Notes: generated by a model from the letters alone, not told the origin. A DNA stretch of 64,000 bases from Gammaproteobacteria bacterium (GCA_003695765.1 RFHQ01000054.1:1-64000), one strand, 5' to 3'; counted from the stretch's first letter, positions 1 to 64,000 are shown. Numbers and translations: made by a program.

Positions 1-1
1 G

Positions 2-1981
2 CGCAAGGGCCGGCTCGCGGATGCCGAGATGCTGTGTCGCCAGCAACTCGCGGCCGATCCAGGCAACGGGGCGGCGCTGGCCTGCCTGCTCGATATCCTG
101 CGCAGCGCCGGGCGGATCGATGCCGCGGTCGCCGCCTGTGACGAACTGATCGCGCAGTGTCCGGAGCTGCCGGCGCTGCGCCGCGCGCGTGGCAACCTGC
201 TGCTGGCCCTGGGCCGCTGCGCGGACGCCTTGGCCGACTACGATGCGGCACTGGCAGCGGAACCCGGCGATGCCGTCTGCTGGAACAATCGCGGGGCCGC
301 ACTGAAGAAGCTGCATCGCCTCGACGAGGCGCTGGCGAGCTTCGAGCGCGCCGCGGAAATCGACCGGGACTTCACCGAAGCGCATTACAACCGCGGCGAC
401 CTGCTGCTGCAACTCTGGCGCTACGAGGAGGCCATCGCCGCCTGCGATCGGGCGCTCGCGAGCGATCCGCGCTATGCGCGCGCTCACTACGATCGCGGCC
501 TGGCGCTGCAGGCGCTGTCGCGTTTCTCGGAAGCGCGTGACAGCTTCGAGCGCGCCCGCAAGCTGGCGCCGGATATGCCATGGCTGCCCGGGCAGCTCCT
601 GCACTGCCGGCAGAAACTCTGCGACTGGCACGGGCTCGAGCAGCTGTACCGCGAAATCGCCCGCGGCATCGAGCAGGGGCGGCCGGTGTGCGCGCCGTTC
701 TATGACTTGCCCACGCCGCTGGACCTGTCGCAACAGAAACGCTGCGCGGAGTTGTACGTGAGCGAGATTTTGCCGGCCGCTGGCAGGCCTCTGTCGCCGA
801 CCCGGGCGCGGCGCCGCATCCACGTCGGGTACTTTTCCGCCGATTTTCACGATCACCCGGTCGCGCAATTGCTGGCCGGCGTGCTGGAGTCTCACAGCCG
901 GCGGTTTCGCGTCACCGCGTTTTCCTTCGGGCCCGACAGCGATGCGCCGTTGCGCCGGCGTATCGTATCGGCCGTGCACCGCTTCGCCGAAGTCCGGGAC
1001 CTCAGCGACAACGAGATCGCGCAGCTGGCCCGGGAGTCGGGCATCGACATCGCCGTGGATCTGATGGGCCACACCCAGAACAGCCGGCCCGGAATCTTTG
1101 CCATGCGCGCGGCGCCGGTGCAGGTCAACTACCTGGGGTATCCGGGCACGATGGGCGCGAGCTGGATGGACTACATCATCGCGGACCGTGTGGTGCTGCC
1201 GGCCGAACATCGCCCGCATTACAGCGAAAAGGTCGCCTGGCTCCCAGACAGTTTCTTTCCTGGCGGCGGCGAGCGCGCGATCGAGCCGGGCGACGCCGAT
1301 CGCGCCAGCCTGGGACTGCCCGAGGATGGTTTCGTCTTTGCCTGTTTCAATAATCCGTACAAGCTGAACCCGGCCGACTTCGAACTGTGGATGTCGCTGC
1401 TGCGGGACGTGCCCGGCAGCGTGCTCTGGCTCGCCGGGGCAACAACAGCGGTCATGGACAGGCTGCGAGACGAGGCGGAGAAGCATGGCGTGGACGCGGA
1501 ACGACTGGTTTTCAAGCAACGCACGCCGACGGTCGCGGAGCATCTCGGGCAACTGCGGCATGCCGACCTGTTTCTGGATACGCGGTATTACAACGGACAC
1601 GTGACGACCAGCGATGCTTTGCTCGCGGGCCTGCCGGTGCTGACGATGCGGGGCGAGACCTTTGCCGGGCGGGTGGCCGCCAGCCAGCTGCAGGCGGCCG
1701 GGCTGCCGGAACTCGTGGCCGGGACCGCGGATCAGTACCGCGAACGCGCGCTGGCGCTGGCAACCGATGCGGGCGCGCTCGCCGGGCTGCGCGAGCGCCT
1801 GTCGTCGGCACGGCGGAATTCGCCGTATTTCGATCTCGAACGCTACACTCGCTCGCTCGAAGCAGCCTTCCAGGCGATGCACACCGGCGCCGTCGACGGC
1901 CAGCCAGCCCGGCACCTGGAAGACCTGCAGCCATCGGCACCGAGTGGCTTCTGGCGCCGGCTGCTTGGTGCCACAAAATAG
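2..1981 (+). CDS. TPR-repeat O-GlcNAc transferase-like (SPINDLY/OGT, GT41 family) protein; 5' end truncated by window
   Basis: N-terminal TPR repeats, then the GT41 catalytic region (HVGYFSADFHDHPVAQLL, APVQVNYLGYPGTMGASWMDYIIAD, FACFNNPYKLNP). TPR reading frame continues upstream of the ATG at 29. Confidence 0.9.
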   Translation, partial: RKGRLADAEMLCRQQLAADPGNGAALACLLDILRSAGRIDAAVAACDELIAQCPELPALRRARGNLLLALGRCADALADYDAALAAEPGDAVCWNNRGAALKKLHRLDEALASFERAAEIDRDFTEAHYNRGDLLLQLWRYEEAIAACDRALASDPRYARAHYDRGLALQALSRFSEARDSFERARKLAPDMPWLPGQLLHCRQKLCDWHGLEQLYREIARGIEQGRPVCAPFYDLPTPLDLSQQKRCAELYVSEILPAAGRPLSPTRARRRIHVGYFSADFHDHPVAQLLAGVLESHSRRFRVTAFSFGPDSDAPLRRRIVSAVHRFAEVRDLSDNEIAQLARESGIDIAVDLMGHTQNSRPGIFAMRAAPVQVNYLGYPGTMGASWMDYIIADRVVLPAEHRPHYSEKVAWLPDSFFPGGGERAIEPGDADRASLGLPEDGFVFACFNNPYKLNPADFELWMSLLRDVPGSVLWLAGATTAVMDRLRDEAEKHGVDAERLVFKQRTPTVAEHLGQLRHADLFLDTRYYNGHVTTSDALLAGLPVLTMRGETFAGRVAASQLQAAGLPELVAGTADQYRERALALATDAGALAGLRERLSSARRNSPYFDLERYTRSLEAAFQAMHTGAVDGQPARHLEDLQPSAPSGFWRRLLGATK

Positions 1982-2060
1982 TCTCAGACCCTAGCTGCTG
2001 CGCAGCAACCAATGGGTGTCAGACACGATTTTCCGAGAATTCATGTCTGACACCATTTTC
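1975..2060. repeat. Intergenic inverted-repeat element, core GTGTC[A/T]GACAC
   Basis: GGTGTCAGACAcgattttccgagaattcaTGTCTGACACCATTTTC: perfect 11-bp inverted repeat between convergent genes, preceded by degenerate AAAATAGTCTCAGACC. Confidence 0.75.
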
Positions 2061-2880
2061 AGAGGCTGCTGCAGAGGTGCCCGCCGTCGACGACCAGTGT
2101 GGTCCCGGTCATGAAGGAGCCCGCCTCGGAGGCAAGCAACAGCAACGGGCCATCGAGTTCTTCATGGCGGCCAGCGCGGCGCATCGGTACCCGCCTGAGC
2201 AGTCGCTGACCGTGCTTCGAGGCCAGCATGTCAGCTGTCATCTCCGACTCGAAGAATCCCGGGCACAAGGCGTTGACCCGGATCCCATGGCGTGCCCATT
2301 CCAGCGCCTGGCTGCGGGTCAGGTGGATGACCGCTGCCTTGGTCGCGTTGTAGGCCGCGTTGCCGGGCGAGACGCGCAAGCCAAGGATCGACGCGATATT
2401 GATGATACTGCCCGGCTTGCCAGCACGGATCAGGCGCCGAGCTGCCTCAGCCGCCGTGAAGTGCACGCCGCTCAAGTTGGTGTCCAGCGTCCGCTGCCAC
2501 TCGGTGGCCGGCATCTCCTCCAGACGGCCGCCCCAACCGATGCCGGCGTTGTTGACGACGAGGTCCACGAGACCGGCTTCAGCCTCTGCCTGGTCGAAGG
2601 CCGCCGTCACCGACACCTCGCTCGTGACGTCCAGCGGCACGGCGACGGCCCGGCCGCCGGCTGCGGCGATTGTCTCGACCAGTTCGCGGAGCCGTTCCTC
2701 GCGACGCGCGCCAGCGACCACGGTGGCTCCAGCAGTCGCGAGCACGCAGGCGAAGTGCCAGCCGAGCCCGCTGCTTGCGCCCGTGACCATGGCCACCCGT
2801 CCGTCGAGCCTGAATTTCTCCTGCACGATCTGTCCCTCTGCCAGTTCTGGGGCAGTGACCTTAACTCGGATCGCTGCCAA
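2059..2880 (-). CDS. SDR family NAD(P)-dependent oxidoreductase
   Basis: TGASSGLG, NNAG, YNATKAA, and TTLVVDGG near the C-terminus; classical SDR motifs. Confidence 0.92.
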   Translation of the reverse strand: MAAIRVKVTAPELAEGQIVQEKFRLDGRVAMVTGASSGLGWHFACVLATAGATVVAGARREERLRELVETIAAAGGRAVAVPLDVTSEVSVTAAFDQAEAEAGLVDLVVNNAGIGWGGRLEEMPATEWQRTLDTNLSGVHFTAAEAARRLIRAGKPGSIINIASILGLRVSPGNAAYNATKAAVIHLTRSQALEWARHGIRVNALCPGFFESEMTADMLASKHGQRLLRRVPMRRAGRHEELDGPLLLLASEAGSFMTGTTLVVDGGHLCSSL

Positions 2881-3010
2881 CCGGCCGCCGAGCGATGTCC
2901 GCCGCCGCGGCGGCCAAGCAACCGCGACGGCCAGCTTTCACCGCGGCTGGCCCAGCCGGTAAGATACCCGGCCTGTCGCTCGGCACGCCAAGAGAAAGCG
3001 GAGAAGAAAG

Positions 3011-3772
3011 ATGGATATCAAAGACAGGGTGATCGTGATTACCGGCGCGGCTCGCGGCCTAGGCGCCGCCATGGCCAAGCGGCTGGCGCCGCATCGGCCC
3101 GCGCTGGCGCTGGTCGATCTCGATGCCGGCAGCATCGCCGACTGCGCGGCCGCCTGTGAAAGCGCCGGCGCGACCGTGCGCAGCTACGGCGCCAATGTCG
3201 CCAAAGAAGACCAGGTGATCAGCCTGTTCGACCAGGTCCAAACCGATTTCGGGCGGGTCGATGCGCTGGTCAACAATGCCGGCATCACCCGCGACGCCTT
3301 GCTCGTGAAATTCAAGGACGGCGAGCTGGTCTCGAAGATGTCGATGGACCAGTGGCAGGCGGTCATCGACGTCAACCTGACGGGTGTCTTTCTCTGCGGT
3401 CGCGAAGCTGCGGAGCGGATGGTCAAGAGCGGCGCCAAGGGCGTGATCATCAACATCTCCAGCATTTCGCGGGCCGGCAACATGGGCCAGACCAACTATT
3501 CGGCCGCAAAGGCCGGCGTGCACGCGATGACCGTCGCCTGGGCGAAGGAACTCGCGCGTTACGGCATCCGCACCGCATCGATCGCGCCCGGCTTCATCAA
3601 TACCGAGATGGTCCAGGCGATGAAACCGGAGGCACGCGAGAAGCTGACGGCGGGCATCCCCCTGCGGCGCATGGGCGAGCCGGACGAGATTGCACAGACG
3701 GTCGAATTCATCCTGCAGAACGACTACGTCTCAGGACGCTGCTTCGATATCGACGGTGGGCTGCGACTGTAA
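3011..3772 (+). CDS. SDR family oxidoreductase (FabG-like)
   Basis: [35 protein letters not shown] end. Confidence 0.93.
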
Positions 3773-3810
3773 GCCGAGTCCGCAGCTGCTGGCTGCAACC
3801 GCGACCGGCG

Positions 3811-3861
3811 TCTCAGACACCACCTGACGCTGCGATGCGTTAAGTGTCTGACACTATTTTC
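3811..3861. repeat. Intergenic inverted-repeat element, core GTGTC[A/T]GACAC
   Basis: GTCTCAGACACC...GTGTCTGACACTATTTTC between convergent CDSs; second core at 3844-3854. Confidence 0.7.
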
Positions 3862-4201
3862 ACCAGCCTTTACGAAATGTGCCGGTGTCGTACGGGTTGT
3901 TGCCGCTCGTTTTCTTGCCCCGATCGCGCGTGACCGTCTTGTCGTCGTCGACCCGGCGCCAGCCTTTGTCCGGATCCATCTTCCACGACGCGGTGTCGTA
4001 GGGATTGGCGTTATCCTCCGCGTCGTCCTTGATCGCCAGCGAGCCGGTGTCGCCGAAGATCGGGTCCGGCTCGGGCACATTGCGCGGCACCGGCGGCGGA
4101 CCCGGTCGCGGCGGACGGCGCGGTGCGCGGCCTACCGTGTAGACCCGGCTGTCGCGCACCGGCTTTTCCTGCTTGCGCGTAAAGAACCGCAACCATTTCA
4201 T
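3860..4201 (-). CDS. Hypothetical protein with duplicated NPYDT motif
   Basis: ORF MKWLRFFTRKQEKPVRDSRVYTVG...ANPYDTASWKMDPDKGW...NNPYDTGTFRKGW; start chosen at internal ATG. Confidence 0.6.
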   Translation of the reverse strand: MKWLRFFTRKQEKPVRDSRVYTVGRAPRRPPRPGPPPVPRNVPEPDPIFGDTGSLAIKDDAEDNANPYDTASWKMDPDKGWRRVDDDKTVTRDRGKKTSGNNPYDTGTFRKGW

Positions 4202-4310
4202 GGCGCTGGTTTCCAGATATTGCCTGCCGGAGAACATAAGCCGCGGGGCTGCGCCGGCAATGTGCGCCGGCTCACAGTTTCGACACCAGCGGCAAGCGGG
4301 GCCGAAAAAA

Positions 4311-4364
4311 TGGTGTCTGACACTTATTGCGCTGCAGCACCAAAAATCGTGTCTGACACCGAAT
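4311..4364. repeat. Intergenic paired repeat element, core GTGTCTGACAC x2
   Basis: Cores at 4313-4323 and 4349-4359 with flanking AAAAAATG / AAAAATC tracts. Confidence 0.75.
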
Positions 4365-5342
4365 TCAGGCGCTGCGGCGGCCTTCGGCACGCCGCCGCTT
4401 GTGCTCGTACATCGCCGCATCGGCCGCGCGCAGCAGGCCGTCGAGATCGCAGTGCCGGTTGACGTCGAAGACCGCGACCCCGGTGGAGTAGCCCAGCGGG
4501 TACCCGGGTTCGCGCTGCTCGTTCAGTCGCTCGACGCGCTCGCGCAGGCGGCGGAAGGCCGGCCGCAGCTGCTCCGCCGTGCTGCCGGTGAACAGGCCAC
4601 AGAACTCGTCGCCGCCAAGCCGCGCAACGATGTCCGACTCGCGGCAGGCCTTCAGCACGCAGCCGGCGAAATCCACCAGCGCGCGATCGCCCGCCTCGTG
4701 GCCCAGCTCGTCGTTGATCCGCTTGAAACCATCGAGATCCATGACGACCAGGGTTGCGGGGTGGCCGTTGCGCTGGCAGAAGGCCAGCGCCCGTGGCGCC
4801 GCCAGGAAGAAGCCGCGGCGATTGCACAGGCCGGTCAGCTCATCGGTCGTGGCGAGCGCGATCGACGCCAGCTCCGCTTCCACCAGCTCGGAGAGGCTCT
4901 GCAGCATGTCGCGGTCACTGTCTCCGAACTCGCGCGGCTGGCGGTCGATCAGGCATAGCGTGCCCACGCGCAGTCCGTCGGGCGCGTGCAAGGGGCAACC
5001 TGCATAGAAGCGGATCCCGGGCTCGCCGGCGACCAGCGGATTGTCGTGGAAACGCTCGTCGAGCCGCGCATCGCGCACGACAAGGATTTCCTCGCCACAG
5101 ATCGCGTGCCCGCAGAAAGAAATGTCCCGCGGCGTTTCGCTGGCAGCGAGGCCGGTGCGTGACTTGAACCACTGGCGATCCTGGTCGACCAGGCTGACCA
5201 GCGCGATCGGCACCTTGAAGACATTGCGCGCCAGGCGCGTAACGCGGTCGAAGCGCTCTTCCGGCGCTGTATCCAGCACCCGCAGGGCATGCAGCGACTT
5301 CAGGCGCAGGGTTTCGTTGTGCGGCAGCGGCGGCTTCAGCAT
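4365..5342 (-). CDS. GAF-GGDEF diguanylate cyclase
   Basis: GAF-like N-terminus (VALVSLVDQDRQWFKSRTGL...FCGHAI) and intact GGDEF signature (ARLGGDEFCGLF). ORF extension to 5561 overlaps the tRNA, so the internal ATG is preferred. Confidence 0.9.
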   Translation of the reverse strand: MLKPPLPHNETLRLKSLHALRVLDTAPEERFDRVTRLARNVFKVPIALVSLVDQDRQWFKSRTGLAASETPRDISFCGHAICGEEILVVRDARLDERFHDNPLVAGEPGIRFYAGCPLHAPDGLRVGTLCLIDRQPREFGDSDRDMLQSLSELVEAELASIALATTDELTGLCNRRGFFLAAPRALAFCQRNGHPATLVVMDLDGFKRINDELGHEAGDRALVDFAGCVLKACRESDIVARLGGDEFCGLFTGSTAEQLRPAFRRLRERVERLNEQREPGYPLGYSTGVAVFDVNRHCDLDGLLRAADAAMYEHKRRRAEGRRSA

Positions 5343-5473
5343 CCAGTGTCGCCCGGCCGGAACCGGGTCTCCATCGAGCAGCGGCGCGCATGATCGCCGG
5401 CGCCCGCGCCGCCGGCAAGGATCCGGATCACGGAACCGGAATGATGCTGCAAGTATCTGGAGACGAAGGGATT

Positions 5474-5549
5474 TGGTGGAGCGGAGGAGGATCGAACTCC
5501 CGACCTCCACGTTGCGAACGTGGCGCTCTCCCAGCTGAGCTACCGCCCC
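5474..5549 (-). tRNA. tRNA-Ala (anticodon CGC), CCA encoded
   Basis: Reverse strand GGGGCGGTAGCTCAGCTGGGAGAGCGCCACGTTCGCAACGTGGAGGTCGGGAGTTCGATCCTCCTCCGCTCCACCA; 76 nt; cloverleaf and TTCGCAA anticodon loop readable. Confidence 0.95.
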
Positions 5550-5705
5550 ATCCCGAGTCACCGGCGCCGCCGGCGCCGGGGCGCGATTCTACGCTGTCGC
5601 CGCCGCCGATACCAAGCCGTGCCCGCCGGCCCCGGGGGATCCGGCCGCGGCTGCGAACGGCCGCGCCTTCGCCGCCGATGCCCGGCTGCGCGCGCCGGTC
5701 CCGCG

Positions 5706-6560
5706 TCAGGCCGCCAGCTCGCAGCGGCCGTGATTGATGACCACGAGGTCCCGCTCCTCGGCCCGCACGCGGAACCACACGGTATTGGCCTGCTGCCACA
5801 TCTCCGTGACCAGCGTGTCACCGGGCAGCACCGGCGCCGAGAAGCGGCCTTCGAGACTGCGCAACAAGGTCGGATCGTACTCGCAGATCGTGCGCAGGAT
5901 GGCACGGCAGGCCACTCCCCAGGTGCACAGGCCGTGCAGGATCGGCGCCGGCAATCCGAGCCGCCGCGCCCGCGCCGGGTCGGCATGCAGCGGATTGCGG
6001 TCGCCGCAGAGCCGGTACAGCAGAGCCTGGTCCCGGCGCGTGCGCAGCGCCGAACTGAGATCGGCCGGCCGGTTGGGCAGCCGCGGCGGCGCGGGCCAGC
6101 GTGCCTGCGGTCCGCCGCAGCCGCCGTCGGCACGCGCGATCAGCGTGCGCTCCACGGTGAACAGCGGCGCGTCGCTGCGCGCTGCCGTTGCGCGGATCTC
6201 CAGCAGGATATGCGCGCCGCGGCCCTCGCCGAGATCACGCAGGCGGCTCACGCGGCTGGCCAGCCGCAGGCTGCCGCTCTCGGTCAGCGGCCGATGCCAT
6301 TCGATGCGTTCGGCGCCGTGCAACACCTGGCTGTAGTCCCAGCCGCAGTCGTCCAGCAGCCGCGAGCGGGCCAGCACGCTGGCGAAACTCGGCAGCACCT
6401 TGAGACCGGCGCCCTCGTAGACGAAGGGCAATTCGCGCGGATCCAGCGGATCGCGGCCCATGCCCACGGCGAGGGCGTACAGCATCACCTGCTGATCGTC
6501 CCAGCCGATCTCGATGCCCGTCTCGCGGCGTTCGAGCAGTTCGGCCGGGTTCAGCGGCAT
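5706..6560 (-). CDS. MaoC family / 2-enoyl-CoA hydratase 2-like dehydratase
   Basis: Double hot-dog architecture with LLYRLCGDRNPLHADP and PILHGLCTWG hydratase-2 motif. Confidence 0.88.
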   Translation of the reverse strand: MPLNPAELLERRETGIEIGWDDQQVMLYALAVGMGRDPLDPRELPFVYEGAGLKVLPSFASVLARSRLLDDCGWDYSQVLHGAERIEWHRPLTESGSLRLASRVSRLRDLGEGRGAHILLEIRATAARSDAPLFTVERTLIARADGGCGGPQARWPAPPRLPNRPADLSSALRTRRDQALLYRLCGDRNPLHADPARARRLGLPAPILHGLCTWGVACRAILRTICEYDPTLLRSLEGRFSAPVLPGDTLVTEMWQQANTVWFRVRAEERDLVVINHGRCELAA

Positions 6561-6573
6561 CGGCGCTGGCGGC

Positions 6574-7182
6574 TCAGGCGGCGGTCGCCTTCTTGAAGGC
6601 CGGCCGCTCGGCCAGGCGTTCGAACCAGGCGCGCAGATTCGGCAGGCCGTCGGGCAATTCGCGAAACAGCTTCAACAGCAGGACGGCATAGCCGACGACG
6701 ATGTCGGCCGCGGTGAACTCGTCGCCGACCAGGTAGGCATGCCTCCCCAGTTCCTCGTCGAGAATCTCCAGGTAGCCCTTCAGCGTGCGCCGGTTGCGCT
6801 CGGCGGCGCGCGGATCGCGCTCCTCCTGCGGCAGGAAGTGCGCATTCGCGAGCACCGCCGCGATCGGTCCCATCAGAGTCGATTCGCCGAAGTGCAGCCA
6901 TTGCAGAAAGCGCGCGTACTCGGGCGACTCGCGATCCGGCTGCAGGCGATCCCCGCCGTAACGATCCAGCAGGTACTGAATGATCGCGACCGACTCCGAC
7001 ATCGTCACCGGCCCGTCGACCAGCACCGGCACCTTGCCGAAGGGATTGATCGCGAGGTAGTCCGGGCTCTTCAGCGCGCCTGGGTCGAAAGGCAGCGTCT
7101 CGAGTTCGTAGTCCAGCCCCAGCTCCTCGAGCAGCCACAGCACCCGCGTCGAGCGGGACTTGGAGACGTGATAGAGCTTCAC
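6574..7182 (-). CDS. Glutathione S-transferase family protein
   Basis: MKLYHVSKSRSTRVLWLLEELGLDYE, NPFGKVPVL, SVAIIQYL, FTAADIVVGY. Confidence 0.92.
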   Translation of the reverse strand: MKLYHVSKSRSTRVLWLLEELGLDYELETLPFDPGALKSPDYLAINPFGKVPVLVDGPVTMSESVAIIQYLLDRYGGDRLQPDRESPEYARFLQWLHFGESTLMGPIAAVLANAHFLPQEERDPRAAERNRRTLKGYLEILDEELGRHAYLVGDEFTAADIVVGYAVLLLKLFRELPDGLPNLRAWFERLAERPAFKKATAA

Positions 7183-7185
7183 GAC

Positions 7186-7506
7186 CTATTCTTCCGGCGC
7201 GATCGTCAGCGTGATGCCGTCGAGTTCATCGGACATGATGATCTGGCAGGCCAGCCGCGACCTGTTCTCGTCGTAGCACTCCGTGCCTTCGAGCAGTTCC
7301 AGCTCGTCGTCCTGCCGCTCGTCCAGCTTGGCGAACCATTCCTCTTCGACGAAGACATGACAGGTGGCGCAGGAACACATGCCGCCGCAAAGCGCTTCGA
7401 TGCCACCGCTGTCGAGATCGCGCAACGGTTCCATCAGGCTCATCCCGGTGGCCACGTCCAGCTCGTGCTGCTCGCCTTCGCGGTCCGTCACCTTGATCTT
7501 GCCCAT
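7186..7506 (-). CDS. 2Fe-2S ferredoxin (adrenodoxin/ISC type)
   Basis: CGGMCSCATCHVFV ... SRLACQI cysteine pattern. Confidence 0.92.
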   Translation of the reverse strand: MGKIKVTDREGEQHELDVATGMSLMEPLRDLDSGGIEALCGGMCSCATCHVFVEEEWFAKLDERQDDELELLEGTECYDENRSRLACQIIMSDELDGITLTIAPEE

Positions 7507-7585
7507 CGTTCCTCTCGGTTGACCCGGTTCAAAGGGCGCGGACTATAGCACAGCGCATCGCGGCCCCGAATCCGTGAAAACCGCA

Positions 7586-7894
7586 TCAATGCGTGCCGGT
7601 GCCGGCATCACGCGCCGACTCGAAATACTCGCTGGTCTCCGCCAGTTCGCGTGCCTCGTCCAGCAAGAGCCGCAGCCGTCGCTCGGCGTTGCTGACCTCG
7701 GCGCAGGCCTCGCAGAAGGGGTCGTCACAGGGCTGGCGCGAGAACAGCCAGAACTGGACGGCGCCGGCCAGCAGCCCGGACGCGACCTCCCAGGGGTCGG
7801 CGGCGGGATCGTCGGCGAGGATCTCGTTGCCCAGTTCGACGGCCTGCTGCGCGGCCTGGTCGAACAGGGTCTCTGCGGGTTCGGTTGCGCTCAT
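7586..7894 (-). CDS. Hypothetical protein
   Basis: 102-aa ORF MSATEPAETLFDQAAQQAVELGNEIL...; acidic N-terminus, CDDPFCEAC motif. Confidence 0.6.
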   Translation of the reverse strand: MSATEPAETLFDQAAQQAVELGNEILADDPAADPWEVASGLLAGAVQFWLFSRQPCDDPFCEACAEVSNAERRLRLLLDEARELAETSEYFESARDAGTGTH

Positions 7895-8007
7895 GGTGTT
7901 CCCGGCCGGTCGCGACCGTGCGATTGCATACAGTGGGGCAATGCTACCGCAATAATGTGAAGAAGCTAACGGACAGCGCGGCGCGAGCGGGCTAGGCTGC
8001 CACGGCC

Positions 8008-8304
8008 ATGGACGGACCAGCCGGCAGGGACGCCGACCTTTCACCAGCCGATGCGCTGGCCGAGATCCGCCGTCTGATCGCCGCCACCGAGCCCTGCCTG
8101 CCCCTGGCCGGCGGCGACCGGGAAGCCAGCCTGCAGCGCGAGGCATTCCGCGAGCGCCGGCGACAGGCCCGCGAACTCGGCCGCCGGCTGGCCGGCTGCT
8201 GCGGGGCGGAAATGCTGCTGCTCGACGGCGACATCGAGCGGCTGCGGCGCGCGCTGTCGATGTCACGGGCCTTCTTCGCCTCGCGCGCGGCCCGCAGTCG
8301 CTAA
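8008..8304 (+). CDS. Hypothetical protein
   Basis: 98-aa ORF between neighbouring CDSs; its TAA overlaps the convergent gene's stop (CTAA). Confidence 0.5.
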   Translation: MDGPAGRDADLSPADALAEIRRLIAATEPCLPLAGGDREASLQREAFRERRRQARELGRRLAGCCGAEMLLLDGDIERLRRALSMSRAFFASRAARSR

Positions 8305-9311
8305 GGCGCCGCGCCGGCCTCTTCCCAGCCGAACACGCGCCGGAAATCCCGCGCCATGCTGACCCGCAGCCAGCCGCCCTCGGCGGCTGCGGTACGCAGG
8401 CGCTCGCTGCCATCGCGATAGGCGAACTCGCGCCGCGCATCGTCGTGCTCGAGCACGACGGCCAGGCCGCCCGGCGTCTCCGCGGCGTAGCGCAACATCG
8501 CCAGGTCGCTGTCGGAATTACCGACGGCCAGCACCGGCCGCCGGCCGGTCAGCGCGCGAATGTTCAGCGCCTTGCGCGGGCCGACGTTCAGCGATTCGAT
8601 GCCGGGCGCCCGCCAGACCACCAGCCGTCCGTCGACTTCGCGCAGGCGCGTCTTGCCGCGCGAGCCGATGACCCGTTCCGGCGGCAGGCCCCAGGCCTCG
8701 CCGGCGACCGCGCGGATGAATTCGCTGCCGCCGGCGGACACGATATAGACGTCGAAACCGCGGCTCAGGAGCAGCGCGATCAGTTCCTGCATCGGCGCGT
8801 ACACCAGCTCATGCCAGGCGCGCCCGTAGTGCGGGTCGCGGGCTTCGCGCCAGAAGGCAGCGGCCAGCGCCGCGTAGTCGTCCTGGGACAGGCCGGCCTG
8901 AGCGCTGTTCATCAGTTTGGCCATGACCCGGAGACCCTGCGCCGCGAGCCATTGCGAATCGCCCTCGAGCACCGCGCGCCAAGGTTGCTGCCGTCGCCAC
9001 TCGGGGTGCTGCGGCGCCAGCTCGCGGATGCGCGCGTAGACGAATTCCGCCTGAGCGAAGCGCGGTCGTTCGACCAAGAGCGTGCCGTCGTGATCGAAGA
9101 CCGCCAGGCGCGCATCGGGCGCGATCCAGCCGGGGCTGTCCGGATCCGTGGCCGCGTCGATGAAAGCCAGCAGCTGCGCCCGGCCGGGACCGGGTGTCCA
9201 GCTCGGCAGCGGCTCCCCCGCAAGCCGCGCCGGCGCGCTGCAGGCCGCGAGCAGCCCACCGAGCAGTACGGCCAGCAGCCGCGGCAGGACGGCCGGCGCG
9301 CAGCGGCTCAT
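8301..9311 (-). CDS. HAD-like phosphatase, predicted lipoprotein
   Basis: Lipobox LLAAC; HAD motif I FDHDGTLL; GNSDSDLAML motif. Confidence 0.85.
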   Translation of the reverse strand: MSRCAPAVLPRLLAVLLGGLLAACSAPARLAGEPLPSWTPGPGRAQLLAFIDAATDPDSPGWIAPDARLAVFDHDGTLLVERPRFAQAEFVYARIRELAPQHPEWRRQQPWRAVLEGDSQWLAAQGLRVMAKLMNSAQAGLSQDDYAALAAAFWREARDPHYGRAWHELVYAPMQELIALLLSRGFDVYIVSAGGSEFIRAVAGEAWGLPPERVIGSRGKTRLREVDGRLVVWRAPGIESLNVGPRKALNIRALTGRRPVLAVGNSDSDLAMLRYAAETPGGLAVVLEHDDARREFAYRDGSERLRTAAAEGGWLRVSMARDFRRVFGWEEAGAAP

Positions 9312-10681
9312 GCGGCCTCTGCCGGACCTGCCAGCGGCAGGGTCACGCTGACGGTCGTGCCCTCACCCTTGCGGCTGTCGATGTCCAGTCGCCCGCCGTG
9401 CGCCTCGGCGATCCGGCGGCAGAGGTACAGGCCCAGGCCGAGGCCACCGGTATCCCGGCAACGCGCCGGGTCGGCGCGGTAGAAGGGCTCGGTGGCGCGC
9501 GCGACTTCGTCCGGACTCATGCCGCTGCCGTGGTCGCGGACGCGGATGCGCGCCGTGCCGCCTTCGGCCTCGAGGCTGACTTCGACCGGCTCGCCGTCCT
9601 CCGGCGAATAGCAGAGGGCGTTGTTCACCAGGTTGCGCAGCAGCAAGCGCAGCCGCGTGGCATCCACGCGCGCGGGGACCGGCTGCGCCGGCGGCTGCCA
9701 GGCGATGCGTTCCTCCTGGTCCGCGAATTCGTCACGCAGCAACGTGCCGATCAGCGCGACCAGGTCGGTCTCCGCGAGCTGCAGCTTGCTGTGGCGGGTA
9801 TTGAGCTGCTCGCCTTCCAGCAGGTCGTCGATCAGCCGCTCCATTTCCTGCAGGTCTTCGAGCAGGCTCGCCCGGGTGCTGTCGTCGTCGAGAAACTCCG
9901 CGGCAAGCTTGGCGCGGGTCAGCGGCGAGCGCAGTTCGTGACTGATCGCCAGCAGCAACTGCCGCTTGGCCTCCAGCATCTCCTGCACATCGTCGGCCAG
10001 CCGGTTGATCTCGACGGTCAGTTCACCGAGCTCGTCGCGGCGGGTGACCGGGATGCGGTAGTCCAGGTCGCCCTGCGCGATCCGGTCGACGCCGGCCTTG
10101 ATGGCCTCGACCGGACGGACCGTGACGCGCACGCCGAGGTAACAGAGCGCGAGGAACAGCACGGACACCAGCCCGATGATCGGCCAGGTCAGATCCGGCG
10201 GCGGCCGCTCGGAGATCTTCGGTGCCACGAACACGACGCGGTAACCGCCTTCGCGGATCATCACGTAGGAATGCCGGTCGTGGCGGGTGAAAGCCACACG
10301 GTCCAGTTTGCCCGCCCAGCCGCTGTCCGGACCGGCGCTGCTGCGGATCCGGTCGATGAATTCGCTGTCCTCGAAATCCAGCCGGTCGGGGTCCGGAAAG
10401 TCCGGGTCCGAGGCCCAGCGCAGGCCGGGCCCGTCGATCCAAAGGTCGTATGGGTTGCCCTCGACGATCGCGCGGGCGCGTTCGATGCTCGGCGGATAGC
10501 CGAGATCGTCGAGCAGGTAACTGGTATAGCGGGCGATGTGCGCGCCGACGATCTCCCGGAGGTAGTCGCGATCCAGCACCAGCTCGACCGCATAGCGCGA
10601 GCCGAAGGCATAGGCCAGCGAGGTCAGCAGGAAGATGGCCAGCAGGCGGGCCGACAGGGAGCGTGTCAGCAAACGGATCAT
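9308..10681 (-). CDS. Two-component sensor histidine kinase
   Basis: HAMP-like region, H-box SHELRSPLTR, N-box, GLGLGLYLCRRIAEAHGG. Confidence 0.95.
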   Translation of the reverse strand: MIRLLTRSLSARLLAIFLLTSLAYAFGSRYAVELVLDRDYLREIVGAHIARYTSYLLDDLGYPPSIERARAIVEGNPYDLWIDGPGLRWASDPDFPDPDRLDFEDSEFIDRIRSSAGPDSGWAGKLDRVAFTRHDRHSYVMIREGGYRVVFVAPKISERPPPDLTWPIIGLVSVLFLALCYLGVRVTVRPVEAIKAGVDRIAQGDLDYRIPVTRRDELGELTVEINRLADDVQEMLEAKRQLLLAISHELRSPLTRAKLAAEFLDDDSTRASLLEDLQEMERLIDDLLEGEQLNTRHSKLQLAETDLVALIGTLLRDEFADQEERIAWQPPAQPVPARVDATRLRLLLRNLVNNALCYSPEDGEPVEVSLEAEGGTARIRVRDHGSGMSPDEVARATEPFYRADPARCRDTGGLGLGLYLCRRIAEAHGGRLDIDSRKGEGTTVSVTLPLAGPAEAA

Positions 10682-11370
10682 GCCTCCGCCGCCTCGCCGA
10701 CGAAGGTGTAGCCGCTGCCCCAGACGGTCTTGATGAAGCGGGGCTGCCGCGCCGTGTCGCCGAGCTTGCTGCGCAGCCGGCTGACGAGGATGTCCACTGA
10801 GCGCGAGAACAGCTGGGCGTCGATGCCGCGCAACTCGTTCAGCACGTCGTCGCGGGAGAAGACCCGGCCGGGGTTGGACGCCAGCAGCGCCAGCAGCTGG
10901 TATTCCATCGTGGTCAGTTCCAGCGGCTTGCCGTCCAGCCGGGCGCTGCGCTTCTCGGTGTCGATCTCCAGGCCCGCGTAGCGCAGCAGGCCGTCGCCGC
11001 CGGGCTGGCTGCTGCTGCGGCGGAGTACGTTCTGGATCCGGGCGACCAGCTCCCGCGGCTCGAAGGGCTTGGGCAGGTAGTCGTCGGCGCCGAGCTCCAG
11101 GCCGACGATCCGGTCCGTGACGTCGCCCCGGGCCGTGAGCATGATGATCGGCACGGCGCTGCTCTTGCGGATGCGGCGGCAGACCTCGAAGCCGTCCTGG
11201 TCCGGCAGCATGACATCGAGGATCACGAGATCCGGCTTCTCGGTGCGCAGCTTCTCCAGCCCGTCGGCCGGATGCGTGGCGGCCACCAGCTCCATGTCGA
11301 AGCGGCGCAGGTAGTTGCCCAGCAGCCCGCCGAGCTTTTCGTCGTCATCGATCAGCAGAATCTTTGCCAT
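10678..11370 (-). CDS. OmpR-family response regulator
   Basis: Receiver (IDDDE, LDVMLPDQDG, LTARG, KPF) and C-terminal winged helix (RSVDILVSRLRSKLGD...IKTVWGSGYTF). Confidence 0.95.
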   Translation of the reverse strand: MAKILLIDDDEKLGGLLGNYLRRFDMELVAATHPADGLEKLRTEKPDLVILDVMLPDQDGFEVCRRIRKSSAVPIIMLTARGDVTDRIVGLELGADDYLPKPFEPRELVARIQNVLRRSSSQPGGDGLLRYAGLEIDTEKRSARLDGKPLELTTMEYQLLALLASNPGRVFSRDDVLNELRGIDAQLFSRSVDILVSRLRSKLGDTARQPRFIKTVWGSGYTFVGEAAEA

Positions 11371-11482
11371 CGTTCACGGAATGTCCGGCCAGGTTCGGCT
11401 GGAATACGCCCGCCCGGGCGCGGGCTTCCACCGGCTTCGTCGGCTGGCATTGTAACTTCCTGAATAACAAGCCAATCGACGG

Positions 11483-11507
11483 GTTACAAATTGTTACAGG
11501 CTGTTAC
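11483..11507 (+). promoter_or_regulatory. Three GTTAC direct repeats at exact 10-bp spacing; RstA/CpxR-like box
   Basis: GTTACaaattGTTACaggctGTTAC. The segment TACAAATTGTTACA (11485-11498) fits the E. coli RstA consensus TACATNTNGTTACA with one mismatch; reverse strand reads GTAAC-N5-GTAAC-N5-GTAAC (CpxR-like). Confidence 0.6.
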
Positions 11508-11586
11508 CTCCGCGAAAGGATACGCCGCGGGGCCGCGCCTATATTTTCAGCATCCCGGATGGGACGAGTTTAGAGGAACTGGAGTC

Positions 11587-11697
11587 ATGCTGAAGCAACG
11601 CGAACCTTCCCGATTCGATCGGCGAGACGAGATCCTGCTGGGCATCATCGCGCTACTGATCCCCTTGGCGACGCTGCCCGCCCTGCTGGGTCTCTGA
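11587..11697 (+). CDS. Small (36 aa) predicted single-TM membrane protein
   Basis: MLKQREPSRFDRRDEILLGIIALLIPLATLPALLGL; upstream GAGGAACTGGAG ribosome-binding-like sequence, -10-like TATATT, followed by a terminator. Confidence 0.55.
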   Translation: MLKQREPSRFDRRDEILLGIIALLIPLATLPALLGL

Positions 11698-11760
11698 CCC
11701 CCTGCCGGCAGCCGGGCCGGGTGAGGCCCGGCTGGCCGGCACCCCCCCCTCCAGGGGTCG

Positions 11761-11794
11761 CCCCGGGCGCTGCACTGGCAGCCCCGGGGTTTTT
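11761..11794 (+). terminator. Rho-independent terminator
   Basis: CCCCGGG-C-GCTGC-ACTG-GCAGC-CCCGGGG-TTTTT. Confidence 0.75.
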
Positions 11795-11808
11795 CATATC
11801 GGTGTGGA

Positions 11809-12630
11809 TCAGCCCGGCCAGCGGCCGCGGGCCTCTTCGATCTGCTGCATGCCGATGCGCAGGTTCAGGCGCCGCTCGAACTCCTCCGGTCCGAAGACCT
11901 TCTGCGGCAGCACGTTCATCGGGTCGGTGCGGTAACCCAGTTCGCGGACGGTGAAGTCGTAGCGCTGCTGCGCGGCGCGCTCCTCCAGCGGCGTCTCCTC
12001 GGCCTCGTCCAGCCAGCGGAACCAGCGGTCCAGGAAGCCGCTGAGATAGCGCTCGCAGGTACTGATGTTGTCGTCGTCCAGCTCCGCGGTGGAACTGACG
12101 GCCACCGGCGACATCAGCGCGCGCAGATAGGTGCCATGACTGACGAAGCGTGTCCACTTCGGGTCGGCGCGGAACTTGAGGAAGTCCTCGTTGGCCGGCT
12201 CATAGTACTTCTGCAGGTAATCGTAGTTGACCCGCAGATCCATGCGCGGCGTGTACTCCGCATAGAAGTACAGCTTCGGAATCGTGCCGAAGATCACGGC
12301 CAGGTGCGGCACGCGGTTCTGCTGCGACAGGAAGCAGGTGGCGTTCATGTCGAGGATGCTGGCCTTGCGGTTGCCGATCCAGGAATGCACCAGCCAGTCG
12401 ACCTCGTCGCCGGACCAGGCGTTGAAACTGCCTTCCAGCTGGCCGTCCTGGGATTGGAAGTAGTCCTCGCCCTCGCAGGCCGGGTGCTTGCTGACGTCGA
12501 AACGCGCGCGGATGCGCTCGACGATCTTCGAATGGATGTTCCAGCAACGTTCCCAGGCCCGGGAGACATCCACATTCGGATTCTCGGCCAGGAACTCCAT
12601 GATGGTCTTGGTCTCGGTGCTGGTACTCAT
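11809..12630 (-). CDS. Red chlorophyll catabolite reductase (RCCR)-like / bilin reductase family protein
   Basis: Pattern HLAVIFGTIPKLYFYAEYTPRMDLRVNYDYLQKYYEP...YLRALMSPVAV resembles plant RCCR (PxKDLVLHPDYLKTFYED...YIRAVVSPTAI). Confidence 0.65.
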   Translation of the reverse strand: MSTSTETKTIMEFLAENPNVDVSRAWERCWNIHSKIVERIRARFDVSKHPACEGEDYFQSQDGQLEGSFNAWSGDEVDWLVHSWIGNRKASILDMNATCFLSQQNRVPHLAVIFGTIPKLYFYAEYTPRMDLRVNYDYLQKYYEPANEDFLKFRADPKWTRFVSHGTYLRALMSPVAVSSTAELDDDNISTCERYLSGFLDRWFRWLDEAEETPLEERAAQQRYDFTVRELGYRTDPMNVLPQKVFGPEEFERRLNLRIGMQQIEEARGRWPG

Positions 12631-12739
12631 GCCTTGCTCCGTGTCACTACTGCTCCGCCGCCGCGGGGAGGCGGCAGTGTACCGGCGCGTCCGGCCGCTG
12701 CAAGCGCCCGCAGGCGCTGCGCCGACTGGCGGACGCGTA

Positions 12740-13651
12740 TCAGTCACTGACGTCCGGCTCGATGAAACACCAGCCCACCTGCGGCAGCTCGGACTTGATG
12801 CGTGCCTCCAGGCGGTTGATGTGAGTGACGGCCTCTTCGATCGACAGGCCCGGGCGCATGCGGATCTTGGCCGCCAGCATGATCCGTGGGCCCATCTGCA
12901 GCGTGATCGTGTTCAGCAGTTCCTCGATCACCGGGTCCGCCGAGATCATGCCGTCGATCAGTTCGCGCAGCAGCGGATCGGCCGACTTGCCGACGATCAG
13001 CCCGCGGATGCGGATCGCGACGAAGATCGAGACCACGATCAGCACCATGCCGATCGCGATCGAACCCAGGGCATCCCAGTGCGGCTCGCCGCTCCAGGCC
13101 GCCCAGCCGAGGAAGCCCATCGCCAGCAGCAGGCCCGTCAGCGCCGCGACGTCCTCGCCGAGCACGACGAGCAGTTCCGCATTGCGCGTGCTGCGCAGCC
13201 AGCTGCGAAATCCGCGGCCACGCCGGATGCCGCGGATCTCGCGCAGCACGCCGAACAGCGCCGACCCCTCCAGCAGAATCGCCAGTCCCAGCACGACCAG
13301 GCCGACCCAGGCCTGGTTCAGCGGTTCCGGAGACTGCAGTTTGTGCACGCCTTCGTAGATCGAAAACAGGCCGCCGATGCTGAACAGCATGATGGCGACG
13401 ATGAAGGCCCAGAAATAGCTTAGCTTGCCGTAGCCCAGCGGGTGCTCCTGGTCCGCCGGCCGGCGTGACTGCACCAGACCGAGAAACAGCAGCACCTGGT
13501 TACCGGTGTCGGCGTAGGAATGGATGGCCTCGGCGAGCATGCTCCCCGAGCCGGTGAACCAGGCGGCCCAGCTCTTGGCCAGCGCGATGCCGAAGTTGGC
13601 GAGCAGCGCGTACAGTATCGCGCGCCGGGAAGCGTCCTGCGGAGCAGCCAT
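12740..13651 (-). CDS. Cation diffusion facilitator (CDF) family transporter
   Basis: LANFGIALAKSWAAWFTGSGSMLAEAIHSYADTGNQ, DQEHPLGYGK; C-terminal cytoplasmic domain. Confidence 0.92.
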   Translation of the reverse strand: MAAPQDASRRAILYALLANFGIALAKSWAAWFTGSGSMLAEAIHSYADTGNQVLLFLGLVQSRRPADQEHPLGYGKLSYFWAFIVAIMLFSIGGLFSIYEGVHKLQSPEPLNQAWVGLVVLGLAILLEGSALFGVLREIRGIRRGRGFRSWLRSTRNAELLVVLGEDVAALTGLLLAMGFLGWAAWSGEPHWDALGSIAIGMVLIVVSIFVAIRIRGLIVGKSADPLLRELIDGMISADPVIEELLNTITLQMGPRIMLAAKIRMRPGLSIEEAVTHINRLEARIKSELPQVGWCFIEPDVSD

Positions 13652-13727
13652 GGAATGCGACTTTAGCAGCTCGGGGCTGGCGGTGAGTCGCGGCCTTGCA
13701 TAAGCTGCAGCGGCACGGGGAGCAGCG

Positions 13728-14141
13728 ATGGGCGACTACGATCCGCGATTGAGTCTCGCTGAGCAGCTGGAGGCGATCGGCGTGCCGCAGATCCGGCGGC
13801 ACATCTTGCTGTGCTGTGACCAGAGCAAGCCGAAGTGCTGCGACAAGGCCGCCGGCCTCGAATCCTGGCAGTACCTGAAGAGGCGCCTGCTGCAGTTGCG
13901 CCTGACCGGCGCCGGGGGTATCTACCGCAGCAAGGTCAACTGCCTGCAGGTCTGCACGGCCGGGCCGATCGCCGTGGTGTACCCGGACGGCAGCTGGTAC
14001 CGCAACTGCACGCCGGCGGTACTGGAACGCATCATCCAGGAACACCTGATCGGCGGACAACCGGTCGCCGAATACCTGATCGCCAGCCGGCCTTTGCCGG
14101 CGCCGGGATCGACGGACAGCGCCCCCGACGAGTCCGCCTGA
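13728..14141 (+). CDS. (2Fe-2S) ferredoxin domain protein, thioredoxin-fold
   Basis: [14 protein letters not shown]...[21 protein letters not shown]. Confidence 0.88.
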
Positions 14142-14151
14142 ATCGCGGACC

Positions 14152-14901
14152 TCAGGCCGGCTGACGCCGGGCGCCCGGGCCACGCAGGCGCACGCAAGCC
14201 AGCAGACAGAGCGCGCTGCCGAAGGCCAGCGCGGCCGGCGGCAGCGGCACCACCGGTTGCCGGACGGTGAGCCGCTGCACGAAGAATGCATCGGCAGAGC
14301 CGCCGAAGCCGCCGCCGATCAGCACGGCGTTGCCCAGCGCGCCGCCGAAATCGAGCAGCGGCGGCTCGCCAGCAGCGATCCTGACATCGCGGCGCGGGCC
14401 GAATCCGGCTGCCGCGAGGTCCGCATAGCCCAGCCGTTTCATGCGGGTGTCGGCCGGCACGGTGCCGACCCAGTAGCTGAGCTGCAGATCACCGGCGACG
14501 GCCGGCAGCAGTTCCAGCGTCTGCAGCTGGTACTCGCCATCGAGCGACAACAGCAGCCAGTCCGGCTCGGCCGCGTTGTCCACCGGGTTCACCGAGCCGT
14601 CACGATCGCAGTTGCGGCCGTTCGCCTTGCGCTGGCAGATGCCGAGGCCGCCCGCGTACCGACCGGTGTGGCCGGAGCGAAAACGGCCGCGGCGGCCGTC
14701 CATGAACCAGCCATCGGCGATCAGGCGGTGGCCCGCCTCGTCGAAGACCAGTCGATTCTTGAAGCCCTTGCCGTGCTCGGTGACCGGGCTGCCGCCGGAC
14801 AACATGTCCCAGCTCACGTCGATGCTCATCGCGCCGGCCGGCGCGGCCGGCATCAGCACGAGAAACGCGGCGCCGAGCCGAAGCGCAATTCCTTTTGCCA
14901 T
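14152..14901 (-). CDS. Exported protein with VPLPA/PEP-CTERM-like sorting signal
   Basis: N-terminal signal peptide; C-terminus VPLPPAALAFGSALCLLACVRLRGPGARR (VPLPA motif + TM + basic cluster). Confidence 0.75.
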   Translation of the reverse strand: MAKGIALRLGAAFLVLMPAAPAGAMSIDVSWDMLSGGSPVTEHGKGFKNRLVFDEAGHRLIADGWFMDGRRGRFRSGHTGRYAGGLGICQRKANGRNCDRDGSVNPVDNAAEPDWLLLSLDGEYQLQTLELLPAVAGDLQLSYWVGTVPADTRMKRLGYADLAAAGFGPRRDVRIAAGEPPLLDFGGALGNAVLIGGGFGGSADAFFVQRLTVRQPVVPLPPAALAFGSALCLLACVRLRGPGARRQPA

Positions 14902-15095
14902 GCCGCTGTACAGGAAACGCGAATCCCTTGTTCGCGACCCAGGCAGTCTCGCGTTTTCGGCCCGCTGGCGGAAGGAACTGCGTCAGATTTTCCGCGGCGC
15001 GCCCGTGGCGCCGCAGCGCTCGCGGCGATGTTTCGCGTTCGTCGCCCCGTTTTCGACCGCGGCGCCGGCCGGGCACAGGCGTTAGCCTGTAAGCC

Positions 15096-15305
15096 ATGTC
15101 GATCCACAGCACACGCCGGGCCGTGCTGTTGCTGCTGCTGTCGGCGCCGTTCGCGTGGGGGCGGGACGCACGCTGCGAACGCCTGCGCGAGCGGATCAGG
15201 CGGCTGGAGTCGCGGCTGCGCAGCGGGCACAGCGCGAAGCAGGCGATCCGCTGGCGCCGACGCCTGCGAGAACTGGAAGAACAGCGATTCCGGGAATGCC
15301 GATGA
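15096..15305 (+). CDS. Small exported basic hypothetical protein
   Basis: 69-aa ORF with signal peptide (RRAVLLLLLSAPFAWG) and an Arg/Glu-rich mature region. Confidence 0.5.
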   Translation: MSIHSTRRAVLLLLLSAPFAWGRDARCERLRERIRRLESRLRSGHSAKQAIRWRRRLRELEEQRFRECR

Positions 15306-15310
15306 AGGCC

Positions 15311-15385
15311 GGGCGCCCCGCCGGAATAACCCCCGATGGGTTATCCCCGACACGGGACATCGGCAGTACAGCCAACGGGGCGCCT
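15311..15385. other. Intergenic nested inverted repeats (possible structured RNA)
   Basis: Outer GGCGCCCCG/CGGGGCGCC, inner ATAACCC-CCGAT-GGGTTAT, alternative CCGATG/CATCGG pairing. Confidence 0.35.
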
Positions 15386-15689
15386 GGCGCAGACCGGTTG
15401 TCGTGCCCGCCGCTGCGAACAGCGCCGGGCAGGCGGGAGTTGCACGTGATTCGCTGCCTGCAGCGGCCGGCGCTTCGTCATGCTCTGGTGGCCTGGCCGC
15501 CGCGCCTGGCAGCGCGTGGCGGCAGTATACCCGACCCGGCCGGAGGCGCTAAGGCTGCAGCGCGGCACCGGCTGCAGGCGCTGCGGCGCGTCCGGATTTG
15601 GCCTTATCTTTCAGCGAGATGCAGATCGGTTCGGAAGCCGATGCTGATGCCCGGGGCCGGCGCCGCCGCCGCGAGCGCGCAAATGCTGT

Positions 15690-16730
15690 CTAGCAGCACC
15701 CGCTGCCGCCGGCTTCGGCCGCGGCGAACGGCCAGGCCGACTCGCAGGCGGGGAAGCGGCCGCGATGCGGCTGGCCGTCGCCGATGCAATCGAAGTGCCC
15801 GGCGAAGCGCGTCTCGGCCAGCATGCGGAAGCTATTGCCGCAAACCGCGACTTCGCGGCCGGCCGGGAAGTGGTGCCCGCGGTCCAGGGTCAGCCCGGCC
15901 TCGTAGTGCGGGATGCTGCCGCGGTAGCGCACGCGCTGGCCATAGTCCTCGCAGGCCGGTTCCAGGCCGGGCAGCTTGAACAATCGGCAGGTCGCCGACA
16001 CGAAGCGGATTCCGCCGAGACGCTCGGCCAGCGCCGGCTCCGTGACGCTGACCGGCCGCGCGTCGACCAGGCGCGGGTCGAGAAAGCCGGCGCCTTTCGC
16101 CAGCTGCAGGAAATCGTTCCAGTACAGCGCGCCGGACAGGCATTCGCCGTAAAGGACCGGATCGTTGCGCAAATCTGCCGGGATGCGCCGGTCCGCATAG
16201 ATATCGGCGAAATACAGTTCCCCGCCCGGCCGCAACAGGCGCCATGCCTGTTCGAGCACGGCGCGCTTGTCGGTGGCGAGATTGATCACGCAGTTGCTGA
16301 CGATCAGGTCGAAGCTGTCATCGGCGAGATCGGTCTCGTCCAGCCGCTCGATGTCACCGTCGATGAAGCGGACATTGCTCTGCGCATACCCGAAACGCCG
16401 CGCATGGGCCTGCTCGTGGCGCCGCGCGACGGCCAGTTGCTCCGGCGTCATGTCGACGCCGACGACCTGCCCCTGCTCGCCGACGAGTTGCGCCAGCACG
16501 TAGCAGTCGCGGCCGGCGCCGCAGCCGAGATCGAGGATCCGGGTGCCGGCCAGCGCCTCCGGCAGCACCAGGCCACAGCCGTAGTAGCGGTCGAGCACTT
16601 CCTGCTCGATATTCGCCAGCGCGGCCGCCAGGTAGGCCGGCGGCGCGTCGGTGGTGCAACAGGCATTGGTCTTGAGATCGGCTGTCGACTGCAGCGTCTC
16701 CCCGTAATAGCGCTGGACTTCGGCTCTCAC
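15690..16730 (-). CDS. arsM: Arsenite methyltransferase ArsM-like
   Basis: TNACCTTD, LDLGCGAGRDCYVLAQLVG, SNCVINLATDK, YGECLSGALYW; conserved ArsM cysteines. Confidence 0.9.
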   Translation of the reverse strand: MRAEVQRYYGETLQSTADLKTNACCTTDAPPAYLAAALANIEQEVLDRYYGCGLVLPEALAGTRILDLGCGAGRDCYVLAQLVGEQGQVVGVDMTPEQLAVARRHEQAHARRFGYAQSNVRFIDGDIERLDETDLADDSFDLIVSNCVINLATDKRAVLEQAWRLLRPGGELYFADIYADRRIPADLRNDPVLYGECLSGALYWNDFLQLAKGAGFLDPRLVDARPVSVTEPALAERLGGIRFVSATCRLFKLPGLEPACEDYGQRVRYRGSIPHYEAGLTLDRGHHFPAGREVAVCGNSFRMLAETRFAGHFDCIGDGQPHRGRFPACESAWPFAAAEAGGSGCC

Positions 16731-16800
16731 GATTGCCTCCCCCGGCAGACTTGCTCAGTATGTCAGCTTCGAGCGACGAAAGGTTCCGCGAAAGCGATCG

Positions 16801-17499
16801 ATGCCCGCCCCCGCGCAGGACAGCGAAGCGACGCTGGTGCTGGTTTGCCGCCGGCCCGCCCCCGGCACGGGCAAGCGCCGGCTGGCGGCCGAAATCGGCG
16901 ATGCGCAGGCGCTTGCGATCGCCGAGGGCTTGCTGGCGGCGGCACTGGAAGACGCCCTCGCCTGGCCAGGGCCGGTCGTGATTGCGCCGGCGGCCGAACG
17001 CGACCGCGACTGGGCCGCCGGGCTGTTGCCACGCGCCGTCCAGGTCCAGCCCCAGGCACCCGGCACGCTGGGCCAGCGGCTGGCGACATTGGACCGGGCG
17101 CTGCGGGCGGCCGGCCATCGCGCACTGGTCTATATCGGCAGCGACGCGCCGGTGCTCGGGCCGGCCGACTATGCCGCGACCCGGCGCCTGCTGGCGGGGC
17201 ACGACGTCGTGCTGGCGCCGGCGGCCGATGGTGGCGTCACGCTGATGGCGGCGCGGACGACCTGGCCCGAATTGGCCGGCCTGCCCTGGGAGACCCCGTC
17301 GCTGGGCGCGGCCTTGCGGCGTGCCTGTGCCGCTGCCGGCCGCACGATCGCCTGCCTGCCGGCGGGTTTCGACGTGGACACGGGCGCGGACCTCCTGCGG
17401 CTGCGGACCGCCCTTCGCCACGATCCGCGTCCCGCGCGCCGGGCCCTGTTGAAAATAGTGTCTGACACGAATTTCGAGGCGGGTCAGCGGTGCGGGTGA
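16801..17499 (+). CDS. TIGR04282-type (DUF2064) arsenosugar biosynthesis glycosyltransferase
   Basis: LVCRRPAPGTGKRRLA, GTLGQRL, YIGSDAPVL; adjacent to arsM and the second transferase. Confidence 0.88.
   Translation: MPAPAQDSEATLVLVCRRPAPGTGKRRLAAEIGDAQALAIAEGLLAAALEDALAWPGPVVIAPAAERDRDWAAGLLPRAVQVQPQAPGTLGQRLATLDRALRAAGHRALVYIGSDAPVLGPADYAATRRLLAGHDVVLAPAADGGVTLMAARTTWPELAGLPWETPSLGAALRRACAAAGRTIACLPAGFDVDTGADLLRLRTALRHDPRPARRALLKIVSDTNFEAGQRCG
17450..17468. repeat. GTGTCTGACAC repeat copy inside the 3' end of the DUF2064 gene
   Basis: TGAAAATAGTGTCTGACAC; core 17458-17468 identical to copies at 3844 and 4313. Confidence 0.75.
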
Positions 17500-18197
17500 G
17501 CGTGGTGATCCCGGTGCTCGACGACCGCCGGGCGCTGGCGGCGCTGCTCGACCGGCTCGCCGGGCTCGAGCCGCCGCCGGACGAGCTGATCGTCGTCGAT
17601 GCCGGCGATGAGGACGCCTGCCGCCGCCTCGCCGAGGCCCGGGGCGCGCTTTACCTGCGCTGCCGGCCGGGCCGCGGCCGGCAGCTGGCGGCCGGGGCTG
17701 CCGCGGCGCGCGGCCGCGTGCTCTGGTTCCTGCATGCCGATGCCTGGCCGGAGCGGGCCGCCGTCGCCGCGATCGAGCGGGCGATCACGGCCGGGGCCGT
17801 CGGTGGCTGGTTCCGCTTTCGCTTTCGCGGCGACGCGACCGCGTGGAAGCGTTGCCTGGCCGCGCTCACCAACTGGCGCTGCCGGCTCGGCGGCATTCCC
17901 TACGGCGACCAGGGCCTGTTCATGCTGCGCGCCGCCTACCTGGCCGCCGGCGGCTTCCCGGACCAGCCCTTGTTCGAGGAAGTGCCGCTGGTCCGCCGCC
18001 TGCGGCGCATCGGAGACTTCCGCGGGCTGCCGCAGGCGATCGGCGTATCGCCGCGGCGCTGGGAGCGCGACGGCTGGCTCCGGCGCAGCCTGCACAACCG
18101 CCTGCTGGCCATCGGTTACCTGCTCGGCCTGCCGCCGGGAACTCTGGCGCGTTATTACCGTCCCATGCACGCAGGCAAGCAGGGGCCGGAATGCTGA
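17490..18197 (+). CDS. TIGR04283-type arsenosugar biosynthesis glycosyltransferase (GT2)
   Basis: VSVVIPVLDD, ELIVVDAGDED, RPGRGRQLAAGAAAARGRVLWFLHADA. Confidence 0.9.
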   Translation: MRVSVVIPVLDDRRALAALLDRLAGLEPPPDELIVVDAGDEDACRRLAEARGALYLRCRPGRGRQLAAGAAAARGRVLWFLHADAWPERAAVAAIERAITAGAVGGWFRFRFRGDATAWKRCLAALTNWRCRLGGIPYGDQGLFMLRAAYLAAGGFPDQPLFEEVPLVRRLRRIGDFRGLPQAIGVSPRRWERDGWLRRSLHNRLLAIGYLLGLPPGTLARYYRPMHAGKQGPEC

Positions 18198-19102
18198 GAA
18201 TACGCCAGCAGGATTTGCAACTGACGACCAGCGGCGAGCCGCGTGGCTATATCGATCCGCATGCGCTGGAGGAGCTATGGTTCCACACCGGCACGGCCTG
18301 CAACCTTGCCTGTCCCTTCTGCCTCGAGGGCTCGAAGCCCGGCGACGATCGCCTGCAGCGCGTCACGCTGGCCGACGTCCGGCCACTGATGGACGAGGCC
18401 ATCGAACTCGGCGTGCAGCAGTTCTCCTTCACTGGCGGCGAGCCCTTCATCGTCAAGGATTTCGTCGACATTCTCGCCTACGCAGCCAGCCTGCGACCCT
18501 GCCTGGTGCTGACCAATGGCACGGACCCGGTGCTCAAGCGGTTGGCGCAGATCCGTCGCCTGCGCAACGCGGCCCATCCGATCAGCTTCCGCATCAGCAT
18601 CGACTGGCCGGACCGCGAACGGCACGATGCCGGCCGCGGGGCCGGGCAGTTCGACAAGGCACTGGCCGGCCTGCGCGCGCTGCACGAACTCGGCTTCCCG
18701 GTCTCCGTCGCCCGGCAGGCCGAGGACGACGAGAACGAAGCCGCGGTCGAGCGCCGCTACCGGACACTGTTCGTCGCCCAAGGGCTGCCGGCCGACCTGC
18801 GTATCGTCGCCTTTCCGGATTTCTCGCCCCCAGGGGCACAACGGCAGGTGCCGGAGATCACGACCGACTGTATGACCCGCTATCACACCGAGGCCAGTCG
18901 CCGCGCCTTCATGTGCGCGTTCAGCAAGATGGTCGTCAAACGCAGTGGCCAGATGCGTGTCTTCGCCTGCACCCTGGTCGACGACGACCCGGCCTATGAG
19001 CTCGGCGGCAGCCTCGCCGAGGCGATGCGCTCGCGCATCATGCTGGCGCACCATCGCTGCTACGCCTGTTTCCGCTATGGCTCGTCCTGCAGCGAACGCT
19101 GA
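18191..19102 (+). CDS. Radical SAM protein with Cys-rich C-terminus (not ArsS-like)
   Basis: CNLACPFC (CX3CX2C), FTGGEPF; C-terminal cysteines CAFSK..VFACTL..RCYACFRYGSSC. Confidence 0.9.
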   Translation: MLRIRQQDLQLTTSGEPRGYIDPHALEELWFHTGTACNLACPFCLEGSKPGDDRLQRVTLADVRPLMDEAIELGVQQFSFTGGEPFIVKDFVDILAYAASLRPCLVLTNGTDPVLKRLAQIRRLRNAAHPISFRISIDWPDRERHDAGRGAGQFDKALAGLRALHELGFPVSVARQAEDDENEAAVERRYRTLFVAQGLPADLRIVAFPDFSPPGAQRQVPEITTDCMTRYHTEASRRAFMCAFSKMVVKRSGQMRVFACTLVDDDPAYELGGSLAEAMRSRIMLAHHRCYACFRYGSSCSER

Positions 19103-19114
19103 ACGGCGGGCCGA

Positions 19115-20044
19115 TCAGGCGGGGAAGAAGTCGATCGGCTTGGTCGTCGTGACCGGCGCCACATCCTTCTCGGCGAAGCGGAACAGCTTCACCCGCTGGA
19201 CGAGCTTGCGCTGCAGTTCCTCGTCGTCCAGCTCGCTGGAAACGATCTCGCAAGCCGATACCAGGCCCGAGGGCTCGATGGTCAGGCGCAGCACCAGCTT
19301 GCCCTGCAGCGTCGGGTCGCGGCGCAGCGCGCGGTTGTACAGCGCGTAGATCGCGCCCTTGTTGCGGTCGAAGACCATCTCGATTTCTTCGCGGCTGCGC
19401 GCCGGCCGTTCCGAACTGCCGCTGCGCCGCGCGCTGGCCTGCGAGGCCAGCCCGGCTACGGTGCTGGACACCGCGGTGCTCGCATGCCCGGCCAGTCCCG
19501 CGCCGCCGGTATCCCGGCTCAGCTTCGCCGTGTTGATGCCGCCGCTGGCCCGCCCGGCCCGCGAGGTGATCAGTGATCGCTCGCTGCGCCGGGCCGCACC
19601 CGCCGCGCCGGCCAGCTGCCGACGGTTCGCGACCGCGGCGATCGCCTGATTGTCGCGCAATTCCGCGAGCTCATCGGCGAAGGGCAGCAACCCGGCCATG
19701 GCCGCTTTCTTGCGCGCCTTTTCGACCCGGTCCACCGGCGGCTTCGGCTCCGGCTGCTTCTTCACGACTTTCTCGGGCTTCGGCTGCTCGGGTTTCGGCT
19801 GTTCCGGTTCCTGCCGGACCACCGGCGGCGGTGGCGGCTTCGGTTTGTCGAGCAGCAGCTTCGCGAAGCGGGGCGGGACCTCGACCACCTCGGCCTCGTC
19901 CGGTGCCGGCACCGGCAACAGGCTCAGCACCACGGTCAGCAGCAGGACGCCGATCGCGACGCGCTTGAGGATCTCGCGGAAGTGGTCCTCCTGCTCGAGG
20001 CCGAGATCCCAGGGCAGCGCGTAGTTGCGGTAGAACGCGATCAC
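19115..20044 (-). CDS. AgmX/PglI C-terminal-domain / TonB-like energy transducer
   Basis: N-terminal TM, Pro-rich PPPPPVVRQEPEQPKPEQPKPEK, C-terminal region RNKGAIYALYNRALRRDPTLQGKLVLRLTIEPSGLVSACEIVSSELDD. Start inferred as GTG. Confidence 0.85.
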   Translation of the reverse strand: MIAFYRNYALPWDLGLEQEDHFREILKRVAIGVLLLTVVLSLLPVPAPDEAEVVEVPPRFAKLLLDKPKPPPPPVVRQEPEQPKPEQPKPEKVVKKQPEPKPPVDRVEKARKKAAMAGLLPFADELAELRDNQAIAAVANRRQLAGAAGAARRSERSLITSRAGRASGGINTAKLSRDTGGAGLAGHASTAVSSTVAGLASQASARRSGSSERPARSREEIEMVFDRNKGAIYALYNRALRRDPTLQGKLVLRLTIEPSGLVSACEIVSSELDDEELQRKLVQRVKLFRFAEKDVAPVTTTKPIDFFPA

Positions 20045-20048
20045 CAGC

Positions 20049-20588
20049 CTAACCCTGCGGCTCGCCCGCGGCGGCGTCGGCGGCCGCCTGCCGCAGCGGC
20101 CGTTGCAGCACGGCCAGCGAAATGCGCCCATAGTCGGCCGCCGTGCAGGTCGCCATCACGCGCTTCAGCAGCCGATACGGCAAGGCCCGATCGCCCATGA
20201 TGGTCACTTCGCGCGCCGCGACGTCCGCCATCGCCTGCTTGCGCAGCACGCGGTCGGTCTGCTGCGTGAGCGCATCGCGCAGCGCCGGAATCACGATCGC
20301 CTCGCTGTCCATGACCTCGGCGACACTGGCCACCGGCTGCCCCTGCACGAGGATCTGCTCGCCGGTCACCAGCACGACGACGTTCTCACGCGCCTTTTCC
20401 TCGGCCACCGATTCCGGCAGCTGGACGTCCCGGGCATTCGGCAGCACTTCGACGTCGGTGGAATTCACCAGCAGGAAGAACACCAGGATCGTGAAGATAT
20501 CCATCAGCGACACCAGGTTCAGCGCCACCTGTTTGCGGCCCCGGGCATTGCGCTTGGCCATGCGCTTGGCTCGTTTGGACATCTGCAT
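20049..20588 (-). CDS. ExbD/TolR biopolymer transport protein
   Basis: LNLVSLMDIFTILVFFLLVNS typical ExbD N-terminal TM with conserved Asp. Confidence 0.92.
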   Translation of the reverse strand: MQMSKRAKRMAKRNARGRKQVALNLVSLMDIFTILVFFLLVNSTDVEVLPNARDVQLPESVAEEKARENVVVLVTGEQILVQGQPVASVAEVMDSEAIVIPALRDALTQQTDRVLRKQAMADVAAREVTIMGDRALPYRLLKRVMATCTAADYGRISLAVLQRPLRQAAADAAAGEPQG

Positions 20589-20591
20589 GCT

Positions 20592-21113
20592 TCAGCTCCG
20601 CTTCAGCACCGGCGCGTCGCCGATGGAGATCTCCGGAAACAGTTCGGCCCGCACCGGCTCGCCGGCCGGTTGCCCGGCCCCGTCCAGCGGTTGCTCCTCG
20701 AACAGGCGCACGGCGTCCATCACCTGCACCAGCACGTCGTAGGGCACCTCCGGCTCCAGCAGGATGGTCGCGTCCAGCTTGTCCGGGAAGCTGGCCTTCA
20801 CCCGCTTCAGGTACTCGGTCAGGCCCGCGTAGTCGTATTCGCCATCCCGCTTCGGCAATCGCGTCAGCAGGCCACCGTTGCGCTCGCCGATCTCCAGCCG
20901 GTCGGCCCGCACGATGACTTCCAGCTGCATCTCCGGCGGCGCATCCGCGAGCTCGTCCCCGGAGGAAGGCAGGTTGAGCTCGAGAATCGCCAGCCGCGAG
21001 AACACCGCGGTGATCAGCAGGAACGGCACCAGGATCACCATCAGGTTCATGAAAGCGGTGATGTCCAGGTCCGCCGTGTCGCGGCGGCGATGGCGGCGGC
21101 GGTAGGCGTTCAT
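20592..21113 (-). CDS. ExbD/TolR family protein (second copy)
   Basis: DLDITAFMNLMVILVPFLLITAVF; ATG overlaps the stop of the upstream MotA/TolQ gene. Confidence 0.9.
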   Translation of the reverse strand: MNAYRRRHRRRDTADLDITAFMNLMVILVPFLLITAVFSRLAILELNLPSSGDELADAPPEMQLEVIVRADRLEIGERNGGLLTRLPKRDGEYDYAGLTEYLKRVKASFPDKLDATILLEPEVPYDVLVQVMDAVRLFEEQPLDGAGQPAGEPVRAELFPEISIGDAPVLKRS

Positions 21114-21772
21114 GCGCCGGCGGCAGCGGTCTTCTGCTCCTTGCGGCGCTCGTCGATCGCGTTCAGGAACTTGACCGAGGCCATCTCCAGGCTGTCGACG
21201 ATTTCCGTCGTCTTGCTCTGCAGCAGCGTGTGCACGAGCAGCAGCGGGATCGCGACCATCAGGCCGAAGGCCGTGGTGTTCATGGCCACCGAGATGCTCG
21301 CCGACAGCATGTCGGCTTTTTCGGCCGGGTTCGCCGCGGCGACCGCGGTGAAGGCCCGGATCAACCCAATGATCGTGCCGAGCAGGCCGAGCAGCGTGGC
21401 CACGTTGGCAAAGGTCGCGAGGTAATGCGTACGCTTCTCCAGCCGCGGCACGACCTCCATCAGGCTTTCCTCCATCGCCTTCTCGATGTCGTCGCGGCGC
21501 GCCGCCGTCTTGATGCGATGCAGGCCGTAGGTCAGGATCGTGGCGATCGCAGCTTTCGACTTCGATGTCACGTTGACCGCTTCCTGGAACTTGCCTGCCT
21601 GAATGAACGGCGTGACCTTGTTCCACAGCATGCGGTTGCTGACACTGGTCTTGCTGAGGTAGATCCAGCGCTCGACCGCGATCGCCAGCCCGAGGGCCAG
21701 CACGATCACGATCGGGTACATGAAGACCCCGCCGTTCTGAAAGAATCCGACGATTCCGGAATACACATCCAT
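21110..21772 (-). CDS. MotA/TolQ/ExbB proton channel family protein
   Basis: LATFANVATLLGLLGTIIGLIRAF...SISVAMNTTAFGLMVAIPLLLVH. Confidence 0.93.
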   Translation of the reverse strand: MDVYSGIVGFFQNGGVFMYPIVIVLALGLAIAVERWIYLSKTSVSNRMLWNKVTPFIQAGKFQEAVNVTSKSKAAIATILTYGLHRIKTAARRDDIEKAMEESLMEVVPRLEKRTHYLATFANVATLLGLLGTIIGLIRAFTAVAAANPAEKADMLSASISVAMNTTAFGLMVAIPLLLVHTLLQSKTTEIVDSLEMASVKFLNAIDERRKEQKTAAAGA

Positions 21773-21869
21773 GCTCAGTTTCCTCCTCCGAGTGCGCCAG
21801 GCGCACGCCATTGGCGCCGGCCGCGGCCGGCGCGCTCAGTGACCAGGGGGCACAGCCATGTGACCGGGT

Positions 21870-22271
21870 TCACTCCTTGCCCCCATACAATTGATCGAAA
21901 TAGGCCGTCTGTCTGCGGAACACTTCACGGTCCACGGGAGCCAGCGCCTCGTCGATCAGGCTGTTGACCGGCTTCCCCAGCAGATCGCCCAGCGCCGGAT
22001 CCTTCCAAGGCACGATGTTCAGCACCCGCGGCAGCTCGCGGTTGCCACGTATCGAGGTCGTCTCCAGGTCCAGTTCGTCCTGAGCAACCGCCACCGCCGG
22101 CGCCCGCGGCTCGGCGGCGTCCGGCGCGGGCCGCCGGTCCGCGGCCGGCGCGCCGGCATCGACCACTGCGGCGGCCTCGGCCGACGGCGGACCCGCCTGC
22201 TCGGCCGGTCCCGGCTCCGCTGCAGCCAGCGCGCCGCCCAGCAGACAGAGCAGCCACAGCCCGCGCATCAT
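21870..22271 (-). CDS. Hypothetical exported protein
   Basis: Signal peptide MMRGLWLLCLLGGALAAA and a conserved-looking C-terminus; overlaps upstream TPR gene. Confidence 0.7.
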   Translation of the reverse strand: MMRGLWLLCLLGGALAAAEPGPAEQAGPPSAEAAAVVDAGAPAADRRPAPDAAEPRAPAVAVAQDELDLETTSIRGNRELPRVLNIVPWKDPALGDLLGKPVNSLIDEALAPVDREVFRRQTAYFDQLYGGKE

Positions 22272-22909
22272 TCCGGCCCCGCCTGCGCCGTGCGCGCGGT
22301 CAGGCCCAGCCGCCGCCGCAGGTCGGCGATCCATTTACCGACCTCCTCGGCGCTGCGCTCGTCCCCGGCCAGCGCGATGTATTGTTCGTATTGCTCGACG
22401 GCCAGCGCATGCCGCTGCTGGTAGAGGTCGTATAGCACGCCGAGGTTGTAGTGTGCATAGGCGTAGCCGGGGTCGCTGTCCAGCGCCGCCCGGTAGGCCT
22501 GCTCCGCCTCGTCGAAACGGCCTGCCTGCCGGTGCAGGATGCCGAGCTGGTTCCAGGCCGGCGCGCAGTGTTGGCAGACCGCCAGCGCCTGCTGCAGGTA
22601 GTCCTGCGCGGCCGCCGCATCGCCGTCGCCCGCTGCGAGGATCGCGAGGTTCACGTACGGACCGGCATAGTCGGGATGGCGCCGGCTCAAGCCGAGCAGC
22701 AGCTCGCGGGCACGCTCGCCATCGCCGGCATCCATGTAGCCCAGCGCGCGCGCGAAATCGTCCACCGCGGCCTGGGGGTAGTCGAAACCTGGCTCGCCAC
22801 TGCCCTGCACTTGCGGCTGGCGCGCCGGGCCGGCGGCGCAGGCGGCGAGCAGCGCTACCGCCAGCAGCAGCGCCAACCGGCGGCCGGATTCAATCGATGA
22901 TCGCAACAA
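22268..22909 (-). CDS. TPR-repeat lipoprotein
   Basis: Lipobox LLAAC; TPR repeats (AYRAALDSDPGYAYAHYNLGVLYDLY). Confidence 0.88.
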   Translation of the reverse strand: MLRSSIESGRRLALLLAVALLAACAAGPARQPQVQGSGEPGFDYPQAAVDDFARALGYMDAGDGERARELLLGLSRRHPDYAGPYVNLAILAAGDGDAAAAQDYLQQALAVCQHCAPAWNQLGILHRQAGRFDEAEQAYRAALDSDPGYAYAHYNLGVLYDLYQQRHALAVEQYEQYIALAGDERSAEEVGKWIADLRRRLGLTARTAQAGPE

Positions 22910-25688
22910 GGTTCTCGCTCCTCTCCTGGCGCGCGTAACGCGCGGGCATCAGTTCCGCGAGCCGCGCGAAACTGCGTCGCACCCAGTCGTCGTAGACACC
23001 GTCGGCCGCGCGCGCGGCATTGGCGGCGAACAGTTCGATCGCCTGCTCCTCCAGCGGGAAGGCCTGCTCCTCGAGCAGAATGTCGTACTGTTCCAGTTCC
23101 TCCGGCGACAGTTCGGGTGGCCGTTCGGAATCCATCAGGTCCTGCGCAAGGCGGTAGTACAGCTCGGCGATCTCGAAGTTCGCCGCGGTCGTGACTTCGG
23201 CGACGCCGTAATCGGCAGCCTTGGCATAGGCGGCCAGCGCCAGTTCCATGCGGCTCTTCTTGCGCTTCAGGCTCGCCTTCAGCGGGATCACCAGCGGCGC
23301 CGCGACGAACGCGTCCCGCAGCGCCGCTGCCAGTTCCAGGCTGGCGCGGGCCGCGAGGGTCCGGCTGCGCGGGCTGCGGGCCTCCCCGGCCGCCGCGTCG
23401 GCAGCGACGATCTCCTCCAGCCAATGCCGGCGCCCGGTCGGGTCGCCCAGCGTCAGCGCCAGATCGGCGAGTTTCTGGCGCGCCTCCAGCGCCTCGCCAA
23501 AGGGCTCGGGGAAGCGCTGCAGCAGCGTCTCGTAGACCCGTTGCTCGTCCCGCGGGCGGCCGCTGGCCGCGTACAGCCGTGCCGCTTCCCACAAGGCCTC
23601 GCGCCGGAGTCCCGGCTCCGCGCCGGCCAGCTCGGCGACGCGCTCGAACTCCGCCGCGGCGGCCTCGGACTGGCCGGCCGCGCGGCGCACGACGGCGAGC
23701 TTCTGCGTCACTTCGCCGGCCAACGCATGCGCCGGGAACTGCCGCCGGAATTTCTCGAGCACCGCGGCCGCGTCTTCCCAGCGCTCGGCATTGATCAGCA
23801 ATGCCGCGGCATCGTAAATCGCAAGCGGCACCACGTCCGTCCCCGGGGCCGCGTCCGCGACGCGCAGGAAGTGGCCGACGGCCGTGTCGACCTCGCCGGC
23901 CGCGCGTGCCGCTTCCGCCTGCTTGTAGACCGACGCGGCGATGCGCTCGGCCAGTTCGCCGGCTTCGTCCGGGTCGCCGCCCGGCATGGCCTGCAAGCGC
24001 CGGTAGGCCTGCTCGGCCTCGGCATAGCGCTGCAGATCGAAGCGGGCGTGGGCCAGGACGCGCAAGGCGACGCGTTCCAGTTCCGGCGCCGCCGGCGGCT
24101 GGGCGCTGACCACGAGCTCGGCGATCTTGGCGGCGCGCTCCAGTTCACCGGCCGCGAACAGTTCCTCGGCCACCTTGGTGCGCACCGCGGCCGCCTGCGG
24201 ATGGGCCGGAAAGCTGTCGGCGAAGCGCAGGGCCTCGGCCACGCTGCGCTCGCGCCAGGCGGCCAGGGACTCGCCGTCCAGCGAGGCGGCGTGAGCGCGC
24301 GCGGCCAGTACCGCGGCATAGGCGGCCTCGGCGGCACGCTCATGCGGCCCGTAGGCGTAGGCGGCGTCGAGGAACTGCGCGGTCGCCTCGGCATACTGGC
24401 CCAGCTCGTTCAGGATCTCGGCCAGCAGAAAACTGCGTTGCGCGGAGTCCGGATCCTGCGGGAAATAGGCCAGGTAGCGTCGATACCAGCCGGCGGCGCG
24501 CGCGTAGGCCTCGCGATCTCCGGAAGACTGCGCCAGCGCGTGATCGTAGGCGGCCAGATCGCTGAGGCTCTGTTTCAGTTCCGCGACCACGGCCGGGTAG
24601 TCGGCCGTTTCGCGATCCTGCCAGAAGGGCGAGTCGAAGCCGAACAGCCGGACGTAGTCGCGGCGGGCCTCGAGCACCAGGCTCGGGAAACGGCCGAGCG
24701 TATAGGCCTCGATGACCCGCAACTGCAGACGCGGGGCCGCCGGGTGGGTCGGCGCGGTACGCACGAAGGCGGCATAGGTCTCGGCCGCATCTTGATAGCG
24801 CTCCTTGTCCAGATACAGATCGCCCAGCCCGGCGTACAACAGATCCGCATAGGCCAGATCCGGGCGCCGCTGCCACAACGCATTCAGGCTGGCCGGGCCG
24901 TCCATGTAGGAAAAGCTGATCGCCAGCACGCGGAAGCTGTCGTCGACCAGTTCGCGGTCGGGGCGGCTCATCGCGGCCAGCGCCGCAGCCGGGCCCTCCG
25001 CCGTCGCCAGCCGGCCGTCCAATACGGCCAGGAAGGAATCGAGGCTCTCCTCGTGCAGGCCCTGCTTGAACAGCGACCAGCCATGCTTGTAGAGCGCCTG
25101 TTCGCGAAAGGCCGAGCGCTCGCCGAGCGCGATCACGGCGGCATAGGCCGCCTGCGCTTCGCGGTAGCGCCGCGCCATGAACAACATCTCGCCCCGCCGG
25201 AACTGCGCCTCGTCATAGTAGCGGCTGTCCGGATAACGGCTGACGAGTTCGGTCAGCCGCGCCAGCGCGGCATCGCTGTCGCCGGTCAGTTCGCGCGCCC
25301 GCGCCAGCTGATACAGCACGACATCGCGGTCGGCGAACTCGCCCCTGGTGGCCAGCAGCTGCTGGTACAACTCGATCGCATCGGCATAGAAACGGGCATC
25401 CGCGAGCCCTTCCATGTCGGCGGCCTCGCCGGCCGACAGGCTGAGGTCGGCCAGCCGGCGCATGGCCTCGGCGCGAAGCGCCGGGTGCTCCGCAGCCAGA
25501 TTCAGGAAGGCCCGGTACTGCTCCCGCGCCAGGCGTTCTCCGTCGGCCAGCGACAGTTCCCGCCGCAGCTCGACCGGGCGCGGCTGCAGGTCGCCGATCG
25601 TCGCCTCGGCATCGTCGGCGCCACGCTGGCCGAAGGGCCAGAGCCCGCCGGCCAGCGTCAGCGACAGGCAGCCCAGCAGGATCTTCAC
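22890..25688 (-). CDS. Large TPR-repeat periplasmic protein (Agl/Glt-type)
   Basis: 932 aa, multiple TPR units (YPDSRYYDEAQFRRGEMLF, DKERYQDAAETYAAFV), signal peptide. Confidence 0.88.
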   Translation of the reverse strand: MKILLGCLSLTLAGGLWPFGQRGADDAEATIGDLQPRPVELRRELSLADGERLAREQYRAFLNLAAEHPALRAEAMRRLADLSLSAGEAADMEGLADARFYADAIELYQQLLATRGEFADRDVVLYQLARARELTGDSDAALARLTELVSRYPDSRYYDEAQFRRGEMLFMARRYREAQAAYAAVIALGERSAFREQALYKHGWSLFKQGLHEESLDSFLAVLDGRLATAEGPAAALAAMSRPDRELVDDSFRVLAISFSYMDGPASLNALWQRRPDLAYADLLYAGLGDLYLDKERYQDAAETYAAFVRTAPTHPAAPRLQLRVIEAYTLGRFPSLVLEARRDYVRLFGFDSPFWQDRETADYPAVVAELKQSLSDLAAYDHALAQSSGDREAYARAAGWYRRYLAYFPQDPDSAQRSFLLAEILNELGQYAEATAQFLDAAYAYGPHERAAEAAYAAVLAARAHAASLDGESLAAWRERSVAEALRFADSFPAHPQAAAVRTKVAEELFAAGELERAAKIAELVVSAQPPAAPELERVALRVLAHARFDLQRYAEAEQAYRRLQAMPGGDPDEAGELAERIAASVYKQAEAARAAGEVDTAVGHFLRVADAAPGTDVVPLAIYDAAALLINAERWEDAAAVLEKFRRQFPAHALAGEVTQKLAVVRRAAGQSEAAAAEFERVAELAGAEPGLRREALWEAARLYAASGRPRDEQRVYETLLQRFPEPFGEALEARQKLADLALTLGDPTGRRHWLEEIVAADAAAGEARSPRSRTLAARASLELAAALRDAFVAAPLVIPLKASLKRKKSRMELALAAYAKAADYGVAEVTTAANFEIAELYYRLAQDLMDSERPPELSPEELEQYDILLEEQAFPLEEQAIELFAANAARAADGVYDDWVRRSFARLAELMPARYARQERSENLVAIID

Positions 25689-25704
25689 GGCAGCGGCTCC
25701 CGGT

Positions 25705-27597
25705 TCACGGCAGCGGCTCCCGGTTCGCGGCCGCGGCGTTCGCCCGATCGTAGATCGTCGCCAGCGCGAAACGCGCCTGCACGCGGTAGGTGGCCAGCCG
25801 CGAGCGTTGCGCGTCGAGCTCGGCGATCGCGAGCCGCTGCAGCGACTGCTGTTCGCCGTCCAGCGCGGCCAGCACCCGCCCCTGCAGGCGCTCCAGGCGC
25901 GGTGCCAGGCGCAGCAGCCGCTCCCGGTAGGCCGCGATCTCCTGCGGCACCGACTGCCTGGCGCTGTTCAGAGCCGCCGCCGAGCGTTCGGCCGCGGCCA
26001 GCACCTCGTCCAGGCCGGCCAGCGCCCGGCGCTCGCGGTAGAGGCGGTAGCGAAACTCGCGTTCGAGGCGCCATTGCAGCAGGCCCTTCAGCAGGCGCTG
26101 GCGGTCGCGCGCCGCGGCGGCCGCCGGCGTCGACCAGGCCGGCGTTTGCGCCACTGCCTCGAGCCGCTGCCACTGATCGAGTTCCTCGGCAGTCGCCAGC
26201 GCGGCGGGGTCCTGCCCGGTCGCGATCTCGGCCAGCCGGGCGGCCAGCGCATTGCGGCGGGCGCGCAACGCCCCGAGATCCACGCTGCCCAGTTCGCCGG
26301 CGACACGCGGCAGGCGCTCGCGGTACGCCTGCTCGCGCGTGTCGAGGATGTCGGCGAAGGCATCCAGCCGCTGCGCCCAGTCGCGCAGGTAGCCGCCCAG
26401 CGCCAGCAGGTCGCGCACGTTCCGCAAACCGTCCTGGAACTCGTGGTTCGCGATCAGGTGGTACAGGTAACGTGAGTCCTCGCTGGACGGCAGCTCGGCC
26501 AACTGCCAATACCAGCGCCCGATCTCCGGGTCGTCCTGGCGCAACAGGGCCGGCACCAGCGCGCCCTGGCGGGCGCGCTCGACCGCCGCGTCCAGCCGGG
26601 CGATCTCGGCATCGAAGGCCGCGATCGCGCTCAGGTAGTGATCGGCCGCGGAGCCGTGGGCTTCGAGCCGGCCGAAGGCGTATGGAATCGCGAGCAGCGA
26701 TTCCTGCACGGCGCTGTCCAGCAGGTCGCGGTCACGCAATGCGAGCCACGGCACCAGCGCCTGCCGGTAATCGGCGTTCAAGGCGTCGGCCCAGCCCGCG
26801 CCGAGCAACGCCTTGTTGGAGAACGGGCCGTTCACCCGCACCCGCGACAGCGCCGCGCGCGCGGCCGCAGGCTGCTGCGCCTGCAGGTAGGCGTAGCCGA
26901 GCGCGAGATTGGCCTTGTCGCGCAGATCGCGCAGCTCCGCGTTGCGGCTCTGCAGTTGCCCGACGCGCTCGAGCTGCTCGGCGCCGGCGGCCAGGTCGCC
27001 GTCGCGCACGAAGGCCACGCCGAGGTTCAGCCGCGCATAGGCCGTCCAGTCGGCCGGGCCGTGCCAGTCGCCGAGCAGCGCTGCCGCCTCCGCGTAGCGC
27101 GCTTGCTGCATCAGGCATTGCGCGAGCAACAGGCGATGCTCGGCCGCGAGCCGCTCCGGCAAGGCGCCCCCGACGCGCCGCAGGGCCGCTTCCGCGCTGG
27201 CATAGCGGCCGCGCTGGTAACGCACTTTGCCGAGGTAGAACCAGGCGCGGTCGCGCACGGCCGGGTCGGCCGACTCGTCCAGCAAGCGGGAGAAGATCTC
27301 TCCGGCCTGCCGGTGCTGCCCATAGGCGAGGTAGAGGCCGCCCAGCAGCAGCTCCGACTCGTGGTCATGATGGCTCAGTCGCCCGGCATGGCGCGCGGCC
27401 AGCAGGTGCGTGAGCGCGGTGAAGTCGTCCTGTTGGTAGAAATGGAACAGGACTTCGCCGTAGTGCAGATCGCGGATCTCGGTGCCCGGGAGATCCCGCG
27501 CGGCCAGCGGCCGGGCGGCGAGCATCAGGGCTGCGGCCGCCGCGCCCAGCACGGCGGCCGCAGCCCGTCCGCAGCGGTCACCCGCGCCCGGCAGCAT
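25705..27597 (-). CDS. TPR-repeat protein
   Basis: 630 aa with TPR repeats and coiled-coil C-terminus. Confidence 0.85.
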   Translation of the reverse strand: MLPGAGDRCGRAAAAVLGAAAAALMLAARPLAARDLPGTEIRDLHYGEVLFHFYQQDDFTALTHLLAARHAGRLSHHDHESELLLGGLYLAYGQHRQAGEIFSRLLDESADPAVRDRAWFYLGKVRYQRGRYASAEAALRRVGGALPERLAAEHRLLLAQCLMQQARYAEAAALLGDWHGPADWTAYARLNLGVAFVRDGDLAAGAEQLERVGQLQSRNAELRDLRDKANLALGYAYLQAQQPAAARAALSRVRVNGPFSNKALLGAGWADALNADYRQALVPWLALRDRDLLDSAVQESLLAIPYAFGRLEAHGSAADHYLSAIAAFDAEIARLDAAVERARQGALVPALLRQDDPEIGRWYWQLAELPSSEDSRYLYHLIANHEFQDGLRNVRDLLALGGYLRDWAQRLDAFADILDTREQAYRERLPRVAGELGSVDLGALRARRNALAARLAEIATGQDPAALATAEELDQWQRLEAVAQTPAWSTPAAAAARDRQRLLKGLLQWRLEREFRYRLYRERRALAGLDEVLAAAERSAAALNSARQSVPQEIAAYRERLLRLAPRLERLQGRVLAALDGEQQSLQRLAIAELDAQRSRLATYRVQARFALATIYDRANAAAANREPLP

Positions 27598-27600
27598 CCC

Positions 27601-28122
27601 TTACTCCCACTCCCGGACCACAAATTCGGGCTGTTGCTTGCTCTCTCGATCGCTGATCCGCAACTCGACGAACTTGGCCCCGATCCGCTTGTCGAATTCG
27701 AGGCTGGCACCGCGCCGGTATTCTCGACCGTGCGGGCCGACACCGGTGAAGATTGCGACCAGCTCGTGCTCTCCGGTCTTGATGTTGCCGAGGTATAGCT
27801 GGTGCACGCCGCCCCGGTGCAGCGCCTCGACTTCCCGTTTCGTGTACAGATAGTTGCTCACCGGCTTGCCGTCGAGCTTCAGCTGCACCGAGTCCAGTGC
27901 GAAGAATTCGCCGACGTCCAGGGACAGGAACACGGCGATCTGCGTGTTGGCCGGGAACAGCAGTTCCTCTTCGAGCAGGAACAGCTCCCGGTTCAGGTCG
28001 AGGATTTCGGCTTTCAGGTCCTGCAGCTGCTCGTCCATGACGGCATCGGCGCTCCAAGCCGGGGCCGCCAGCCATCCGGCCATGGCGATGCCGGCGAATG
28101 CCAGGCGGTAGTTCGCGTTCAT
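27601..28122 (-). CDS. Hypothetical exported protein in motor cluster
   Basis: Signal peptide (AGWLAAPAWSA) and beta-rich domain FFALDSVQLKLDGKPVSNYLYTKREVEALHRGGVHQLYLGNIKTGEHELVA. Confidence 0.75.
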   Translation of the reverse strand: MNANYRLAFAGIAMAGWLAAPAWSADAVMDEQLQDLKAEILDLNRELFLLEEELLFPANTQIAVFLSLDVGEFFALDSVQLKLDGKPVSNYLYTKREVEALHRGGVHQLYLGNIKTGEHELVAIFTGVGPHGREYRRGASLEFDKRIGAKFVELRISDRESKQQPEFVVREWE

Positions 28123-28652
28123 TGGTCTCCTGTCCCGGCCGTCAGCCAGGCCTCCTCGGCAAACAAGCCGTCGATCGCCGCCCTGTAGCGGGCGGCGTCC
28201 CCGTCGCGATAGCCCTCGAAAGCCGCGCGGCGCCGGCCGGAGGGATCGATCAACACCAGCAAGGGCAGCCTCTGCGGGTCGTAGCGCCGCACGACATCCT
28301 GCTGCGCGTCGAGCAGCACCGGCAGCGCCAGCCCGGCGGCTGCCGCCTGCGCCTTGTCCCGCCGACGATCCAGGCTCACGCTGAGCACCTGCAGCGGACG
28401 GGCCGCGTAGCGTTGCTGCAGCTGCGCGAGTGCGGCGAGCTGCTCGCGGCAAGCGCCGCACCAGCTCGCCCAGAAGCCGAGCAGCACGATCTGGCCGCGG
28501 AATTCGCTGAGGCGGAGGTTGTCTCCGGCCAGGGTTTTGAGCGCGAAGTCCGGCACGGCCTGCGGCGGCTGCAGATCGCCGGCCATCGCCGGAGGCAGCC
28601 CCAGCGCCAGGCCGGCGCAGGCCGCGATGAGTCGCTCTGTGATCCAGCGCAT
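28119..28652 (-). CDS. TlpA/AhpC-type thiol-disulfide oxidoreductase
   Basis: LLGFWASWCGACREQL (CxxC active site), signal peptide. Confidence 0.9.
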   Translation of the reverse strand: MRWITERLIAACAGLALGLPPAMAGDLQPPQAVPDFALKTLAGDNLRLSEFRGQIVLLGFWASWCGACREQLAALAQLQQRYAARPLQVLSVSLDRRRDKAQAAAAGLALPVLLDAQQDVVRRYDPQRLPLLVLIDPSGRRRAAFEGYRDGDAARYRAAIDGLFAEEAWLTAGTGDQ

Positions 28653-28888
28653 CTGCCGTCCCTGACTGCCGCGCGCAAGCGGGAGACGCAGCCCGCGCCG
28701 GGCTGGCAGCGCCGCCGTCATGGCCGCCTCGCAGCAGCGGTAGACCGGTCGCTTTGCGTCCCCGACTTTCGGCGGGTTTGCCCATGCCGGCCGCTTCCGG
28801 CGCCCGGCAGGGCTATGGTCTCAGGGGGCTCGGCCGATTCCTGTGATCGCGGTCACGGATCACCGGCGGCTTGACAGAACGCAGCGCG

Positions 28889-29851
28889 TCAGGATCCAGC
28901 CAGGCCGCGTGAAACGCGCACGCTGTGATCCGGCAGCACGAGCACGGCCTCGTAGTCCGGCAGCGAATCGATCAGGGCCAGCCCACGGTCCGGGCCGAGC
29001 ACGAAGACCGCCGTCGACAGGCCGTCGGTCATCGTCGCATCCGGGCCGATGACGCTGGCGCTGCGCAGACTGCGGGCCGAGTCGCCGCTGGCGGGATCGA
29101 GGATATGGTGATAGCGCAGGCCACCGTCGTCGAAGAAGCGTTCGTAGTCGCCCGAAGTCGAGATCGCCTCGTCGACCAGGGCGAGGCGCGTGACCAGGCC
29201 CTGCTCGTCGTCGGGATCACGGATGCCGACGATCCAGGGCTTGCCGCGTTTGTCCCCGAGCAGGCGCGTGTCGCCGCCCGCGGTCGCCAGCGCGTGGCGG
29301 ACGCCGGCCTCGCGCCAGCGCGCGACGATGGTCTCGACGGTGTAACCCTTGGCGATACCGCCGAGGTTGACGCGCAGGCCGGGCCGGGCAAAGGCCACTT
29401 GGTGGTCGGGCAGGAGTTCGATCGCCCGGTAGTCGATGGCCGGCAGGCGTGCCGCGATCTCGGCCGCGTCCGGGTGCCGCCGCTTGCGAAAATCGTAGAG
29501 CTGGCCGACGCTGTCGTAGCTGATATCGAAGGCGCCGCCGCTGAGCCGCGACAGTTCGAGCGAGCGCTGCAGCAGACCGTAGAGTTCCGCCGACACCTTG
29601 ACCGGCCCGCTGGCGGCCTCCCGGTTCACGCGCGACAGCGCCGAGCTGTCGCGATAGGTGCTCATCTCGGCCTCGATCCGGTCGACTTCGGCCAAGCCCG
29701 CCTCCAGCAGGCGCTCGGCCGTGGCGGGATCCTCGTGCCACAGGCGCAGCTCGATCCGGGTGCCCATCTTGCTGGCACTGCGCGTGTACCAGTCCGCATC
29801 GGCAACGGCCGCCGCGAACAGCAGGCAGGCGCAGAGCAGCAGTCGCCCCAC
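28889..29851 (-). CDS. apbE: FAD:protein FMN transferase (ApbE)
   Basis: MGTRIELRL, DRIEAEMSTYRDSSALSRVN, NLGGIAKGY, GGDTRLLG, HHILDPASGD, TDGLSTAVFVLG. GTG start inferred. Confidence 0.92.
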   Translation of the reverse strand: MGRLLLCACLLFAAAVADADWYTRSASKMGTRIELRLWHEDPATAERLLEAGLAEVDRIEAEMSTYRDSSALSRVNREAASGPVKVSAELYGLLQRSLELSRLSGGAFDISYDSVGQLYDFRKRRHPDAAEIAARLPAIDYRAIELLPDHQVAFARPGLRVNLGGIAKGYTVETIVARWREAGVRHALATAGGDTRLLGDKRGKPWIVGIRDPDDEQGLVTRLALVDEAISTSGDYERFFDDGGLRYHHILDPASGDSARSLRSASVIGPDATMTDGLSTAVFVLGPDRGLALIDSLPDYEAVLVLPDHSVRVSRGLAGS

Positions 29852-29858
29852 GCCCGCG

Positions 29859-30185
29859 CTACTGGCTGGCCGAACTGGGTTCCACGCGCACGCCCTGTCT
29901 GGCGAGCTCGTCGAGCAGCCGCTGCGCATTCGGGTTGCCGGCCTGCGCCAGATCCGCAGCGCCGACGGCCAGCGAGCGCAGTTGCGCGCGGATCTTTTTC
30001 GCCTCCTCGAGTGCGCTGGCCTGCTGGGCCTCCAGGCTCGCCAGATCGTCACGTTCCTGCAACAGGCTGTAGAGCTGCAGCCCCGCCAGCGTCACGATGC
30101 TCCAGCTCAGCAGCAGCAGCGGCAGGAAGACGGTGAAGCCAGTCCGCCCGGCGTCGCTGCCGGCCGCGGTTCGCGGCTCGTTCAT
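29859..30185 (-). CDS. Small single-TM coiled-coil protein
   Basis: 108 aa; FTVFLPLLLLSWSIVTLAGLQLY; overlaps the upstream gene by 4 nt. Confidence 0.7.
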   Translation of the reverse strand: MNEPRTAAGSDAGRTGFTVFLPLLLLSWSIVTLAGLQLYSLLQERDDLASLEAQQASALEEAKKIRAQLRSLAVGAADLAQAGNPNAQRLLDELARQGVRVEPSSASQ

Positions 30186-30508
30186 TGCCCCTGCCCCCCG
30201 GCTTCGGCCGCGTTGTCGCCAGCCTTGCGCTCTTCGACGGTGATGCCGTTGGCGGCCAGCAGCTCGCGGATGCGCTGATCACCGGTCTGCACGGCCGCCT
30301 GGGCAAGAAACTGCGCGACCTGCGTATTCAGCCGGCCATACTGCACGGTCTCGTTGATGTACTGCTGGCGCGCATTGGCTTCCTGGCGCTCGGCGCGGTT
30401 GACGAAGAACAGCACCGTGGAGATCAGCACCAGGACCAGCGCCAGGCCGGCGAAGCCGTTCAATATCCAGAATTGTCCGGCCGAGAGGCCGGTTTGCGAA
30501 TCAGGCAT
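30182..30508 (-). CDS. Small single-TM coiled-coil protein
   Basis: 108 aa; QFWILNGFAGLALVLVLISTVLFFVNRAERQ; same architecture as the next gene. Confidence 0.7.
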   Translation of the reverse strand: MPDSQTGLSAGQFWILNGFAGLALVLVLISTVLFFVNRAERQEANARQQYINETVQYGRLNTQVAQFLAQAAVQTGDQRIRELLAANGITVEERKAGDNAAEAGGQGQ

Positions 30509-30558
30509 GGGCGGAGCTCCTGGCCGCGGGCGCCGGCAGTATAGCGCCGGCGCCGCCT

Positions 30559-31776
30559 TCAGAACCAGAGCGAGAAGAACAGCTGGATCACATTCGCATC
30601 GAAAGCGTAGAGCGGTTCTTCGCCGACCGGCGCAGAGCTCCTCAGATCGCGGAAGTCCGCATAGTCGAACATGATGCGGTCGTAGATCAGGTTGATGCTG
30701 CCGCGCTCCAGGAAGGTCCAGCCGTTGCGCAGGAAATCGTAGCTGAGCCCGAGCCGCAGCGTGTGGCTCTGGAAGCTGCTGAGCTCCTTGTCACGGGCGA
30801 GGAAATTCTGCGCATTCCGATAGGGGAACAGGTCGCTGTAGAAATCCGCCGCCGTCTGCGTGTAGTAGCGGTACTGCAGATCGACTTCGAGCCCGCCGAG
30901 GGGCTGGGTATAGCCCAGTTCGAGCGTGTGAGCGTCGATCTCCCAGTCGTCCGTGAAATAGCGGTAGCCGGCGTGCAGCGCGGCCCGCCAGGGCAGGTAG
31001 TAGCGTCCGCGCAGCGCGACGGCGTTGCTGGTCCGGGTGCGGGGGTAAACCTCGGGCTGGTAACTGTAGCCGCTACCGCTGGCCGGATCGCGGTAGCGGA
31101 CCGAGCGATAGGGATTGTTCAGGTAGCCCTCGTCGGTGATCAGCTCATAGTTCAGGCTGGCCAGGAAGCTGCGGGTCAGGATCTGCGAGATCCCGAGGCG
31201 GTAGGCCTGGCGCTTGACCTCCTCGCGGAAGCCGGGATCACCGTTGCGGCGCACCTCGTCGTCGCCGTAGCCGTAGCCCATGCTGATCGTCGTCAACCCG
31301 CCGAAGACTTCCTGGGCGACACCGAGGTTTACGGTCTGCGCCTGATAGTCGTCCTCGTCGCTGCGGGTCAGGGCCAGGCTCATCAGCGTGTCGCCGTGCA
31401 GGTAGTCCACGCCGCCGCTGGTCTCGACGCGCTCCTCCTCGTAGGGACTCGCCGTGCTCAACACGTCGATGGACGCGCTGCTGACCGTGTCCACGTAGTA
31501 ATTGCCATAGACCGAGAAATGCTGTCCCAGCGACTTGCGCGCGAGGATCGACGGGCCGTCGATCTGCACGCCGCCGCCGTCATAATAGTGGTACATCGCA
31601 TCGACGCGGTCCTCCGGCAGCACGCCGGCGCCGGCGGCCGCGGCCAGCAGCAGACCGATCGCCGCCAGCAGACGTCTAGTTGCAGCCACAACCGCCTCCG
31701 GCGCTGCCCGAGGCACCGCGGGCACCTTCGCGGGCCTCGTAGACATGATGCGTGTAGGCGCTGGACACCGGGTCAC
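30559..31776 (-). CDS. DUF3570 domain-containing outer-membrane-type protein (start uncertain)
   Basis: VDAMYHYYDGGGVQIDGPSILARKSLGQHFSVYGNYYVDTVSSASIDV and long amphipathic beta-strand pattern ending in aromatic F (LFFSLWF). Confidence 0.85.
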   Translation of the reverse strand: MTRCPAPTRIMSTRPAKVPAVPRAAPEAVVAATRRLLAAIGLLLAAAAGAGVLPEDRVDAMYHYYDGGGVQIDGPSILARKSLGQHFSVYGNYYVDTVSSASIDVLSTASPYEEERVETSGGVDYLHGDTLMSLALTRSDEDDYQAQTVNLGVAQEVFGGLTTISMGYGYGDDEVRRNGDPGFREEVKRQAYRLGISQILTRSFLASLNYELITDEGYLNNPYRSVRYRDPASGSGYSYQPEVYPRTRTSNAVALRGRYYLPWRAALHAGYRYFTDDWEIDAHTLELGYTQPLGGLEVDLQYRYYTQTAADFYSDLFPYRNAQNFLARDKELSSFQSHTLRLGLSYDFLRNGWTFLERGSINLIYDRIMFDYADFRDLRSSAPVGEEPLYAFDANVIQLFFSLWF

Positions 31777-31891
31777 GGTCGAAGCTCATGATCGGGTCGG
31801 CCAGCCGCTCGCGCTCGTAGGGTTTCACCCAGGGCTCGACCGAGCAGGCGCCGAGCGCAAGCGACAGCAGCAGCAGGACGATGCAGCGCAT
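31676..31891 (-). CDS. DUF4266 domain-containing lipoprotein
   Basis: Lipobox LGAC; VKPYERERLADPIMSFDRDPVSSAYTHHVYEAREGARGASGSAGGGCGCN. Confidence 0.88.
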   Translation of the reverse strand: MRCIVLLLLSLALGACSVEPWVKPYERERLADPIMSFDRDPVSSAYTHHVYEAREGARGASGSAGGGCGCN

Positions 31892-31894
31892 TGC

Positions 31895-32398
31895 TCAGGA
31901 CCTCTCGCGGACCAGCAAGCGGATCTGGTCCTGGTATGTGTTCTCGTAGCCCGGCTGGTAGCCTTGGTGCAGGAAACGCAGCCGGCCCTGGCGATCCACC
32001 AGCACGGTGCTCGGCATGGCCGAGACGTCGTAGAGCTGGCTGACACGGTTTTCCGGATCGAACAGCACCGGGAAGGAGACCGGCGTCTCGCGCAGAAAGG
32101 CCTCGGCGTCGACATCGCCCTCCTCGACATTGACGCCGAGCAGCGTGAAGCCCAGCGACTGATAGCGCTGGTAGAGTTGCTCCAGCAAGGGCATCTCCTT
32201 GCGGCAGGGCCCGCACCAGGTGGCCCAGAAATTGATCAGCACGACCTGGCCGCGAAAATCGCTGAGCGAAACCGGCTGGCCGTTGCGGTCGCGCAGCGTG
32301 AAGTCCGGCGCCGGGCCGGACAGCGCTTCGCCGGCCGTCGCTGGCGCGGCCAGCAGCCAGAGGCCGGCCGCCACGAGCATCCATCGTTGTTGCAGCAT
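31895..32398 (-). CDS. TlpA family thiol-disulfide oxidoreductase
   Basis: VVLINFWATWCGPCRKEMP; signal peptide. Confidence 0.93.
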   Translation of the reverse strand: MLQQRWMLVAAGLWLLAAPATAGEALSGPAPDFTLRDRNGQPVSLSDFRGQVVLINFWATWCGPCRKEMPLLEQLYQRYQSLGFTLLGVNVEEGDVDAEAFLRETPVSFPVLFDPENRVSQLYDVSAMPSTVLVDRQGRLRFLHQGYQPGYENTYQDQIRLLVRERS

Positions 32399-32416
32399 AC
32401 CCGCTCCTCCGCGGCT

Positions 32417-33070
32417 TCAGAAAAAGAAGCTCATGCCCAGATTGAACTCGATGTTGTGCGTGGTCTTCTTCTTGCCCAACAGGTCCGAGTCGAACAGGTG
32501 GTCACGCACATTGAAATTCACCGTCAACCAGTCGGTCGCCAGCACGCGGTAGCCGGCGCCGAAGACCACGGTAAAGAAGTCGTCGCCCGCGAACTCGGTA
32601 TTGCCGACGCCGCCGAGCAGATACAGAGCGCTGTTGAAAGCGAAATTGCGGCCGAGGAACACCTCGCCGGGCAGGATGTTGATGCCCAGCGACAGATCGT
32701 AGTACTTGTACTTGCGTTCATCCTTCGTCAGCAGCGGCGCGCCGCCACTGAGGATCTCGAAGCTGGTCGGTTCGGTGTCCGTCTGCCCGTAACTGCCCTC
32801 GACGAACAGCCGCTCGCTGACGTGATAGGCCAGGCGGGCGCCCCAGGCGGTACTCGAGCCGAAATCCTCGACGCTCTTGAAGCCGACGAAGGCGCCCAGC
32901 TCGAAATTCTCCGTGTCGATCTTCGGCTCCTCCACGTCGCGCCGCGCCACCTGCGGGTCGATGACCGGTATCTGCGCGTCGGCTGAATTGTCGACGACCT
33001 GACTGCGGCTGCAGGCCGTGGACAGCAGCGCGACCAGGATCAGAAAAAGAAAGAAAAACCGGCTTTCCAT
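32417..33070 (-). CDS. Outer membrane beta-barrel protein (OMP_myx_plus-like)
   Basis: Signal/lipobox LLSTAC; barrel pattern ELGAFVGFKSVEDFGSS...NLGMSFFF. Confidence 0.8.
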   Translation of the reverse strand: MESRFFFLFLILVALLSTACSRSQVVDNSADAQIPVIDPQVARRDVEEPKIDTENFELGAFVGFKSVEDFGSSTAWGARLAYHVSERLFVEGSYGQTDTEPTSFEILSGGAPLLTKDERKYKYYDLSLGINILPGEVFLGRNFAFNSALYLLGGVGNTEFAGDDFFTVVFGAGYRVLATDWLTVNFNVRDHLFDSDLLGKKKTTHNIEFNLGMSFFF

Positions 33071-33780
33071 TCTCCAACTTCCTCGTTGTCGTTCCTGCTG
33101 GTGAACACCTTGTAGGTCTTGTATTCCGCGCGCAGCAGGAAGCGGCGGCCAAGGTGGGCGCGCAGGCCGAGGCCGGCATGCGCTTCCTGATCGGTGCGGT
33201 CCGGCGTCGAGACCAGGCTGGATTTCGGATCGACATGGATCACGCCGGCCCCCAGCGTCAGGAACGGTGACAGCCACCAGTCGGGAAAGGGGGTATGCAC
33301 GATGTTCGCGTTCAGCATCCAGCCGTTGGAGAAATCGCCGGTCAGCAGCGAGCCCCAGAGTTCGGCCGACAGATTCGGCGTGAACAGCCAGGAGCCGTAG
33401 AGCGAGATCACATTGGCGCCATCGAAATCGCCGAGCAGGACTCCGGCCTCGCGGCGGCGGCTGCCGAAGTCGGCGCGGCCGGGAGCGTCGATCTTTGCCG
33501 GTTGGCCGTCGGGCTCCAGCGTGCGCGCCATCTGCCGGGCGCTGACCCAGCCGCTGATCCCGCGGTCGTTGCGCACCTTGAACCAGTCGGTGCGGCGCTT
33601 CAGCACCTCGATCTGCTCACCACGCTCGACGACGTGGAACACGGGATAGCCGCGGCCCGGCCCGGTATGCAGCTCGATGTAGGGATCGACGACCACCACC
33701 TCGTAGTGGCGCTTCTTCGCCTGCACCGACGGCGCGGCCAGCACGGCGAATGCGAAGGCGATGATCACGAGCCTGCCCAT
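33040..33780 (-). CDS. SH3-domain + outer membrane beta-barrel protein
   Basis: SH3-like VVVVDPYIELHTGPGRGYPVFHVVERGEQIEVLKRRTDWFKVRNDRGISGWV followed by barrel ending AGFSFFF. Confidence 0.82.
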   Translation of the reverse strand: MGRLVIIAFAFAVLAAPSVQAKKRHYEVVVVDPYIELHTGPGRGYPVFHVVERGEQIEVLKRRTDWFKVRNDRGISGWVSARQMARTLEPDGQPAKIDAPGRADFGSRRREAGVLLGDFDGANVISLYGSWLFTPNLSAELWGSLLTGDFSNGWMLNANIVHTPFPDWWLSPFLTLGAGVIHVDPKSSLVSTPDRTDQEAHAGLGLRAHLGRRFLLRAEYKTYKVFTSRNDNEEVGEWKAGFSFFF

Positions 33781-33783
33781 GTA

Positions 33784-36405
33784 TCAGTTTATCGGCACGT
33801 CGAAGGGGTTATTGAAATACTGGGCGCCGATATCCAGCCACTCGGAAATGAGACGCAGTTCCGCTGCGCTGAGCCAGCCCTCGTGCGTGCCGCCGGCGGC
33901 GAAGCGGCTGAAGAAGCGGTCCGAGGCTGCGGCGCCGGCGACCGACATCGACGGCGGCACCGGCACCGGCTGCAGGATCGGATTGCCGGTGACCGGGTCC
34001 GTGCCGACCTGCACGAGGATGTCCCGCAGGATGCCCTGCACCGGATCGAACTCTTCGGCGTTGTCGGTGAACAGCAGCTCGCGGTAGGAGACCAGGTGAT
34101 CGCTGACCACCGGGTCCGGCACGCCGCTCAGATCCAGCTGGCCTTGCGGGACCATCGGGTTGCCCATGGCGTCGACCCGCCGGTGGCAGCTGACGCAGGT
34201 CACATCGGTGACACCGTCGGCGGCCAGGCGTGGCAGCTCCCAGAGCGGCTGCAGCTGGTCGACGTAATTGATGACGCTGCGGCACAACGGTGTCCAGGCC
34301 GTCTGACAAGCGGCCGAAGCCGGCGCCGGCGTCTGCAGGTCGGCATAGCGGTAGGCGAACGGCGCCGCCGGTGCCTGCAGGGCCGGGTCGGTCCAGACGT
34401 CGCTGTAGACCAGGTCCACGCTCGGCGTGATCGCGGCGCAATCGGTCGCACAGCTCAGGCGAGCACGGGCCTCGGCCATGGTCTCGCCGAAATCGGCGAA
34501 GATCGCCGGGTCGGTGTTCGGAAACGGCTGGCCCGTTGTCAGCGCGCCCGGATAGGCGGTGTCGAAGGCGTCGTCGCGGCCGTGCGAGCGGCCACTGTTG
34601 CGATCGTGGCAACCGTTGCAGTTGCGCCGCTCGCCGGGGCGCAGCTGCAGCCAGGCATTGTGGCGCGGGCCGATGCGCCGGCCCTCGGCATCCAGCACGC
34701 TGATCTGCAGCGGCACGTTGGCCGGGACCTTGGCCTGTACCGAGCCGTCTGGCTCGATCGGCAGGTAACCGATGATCTCGCGCATGCCATTGACGGCACT
34801 GCGGCCGAAGGCCGTGCCCGGCAGGTTCAGCACCGTGTCCTCCGGGATGCCGACCGCTTTCACGATGCGCAGGAAGCGCGCCGGCCGCGCATCCGGCGGT
34901 GTCGCCAGCGGGTCGGCCAGCGTTGGGATATCGGGTGCTGCGGTATCGACGCCGTCGACGTCATAGACGCTGCGGATGTTCAGGATGCCGGCGCCCTCGG
35001 CGACCAGGTTCGGATCGGCCATCGGCGCCTGGTCGGGAATGATCGGCGGCAGGTTGCGCGCCTGGGCCGCGACCACATCGCTGAAGACCATGCCTGCCTC
35101 GGGCGGCACGATCGGCTGCTGCGTGCCTTCCGCCGGATCGTAGACCCAGATGCCATAGGCCGGCGGCGCCGGCTGCGTGTTGGGATCGGCCAGCCGTGCC
35201 GGCGTGCAGGGCACCGTGTTGCCACCCTCGAGCGCCGCGCACTGGCTCCAGCTGACGAGCAGCCGGCCGGTGCCATCCCACAGCGGGAACGCCGAGGCGA
35301 AATGGCCGCCGGGTGACAGGCTGCCGTCGGTGCGCACATCGTTGACCAGCGGCCGGACCTGAGCCGGGCCGTTCAGCACCCCGGCATTGGCCCTGTTCGG
35401 CTGGCGATTTTCGACGTAATCGGCGATGTCGATCTGGACCAGGTCCCCGCCGCGCAGAGGCGCGGTGAACGGCTGCAGCAGGCATAGCAGGCTGCCGTCC
35501 GGCATTTCCCGCGGCTGCAGGAACTGCACGATGGCGCCGTTGCTGCCGGTCGCGTGGCTGTTGCGGCCGTAGAGCAACTCCAGCCCGGAACCGTCGGGCT
35601 TGGCCCGGTACAGGTGGATGGCGTCGTTGCCGCCGGCGTGATCCCAGCGGCTGAAGACGATGCGCCCGTCGCTCAGCACCGCGGGATCGAGGTCATGACT
35701 CTGGTTGAAGCTGATCTGCCGGATGTTGCTGCCGTCGGCATCCATCACGTGCAGCACGAAGGCCGGCTCGTTGCGGTCCTCGTCCAGCGCGGCGAACTGC
35801 GGCTTGCCCTCGTCCAGCAGGATCGCGCCGGCCTGGCGCTGGCGGGTCGACGTGAACAGAATGCGGCCGTCGGGCAGGTAATGGGGCATCCGGTCCTGCC
35901 CGGCCTCGGCGACGATGTCCGAGGCAATGACCCGCCGCAGCTGATCGTTCGGAATGTCGTACTCCCAGATGTTCCAGCTCGGCTGGTTCTCGGCCGGCAC
36001 GCCGGGCAGCAGCGGCCCGCGCAGCGCGAACAGCAGCCGGTCGCCGTCCCAGGACACCTCGACATCGCGCACATCACCCATGCCCTGCGTGATCGCTGCC
36101 GTGAGGTTGCGTTCCGCAGCGGTCGGCGACGCGCGTTCGCGCAGGTACAGATCAGCGCCCGTTTCGAAGACCAGCAACTCGCGAGCCTCGAGCGCGGTGA
36201 CGCCGCCCATGCCGTTTACCGGCAGCGGCCGTTTCACGTAGGCGATCGGCACTTCCACGAGCACCGGGTCCGGGCCCTGCCCCGCGGCGATGCTGACCCG
36301 GCCGTCGCCGGCACCGCAGCCGGCCAGCAGGCCGGCCGCGAGCAACGCGGCGCAGAACTGCACGGCGGCCACGCCGCCGCGCCGGGAAATCTCGAAACTG
36401 GCCAT
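33784..36405 (-). CDS. Hydrazine synthase alpha-subunit (HzsA)-like diheme c-type cytochrome lipoprotein with PD40-type repeats
   Basis: Lipobox LLAGC; HYLPDGRILFTSTRQRQ, DGRIVFSRWDH beta-propeller repeats; heme c motifs CNGCH (34606-34620) and CVSCH (34183-34197). Confidence 0.8.
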   Translation of the reverse strand: MASFEISRRGGVAAVQFCAALLAAGLLAGCGAGDGRVSIAAGQGPDPVLVEVPIAYVKRPLPVNGMGGVTALEARELLVFETGADLYLRERASPTAAERNLTAAITQGMGDVRDVEVSWDGDRLLFALRGPLLPGVPAENQPSWNIWEYDIPNDQLRRVIASDIVAEAGQDRMPHYLPDGRILFTSTRQRQAGAILLDEGKPQFAALDEDRNEPAFVLHVMDADGSNIRQISFNQSHDLDPAVLSDGRIVFSRWDHAGGNDAIHLYRAKPDGSGLELLYGRNSHATGSNGAIVQFLQPREMPDGSLLCLLQPFTAPLRGGDLVQIDIADYVENRQPNRANAGVLNGPAQVRPLVNDVRTDGSLSPGGHFASAFPLWDGTGRLLVSWSQCAALEGGNTVPCTPARLADPNTQPAPPAYGIWVYDPAEGTQQPIVPPEAGMVFSDVVAAQARNLPPIIPDQAPMADPNLVAEGAGILNIRSVYDVDGVDTAAPDIPTLADPLATPPDARPARFLRIVKAVGIPEDTVLNLPGTAFGRSAVNGMREIIGYLPIEPDGSVQAKVPANVPLQISVLDAEGRRIGPRHNAWLQLRPGERRNCNGCHDRNSGRSHGRDDAFDTAYPGALTTGQPFPNTDPAIFADFGETMAEARARLSCATDCAAITPSVDLVYSDVWTDPALQAPAAPFAYRYADLQTPAPASAACQTAWTPLCRSVINYVDQLQPLWELPRLAADGVTDVTCVSCHRRVDAMGNPMVPQGQLDLSGVPDPVVSDHLVSYRELLFTDNAEEFDPVQGILRDILVQVGTDPVTGNPILQPVPVPPSMSVAGAAASDRFFSRFAAGGTHEGWLSAAELRLISEWLDIGAQYFNNPFDVPIN

Positions 36406-36504
36406 GGCCCGCCCCTGGCAATCGCTCACAACAACGCCCCGAGTGTCTCGCGGGCGGTGCCGATGTCGCGTCCGGACCTAACTTAATGCAGGCGCAATCG
36501 GGTG

Positions 36505-36526
36505 GACTGTTAACCGGTTCACAGTC
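36505..36526. promoter_or_regulatory. 22-bp near-perfect palindrome (candidate operator) in divergent intergenic region
   Basis: GACTGTTAACCGGTTCACAGTC; 10 of 11 base pairs symmetric; midway between starts at 36405(-) and 36635(+). Confidence 0.6.
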
Positions 36527-36634
36527 AACGCCGCGTCCAGCGGAGATGGTTCAGCCGTGATCGTCGCCAGCGGTCACGGCGGGGGAGCGGGTTGTTGTTG
36601 GGCCGGTGCGAGCCGGTGTCCGGAGGCTGTGACA

Positions 36635-37831
36635 ATGCATCGACTGCGCCTGTACCTGGCCGCGCGACTGTTGTTCGCGGGACTGCTCTGCGCGATCGCC
36701 AGTGGCGCGGCGGCCGGCGTCCGCGATCAGGCGAAGCGCATGCACGACCGGCTCGCCGGCGTGCCGCCGTCGCAGACCGTGCTGGACAGCATGGAAGCGC
36801 TGCTGCAGGGCGGAGACGACATCGGCGCGGCCTACCTGGCCATGCAGAACAGCGCCTTCTACAAAGTCACGCTGAAGAACTTCGCCGCGCCATGGACCAA
36901 TCGCGACGCCGACGTCTTCGTGCCGCTGAACGACTACACGGCGACCGTGATCGGCCTCGTGCGGGACGACGACCAGCCCGGCTACATTCCCTTCAACGAG
37001 CTGTTGTCGGCCGACGTGATCTACGTCGGCGCGGCCAGCCTGGGCCTGCCGCCCTACTCGCCGGCCAGCAACGCCCATTATGAGGCGATGGAACGGCAGG
37101 ACGTGGACCTCGGCGACCCGGCGCAGCTGGTTCGCGACAGCCAGAGCCTGCGCAACGGCGTGCCGCTGACCGCGGTCGCGGGCGTGCTGACGACGCGGGC
37201 CGCTGCCCGGGCCTTCTTCGTCGCCGGCACCAACCGGGCGATGCTGCGCTTCACGCTGGTCAACCACCTGTGCAATGACCTCGAACAGTTGCACGACACT
37301 TCGCGGCCGCCGGACCGGATCCGCCAGGACGTGTCGCGCAGCCCGGGCGGGGACAGCCGCGTGTTCCTGAACAATTGCATAGGCTGCCACTCGGGCATGG
37401 ATCCGCTGGCGCAGGCCTATGCCTACCACGACTACGACGACGCGGCCGGCCGGATGATCTACACGCCCGGTGCCGTGCGGCCCAAGTACTTCAACAACGC
37501 GGATACCTTCAAGTTCGGCTATGTCACGCCGGACGATCACTGGGACAACTACTGGCGCGACGGTCCCAACCGCTGGGTCGGCTGGGACTTCGGCCCGGCT
37601 TCGCCCGGCGGCAGCGGCAATGGCGCCGCCTCCCTCGGCCGGGAACTGGCCAACAGCGAGGCCTTTGCCCGCTGCCAGGTGAAGAAAGTGTTCCGCGCGG
37701 TCTGCCTGCGCGATCCGGCCGACAACAGCGACCTGGCGCAGATCGACAGCATGACCGTCGATTTCCGTGACGGCGGCTACCGCCTGAAACAGGTATTCGC
37801 CGAGGCGGCGAGCTACTGCAAGGGAGACTGA
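36635..37831 (+). CDS. Exported heme c-containing protein
   Basis: Signal peptide; NNCIGCHSGMDPLAQAYAYHDYDD single CxxCH site. Confidence 0.8.
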   Translation: MHRLRLYLAARLLFAGLLCAIASGAAAGVRDQAKRMHDRLAGVPPSQTVLDSMEALLQGGDDIGAAYLAMQNSAFYKVTLKNFAAPWTNRDADVFVPLNDYTATVIGLVRDDDQPGYIPFNELLSADVIYVGAASLGLPPYSPASNAHYEAMERQDVDLGDPAQLVRDSQSLRNGVPLTAVAGVLTTRAAARAFFVAGTNRAMLRFTLVNHLCNDLEQLHDTSRPPDRIRQDVSRSPGGDSRVFLNNCIGCHSGMDPLAQAYAYHDYDDAAGRMIYTPGAVRPKYFNNADTFKFGYVTPDDHWDNYWRDGPNRWVGWDFGPASPGGSGNGAASLGRELANSEAFARCQVKKVFRAVCLRDPADNSDLAQIDSMTVDFRDGGYRLKQVFAEAASYCKGD

Positions 37832-37834
37832 GCG

Positions 37835-40363
37835 ATGGCCGACCGCCTGCGCAGCTTACGCACCCGCGCCGCCCGCCTGCCCGGCTTGCCGGTGGCGGTG
37901 ATCGTGCTCAGCAGCCTGCTCGCGGGCTGCGGCGGCGGCGCCAGCACCGAGACCCTGCCGCAGTCCGCGCCGGGCACCCAGCAGCAGACCTACAGCGGGC
38001 CGGCGCCGGCCACGGCCGACGTTCAGGCCTTCATGGTCGAACTCTGGACCAACCTGCAGCCGGCCGGTCCGGCCGGCTGCGGCAACTGCCATTCGCAAGC
38101 CGGCGGCCAGGCGCCGATGTTCGCTCGCAGCGACGATGTGAACCTGGCCTACCAGGCCGCCAACCCGCTGGCCGACCGCGGCCAGCCGGAACTGTCGCGG
38201 CTGGTGACCAAGGTCGGCGGCGGTCACAACTGCTGGCTCGGCAGCGACCAGGCCTGTGCCGACATCATGGCCACCTGGATCAGCAACTGGGTCGGCGGCA
38301 GCGGCAGCGGCGGCCGGCAGATCCTGCTGACGCCGCCGCCGTTGATGGATCCGGGCCAGAGCAAGAACTTCCCGCCCCCGGTGCCGGCGGCTTTCGGGCA
38401 GCTGCATGCGCTGCTGACGCAGTATTGCTCGGCCTGCCACAGTAATGGCGCCGGCACGCCGCAGTCGCCGTTCTTCGCTGATGCCGATCCAGCGGTCGCC
38501 TATGAGGCCGCCAAACCGAAGATCGACCTGGACGACCCGGCGAACTCGCGCTTCGTGCTGCGTCTCGGCCAGGAGTTCCACAACTGCTGGAGCGACTGCG
38601 CCGCGAATGCGGCGACCATGCAGGCTGCGATTCAGGCCTTCGCCGACAGCATCCTGCCGACCTCGGTGGACCCGGCGCTGGTGATCAGCAAGGCGCTGCG
38701 TCTGATCGACGGCACGGTCGCGTCCGGCGGCAATCGCTTCGAGAACAACCAGATCGCGCTGTGGGAGTTCAAGGCGGGCCAGGGCAGCACGGCCTTCGAT
38801 ACCAGCGGGGTCAGCCCGGCGATGGACCTGACACTGTCCGGCACCGTCAACTGGGTCGGGGGCTGGGGGATCGAAATCGTCAACGGCAAGGCACAGGCAT
38901 CGACGACGACCAGCCGCAAGCTGTACGACCGCATCACGCTGACCGGCGAGTACTCGATCGAGGCCTGGGTCGCCCCGGCCAACGTGGTCCAGGAGGACAC
39001 GCGCATCGTCAGCTACTCGGCCGGCACACTGGCGCGGAACTTCAACCTCGGCCAGACGCAGTACAGCTATGACTTCTTCAATCGCAGCGGCAGCACCGAC
39101 GGCAACGGCGCCCCGGCACTGAGCACCGCCGCCGCGGACGAGGATCTGCAGGCCACGCTGCAGCACGTGGTCGCGACTTATGACCCCGTGAATGGCCGGC
39201 GCATCTATGTCAACGGCGTGTTCACGGACGACGTCGACCCGGTCCCGGGCGACACGCTCGCCGACTGGGACGAGACCTTCGCATTCGTGCTCGGTAACGA
39301 GGTCTCGGGCGACCGCCAGTGGCAGGGCGTGATCCGCCTGGTCGCGATCCACGACCGGGCGCTGAGCGAGGCGCAGATCCAGCAGAACTACGCTGTCGGC
39401 GTCGGTGAAAAATTCTTCCTGCTGTTCTTCATCGGCGACCTGATCAACGTGCCGGATGCCTATATCCTGTTCGAGGTCAGTCAGTTCGACAACTACAGCT
39501 ATCTGTTCAACGCGCCGGTGTTCCTGAGCCTGGACCCGGCGGCCAGCGTCAGCGGCGTGCGCCTGGCCGGGATGCGCATCGGCCTGAACGGCCAGCTGCT
39601 GAACGTCGGTCAGGCCTACGCCAACCTGGATCTGACCCTGAACGACGCGACCGGACAGCCCTTGTCGCCGATCGGCACCGTCGTGCCGCTGCAAAAGGGA
39701 CCCGACGCCGACGAATTCTTCCTGAGCTTCGACGAGCTTGGTGGCAACTTCGGCCCGGTGACACCGCCGGCCAACCTGACGCCGCCGCCCGAATTGCTGG
39801 CGGGCCCGCAGCCGGACATCGGCCTGCGCAGCTTTGACGAGATCAACGCGACGATGTCGGCCGTGACCAGCGTGCCGGTCACCGAGGTGCAGGCGACCTA
39901 CGAGCTGGTGCGCCAGCAACTGCCTGCCAGCGAGAATGCCGGCAGCTTCTCGTCGGCCCAGGAGATCGGCATCGCGCAGCTGGCCATTGCCTACTGCAAT
40001 GCGCTGATCGAGAACGATCCGGCGCGGCGCGACGCCTATTTCCCGAACTTCGTCCTGCCGCCGACGGGGGTGTCGCGCTTCACGCTGATCCCGAGCGCCG
40101 CGTTCGCCGGCCCGGCCCGTGACGACCTGATCAATCCGCTGGTCGACCGGATCATGGGCGTGGGGCTCATCGGTTCGCAGCCGGCCTTCGCCGACGTGGT
40201 CGACGAACTGGGCTACGCCGCAGCCGGTGGGAATCCGCCGCGGCCCGCGAACCTGATCGACCGGCTGATCGCATCCGACGACAGTTCCCCGCAGCGCACC
40301 GAGGATATCGCCAAGGCGGTCTGCTCGGCGCTGCTGGGCAGCGGCGTGGCGCTGGTCCAGTGA
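37835..40363 (+). CDS. Lipoprotein with two heme c motifs and LamG-like jelly-roll domain
   Basis: LLAGCGGG lipobox; CGNCHS, CSACHS; LamG pattern YSIEAWVAPAN...HVVATYDPVNGRRIYVNGVFTDD. Confidence 0.82.
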   Translation: MADRLRSLRTRAARLPGLPVAVIVLSSLLAGCGGGASTETLPQSAPGTQQQTYSGPAPATADVQAFMVELWTNLQPAGPAGCGNCHSQAGGQAPMFARSDDVNLAYQAANPLADRGQPELSRLVTKVGGGHNCWLGSDQACADIMATWISNWVGGSGSGGRQILLTPPPLMDPGQSKNFPPPVPAAFGQLHALLTQYCSACHSNGAGTPQSPFFADADPAVAYEAAKPKIDLDDPANSRFVLRLGQEFHNCWSDCAANAATMQAAIQAFADSILPTSVDPALVISKALRLIDGTVASGGNRFENNQIALWEFKAGQGSTAFDTSGVSPAMDLTLSGTVNWVGGWGIEIVNGKAQASTTTSRKLYDRITLTGEYSIEAWVAPANVVQEDTRIVSYSAGTLARNFNLGQTQYSYDFFNRSGSTDGNGAPALSTAAADEDLQATLQHVVATYDPVNGRRIYVNGVFTDDVDPVPGDTLADWDETFAFVLGNEVSGDRQWQGVIRLVAIHDRALSEAQIQQNYAVGVGEKFFLLFFIGDLINVPDAYILFEVSQFDNYSYLFNAPVFLSLDPAASVSGVRLAGMRIGLNGQLLNVGQAYANLDLTLNDATGQPLSPIGTVVPLQKGPDADEFFLSFDELGGNFGPVTPPANLTPPPELLAGPQPDIGLRSFDEINATMSAVTSVPVTEVQATYELVRQQLPASENAGSFSSAQEIGIAQLAIAYCNALIENDPARRDAYFPNFVLPPTGVSRFTLIPSAAFAGPARDDLINPLVDRIMGVGLIGSQPAFADVVDELGYAAAGGNPPRPANLIDRLIASDDSSPQRTEDIAKAVCSALLGSGVALVQ

Positions 40364-40413
40364 GCGGTCGGCAGCGGCAAGCAGCAAGCGGCGAGACCGC
40401 AAGGTAAGCAGCA

Positions 40414-42036
40414 ATGGCCAGACGCAAGCAGCGCAATTATTTCGAACCCCAGCGGCACCCGGATCACCCGCGGCCGATCACGCGGCGGCAGCTGATCGCC
40501 CAAGGCTTCCTGACCGGCGCGGCGACGGTGACCGCTGGCGGTATCTTCAGCCTGTTCGCGAATCCGCGCGCCGCGATGGCCGCGCTGAGCCCGGACCTGC
40601 AAGCGATCATCGATAGCGGCCGCTGCCCGCTGATCAACCCGAATGCCTTCAACCCGGTGCCGTTCATCTGCTTCGACCTGGCCGGTGGCGCCAACATGGC
40701 AGGCTCCAACGTGCTCGTCGGCGGTCAGGGCGGCCAGCTGGATTTCCTGACCACGGCGGGCTACGGCAAACTCGGGCTGCCGGGCGACATGGTGCCCGGT
40801 GTCGCCGAGGCCGCGCCCACGGCCACCAGCAATGGCGACCACACGGACACTAGCCTGGGACTGGGCTTCCATAGCGACAGCGCCTTCCTCCGCGGCATGC
40901 AGGCCAGCCTGAGCCCCGGCACCGCGGCCAACGTCAACGGCGCCGTGATCCCGGCGCGTTCCGAAAACGACACCAGCAACAATCCGCACAACCCGATGTA
41001 CGGCATCGCGCGCGCCGGCGGCGAAGGCGAGCTGCTGACGCTGATCGGTTCGCGCGCCAGCGAGTCGGGCGGCAATTCGATGGACCCGGTCGGCCTGATC
41101 GACCCGGAACTGCGCGCGACCTGGCGGCCGACCAAGGTGGACCGCCCCTCCGATGTCACCGGACTGGTCGACACCGGCGATCTCATCGGCCTGCTCGGCC
41201 AGAACGACGCGGTGGCCGTGATGGAGTCCATCGAGCGGCTCAGCGCGAAGAAGATGGATGTCGTCGATCCGAAGCTCGGCAGCATCACGGCCAACGACGT
41301 GCTGCGCGACCTGGTCAAGTGCGGCTACCTGAAGGCCGCCGACGTCGCCGACCGTTTCGGCGACCAGAGCGTCTTCGACGTGCTGGCCGACACGAACATC
41401 GTCGGCCCGACCGGCATCTTCTCGAGCACGGAATTCAACGCCGACCGCGAGTTCCAGAAAACCGCGTCGATCATGAAGCTGGTGTTGAACGGCTACGCCG
41501 GGGCCGGCTGCATCACGATGGGCGGCTACGACTACCATGGTGGACGGCGCGCCGAAGGCGAGGTCAAGGATTTCCGCGCCGGCCGCTGCATGGGCGCCTG
41601 CCTGGAATACGCAGCCCGTGTTGGCTCGCCGCTGATGATGTACGTGTTCAGCGACGGCTCGCTGTCGAGCAACGGCGTGATCGACGAGAGCGTCGACGGC
41701 CGCGGCAAGGGCGAGTGGACCAGCGACAACCAGTCGACGGCGGCCTCCTTCTTCCTGGTCTACAATCCCGGCGGGCGCCCGATCCTGCGCGGCGTCACCC
41801 CCGATGAGCAGGCGCGGCACCAGCAGATCGGCTGGTTCCGACCGGAGGGCTCGGTGGAAACCGCCGCCTCGCCGGCCGCGAATAACGTCAACCTGCTGGT
41901 CGAGACCGTCGTACTGAACTACCTGGCACTGCGACACGCCGACCCGTTCACGGTGTTCCAGAACCTGTTCCCGAACAACGGTCTCGGCAGCATCCAGCTG
42001 CAGCAGAGCCTGACGGCCTTTCAGAACATCGTCTGA
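40414..42036 (+). CDS. DUF1501-like Tat-exported protein
   Basis: ITRRQLIAQGFLTGAATVTAGGIF (Tat-like); FICFDLAGGANMAGSNV, GGYDYHGG pattern of DUF1501/sulfatase-like proteins. Confidence 0.75.
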   Translation: MARRKQRNYFEPQRHPDHPRPITRRQLIAQGFLTGAATVTAGGIFSLFANPRAAMAALSPDLQAIIDSGRCPLINPNAFNPVPFICFDLAGGANMAGSNVLVGGQGGQLDFLTTAGYGKLGLPGDMVPGVAEAAPTATSNGDHTDTSLGLGFHSDSAFLRGMQASLSPGTAANVNGAVIPARSENDTSNNPHNPMYGIARAGGEGELLTLIGSRASESGGNSMDPVGLIDPELRATWRPTKVDRPSDVTGLVDTGDLIGLLGQNDAVAVMESIERLSAKKMDVVDPKLGSITANDVLRDLVKCGYLKAADVADRFGDQSVFDVLADTNIVGPTGIFSSTEFNADREFQKTASIMKLVLNGYAGAGCITMGGYDYHGGRRAEGEVKDFRAGRCMGACLEYAARVGSPLMMYVFSDGSLSSNGVIDESVDGRGKGEWTSDNQSTAASFFLVYNPGGRPILRGVTPDEQARHQQIGWFRPEGSVETAASPAANNVNLLVETVVLNYLALRHADPFTVFQNLFPNNGLGSIQLQQSLTAFQNIV

Positions 42037-42130
42037 GGGGCTGCTGCGAGCCCCGGACGTGATCGCGGTGGGCGGAGGACTTCACATAATGTGACCCGTG
42101 CACGCTGGGTGCGGCCCCGAGCACCGCAAA

Positions 42131-43525
42131 ATGACCCGTCCGGTCACCGCGGGCCTGTCGATGTCCCTGTCCGAAGAATGCCTGGAACTGCTGGCCTGTC
42201 CGCGCTGCGACGCTGCGCTGCTCGCGCAGCCGGATGGGCTCGACTGCAAGGCCTGCCAGGTCCGTTTCCCGGTGCTCGACGGGCTGCCGTGGCTGTTCGC
42301 CGAACCCGCGTACGCGCTCGGCGAATGGCGCGCCCGCCTGCACCTGGAATTGCAAAGCCTCACTCAGCGCGCTGCGCGGCTGGAGCGGGAGCTGGCCGAT
42401 CCGGCACTGCTGCCGGACACGCGCGACCGCCTGCGCTGGCTTCACGACGCCTGCCGCGACCAGCGAGGACGCCTGGAGTTTCTGCTTGCGCCACTGCTGG
42501 ATGGCCGCGACGCCGCGGCGCGCGAGACCTATCTGGCGCTGCGCACGCGCCTGCCATCGGACCAGGGACTGAATACCTACGCGGCCAACCTGCACCGCGA
42601 CTGGGCCTGGGGTCTGACGGAAAACCGGCAGAGCTGTGAGATCGTCGCGAGCCAGCTGCCGGCGGACGCGAAACGCCTGCTGGTGCTCGGCGCCGGGGCC
42701 GGCCGGCTGGCCTGTGACCTGCATCGGGCACAGGGCGCGGAACTGACCGTGGCGCTGGACTTCAATCCCTTGCTGGCCAGCGTCGGCCAGCGACTGTCCC
42801 GCGGCGGGAATCTCGAGCTCTGGGAGTTTCCGCTGGCGCCGCGCGGGCCGCGCGATGTCGCCGTGCTGAATCGCCTGCAGGGTCTCGATGCCGGGCCGGG
42901 CCTGCAGTTCCTGCTCGGCGACGTGCTGCGCGCGCCGCTGGCGGCCGGCCGTTTCGACGCGGTGATCACGCCCTGGCTCATCGATATTCTGGATGTCGAG
43001 CTGCGCGAACTGGCGCCGCGCGTCAATCGGCTGCTGCGCGCTGGCGGCGCCTGGGTTAATTTCGGCTCACTGGCCTTCGCCCATGCGCAGGAAGCCATGA
43101 ACTACAGCCTGCCGGAATGCGCCGAGCTGATCGCGACCAGCGGCTTCGGCGACTGGCAGGCGCGCGAGGACCGGATCGCCTATCTGCACTCGCCGGCCAG
43201 CCGGCATGCACGGGACGAACTGACCGTCTGCTGGCGCGCCAGCAAGACCGCGGAGGCGCCGGCGCTCCCGCGCCACAGTGCGCTGCCGGAATGGCTCGTG
43301 ACCGGCCGGGAACCGGTGCCGCTGAAGCAGGACTTCGCCCTGCAGGCGGCGAACACACGCATCCGGGCCTACGTCCTGGGCCTGATCGACGGGCGGCGCT
43401 CGATTCGCGACATGGCGAAGCTGCTGGAAAGGGAACGGCTGATGCGCGCCGACGAGGCCGCGGCGGTGATTCGCCGGTTCCTGATCCAGATGCTCGACGA
43501 CAGCCGGCGTCGCGATCTTCCCTGA
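42131..43525 (+). CDS. Trm112-like Zn-ribbon + SAM methyltransferase fusion, PqqD-like C-terminus (start uncertain)
   Basis: LLACPRCDAALLAQPDGLDCKACQVRFPVLDGLPWL; VLGAGAGRLACDLHRA; DGRRSIRDMAKLLERE...AVIRRFLIQML. Confidence 0.75.
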   Translation: MTRPVTAGLSMSLSEECLELLACPRCDAALLAQPDGLDCKACQVRFPVLDGLPWLFAEPAYALGEWRARLHLELQSLTQRAARLERELADPALLPDTRDRLRWLHDACRDQRGRLEFLLAPLLDGRDAAARETYLALRTRLPSDQGLNTYAANLHRDWAWGLTENRQSCEIVASQLPADAKRLLVLGAGAGRLACDLHRAQGAELTVALDFNPLLASVGQRLSRGGNLELWEFPLAPRGPRDVAVLNRLQGLDAGPGLQFLLGDVLRAPLAAGRFDAVITPWLIDILDVELRELAPRVNRLLRAGGAWVNFGSLAFAHAQEAMNYSLPECAELIATSGFGDWQAREDRIAYLHSPASRHARDELTVCWRASKTAEAPALPRHSALPEWLVTGREPVPLKQDFALQAANTRIRAYVLGLIDGRRSIRDMAKLLERERLMRADEAAAVIRRFLIQMLDDSRRRDLP

Positions 43526-43589
43526 GTGTCCGCCCAGCGGCTGCTGCGGCCTGCCGCCGGCTTTCGCCCCGGCGACCGCAGCCAGTAGA

Positions 43590-45629
43590 ATGCGCGCGGC
43601 CGGCGGCCGGCCCGGTCGCCACCGCCAGACGAACCAGGACAAACAGTTGCAACCGAATCGACGCGTCGGCCTCGCGCTCTGCCTGAGTCTCGCCCTCGGC
43701 GCAGCCGGCCCATTGCCGGCCTCGGACTGGCTGTACTACGGCGGCGACGCCGGCGGTTCCCATTATTCCCCGCTGGCGCAGATCGACCGCAGCAATGTCG
43801 CGCAGCTCGAACGCGCCTGGACCTATCGCACCGGTGACATCGCGCGGCACCCGGAACTGCGCGCCGGCGCGGCACTGAACGTCACGCCCATCCTGTTGCC
43901 AGAGGCGGCCGGCGGCTCGCTGCTGCTGTGCTCGGCGATGAACCGCGTGATTGCGCTGAATCCCGAAACCGGCGAGGAGCGCTGGGTCTACGATCCCGAG
44001 GTGCCGATCGGACCACCGGGCAGCAAGTACCTGTGCCGCGGCGTGGCCTACTGGGCCGATCCGGCGGCGCAACCGGACGCGGCCTGCGCCCACCGCGTCT
44101 TCACCGGCACGGTCGATCTCAGGCTGATCGCACTGGACGCCCGCAATGGCCAGCCCTGCGAGGATTTCGGTGACGGTGGAACCGTCGATGTCGCGCCGCT
44201 GGTCTACGACGACGTGCCGAACCTGAAACCCGGCGACGTGCAATTCGTCGCCCCGCCAGTCGTCGCCGCGAATCTGGTCATCATCGGGCATGCGGACAAC
44301 AGCAAGTTCTGGCGGGCCGACAGTCCCCGCGGCGAGGTCCGCGCCTTCGATGCGCGCAGCGGCGAGTTGCGCTGGAGTTTCGATCCGCTGCCCCGGGACG
44401 CCGGCCATCCGGCCGCCGCCGACTGGACCGAGGCCGGCATGCGGGCCACCGGTGGCGCCAATACCTGGACGCTGATGTCGGTCGACCAGGAGCGCGGCCT
44501 GGTCTTCCTGCCGACCGCCACGGCCGCGCCGAACAACTACGGCGGCCTGCGGCCCGGCAACAACCGTTTCGCCAACAGCCTCGTCGCGCTGCATGTCACC
44601 GACGGCAGCATCGCCTGGACGTACCAGATCGTGCATCACGACGTCTGGGATCTCGACCTGCCGTCCCAGCCGATGCTGGTCGAACTCGAGCAAGGCGGTG
44701 AGCGGCGCCCGGTCGTGATCCAGCTGACCAAGCAGGGCCTGATCTTCGTGTTCGACCGCGAGACCGGCGAACCGGTCTTTCCGGTCGAGGAGCGCCCGGT
44801 GCCGACCGACGGCGTGCCCGGCGAACAGCTGTCGTCGACGCAGCCCTTCCCGACCTGGCCGGCACCGCTGGGCCGCGTCGGCATCACGCCCGACGACGCC
44901 TGGGGATTCACCTGGTTCGACCGCAATGCCTGCCGGCGGAAACTGGCCAGTTTCCGCACCGGGGGCCTGTACACGCCTCCGACACTGCAGGGCTCGGTGC
45001 TGCTGCCCGGCGCGTCGGTCTTCAACTGGGGCGGCGCGGCCTTCGACCCGGTCCGCCAGCGGCTGATCCTGCCGATCTCGCAGACGCCGATGCTGATCCG
45101 CCTGACACGCACCGACGAGATTCCGCCCGAGGTCATGAAGCGGCCGCGGCAGGGCCCGCTCGGACCGCCGATGCCGATGGCCGGCACACCCTACTCCTAT
45201 GAGTACGTGCCGCTGATGTCGCCGTTCTTCGCACCCTGCGCCGCGCCGCCCTGGGGCGAACTGGCCGCGCTGGATCTCGATGGCGAGGGCGGCACGGCCT
45301 GGCGTTTCACGCTGGGGGACCTCGGCAAGCTGATGCCCGTGCCGCTGCCCCTGCCCTTCGGCACGCCGCTGGCCGGCGGTCCGATCGCGACGGCCGGCGG
45401 GCTGGTGTTCATCGGCGCCAGCGCCGACGAGAAGTTCCGCGCCTTCGATACCGATACCGGCCGGCGCCTGTGGGAGGCCGAGGTGCCGGCGCCGGCCATG
45501 GCCACGCCGATGACCTATCTGGCCGGCGGCCGGCAATACGTGGTCGTCGCCGCCGGCGGCCACATGTTCAAGGGCTTCCGGAATATCTCCGACTGGCTCG
45601 TCGCCTTTGCGCTGCCGGCGGCGCCCTGA
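43590..45629 (+). CDS. PQQ-dependent dehydrogenase (quinoprotein glucose dehydrogenase-like; start uncertain)
   Basis: DWLYYGGDAGGSHYSPLAQIDRSNVAQLERAWTYRTGD, HHDVWDLDLPSQP, repeated quinoprotein W-motifs. Confidence 0.9.
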   Translation: MRAAGGRPGRHRQTNQDKQLQPNRRVGLALCLSLALGAAGPLPASDWLYYGGDAGGSHYSPLAQIDRSNVAQLERAWTYRTGDIARHPELRAGAALNVTPILLPEAAGGSLLLCSAMNRVIALNPETGEERWVYDPEVPIGPPGSKYLCRGVAYWADPAAQPDAACAHRVFTGTVDLRLIALDARNGQPCEDFGDGGTVDVAPLVYDDVPNLKPGDVQFVAPPVVAANLVIIGHADNSKFWRADSPRGEVRAFDARSGELRWSFDPLPRDAGHPAAADWTEAGMRATGGANTWTLMSVDQERGLVFLPTATAAPNNYGGLRPGNNRFANSLVALHVTDGSIAWTYQIVHHDVWDLDLPSQPMLVELEQGGERRPVVIQLTKQGLIFVFDRETGEPVFPVEERPVPTDGVPGEQLSSTQPFPTWPAPLGRVGITPDDAWGFTWFDRNACRRKLASFRTGGLYTPPTLQGSVLLPGASVFNWGGAAFDPVRQRLILPISQTPMLIRLTRTDEIPPEVMKRPRQGPLGPPMPMAGTPYSYEYVPLMSPFFAPCAAPPWGELAALDLDGEGGTAWRFTLGDLGKLMPVPLPLPFGTPLAGGPIATAGGLVFIGASADEKFRAFDTDTGRRLWEAEVPAPAMATPMTYLAGGRQYVVVAAGGHMFKGFRNISDWLVAFALPAAP

Positions 45630-45696
45630 GCCGGGAGGGCAATCAGCAGCTTGAATGGCGTTCCTCGCTACTACAAAAGCATGTTTACATAAGACA

Positions 45697-45792
45697 ATGA
45701 TTCAAGGTAGATTACTGATCTGCCAGCGCGCGGTGAGCCGCGGCGCCTGGATCGCCTGGAAAGGCCTCGTCAAGAAGGACCGCGGGCAGTGA
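45697..45792 (+). CDS. Candidate 31-aa small protein
   Basis: MIQGRLLICQRAVSRGAWIAWKGLVKKDRGQ in the gap before the SYLF gene; no support beyond the ORF itself. Confidence 0.25.
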   Translation: MIQGRLLICQRAVSRGAWIAWKGLVKKDRGQ

Positions 45793-45813
45793 TGCTTTGC
45801 AGAGGAGCTGACC

Positions 45814-46617
45814 ATGACGAGACTGATCCCCTTGCTGGCGGGCCTGGGCCTGCTGCTGCCGGCCGCCGGCATCGCCGGCACGCCGGCACTCGAGAAGCGC
45901 CTCGATGACTCCATCGAGGTCCTGACGCAGTTCACGCAGATCCCCGAGCGCGGTATTCCGGCGCGGCTGCTCAACAATGCCTACGGCGTCGCCGTGATCC
46001 CGAACACGATCAAGGCCGGCTTCATGCTGGCCGGGCGCTTCGGCCAGGGCGTGCTGGTCGTGCGGCGCCCGGACGGCAGTTGGAGCAACCCGAGCTTCAT
46101 CCGGCTGGCCGGCGGCAGTTTCGGCCTGCAGGCCGGCGCCGAGTCCACGGACATCGTGCTGGTGTTCAAGACCAAGCGCAGCGTGGACCGGATCGCCAAG
46201 GGCAAGCTGAAGCTCGGTGCCGACGTCGCCGTGGCGGCCGGACCCTGGGGCCGCTCGACCTCGGCGGCTACGGATCTCAGCCTGAAGGCCGAGATCTTCT
46301 CCTACGCGCGCAGCCGTGGCCTGTTCGGCGGCATCGCGCTGGACGGCTCGGTACTGAGCATGGACGAGAAGGCAAACGCCGCCTACTACCAGAGCGGACC
46401 CGGTGACGCGAACATCATACTCGGCGACGCCACCGTACCGGCGCCGGCCCGGGCCCGGGAGTTCAAGCAGCTGCTGGCCAGCGTCGCGCCACCGCTGAAC
46501 TGGCAGGCGAACGGTTCGCGGACCGCCAGCGTCGACGAGCAGCCCGCCCAGCCGGCGCGCACCTACGGGCTGGACGAAGCGCCGGCGGCTACACCCGAGG
46601 GCGACGTGATCTTCTGA
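45814..46617 (+). CDS. SYLF domain (YSC84-like) lipid-binding protein
   Basis: GVAVIPNTIKAGFMLAGRFGQGVLVVRRPDGSWSNPSFIRLAGGSFGLQAGAESTDIVLVF. Confidence 0.93.
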   Translation: MTRLIPLLAGLGLLLPAAGIAGTPALEKRLDDSIEVLTQFTQIPERGIPARLLNNAYGVAVIPNTIKAGFMLAGRFGQGVLVVRRPDGSWSNPSFIRLAGGSFGLQAGAESTDIVLVFKTKRSVDRIAKGKLKLGADVAVAAGPWGRSTSAATDLSLKAEIFSYARSRGLFGGIALDGSVLSMDEKANAAYYQSGPGDANIILGDATVPAPARAREFKQLLASVAPPLNWQANGSRTASVDEQPAQPARTYGLDEAPAATPEGDVIF

Positions 46618-46727
46618 ACGCCGGCCGATTCCTCCGCATTGCGGCCAGTCGACCACGGGTTGCTGGCCGCTTTTTTCATCGCGCCGCGGCCCTTAACGCC
46701 GCGGGGCGCATCTGAAACAATGGGCCG

Positions 46728-47822
46728 ATGGAACGCGCGCAGACGCTGCTGCAGCAGGCGCTCGAACTGCTGCAACCCTACCCGCCGTTACAGGCACTGC
46801 TGACCGTCCTCCTGTTTCTGTTGCTGGCCAGATTCGGCAACTGGCTGATCGACCGGCTGTTGCGCCGGCTGGTGCAGCGCACGCGCAACCGTTTCGACGA
46901 CCGCCTGCTGGACCTGCTGCACCGGCCGGTCTTTGCCAGCATCGCACTGTTCGGCCTGGCCCTCGCCGTGCTGCAGCTGTCGCTGAGCGAGCGCCTGGAA
47001 ACGCTGAACCTGAACATCATCAAGACCATCGCGATCTGGGTCTGGCTGGTGTTCGGGCTGCGCTTCGCGCGCCTCGCGATCGAACTCCTGAGCCGCCGCG
47101 AGCGCGCCAGCGTCTTCCTGCAACCGAGCACGCGGCCGCTGCTCAGCAATGCGCTGGCGATCCTGATCGTCGTCGCCGGCGCCTATGCGATCTTCGAGGC
47201 CTGGGACATCGACGTGACCGGCCTCGTGGCCTCGGCCGGCATCGTCGGCCTGGCGCTGAGCTTCGCCGCGCAGGACACGCTGTCCAACCTGTTCGCCGGC
47301 ATCGCGATCCTCGCGGACCGGCCCTACAAGCTCGGCGACTACATCATCCTCGACAGTGGCGAACGCGGCGAGGTCACGCAGATCGGACTGCGCAGCACGC
47401 GTTTGCTGACCCGCGACGATGTCGAGATCACGATTCCGAACAGCGTGATGGGCAACGCCAAAATCATCAACGAGGCCGGTGGCCCGGTGCACCGTTACCG
47501 GATCCGCGTGCCGGTCGGCGTCGCCTACGGCTCGGACATCGACCAGGTCATGCAGCTGCTGCTGGACGTCGCCGCGGCGCATGGCGACATTACGGCCGAA
47601 CCGGCCGCGCGGGTGCGCCTGCGGGGTTTCGGCGATTCCAGCCTGAACTTCGAACTGCTGGCGTGGATCCGCGACCCGGCCGACCGCGGCCGTGTGCAGC
47701 ACGAATTGAATTGCGCGATCTACAAGGCCTTCGCGGCCGCCAGCGTCGAGATTCCGTTCCCACAACGGGATCTGCACATCCGGCAGATGCCCGGACAGCC
47801 GCCGGCCGCGGGCCAGCCCTGA
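46728..47822 (+). CDS. MscS-family mechanosensitive ion channel
   Basis: GLVASAGIVGLALSFAAQDTLSNLFAGIAILADRPYKLGDYI, IPNSVMGNAKIIN. Confidence 0.94.
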   Translation: MERAQTLLQQALELLQPYPPLQALLTVLLFLLLARFGNWLIDRLLRRLVQRTRNRFDDRLLDLLHRPVFASIALFGLALAVLQLSLSERLETLNLNIIKTIAIWVWLVFGLRFARLAIELLSRRERASVFLQPSTRPLLSNALAILIVVAGAYAIFEAWDIDVTGLVASAGIVGLALSFAAQDTLSNLFAGIAILADRPYKLGDYIILDSGERGEVTQIGLRSTRLLTRDDVEITIPNSVMGNAKIINEAGGPVHRYRIRVPVGVAYGSDIDQVMQLLLDVAAAHGDITAEPAARVRLRGFGDSSLNFELLAWIRDPADRGRVQHELNCAIYKAFAAASVEIPFPQRDLHIRQMPGQPPAAGQP

Positions 47823-49342
47823 TGGCCGCGCTGCCGGAGAACCTGTACAGCTTCCTGCGCAGCGGCTTCGCCAGCTGCCCGGGCAAGCCGTTCCTGCTGC
47901 GGGATGGAGCGGCAACGATCAGCTACGGCGACATCGACCGGCTCAGCGCTCAGGTCGCCGGCCTGCTGCGGGCCCGCGGCGTGTTGCCCGGCGAACGCGT
48001 GGTCGCCCAGGTCGGCAAGTCGCCCCTGGCGCTGGCCCTGTACCTCGGCTGCCTGCGCGTCGGCGCGATCTATGTGCCGCTGAACACGGCCTACACCGCG
48101 GCCGAGCTCGATTACTTCCTGCGCGATGCCCGGCCGGCTCTGTTCATCGGGGCGCTCCAGGAACAGCCGGATCTCGCCGGGTTGGCGCGAGCGGCCGATG
48201 TGCCGGTCTGGCTGCATCTCGAAGACGACGACCGCGGCAGCTTCGCCGAGGCCGTCGCGGCCACCGAGCCGGATGCCGATATCACGACGATGGCGCCGGA
48301 CGATGTCGTTGCGATGCTCTATACGTCGGGCACGACCGGCCGCTCCAAGGGCGCGCTGCTGACACTGCGCAACCTGGCCAGCAACGCAGCCAGCCTGCAG
48401 ACGTTGTGGGGCTGGCAACACGATGACCTGCTGTTGCATGCGCTGCCGATCTTCCATGTCCACGGCCTGTTCGTCGCCTTGCACTGCGCGATGCTCGGCG
48501 GCTCCAGCGTCCTGTTCCACCCGCGCTTCGACTGCGCCGCGGTGCGCGCCGACCTGCACCGCGCGACGGTGATGATGGGCGTGCCGACTTTCTATACGCG
48601 GCTGCTTGCGGATCCGGCCTTCGGCGCCGCCAGCTGTCACAACATGCGGCTGTTCATTTCCGGCTCGGCGCCGCTGCTGCCGGCCAGCTTCGAGGCCTTC
48701 GCCGAGCGCAGCGGGCATCGGATCCTGGAGCGCTACGGCATGACCGAGGCCGGCATGATCAGCTCGAACCCGCTGCATGGCGAGCGCATCGCGGGGACTG
48801 TCGGTTATGCGCTGCCGGAAGTCCGCATCCGCGTGGTCGACGCGAGCGGCCGCGCGCTGCCACCGGGCGAGATCGGCGAGGTCGAGATCAGCGGCCCGAA
48901 CGTGTTCGCCGGGTACTGGCGGCAGCCGGAGAAGACCGCCGCGGCCTTCCGGCCGGACGGTTACCTCCGCAGCGGCGATCTCGGCAGCCTCGCCGCCGAC
49001 GGCCGCCTGACGCTGGCCGGCCGGGCCACGGACCTGATCATCTCCGGGGGCTACAACATCTACCCGAAAGAAATCGAGAACTGCCTGGACGCCCTGGACG
49101 GCATCGCCGAATCCGCGGTCATCGGTGTGCCGCATGCGGATCTCGGTGAAGCGGTGCTGGCGGTGCTGGTGCCCGCCGGCGAACCGCCGGACGCGGACCA
49201 GATCATGGCCGCACTGGCTCGGCGGCTCGCGCGCTTCAAGCAGCCGCGGCGGATCGTCTGGCTGCCCCAACTGCCTCGCAACAGCATGGGCAAGGTGCAG
49301 AAACAGCTGTTGCGCGAGCGATTCGCGCACAGCTTCGACTGA
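47822..49342 (+). CDS. AMP-binding acyl-CoA synthetase, malonyl-CoA synthetase-like
   Basis: MLYTSGTTGRSKGALLTLRNLASNA, HGLFVALHCAMLGG, ERYGMTEAGMISSNP, GYNIYPKEIE. Confidence 0.88.
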   Translation: MAALPENLYSFLRSGFASCPGKPFLLRDGAATISYGDIDRLSAQVAGLLRARGVLPGERVVAQVGKSPLALALYLGCLRVGAIYVPLNTAYTAAELDYFLRDARPALFIGALQEQPDLAGLARAADVPVWLHLEDDDRGSFAEAVAATEPDADITTMAPDDVVAMLYTSGTTGRSKGALLTLRNLASNAASLQTLWGWQHDDLLLHALPIFHVHGLFVALHCAMLGGSSVLFHPRFDCAAVRADLHRATVMMGVPTFYTRLLADPAFGAASCHNMRLFISGSAPLLPASFEAFAERSGHRILERYGMTEAGMISSNPLHGERIAGTVGYALPEVRIRVVDASGRALPPGEIGEVEISGPNVFAGYWRQPEKTAAAFRPDGYLRSGDLGSLAADGRLTLAGRATDLIISGGYNIYPKEIENCLDALDGIAESAVIGVPHADLGEAVLAVLVPAGEPPDADQIMAALARRLARFKQPRRIVWLPQLPRNSMGKVQKQLLRERFAHSFD

Positions 49343-49354
49343 GTCCAGCGGCGG

Positions 49355-52300
49355 CTACGGAGCCAGCGGCTGCAACTCGCCCCACTGGTCGATCTTCAGG
49401 CCCAGGACCGCCTGCAGGCGGGCTTCCAGTTCCGTCGCTGGCGCCGCCACCGCCTCGCCGACCGGCTCGCCGGCCCGCAGGCGCAACAGCCGCGGCCGAG
49501 CCGCCTGCATATCGGTCATCAGCAGCAGCTCGCCGCTGGCCGGGTCCAGCGCCGCCGCGTCAGGCGGCTGCTGGAGCAAGCGTGCCGTCCCGCGCCGCAA
49601 GCCCTCGGCGTTGACAGCCAGCCGCTGCACCCAAAGGCCGCCCTGCACGACCAGTTCGCGACCGCCGTCGCCAAACCACATTCGTTCCGCCAGCATCGGC
49701 AGGCGCAGGCGTCGCGGCAGCCGTTCGCCGGCGCCGGACCACAGTTCGACGCGCCGATCCGTGCCCGCGACCGCGAGCCGCTCACCGTCCGGGTGCACGG
49801 CGACCGCGAGGACACCGGCGCGGCCGCCGAGCAGCGTGCTCAGCGTGCCGGCGCGCCAGCGCCATTCGCTGAGCGCACCGCGGTCCCCGGCCACCAGCAG
49901 GCGGTCCTCGTCCGCGACCGCGAGCTGCGGGCGCGTGGCCTGGATCGCCTGGCGGGCCAGCACGTGACCATTGACGCTGTCGACGAGCTGCAGCACGCTG
50001 CGCCCGGCAGTGAACAGCCGCGCGCGATCACTGCTGAAGGCCATCGCCAGTGCCGGCGGATCCTGCTGGCTGGCGAAGAAGGGCCGCGGCATGCCGCTGG
50101 CCGCTTCCCAGACACGCAGGCTGCCGTCCAGCGCGGCACTGGCCAGCAGTTCACCGCCGGGCTCGAATACCAGCCCGGTGACCGGTTTCAGATGGCCGAT
50201 GAATTCCGGCTCGGCGTCCGGGCCTCGCGGCATCTGCAAGGAGCCATCCGCGGGCAGGATGCGCACGTCGCCGCTGGCGCTGGCGACGGCCACGCGGCGG
50301 CCGCCGGGGTCGACGGCCGCGGCCACCGGCCAGTGCAGCCGGCCGGCGGCGGGCTGCACCCGGTCCAGCTGCCAGGCCTTGAAGCCGGCCGCGCGGTCGC
50401 CGGTCAGCAGCCGGTCACCGGCGAAATGCAGCAGCCCCGGCCCGTTCGGGCCGCGGCGCCGTCCAGGCGAGTGCCGCAACACCGGCGCGAGGCGCGCCGC
50501 CGACGGCAGGCCGATCACCTCGAAGCCGTGTTCCAGGGAACCGAAGGCCACGCGCCCGGCATCGAAAGCGACCCGCCAGCCCGCGGCCGAGCGCCGCGCC
50601 ATCAGCGGCGCCGCCGGCTCGTCCAGGTTCCAAAGATACAGATGACCGGCGGCGTCGGCGGCCGCGAGCCATTCCGCGGCGGCGTCCAGCCAGGCGGCAA
50701 CCGGCCGCGACGGCAAGGCGAGTTCGGCGACCAGCTGGCCGCTGTCCACGGACCACAGCCGCAACAGGCGGTTGCCGTCGCTGACGGCCAGCAATGTGGC
50801 CGCACTGTCGGTCGCAACCAGCGCAGCCGGCGCACCGGTGACCAGGCGGCGGCGTTCCCGCCGCTGCGCTAGATCCCACACCGACAGCGCGTTGGCGCCG
50901 GAGCCGTCGGGGATCGAATCGACCACGAGGAAGCGCCCGTCCGCCGACAGCAGCGGCGCCACGCCGGGCTCGTAATCGATCCTGAAGGGCGGGGCCTTCC
51001 CATCGAGCGCGCGCAGGACGATCTCGCGGTTGCCGAACATCAGCACGGCCTCGCCACCGAGCGCGAAACGGGCCGAACGGAAGTCCTCCGGCCGTGGCAA
51101 GCGGGCCAGAATCTCGCCGCCGGCGACATGCCAGACGAGCAGCTGCCCGCGCACGCCGTCCCCGGCCGGCCAGCTCAGCGCCAGCCGGCCGCGTTCGCCG
51201 AGCAGCGCGCGGGCCTCGCGCGCGATGGTCGGTTCCGGGATCGGCCGCAGGCCATCGGCCTCTGCCGGTTCCGCTTCGGCGCTGCGCCCATCGATCGCCA
51301 GCGACCAGCCGCGCAGGCTGCCGCTGACGCCCGGCTCCGTGTCCGCCAGCCAGGCGAGCCAGGTGCCGTTCGGGTCTTCCTGCAACAGCGGCCGCAGCGC
51401 TGTGTGGCGCCTTGAATCGAAGCTCAGGCCGCCCGCCTCGCGCCGCGCCCGGTCCAGCGACAACCGCGCGCGCCGGCCCGAGGGCGCCTGCAACTCCAGC
51501 ACCAGGTCCGCCGGCCGCGGGTGTTCCAGCTCCAGCTGCACGCTCAGGCGCCGAGCCTTTGCCGGCCCGGCATAGCGCCGGCTGAGCTGCAAGGGCAGGA
51601 TCTCCTCGGCGAACAGCGCCTGGCGCCGCGACAGCCGTCCGTCGGCGAGCCGGTACTGGGCGACCTGCTGTTCGCTGTCCAGCAGCGACAGGAGGCCGAG
51701 CGCCGGATCGACCGCGACATCGCGGATCCCGGCCGCCGGCCGCAGGGTCCATCGCAACCGCGCGAAGTCCTCGCCTAGCAGCTCGCCCAGGAACCGCCGG
51801 CGCCGCGGACTGGGATGCCGCAACGCACGGCTGGCGAACAGCATCGCGGCATCCCGATCGCCGCTGCGCAGGGCCGCGGCGCTGCGCCGGTCCCAGAACT
51901 CGGCCAGCACCTCGGCGGCCAGCCCCTGCCGGCCCGGCAGGCGCATCAGGTAGTCGCCATAGCGCGCGACTTCGGCCAGCCGGCTGGACTGGCGGCTGCG
52001 GCGGACGAGGTAGTCGGCGAACAGCTGATCCGCCGTGTTGCCGAAGCCCGGCAGGAAGCCGAGCCGCTCCCAGGCATCCATCGCCGTGACGAAGTCCACG
52101 CCCGGTTCCGTCAGCGCCCGCACGTAGGGGCGCGGCAGGTACTCCGCGTACCAGGCCGGCAGCAGCAGGATCAGCGCGACGACCGCCAGCGCCGCGGCCA
52201 GCCCCCGCCAGCTGAACGGCAGGTTGCGGTTGACCCACAGGGTCGAGAAGACGGCCGCGTAGATCCGGTTGCGCAAGGCCAGGCGGCCGTCGGGGGCGAC

Positions 52301-53320
52301 GACCACGACACCGGTGCACAGCAGTTCCCGGTGCAGCGGAATCGCCAGATTCGCCGGCACGGCGACACCCTTGCGCACCCGGCCGTACAGATTGAGGCGC
52401 GCGCTGCGGTTGCCCTGCTCGCTCAACAGCTGCGTCCTGACGAAGGCCAGGTGCGGCTCCTCGCGCAGCGTATTGGGGCCGAGGAACAGCCGTTGCACCG
52501 TTTGGTCGACACTCGCCGGTGTCAGCGCCCCGGCGTCGCGCCGCGCGAGGCCGCGCAGGATCTTCTGGCTCAGGTAGGGGTGCCCGGAGGTCCAGTGCCA
52601 GAGCCGCTGTGCGATCGCGGCCGCGACCTCGTGTTCCAGGCCCAGCCCCCGGTCGACCAGCGTTTCCAGCACCGCGAGGTCGAAGTCGCCCAGCTCGACC
52701 GCCGTGCTGATCGAGAACGGCGAGGCGTGGCCCAGAGGCAGGCGCTGGCCGACGCCCTGCGCGCCCAGCAGCGCGAAGGTCAGTCGGCTGGCGTCCGGCA
52801 CCGTCGCACGCGCGTCGTAACAGGCGCGGATCGCGCCGAACAGATCGCGCGAGACCTCGTGGCCGAGAATCGCCTCGATGCGGTCGATGAAGACGACGAC
52901 CGGCTCCTCGCGTTCCCGCAACAGCACCTCGAGAAAGAATTCCCGCAGGCGCTGCAGTCCGGTCAGGTAGGCACGGTCCTGCCACCAGCCCTGCAGATCG
53001 AATCGGATTCGCAGATCCCGCAGGATCCGGTAGGCGAGGCTGTAGTACCAGCGGCCGGCATCCTCGCTGACACCGCGATTGCTGATCTGCGCGACATCCA
53101 CGATCGCAACCGCCTGGCCGGCCGCGCGCAGGCGTTCCGCCGCATGTGCAGCCAGGCTCGACTTGCCGACGTCCGGGGGTGCGAGCACATGGCAGTACTC
53201 GGCGGCCGCGAGCAGTCGATAGAGTTGCTCGTCCGCCGGACGTTCCATATAGCAGGCACGGTCCGGCTGTACCGGCCCGCCGACGACGAAAAAGCGGCTG
53301 TCGGATCGCCCAGCCTGCAT
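49355..53320 (-). CDS. AAA-like ATPase (PF14516-type) with TM segment, P-domain-like module and WD40 repeats
   Basis: YMERPADEQLYRLLAAAEYCHVLAPPDVGKSSLA; TM GLAAALAVVALILLLPAWYA; P-domain pattern ADLVLELQAPSGRRARL...NGTWLAWLADTEPGVSGSLRGWSLAIDG; WD repeats (KPVTGLVFEPGGELLASAALDGSLRVWEA). Confidence 0.82.
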   Translation of the reverse strand: MQAGRSDSRFFVVGGPVQPDRACYMERPADEQLYRLLAAAEYCHVLAPPDVGKSSLAAHAAERLRAAGQAVAIVDVAQISNRGVSEDAGRWYYSLAYRILRDLRIRFDLQGWWQDRAYLTGLQRLREFFLEVLLREREEPVVVFIDRIEAILGHEVSRDLFGAIRACYDARATVPDASRLTFALLGAQGVGQRLPLGHASPFSISTAVELGDFDLAVLETLVDRGLGLEHEVAAAIAQRLWHWTSGHPYLSQKILRGLARRDAGALTPASVDQTVQRLFLGPNTLREEPHLAFVRTQLLSEQGNRSARLNLYGRVRKGVAVPANLAIPLHRELLCTGVVVVAPDGRLALRNRIYAAVFSTLWVNRNLPFSWRGLAAALAVVALILLLPAWYAEYLPRPYVRALTEPGVDFVTAMDAWERLGFLPGFGNTADQLFADYLVRRSRQSSRLAEVARYGDYLMRLPGRQGLAAEVLAEFWDRRSAAALRSGDRDAAMLFASRALRHPSPRRRRFLGELLGEDFARLRWTLRPAAGIRDVAVDPALGLLSLLDSEQQVAQYRLADGRLSRRQALFAEEILPLQLSRRYAGPAKARRLSVQLELEHPRPADLVLELQAPSGRRARLSLDRARREAGGLSFDSRRHTALRPLLQEDPNGTWLAWLADTEPGVSGSLRGWSLAIDGRSAEAEPAEADGLRPIPEPTIAREARALLGERGRLALSWPAGDGVRGQLLVWHVAGGEILARLPRPEDFRSARFALGGEAVLMFGNREIVLRALDGKAPPFRIDYEPGVAPLLSADGRFLVVDSIPDGSGANALSVWDLAQRRERRRLVTGAPAALVATDSAATLLAVSDGNRLLRLWSVDSGQLVAELALPSRPVAAWLDAAAEWLAAADAAGHLYLWNLDEPAAPLMARRSAAGWRVAFDAGRVAFGSLEHGFEVIGLPSAARLAPVLRHSPGRRRGPNGPGLLHFAGDRLLTGDRAAGFKAWQLDRVQPAAGRLHWPVAAAVDPGGRRVAVASASGDVRILPADGSLQMPRGPDAEPEFIGHLKPVTGLVFEPGGELLASAALDGSLRVWEAASGMPRPFFASQQDPPALAMAFSSDRARLFTAGRSVLQLVDSVNGHVLARQAIQATRPQLAVADEDRLLVAGDRGALSEWRWRAGTLSTLLGGRAGVLAVAVHPDGERLAVAGTDRRVELWSGAGERLPRRLRLPMLAERMWFGDGGRELVVQGGLWVQRLAVNAEGLRRGTARLLQQPPDAAALDPASGELLLMTDMQAARPRLLRLRAGEPVGEAVAAPATELEARLQAVLGLKIDQWGELQPLAP

Positions 53321-53454
53321 GCATGGCCCTCGCGCTTGCCTGCGGCCCTGCATTGTCCCCGAACTCATGGCGGGCACGCCAGATGCGGGCGCCGTTTGCT
53401 CCGGCGACGAGCGCTCACTATCATCGCGGGCCGGCCGGTCGCGCGGAGCGAAGC

Positions 53455-53700
53455 ATGGGTGTCTGCCATCGTCACAACCTGCCAGCAGGGCGCAGCGATG
53501 CCGAAGCGCGTTTCGGGATCCGCGTCAGCCTGCCGCCCGGCGACCCCTTCCGGCGCCTGCTCGGCGACGACTGGCAGGCGGAGCATTGGTTTGCCGATCG
53601 CGCCAGCCGCGATGCGGCCCTGCGCGACATGGCGGCGCGGCATCGCTATTCGCGCATCGGCGACGAGCCACGCCTGATCTTCGAGCCGATCGAACGCTGA
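53455..53700 (+). CDS. Hypothetical protein
   Basis: 81-aa ORF MGVCHRHNLPAGRSDAEARFGIRVSLPPGDPFRRLLGDDWQAEHWF.... Confidence 0.55.
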   Translation: MGVCHRHNLPAGRSDAEARFGIRVSLPPGDPFRRLLGDDWQAEHWFADRASRDAALRDMAARHRYSRIGDEPRLIFEPIER

Positions 53701-53719
53701 GGCAGCGGGCGGCCGGCGG

Positions 53720-55768
53720 ATGAAGGGAATCGCACCCTGCCTGCTGCTGTGTCAGTGCCTTGGCCTGCCGCTGCTCGCACAGGCCACGGAGCCACTGCCG
53801 GAACTTCGGGTCACGGCTTCGCGCCTGCCGCAGCCGGCGCTGGAGCAGCTCGGCAACAGCGCCCGCGTCGATCGCGATCGCATCGCGCTGACCGCTGCCC
53901 AGCATGTACACGAACTCGGCAACCAACTGGCCGGAACCTGGATCAGCCGCGGCAGCGGTCAGGAACACCTGACGGCGATCCGTTCGCCGGTGCTGACCGG
54001 TCCCGGCGCCTGCGGCGCCTTCCTGACCCTCGAGGACGGTATTCCCAGCCGCCCAACGGGTTTCTGCAACGTGAACCAGCTCTTCGAGCTGCCCACGGAG
54101 CTGGCGGCGGCCATCGAGGTCCTGCGCGGACCGGCCGGGCCGCTGCTCGGCGCGAACGGCCTGCACGGCACGCTGAACGTCCTCCTGCCGATCCCGGGCG
54201 ACGCGCCGGGACTGGCGCTCGCCGCGGAGGCCGGGCCGCATGACTTCCTGCGCGGCCGGCTGCACTGGGACGGCAGCGCCGGCGCGACCGGGATCGCGGC
54301 CGGCCTGCTGGCCGATCACGACAACGGCTTTCGCGAGTCGTCCGGCTACCGGCAACAGAAAGGCTTCCTGCGCCTGGCGCGTGAGCTGCGGCAAGGACGG
54401 CTGGATGCGGCCTTCAGCGCCAGCAACCTGGACCAGCAGACTGCCGGTTTCATCCGCGGGCGGGACGCCTACCTCGATCCGGATCGCCGGCGCGAGAACC
54501 CCAACCCGGAGGCCTTCCGCCGGGCCGACAGCCAGCGCGCCTGGCTGCGCTGGACGCGCCCCGGCGGCGAAGCCAGGCGCAGCGAGTGGCGGCTGTTCCT
54601 GCGCCGCTCCGACATGGAATTCCTGCAGCACTTCCTGCCGGGCCAGCCACTGGAAACCAATGGTCAGATCAGCGGGGGCCTCGGCTACACGCTGGCGCTG
54701 AACCGCGGACCGTGGCGCCTCACCGCCGGACTCGACGCCGAGGCGGCCAGCGGTTTTCTCGAAGAACGCCAGGCGCAGTCGCTGGGTCCCGGCTCGAACC
54801 GGCCGCCCGGCCGCCACTACGATTACACCGTGGACAGCCAGGCCATCGCGCCCTTCCTGCGCCTGCGCCGGCAACTCGGCGCCCGCTGGGCGCTGGAAGG
54901 CGGCCTGCGCCTCGAGTACCTGCGCTACGACTACGAGACCCGGCTACCGCCGGGCAACCGGCGTGAGGACGGCGGCAGCTGCCCCGGCGGCTGCCTGTTC
55001 TTCCGCCCGGCCGATCGCAGCGACGAATTCTTCGAGGCCGCGCCGGAACTCGGCCTGCTGTTCCGCATCGATGCGGACAGCACGGCCTGGCTGCGTGGCG
55101 TGCGCGGCTTCCGCCCGCCGCAGGCGACCGAGTTGTACCGCTTGCAGAGCGGCCAGTCCGTCGCGGATCTGCAGCCCGAGACACTGGACAGCCTGGAGCT
55201 GGGCTGGCGGCGGATCGACGGCGGCTTCAGCGCCGAGGCCGTCGCCTTCCTGATGCGCAAGAAGCATTTCATCTTCCGCGACGCCGACGGCTTCAATGTC
55301 AGCGACGGGCGCAGCCGACACCGCGGCCTGGAACTGCAGCTGCGGTACCAGCATGCCAGCGGACTGTACGCGGCCGTCGCGGCCACCTGGGCGCGGCACG
55401 AGTACGCATTCGATCGCGACGCCGCCCGCGGCGAGACCATCCGCGACGGCAATGACATCGACACGGCACCGCGCACGCTGGGCAGCCTGCAGGCCGGCTA
55501 CCGTGGCGCGCGCGGCGTGCTGGAAGTGGAGTGGGTGCACCTCGGCCCCTACTGGCTGGACGCGGCGAACACGGCGCGTTACCCGGGGCACGATCTGGTG
55601 AACCTGCGGGCGACCTGGCGGCTCTCGCGATCCTGGCAATTCGCACTGCGGCTGCGGAACCTCGGCGACGAGGCCTATGCCGACCGCGCCGACTTCGCGT
55701 TCGGCAGCTACCGTTACCTGCCCGGGCGCGGCCGGGAGCTGTTCGCCGAGATCGATTGGCGCCACTGA
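53720..55768 (+). CDS. TonB-dependent receptor
   Basis: Plug domain (GTWISRGSGQEHLTAIRSPVLTG...EVLRGPAGPLLGANGLHGTLNV) and barrel with terminal ...[16 protein letters not shown]. Confidence 0.92.
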   Translation: MKGIAPCLLLCQCLGLPLLAQATEPLPELRVTASRLPQPALEQLGNSARVDRDRIALTAAQHVHELGNQLAGTWISRGSGQEHLTAIRSPVLTGPGACGAFLTLEDGIPSRPTGFCNVNQLFELPTELAAAIEVLRGPAGPLLGANGLHGTLNVLLPIPGDAPGLALAAEAGPHDFLRGRLHWDGSAGATGIAAGLLADHDNGFRESSGYRQQKGFLRLARELRQGRLDAAFSASNLDQQTAGFIRGRDAYLDPDRRRENPNPEAFRRADSQRAWLRWTRPGGEARRSEWRLFLRRSDMEFLQHFLPGQPLETNGQISGGLGYTLALNRGPWRLTAGLDAEAASGFLEERQAQSLGPGSNRPPGRHYDYTVDSQAIAPFLRLRRQLGARWALEGGLRLEYLRYDYETRLPPGNRREDGGSCPGGCLFFRPADRSDEFFEAAPELGLLFRIDADSTAWLRGVRGFRPPQATELYRLQSGQSVADLQPETLDSLELGWRRIDGGFSAEAVAFLMRKKHFIFRDADGFNVSDGRSRHRGLELQLRYQHASGLYAAVAATWARHEYAFDRDAARGETIRDGNDIDTAPRTLGSLQAGYRGARGVLEVEWVHLGPYWLDAANTARYPGHDLVNLRATWRLSRSWQFALRLRNLGDEAYADRADFAFGSYRYLPGRGRELFAEIDWRH

Positions 55769-57377
55769 ACCGCCGGCACATCGGGCAAACCGCTGCGCAG
55801 GCGGCCGATCTCGGCGAGGTAGTCGGCGCGCTCGCGTTCCTGGCGCTCCTGGTCCCAGCCGAGAAACTCGCCGGCGACCTGCAGGCTGCCCGGCAGTGCG
55901 GACCGGCCGAGATCCGGCCCGAGGCCGACCATGCAGCGACGCAGCAGCAGATCGGCGAGGCTGCCCGCGAATTCGGTATCGGTGGCGAACAACAGTTCCG
56001 CGGCCAGCAGACCGGAGCGCTCGTCGATGCAGTGGCCGAGCCGTGGTTCGGTCTCGATCAGCCGTGCCAGCTCGATCGCGCGCGCGCCGTACAGCCCCAG
56101 CAGCCGCGGCCGCGCCGTGGCCGGCAGGTCCGGATAGGCCGCCAGCTCCGCGGCCACGTCCAGCAGGTCGCGGTTCGCGCCCGGCAGCGGCAAGCGCCGG
56201 GTCATGCAGGGCCGGCGCGCGCCGCGCAGGCGGCTGCAGACCCGGTCGACGACCTCCTCCGCGAGGCTGCGATAGGTCGTCAACTTGCCGCCGATGACCG
56301 AGTAGAGACCGCGGGCCTCGCGACCATGGTGTCTGAGCCAGTGACGCCGGCTGACCTCCCCCATGTCCTCGCCATCACCGGCCGGCAAGGGGCGGACACC
56401 GGTGTAGTGGAAGAGGATGTCCTCGCGGCCGAGGCGCGCGGCCGGAAACAGGGCCCGGGTTTCCGCCAGCAGGTAGTCGATCTCGGCGGGATCGGCGGAC
56501 GCGTCGTCGGGATCGCCGCGGTAACGGATGTCCGTCGTGCCGACCAGCAGCAGTCCCTGCCAGGGGATGATGAAATACGGCCGTCCGTCGCTGCGCGCTT
56601 CGGCATAGCAGGCAAACAGTGGCGCGCCGGGGAAGCGCGGCAACACGATGTGCGTGCCCTTGCTGCCGCCGAGCATGTCCGGCGGGTCGCGGTCCAGGCC
56701 GGCAAGCACCCGGTCGACCCAGGGCCCGGCGGCATTGACGACGGCGGCGGCCGCCAGCCGCACCCGCCGCTGGCCGCGCAGATCCAGGCACTCGACGCCC
56801 TGCACCCGCCGCTCGCGCACGAGGATGCGCTCGACGCGATGGCGGGTCAGGATCTCGGCGCCGCTGCGCGCCGCAGCGACCGCGTTCTCGACCACCAGTC
56901 GCTCCGGGAAGACCGCCTGCGCGTCGAAGTAATACCCGGCGCCGGCGAGGCCCTCCGGCTTGAGCCCTGGCGCCAATCGCAAGGCATCGGCGCTGGACAG
57001 CAGGCGGTGCGGCGGCAGGGACTTGCGCAAGGACAGCAGGTCATAGACCGTCAGGCCGGCGCGGATCAGCCAGCGGCCGCGGCGCGCGCCCTGATACAGC
57101 GGCACCAGCAGCGGCAGCGGGTGCACGAGGTGCGGCGCCGTCCAAAGCAGGGTCTCGCGCTCGCGCAGCGATTCGCGCACCAGCCGGAACTCCTGGTGCT
57201 CAAGGTAGCGCAGGCCACCATGGATCAGGCGGCTGGACCAGCGCGAAGTGCCATGGCAGAGGTCGGCCTGCTCGACCAGCCCGACGCGCAGGCCGCGGGC
57301 GGCCGCGTCGCGGGCGATGCCGCAACCGTTGATCCCGCCACCGATGACCAGCAGGTCGAAGCTGGCCTCCTGACCGC

Positions 57378-57381
<4 letters not shown>
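55714..57381 (-). CDS. glpD: Aerobic glycerol-3-phosphate dehydrogenase
   Basis: [69 protein letters not shown]. Confidence 0.93.
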
Positions 57382-58661
<1,280 letters not shown>

Positions 58662-58664
58662 GTC

Positions 58665-59828
58665 CTATCCGTCCAGTAACACCAGGTTGTCGCGGTGGAT
58701 GACCTCGTCCCGCCCGCGATAGCCGAGCAGCGTTTCGATCTCGTCGCTGCGCCGGCCGCGGATGCGCTGCAACTCCTCGCTCGTATAGGCGGCCAGTCCG
58801 CGCGCCAGTTCCCGGCCGGCTGCGTCACAGACCGTGACGGCGTCACCCCGCTGAAATGCGCCGTGGACGGCGGTCACGCCGACCGGCAGCAGGCTGCGCC
58901 CCTGCCGCAAGGCGCGCTCGGCGCCGGCATCGATCTGCAGCCGGCCGCGTGGCTCCAGGCTGCCGGCGATCCATTGCTTGCGCGCCGTCAGCGGCGTGCC
59001 GCGCGGCACGAACCAGGTCGCCGCCGCGCCCCGCTCGAGCGCCGCCAGCGGGTGCAGGGCGCGCCCGCTGGTGATGATCGTGCCGCAACCGGCCGCTACG
59101 CAGATCTTGGCCGCGATCAGCTTGGTCTGCATGCCGCCGGTGCCATATTCGGTGCGGGCCGCGCCGGCCGCCGCCTCGATCTCCGGCGTGATGGCCGCGA
59201 CCACCGGGATCAGCGGCGCGTCCGGCTGCGCGGAGGGGTCGGCCGCGTGCAGACCATCGACGTCCGACAGCAGCACCAGGCAGTCGCTGCCGGTCATCTC
59301 GGCGACCCTGGCCGCCAGCCGGTCGTTGTCGCCATAACGGATCTCCTGGGTCGCGACCGTGTCGTTCTCGTTGATCAACGGCACGACCCCGAGCCCGAGC
59401 AGCGTCTCCAGCGTGCCGCGCGCGTTCAGGTAGCGGCGCCGGTTCTCGGTGTCCTCCAGCGTCAGCAGCACCTGCGCCGTGCGCAGCCCGCGGCCGCCGA
59501 GTACCTCCTGCCAGGCATGCGCCAGCAGGACCTGGCCGGCCGCCGCGGCCGCCTGCAGCTTGTCGAGCTGGCGCTGCGCGGGGCGCAGGCCGAGGTAGGC
59601 GCGGCCCAGCGCGATCGCGCCGGAGGAGACGACCAGCAGATCCCGGCCGTCCGCCGCGAGCCGGGCGAGATCGTCGGCCAACGCCGTCAGCCATTCGCGG
59701 TTCAGCCGGCCGCTGCCTGACTCGACCACCAGCGACGAGCCGATCTTGACGACCAGCCGCCGGGCGCCCCGCAGGGCCGCGCCGGCCAGGCTGCCGCCCG
59801 TCTCGGCGAGCTGTTCAGAACGCGCCAC
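58665..59828 (-). CDS. proB: Glutamate 5-kinase
   Basis: LVVKIGSSLVV, VSSGAIALG, NENDTVA, GTGGMQTKLIAAKI and C-terminal PUA domain; GTG start inferred. Confidence 0.95.
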   Translation of the reverse strand: MARSEQLAETGGSLAGAALRGARRLVVKIGSSLVVESGSGRLNREWLTALADDLARLAADGRDLLVVSSGAIALGRAYLGLRPAQRQLDKLQAAAAAGQVLLAHAWQEVLGGRGLRTAQVLLTLEDTENRRRYLNARGTLETLLGLGVVPLINENDTVATQEIRYGDNDRLAARVAEMTGSDCLVLLSDVDGLHAADPSAQPDAPLIPVVAAITPEIEAAAGAARTEYGTGGMQTKLIAAKICVAAGCGTIITSGRALHPLAALERGAAATWFVPRGTPLTARKQWIAGSLEPRGRLQIDAGAERALRQGRSLLPVGVTAVHGAFQRGDAVTVCDAAGRELARGLAAYTSEELQRIRGRRSDEIETLLGYRGRDEVIHRDNLVLLDG

Positions 59829-60315
59829 TGAGCACCTGCCGCCCGCGTGCGATCGCCAGCGGGCCGCTGCGCACGACCGACAGGATCTCGCCCACGCCCA
59901 TCGCCCGGTCGATGAAATCGTCGATCTGCGAACCGGTGCCGGTGATCTCCAGCGTATAGCTGTCGAGACTGTCGTCGAGCACCCGGATGCCCTTCTCGGC
60001 AGCCAGTGACTGGACCCGGCCGGCCTCTGCGGGCGGGACGCGCAGCTTGACCAGGGCGAGCTCACGCTCGATGTGGTCGCCCAGCGTCATATCGGCCAGG
60101 TTGACGACGTCGACCAGCTTCAGCAACTGCTTGTTGATCTGGCTGATCACCTGGTCCGAACCGATCGTCACCAGCGTCAGGCGCGAGACCTCCGGGTGTT
60201 CCGTCGGCGCCACATTCAGCGATTCGATGTTGTAGCCGCGCGTCGAGAACAGCGAGGCGACCCGCGACAGGGCGCCGGCCTCGTTCTGCAACAGGATGGA
60301 GATGATGTGGCGCAT
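59815..60315 (-). CDS. ilvH: Acetolactate synthase small subunit
   Basis: MRHIISILLQNEAGALSRVASLFSTRGYNIESLNVAPTEHPEVSRLTLVT ACT domain. Confidence 0.95.
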   Translation of the reverse strand: MRHIISILLQNEAGALSRVASLFSTRGYNIESLNVAPTEHPEVSRLTLVTIGSDQVISQINKQLLKLVDVVNLADMTLGDHIERELALVKLRVPPAEAGRVQSLAAEKGIRVLDDSLDSYTLEITGTGSQIDDFIDRAMGVGEILSVVRSGPLAIARGRQVLSGAF

Positions 60316-60338
60316 GCTGCGGAGCCCTGCGACTGAAC

Positions 60339-60365
60339 AAAAAAATCCCTAGTAATTAGGGGATT
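60339..60365 (-). terminator. Terminator/attenuator-like hairpin in ilvH 5' leader
   Basis: Minus strand AATCCC-C-TA-ATTAC-TAGGGATTTTTTT (hairpin plus T-run), about 25 nt upstream of the ilvH ATG. Confidence 0.6.
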
Positions 60366-60469
60366 GGCAATGGTGTCGCAGAATCTGCACTATTGCAATG
60401 CGGGGGCATTTGTTCGACACTCGAAAGCGATCGTGTGTATTACGGCTGCCCCGCAGCCAGGCCACCCGG

Positions 60470-62323
60470 ATGAGTTCTGCCCCACAAGCTGTCGCCGCCA
60501 CGCCGCATCCGCTGGCCGGCAAACGCATGACCGGCGCCGAGATGCTGGTGCAGGTACTGGCCGACGAGGGCGTCGACCTGATCTTCGGCTACAGCGGAGG
60601 CGCGATCCTGCCGACCTACGACGCCGTCTTCCGCTACAACGGCGAACACGGCGCCACGGATGCCGGTGCGCCGATGCGGCTGATCGTGCCGGCCAACGAA
60701 CAGGGTGCCGGGTTCATGGCCGCCGGCTACGCGCGGGCCACGGGCAAGGTCGGGGTCTGCATGGTCACGTCCGGGCCCGGCGCCACGAACACCGTTACGC
60801 CGGTGCGCGACTGCATGGCCGACTCCGTGCCGATCGTGGTCATCTGCGGTCAGGTGCCGACCCACGTGATCGGCACCGACGCTTTTCAGGAAGCGCCGGT
60901 GTCGGCGATCATGGGCTCGGTCGCCAAGCATGTGTTCCTGGTCACCGATCCGACGCGGCTGGAAGCGACCGTGCGCACCGCGTTCGAAATCGCCCGCAGC
61001 GGCCGGCCCGGGCCGGTGGTCATCGACGTGCCCAAGGACGTGCAGAACTGGATCGGCGAATTCCGCAGCGCCGGCCTGCTGCCGGTGCCCGGTTACCGGC
61101 AACGCATCAAGGCGGTGCAGGACAACATCCTGAGCGCCAGCTCCGCACGGGCTTTCTTCGACCTGCTGCGCGCGTCCCGCAAGCCCCTGCTGTATGTCGG
61201 TGGCGGCGTGATCAACGGCAACGCCAGCGAGGCGCTCAGCAACTTCGCCCACCGCTTCGGCATCCCGGTGGCGACGACGCTGATGGGCATCGGCGCCTTC
61301 GACACGACAGACCCGCTGTCACTGAAGATGCTCGGCATGCACGGCACCGCCTATGCGAACTACGCGGTCGAAGACTGCGATCTCTTGATCGCCGTCGGCG
61401 CGCGCTTCGACGACCGCGTCGCGACGGACCCGGCGAACTTCGCGCCGAATGCCCGACGGATCGCGCATCTCGATGTCGACGCGTCCGAGGTCGGCAAGGT
61501 GCGCAATGTCGACTGGTATCACGTCGGCGTGCTGCGGCGCGATCTGGAGGCCCTGCTGCACTGGGGCGAGCGGCACGAGGTGCAGACGGATTTCTCCGCG
61601 TGGCTGGGCGAACTGGCCGAGCTGAAGAAGCGCTACGCCCTGAACTACGACCGCGACAGCGAGCTGATCCAGCCGAACTACGTGATCGAGGAGATCAACC
61701 GGTTTGCCAAGGGCGAGGCAGTGATCACGACCGGGGTCGGCCAGCACCAGATGTGGGCCGCGCAGTACATGGATTTCAAGCACCCGCGACTGTGGCTGAC
61801 CTCCGGCAGCATGGGCACGATGGGCTTCGGGCTGCCCGCGGCCGTCGGCGCGCAGTTCGCGCACCCCGACCGGCTGGTCATCGACATCGACGGCGACGCC
61901 AGCATCCGCATGAACATCGGCGAGATGGAGACCGTGACCACCTATGAGCTGCCCGTGAAGGTCGTGGTGTTGAACAACTACGGCGACGGCATGGTCCGGC
62001 AATGGCAGAAGCTGTTCTACAAGGGCCGCTTGTCGGGCACCGACAAGTCGCTGCACCGCAAGGACTTCGTCAAGGCCGCCGAAGCCGACGGCTTCCAGTT
62101 CGCCCGGCGCCTCGAGCGCAAGGCCGACGTGCCACGCCTGGTGCGGGAATTCCTGGAGTTCGACGGCCCGGCCTTCCTCGAGGTCATCATCGATCCGGAC
62201 GCCGGCGTCTACCCGATGGTCGGCCCCGGCCTGCCCTACAACCAGATGATCACCGGGGATCACATTCCGAATCGCAACGACCCGGATCCGGACCGCGGCC
62301 CGAACGGTTCCTCGATGTTCTGA
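60470..62323 (+). CDS. ilvB: Acetolactate synthase large subunit (ThDP-dependent)
   Basis: MTGAEMLVQVLADEGVDLIFGYSGGAILPTYDA, TSGPGATN, GDASIRMNIGEMETVTTYELPVKVVVLNN. Confidence 0.95.
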   Translation: MSSAPQAVAATPHPLAGKRMTGAEMLVQVLADEGVDLIFGYSGGAILPTYDAVFRYNGEHGATDAGAPMRLIVPANEQGAGFMAAGYARATGKVGVCMVTSGPGATNTVTPVRDCMADSVPIVVICGQVPTHVIGTDAFQEAPVSAIMGSVAKHVFLVTDPTRLEATVRTAFEIARSGRPGPVVIDVPKDVQNWIGEFRSAGLLPVPGYRQRIKAVQDNILSASSARAFFDLLRASRKPLLYVGGGVINGNASEALSNFAHRFGIPVATTLMGIGAFDTTDPLSLKMLGMHGTAYANYAVEDCDLLIAVGARFDDRVATDPANFAPNARRIAHLDVDASEVGKVRNVDWYHVGVLRRDLEALLHWGERHEVQTDFSAWLGELAELKKRYALNYDRDSELIQPNYVIEEINRFAKGEAVITTGVGQHQMWAAQYMDFKHPRLWLTSGSMGTMGFGLPAAVGAQFAHPDRLVIDIDGDASIRMNIGEMETVTTYELPVKVVVLNNYGDGMVRQWQKLFYKGRLSGTDKSLHRKDFVKAAEADGFQFARRLERKADVPRLVREFLEFDGPAFLEVIIDPDAGVYPMVGPGLPYNQMITGDHIPNRNDPDPDRGPNGSSMF

Positions 62324-62332
62324 GCCGGCCGC

Positions 62333-63124
62333 TCAGTTGCTCAGCAGCACGGTCCAGCCGATCCACGCCTCCTGTTCCAGCGCGGCGACGATGAACTGCG
62401 CGACGTCGGCCCGGCTGATCGAGCCGGCGCGCACGCCGTCGAGGTCGCGCAGCACCCGATAACGTCGCTCGGCTGGCCCCGAGACGAGGAAACCGGGCCG
62501 CACGATGGTCCATTCCGCGTGGCTGCGCGCGATCATCGCTTCCTGGCGATTCTTGTCGGCGTAGATCCGGCCGAGCAGCAAAGGCTGGAGCAGGCGGTCG
62601 TAGAACCAGCCGCCGTGGCCGCGGCTGTCGCCGGCGCCGATGCCGGTGACGGCGACCAGCCGGCTGACACCGGCCGCGCGCATCGCGGCGAGCAGATTGG
62701 CGGTGCCGGCGGAGAACAGCCGGGTCTCGCGCCAGCTGGGCGCGGTGCCGGTGGCGCTGACCACGGCATCGTGGCCAGCGACGACGCGCGCCACCTTGCG
62801 CTCGTCCAGCACATCGCCGCTGAACAGCTGCAGCCGAGGGTGCTGCATGCCGATGCGTTCCGGATGCCGGGCCAGCACCGAGACCCGGTGACCGCGAGCC
62901 AGCGCCAATCGCACGACCTCGCGGCCGACGCCGCGGCTGCCGCCGACGACCAGCAGCTTCAGCGGCCGCGGCGGCGCCGGGGCCAGGCGCGGCGCCGGTT
63001 CACCGGCCTCCGCCAGCGGCCCGCCACGATAGCTGCCGTCGCCGCAGGCCAGCAGCAGCCCCGCGAGGAGCAACAGCGTCGCGCCACGGGCAGCGCCCGC
63101 CCCGGCCGGAGAGAACCTCGCCAT
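62333..63124 (-). CDS. NAD(P)-binding Rossmann-fold oxidoreductase with lipoprotein-type signal
   Basis: LLLLAGLLLAC lipobox; LKLLVVGGSRGVGREVVRLALARGHRVSVLARHPE; VAVTGIGAGDS. Confidence 0.82.
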   Translation of the reverse strand: MARFSPAGAGAARGATLLLLAGLLLACGDGSYRGGPLAEAGEPAPRLAPAPPRPLKLLVVGGSRGVGREVVRLALARGHRVSVLARHPERIGMQHPRLQLFSGDVLDERKVARVVAGHDAVVSATGTAPSWRETRLFSAGTANLLAAMRAAGVSRLVAVTGIGAGDSRGHGGWFYDRLLQPLLLGRIYADKNRQEAMIARSHAEWTIVRPGFLVSGPAERRYRVLRDLDGVRAGSISRADVAQFIVAALEQEAWIGWTVLLSN

Positions 63125-63229
63125 GCGGCCACCGATACCCGCCGACGACGGCCGGGTCAAGTCCGGACTTCGTTATCATTGCAGACAGCCAATCGACCCG
63201 GACGCCATCGGGACCGGCGACAAGGAGGC

Positions 63230-63994
63230 ATGGCGATGCCCCCGGCGGGCGTACTGCTGGATATCGCGGGTGTCCTGCACGACGGCGAGCGCCCCTTGCC
63301 GGGCGCGATCGCGGCCTTGCAGCGCCTGCGGGCGGCGGGCATCGCGCTGCGCTTCGTCACCAACACCAGCCGCCGCAGCCGCCTGGCCACCTGCGAGCAG
63401 CTGCACGGCATGGGCTTCGCGCTCGACGCCGGCGAGATCTTCACGGCGCCGCTGGCCGCGCGCAGTTATCTCGAACGCCACGGCTTGCGGCCGCTGCTGA
63501 TCTGCCTGCCCGGGCTGACCGAAGACTTCGCCGGCATGGCGCGAGACGAGCCCGATGCGGTGTTCCTCGCCGATGCCGGCGAGCGCTTCGACTACCGGAT
63601 CCTGGACCGGGCCTTCCAGCTGCTGATCGACGGCGCGCCGCTGATCGCGGTCGGCCGCAATCGTTATTTCCGCCAGGGCGGCGAACTGCACCTCGATGCC
63701 GGCGCCTTCGTGGCTGCGCTGGAGTACGCCGCCAGCTGCGAGGCGGTCATCTGCGGCAAGCCGTCGGCCGCTTTCTTCAGCGCCGCACTGCGCGACATCG
63801 GCGTCGCGCCGGCGCAGGCCGTCATGATCGGCGACGACGTCGAAGCGGACGTGCTCGGCGCCGAGGCCGCCGGCATCCACGGCATCCTCGTGCAGACGGG
63901 CAAGTATCGCGCCGGTGACGAGGCCCGGCTGGCCGGAACGCGGGCCGCCGTCGCCCCGGACCTCGCCGCGGCGGTGGAAGCCTTGCTGGCCTAG
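63230..63994 (+). CDS. HAD-IIA family hydrolase (LHPP/TIGR01458-like)
   Basis: GVLLDIAGVLHDGERPLPGA, FVTNTSRRSR, GKPSAAFF, MIGDDVEADVLGAEAAG; AAGGAGG RBS. Confidence 0.9.
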   Translation: MAMPPAGVLLDIAGVLHDGERPLPGAIAALQRLRAAGIALRFVTNTSRRSRLATCEQLHGMGFALDAGEIFTAPLAARSYLERHGLRPLLICLPGLTEDFAGMARDEPDAVFLADAGERFDYRILDRAFQLLIDGAPLIAVGRNRYFRQGGELHLDAGAFVAALEYAASCEAVICGKPSAAFFSAALRDIGVAPAQAVMIGDDVEADVLGAEAAGIHGILVQTGKYRAGDEARLAGTRAAVAPDLAAAVEALLA

Positions 63995-64000
63995 CCGCCT

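Follow-up and report, generated by a model that had tools for sequence, protein, structure and literature searches.

The analysed window, a stretch of 64,000 nucleotides (GCA_003695765.1, RFHQ01000054.1:1-64000), is contig 45 of a 2.57 Mb, 92% complete gammaproteobacterial genome of 222 contigs. A frame scan, combined with codon-position GC and inspection of ribosome sites, identified a run of 19 CDSs on the minus strand, and three genes running the other way, as the sequence-only reading had described. Most junctions of the minus-strand run are gaps of 2-20 bp or overlaps, the larger ones being about 50 bp before tm1, about 97 bp before aglR and about 170-230 bp between apbE and the second tlpA. 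The features are listed in Table 1, together with a methyltransferase gene, which is a further conserved neighbour.

Table 1. Features of the redox and motor gene block, with coordinates counted from the first nucleotide of the window.
Position	Strand	Feature	Supporting data
33784..36405	-	HzsA-like di-haem beta-propeller lipoprotein (873 aa)	PF18582 7.9e-16, PD40; two CxxCH in 114 of 130 homologues; hydrazine synthase alpha is the only PDB match
33040..33780	-	SH3 domain plus outer-membrane beta-barrel protein (SH3omp)	PF08239 3.4e-11, OMP_b-brl 1.2e-4; C-terminal ...FFF
32417..33070	-	OMP_myx_plus outer-membrane barrel (OMPmyx)	TIGR04565 3.4e-48
31895..32398	-	TlpA/ResA-type thiol-disulfide protein 1 (tlpA1; CGPC)	PF00578 2.6e-31
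31676..31891	-	DUF4266 lipoprotein with near-invariant C-terminal GGGCGCN (CXC)	PF14086 4.1e-24; 118 of 122 homologues end in GGGCGCN
30559..31689	-	DUF3570, predicted 16-stranded outer-membrane barrel, likely FMN carrier (start uncertain, frame open to 31776)	PF12094 3.2e-47; AlphaFold pLDDT 93; Foldseek hits are outer-membrane barrels
31447..31491	-	Twin flavinylation motif DTVSSAS-I-DVLSTAS, predicted outward loop of DUF3570	First motif D-x-x-[ST]-x-A-[ST] in 121 of 126 homologues
30182..30508	-	Small membrane protein tm1 (genus-level only)	Homologues in 7 loci only
29859..30185	-	Small membrane protein tm2 (genus-level only)	Homologues in 7 loci only
28889..29851	-	ApbE FAD:protein FMN transferase (start uncertain)	PF02424 2e-80
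28119..28721	-	TlpA-like thiol-disulfide protein 2 (tlpA2)	PF00578 1.8e-21
27601..28122	-	h173, secreted protein, predicted coiled coil plus beta-sandwich, marker of the gammaproteobacterial core complex	64% mean column identity over 16 homologues; AlphaFold pLDDT 75; no Pfam/NCBIfam family
25705..27597	-	Periplasmic TPR protein, GltC-like by position	TPR_19/ANAPC3
22890..25688	-	Periplasmic TPR protein, GltD/AgmU-like by position	TPR_6 3.3e-15
22268..22909	-	TPR lipoprotein, GltE-like	NF033758 GltE 8.1e-12, below its cut-off
21870..22271	-	h154, exported protein with conserved C-terminal half (start uncertain)	No family; conserved in motor clusters
21110..21772	-	AglR-like MotA/TolQ/ExbB proton channel	PF01618 5e-30
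20592..21107	-	ExbD/TolR-like 1 (AglQ/S position)	PF02472 6.6e-14
20049..20588	-	ExbD/TolR-like 2 (AglQ/S position)	PF02472 3.9e-16
19115..20047	-	GltG/AgmX-type TonB-like transducer	NF033768 2.3e-18, above its cut-off
36635..37831	+	c36, secreted mono-haem c-type protein	One CxxCH in 114 of 114 homologues; weak PF07624
37835..40363	+	lamG, di-haem lipoprotein with LamG domain	PF13385 3.5e-20; two CxxCH in 104 of 104
40414..42036	+	d1501, Tat-exported protein of unnamed family	Twin-arginine motif conserved; no Pfam/NCBIfam hit
42098..43525	+	Trm112-like/class I methyltransferase, frequent downstream neighbour of d1501	Present in 27 loci, directly after d1501 in 22; PF07942/PF13649

Family assignments were tested by searching the predicted proteins against Pfam and NCBIfam. 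The results support HZS_alpha, SH3_3, OMP_myx_plus, AhpC-TSA/Redoxin (twice), DUF4266, DUF3570, ApbE, MotA_ExbB, ExbD (twice), AgmX/PglI C-terminal domain and Laminin_G_3. The only label of the sequence-only reading that was not supported is DUF1501, proposed for the third plus-strand gene, since no match was found at E<=0.01. For the c-haem gene c36, only a sub-threshold DUF1585 hit was obtained. The fold of h173, as predicted by AlphaFold, is a helix plus beta-sandwich, but Foldseek hits are non-specific, with TM about 0.3.

The presence of a HZS_alpha domain, with propeller, middle domain and C-terminal CxxCH sites in the same order as in the hydrazine synthase alpha subunit (5c2v), raised the possibility of a hydrazine or related nitrogen-redox enzyme system. 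However, the protein, which is here a lipoprotein in a motor-linked locus, scores 51 bits against an equivalog cut-off of 800 (NF052339), the propeller similarity is weak, and the position aligned to what is probably the HzsA zinc cysteine is not cysteine in the profile. HzsB and HzsC are not found among the genes of the locus, to which this observation is limited. A hydrazine synthase function was rejected as very unlikely on the equivalog score and the alignment.

The motor genes resemble the Agl/Glt core complex described in gammaproteobacteria and Myxococcus by Luciano et al. 2011 (PMC3169522): an AglR/TolQ-like channel, two ExbD-like proteins, a TonB-like GltG with the AgmX/PglI C-terminal domain (66 bits, cut-off 40) and TPR proteins, including a GltE-like lipoprotein, are clustered, plus an extra conserved gene absent from Myxococcus. 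The scores are, however, far below the gliding equivalog cut-offs, both for GltG (39.6 of 650 bits) and for GltE (44.8 of 225 bits). The sharing of parts with the Myxococcus machine, and the presence of OMP_myx_plus and LamG proteins, could suggest a gliding or surface-translocation machine, using the LamG/haem proteins as adhesins, with redox chemistry as a regulator. This is considered unlikely, also because Luciano et al. argue that the core alone is unlikely to drive motility in gammaproteobacteria.

In order to evaluate whether redox and motor genes belong together, their conservation was first analyzed in relatives. DUF3570 is found in 41 of 60 relatives and the AgmX/PglI C-terminal domain in 51 of 60, 44 of them above cut-off. 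Sixty regions were collected and the window proteins were aligned to them. In the same family, the order is d1501-lamG-c36 divergent from hzsA-SH3omp-OMPmyx-tlpA1-duf4266-duf3570-apbE-tlpA2-h173-gltC-gltD-gltE-h154-aglR-exbD-exbD-gltG, with cargo inserted between DUF3570 and apbE in some genomes. In several other families of the order the locus is in two places, haem genes with DUF4266/DUF3570 in one, and apbE with the motor in the other.

At class level, profiles of h173 and of the HzsA-like protein were run on 276 gammaproteobacterial genomes of at least 90% completeness. A strong HzsA-like match was found in 41 of them; 40 of these also carry h173, compared with 20 of the 235 others (Fisher p 5.8e-32). 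In 30 of the 40 genomes both genes share a contig, at a median distance of 6.2 kb and a maximum of 24 kb. Some of these 80 loci are the same contigs as loci carrying G handles (G and L being the labels used here for genomes and loci), and counts pooling both sets therefore contain duplicates. At least 585 candidate loci were matched in a search of genome contigs. In a phylum sample of 299 genomes, strong matches occur only in the same class.

All loci were annotated by hidden Markov models. The motor lies on the DUF3570 arm in 44 loci and on the c36-lamG-d1501 arm in 29, while a third layout splits the locus in two. Where there was room to see them, c36, lamG and d1501 are next to hzsA in 72-73 of 77 loci, and SH3omp, OMPmyx, DUF4266 and DUF3570 in 101-103 of 105. 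On a concatenated h173+GltC tree, the 82 redox-type motors separate from 7 standalone motors (local support 0.87), and layout or standalone state changes 8 times, against 28 in shuffles, so that linkage outlived several rearrangements. Twenty species, whose haem half showed no motor in view, were searched whole, and 20 of 20 have h173. In one of them (G336, locus L171) linkage is at longer range, about 13 kb, and in another (G335, locus L163) the locus appears broken inside lamG, with its parts about 120 kb apart. Among 21 motor loci lying away from the haem half, 16 carry apbE, while DUF3570, its likely substrate, stays with the haem genes; since DUF3570 is a known ApbE substrate family (PMC8238504), this is a link in trans. 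Two apparent exceptions were examined: G089 has HzsA/c36/LamG/d1501 without the motor, but its hzsA frame is broken by repeated insert-like tails, and G138 seemed to lack HzsA, but its motor contig ends at OMPmyx.

These results bear on the possibility that the Agl/Glt core complex and a DUF3570 redox system are two independent envelope systems, neighbours by history and sharing no function. Standalone motor clusters (L116, L124 and L127-L131) do carry h173 to gltG without the redox genes, so the motor does not need them everywhere, and standalone full-length DUF3570-ApbE loci also exist. The former match the gammaproteobacterial core complex of Luciano et al., and h173 or h154 is the likely candidate for the additional gene noted by those authors. 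A simple promoter and terminator scan of the window gave no signal above shuffles. In Woeseiaceae-type loci, a conserved sigma-54-like site (CTGGCACAGCAATTGC) precedes c36 in about 20 loci of one clade, but was not found at the motor when a motif shared by haem trio and motor was looked for in split genomes, which weakens simple co-regulation there. Nevertheless, the near-perfect co-occurrence even when unlinked, the retention of linkage through layout changes, and apbE travelling with the motor make independence unlikely. The proposal of the sequence-only reading, that the genes form one machine joining periplasmic redox chemistry to a proton-driven trans-envelope complex, is thus supported, as redox and motor genes are not usually apart in related genomes, although the coupling itself remains an inference.

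The redox genes correspond to the ApbE-DUF3570-thioredoxin-DUF4266 clusters described by Meheust et al. 2021 (PMC8238504), with the same four protein families, all above Pfam cut-offs, the DUF4266 CXC and paired flavinylation motifs in DUF3570. Flavinylation of DUF3570 by ApbE was shown experimentally for Chlorobium luteolum (PMC8238504). No DsbD is present in the locus. Two strict [S/T]GA[S/T] motifs are not found in the window DUF3570, which has SSAS and STAS, with acceptor serine and alanine kept, but not the glycine. Among the 121 copies with the first motif, 94 read SSAS and 13 SGAS; Gly to Ala in another target halved flavinylation (PMC12052999). HzsA-like proteins usually have two CxxCH sites.

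Intact FMN motif and DUF4266 are both present in 115 loci and both absent in two, G046 and G110, the remaining case being a contig that begins at DUF3570. In G046, DUF4266 is fused to the front of DUF3570, the CGCN tail is gone, and SSAS/STAS have become NDDS/TLAG. The haem gene c36 is absent from the genomes of G046, G110 and G230, and HzsA-like is not found in G046, while barrels and motor remain. These two natural removals, in the lineages of G046 and of G110/G230, define the redox unit, although two events are few.

The structure of mature DUF3570 was predicted by AlphaFold with 65 homologues, giving a 16-stranded barrel. The best solved matches are outer-membrane barrels such as OmpG, AlgE and, lower, chain B of the Mtr complex. 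With both termini periplasmic, the alternation of strands puts the acceptor serines S52 and S60 in the loop between strands 3 and 4, on the side of the three long loops; this orientation is derived from strand order and topology rules, not from coordinates. A linear seven-residue motif suffices for ApbE (PMC12052999), so modification before barrel folding is possible. The G046 fusion places DUF4266 at the periplasmic N-terminus of the barrel, so its CXC tail could reach into the lumen.

An alternative role for the redox genes is biogenesis: TlpA, DUF4266 and flavinylated DUF3570 would keep thiols or haem-attachment cysteines of the outer-membrane and haem proteins reduced, without carrying electrons to the outside. 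The two TlpA/ResA-type proteins belong to families used in cytochrome c maturation, five c-haem sites are encoded beside them, and loss of CXC and FMN sites goes with loss of c36. On the other hand, G110/G230 keep a three-CxxCH HzsA-like protein without DUF4266, tlpA1 or FMN motif, Woeseiaceae lack tlpA1 next to DUF4266, and both FMN sites are on the predicted outer face of the barrel, an odd place for periplasmic maturation. This explanation is rather unlikely, but is the most credible of the alternatives.

All together, the 22-gene locus, plus the frequent methyltransferase gene, very probably encodes one functional trans-envelope system, as judged from comparative data and predictions, in the absence of expression, biochemical or phenotypic evidence. 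Three parts can be distinguished: a proton-driven Agl/Glt-type core (AglR, two ExbD, TonB-like GltG, TPR proteins GltC/D/E, h154, h173), outer-membrane barrels (SH3-OMP, OMP_myx_plus, DUF3570), and a proposed redox chain of TlpA, then the DUF4266 CXC tail, then FMN bound by ApbE to two serines in the outward loop of the DUF3570 barrel, then the c-haem lipoproteins HzsA-like and LamG, c36 and a Tat protein. It is inferred that electrons pass between periplasm and cell surface through the flavinylated barrel, and that the motor, via GltG and the TPR proteins, does mechanical work on this outer-membrane complex, assembling, opening or moving it. The explanation as a whole is about as likely as not, and a surface flavin/haem relay attached to the motor is more tentative; no substrate can be proposed with confidence. 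It is possible, though less likely than not, that this is a categorically new envelope machine, in which mechanical work from the inner membrane drives or gates electron exchange with the outside of the cell. MtrCAB porin-cytochrome conduits are comparable, in that an electron carrier is associated with an outer-membrane barrel, but here the carriers would be flavin and CXC instead of decahaem cytochromes, haem proteins have 1-3 CxxCH sites each, with no multihaem cytochrome inside a barrel, and a PMF motor is included.

Motor and redox modules have been described separately, but no description of their union with HzsA-like, LamG and c-haem proteins was found in the literature searched; Luciano et al. 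mention no thioredoxin, and Meheust et al. do not mention gliding, TolQ, ExbB or a beta-barrel. Two questions left open in print meet in one locus, namely what the Agl/Glt core complex does in gammaproteobacteria that are not known to glide (PMC3169522), and what DUF3570-based electron transfer is for (PMC8238504). If they are one system, each becomes testable through the other. The system is common in sediment lineages, such as Woeseiaceae and Chromatiales, and in sulphur-oxidising animal symbionts. A flavin held on the outer face of a barrel would be a different kind of outer-membrane electron conduit from the haem-wire type.

A near-consensus sigma-54-like promoter, CTGGCACAGCA(A/C)TTGCTT, was found about 130-480 bp upstream of c36 in about 20 Woeseiaceae-type loci (L155, L159, L168, L190, L206-L210 and others), where it precedes the c36-lamG-d1501 operon, whereas it was not found in the window. 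In Woeseiaceae loci such as L196 and L209, pairs of TldD/E-like proteins with Tat-type signals, and LemA / DUF2207-like genes, lie beside DUF3570, on its downstream side; these assignments were made by eye from the sequence. The positions of the other features described below are reported in the following table.

Additional features within the window and within individual loci. Positions are in nucleotides unless otherwise indicated.
Location	Position	Strand	Feature
Window	42098-43525		Trm112-like zinc ribbon plus class I methyltransferase gene
Window	18200-19102 and 15690-16730	+ and -	Radical SAM gene and ArsM-like methyltransferase gene, next to gltG
Window	43590-45629		PQQ-dependent dehydrogenase-like gene
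Window	49355-53377		1340-aa protein with AAA_35, proprotein convertase P-domain and WD40 repeats
Locus L057 (genome G046, contig C12)	18619-19938		Natural fusion of DUF4266 and DUF3570
Locus L200	15.9-18.1 kb		Second SH3omp/OMPmyx pair
Locus L125	8438-10327		hzsA broken into two frames

In the fusion observed in L057, the CXC tail and both FMN acceptor motifs are lost. In L200, the additional SH3omp/OMPmyx pair sits directly before h173, and is present together with the pair located after hzsA. The two hzsA frames of L125, which belongs to the only HzsA-positive genome without the motor, end in near-identical tails, suggesting two copies of a small inserted element. In a further genome (G335, loci L163 and L231), the conserved locus appears to be broken inside lamG, with its two parts about 120 kb apart on a single contig, as by a chromosomal rearrangement or an assembly fault.

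The methyltransferase gene carrying the Trm112-like zinc ribbon lies directly downstream of d1501 in 22 of the 27 loci that have it. The PQQ-dependent dehydrogenase-like gene is located near the haem trio, but there was no sign that it belongs to the conserved locus, while the large protein reported in the table shows an unusual mix of domains. On the gltG side, the radical SAM gene is a conserved neighbour in the family, and, together with the ArsM-like methyltransferase gene, may possibly point to an arsenic or small-molecule pathway.
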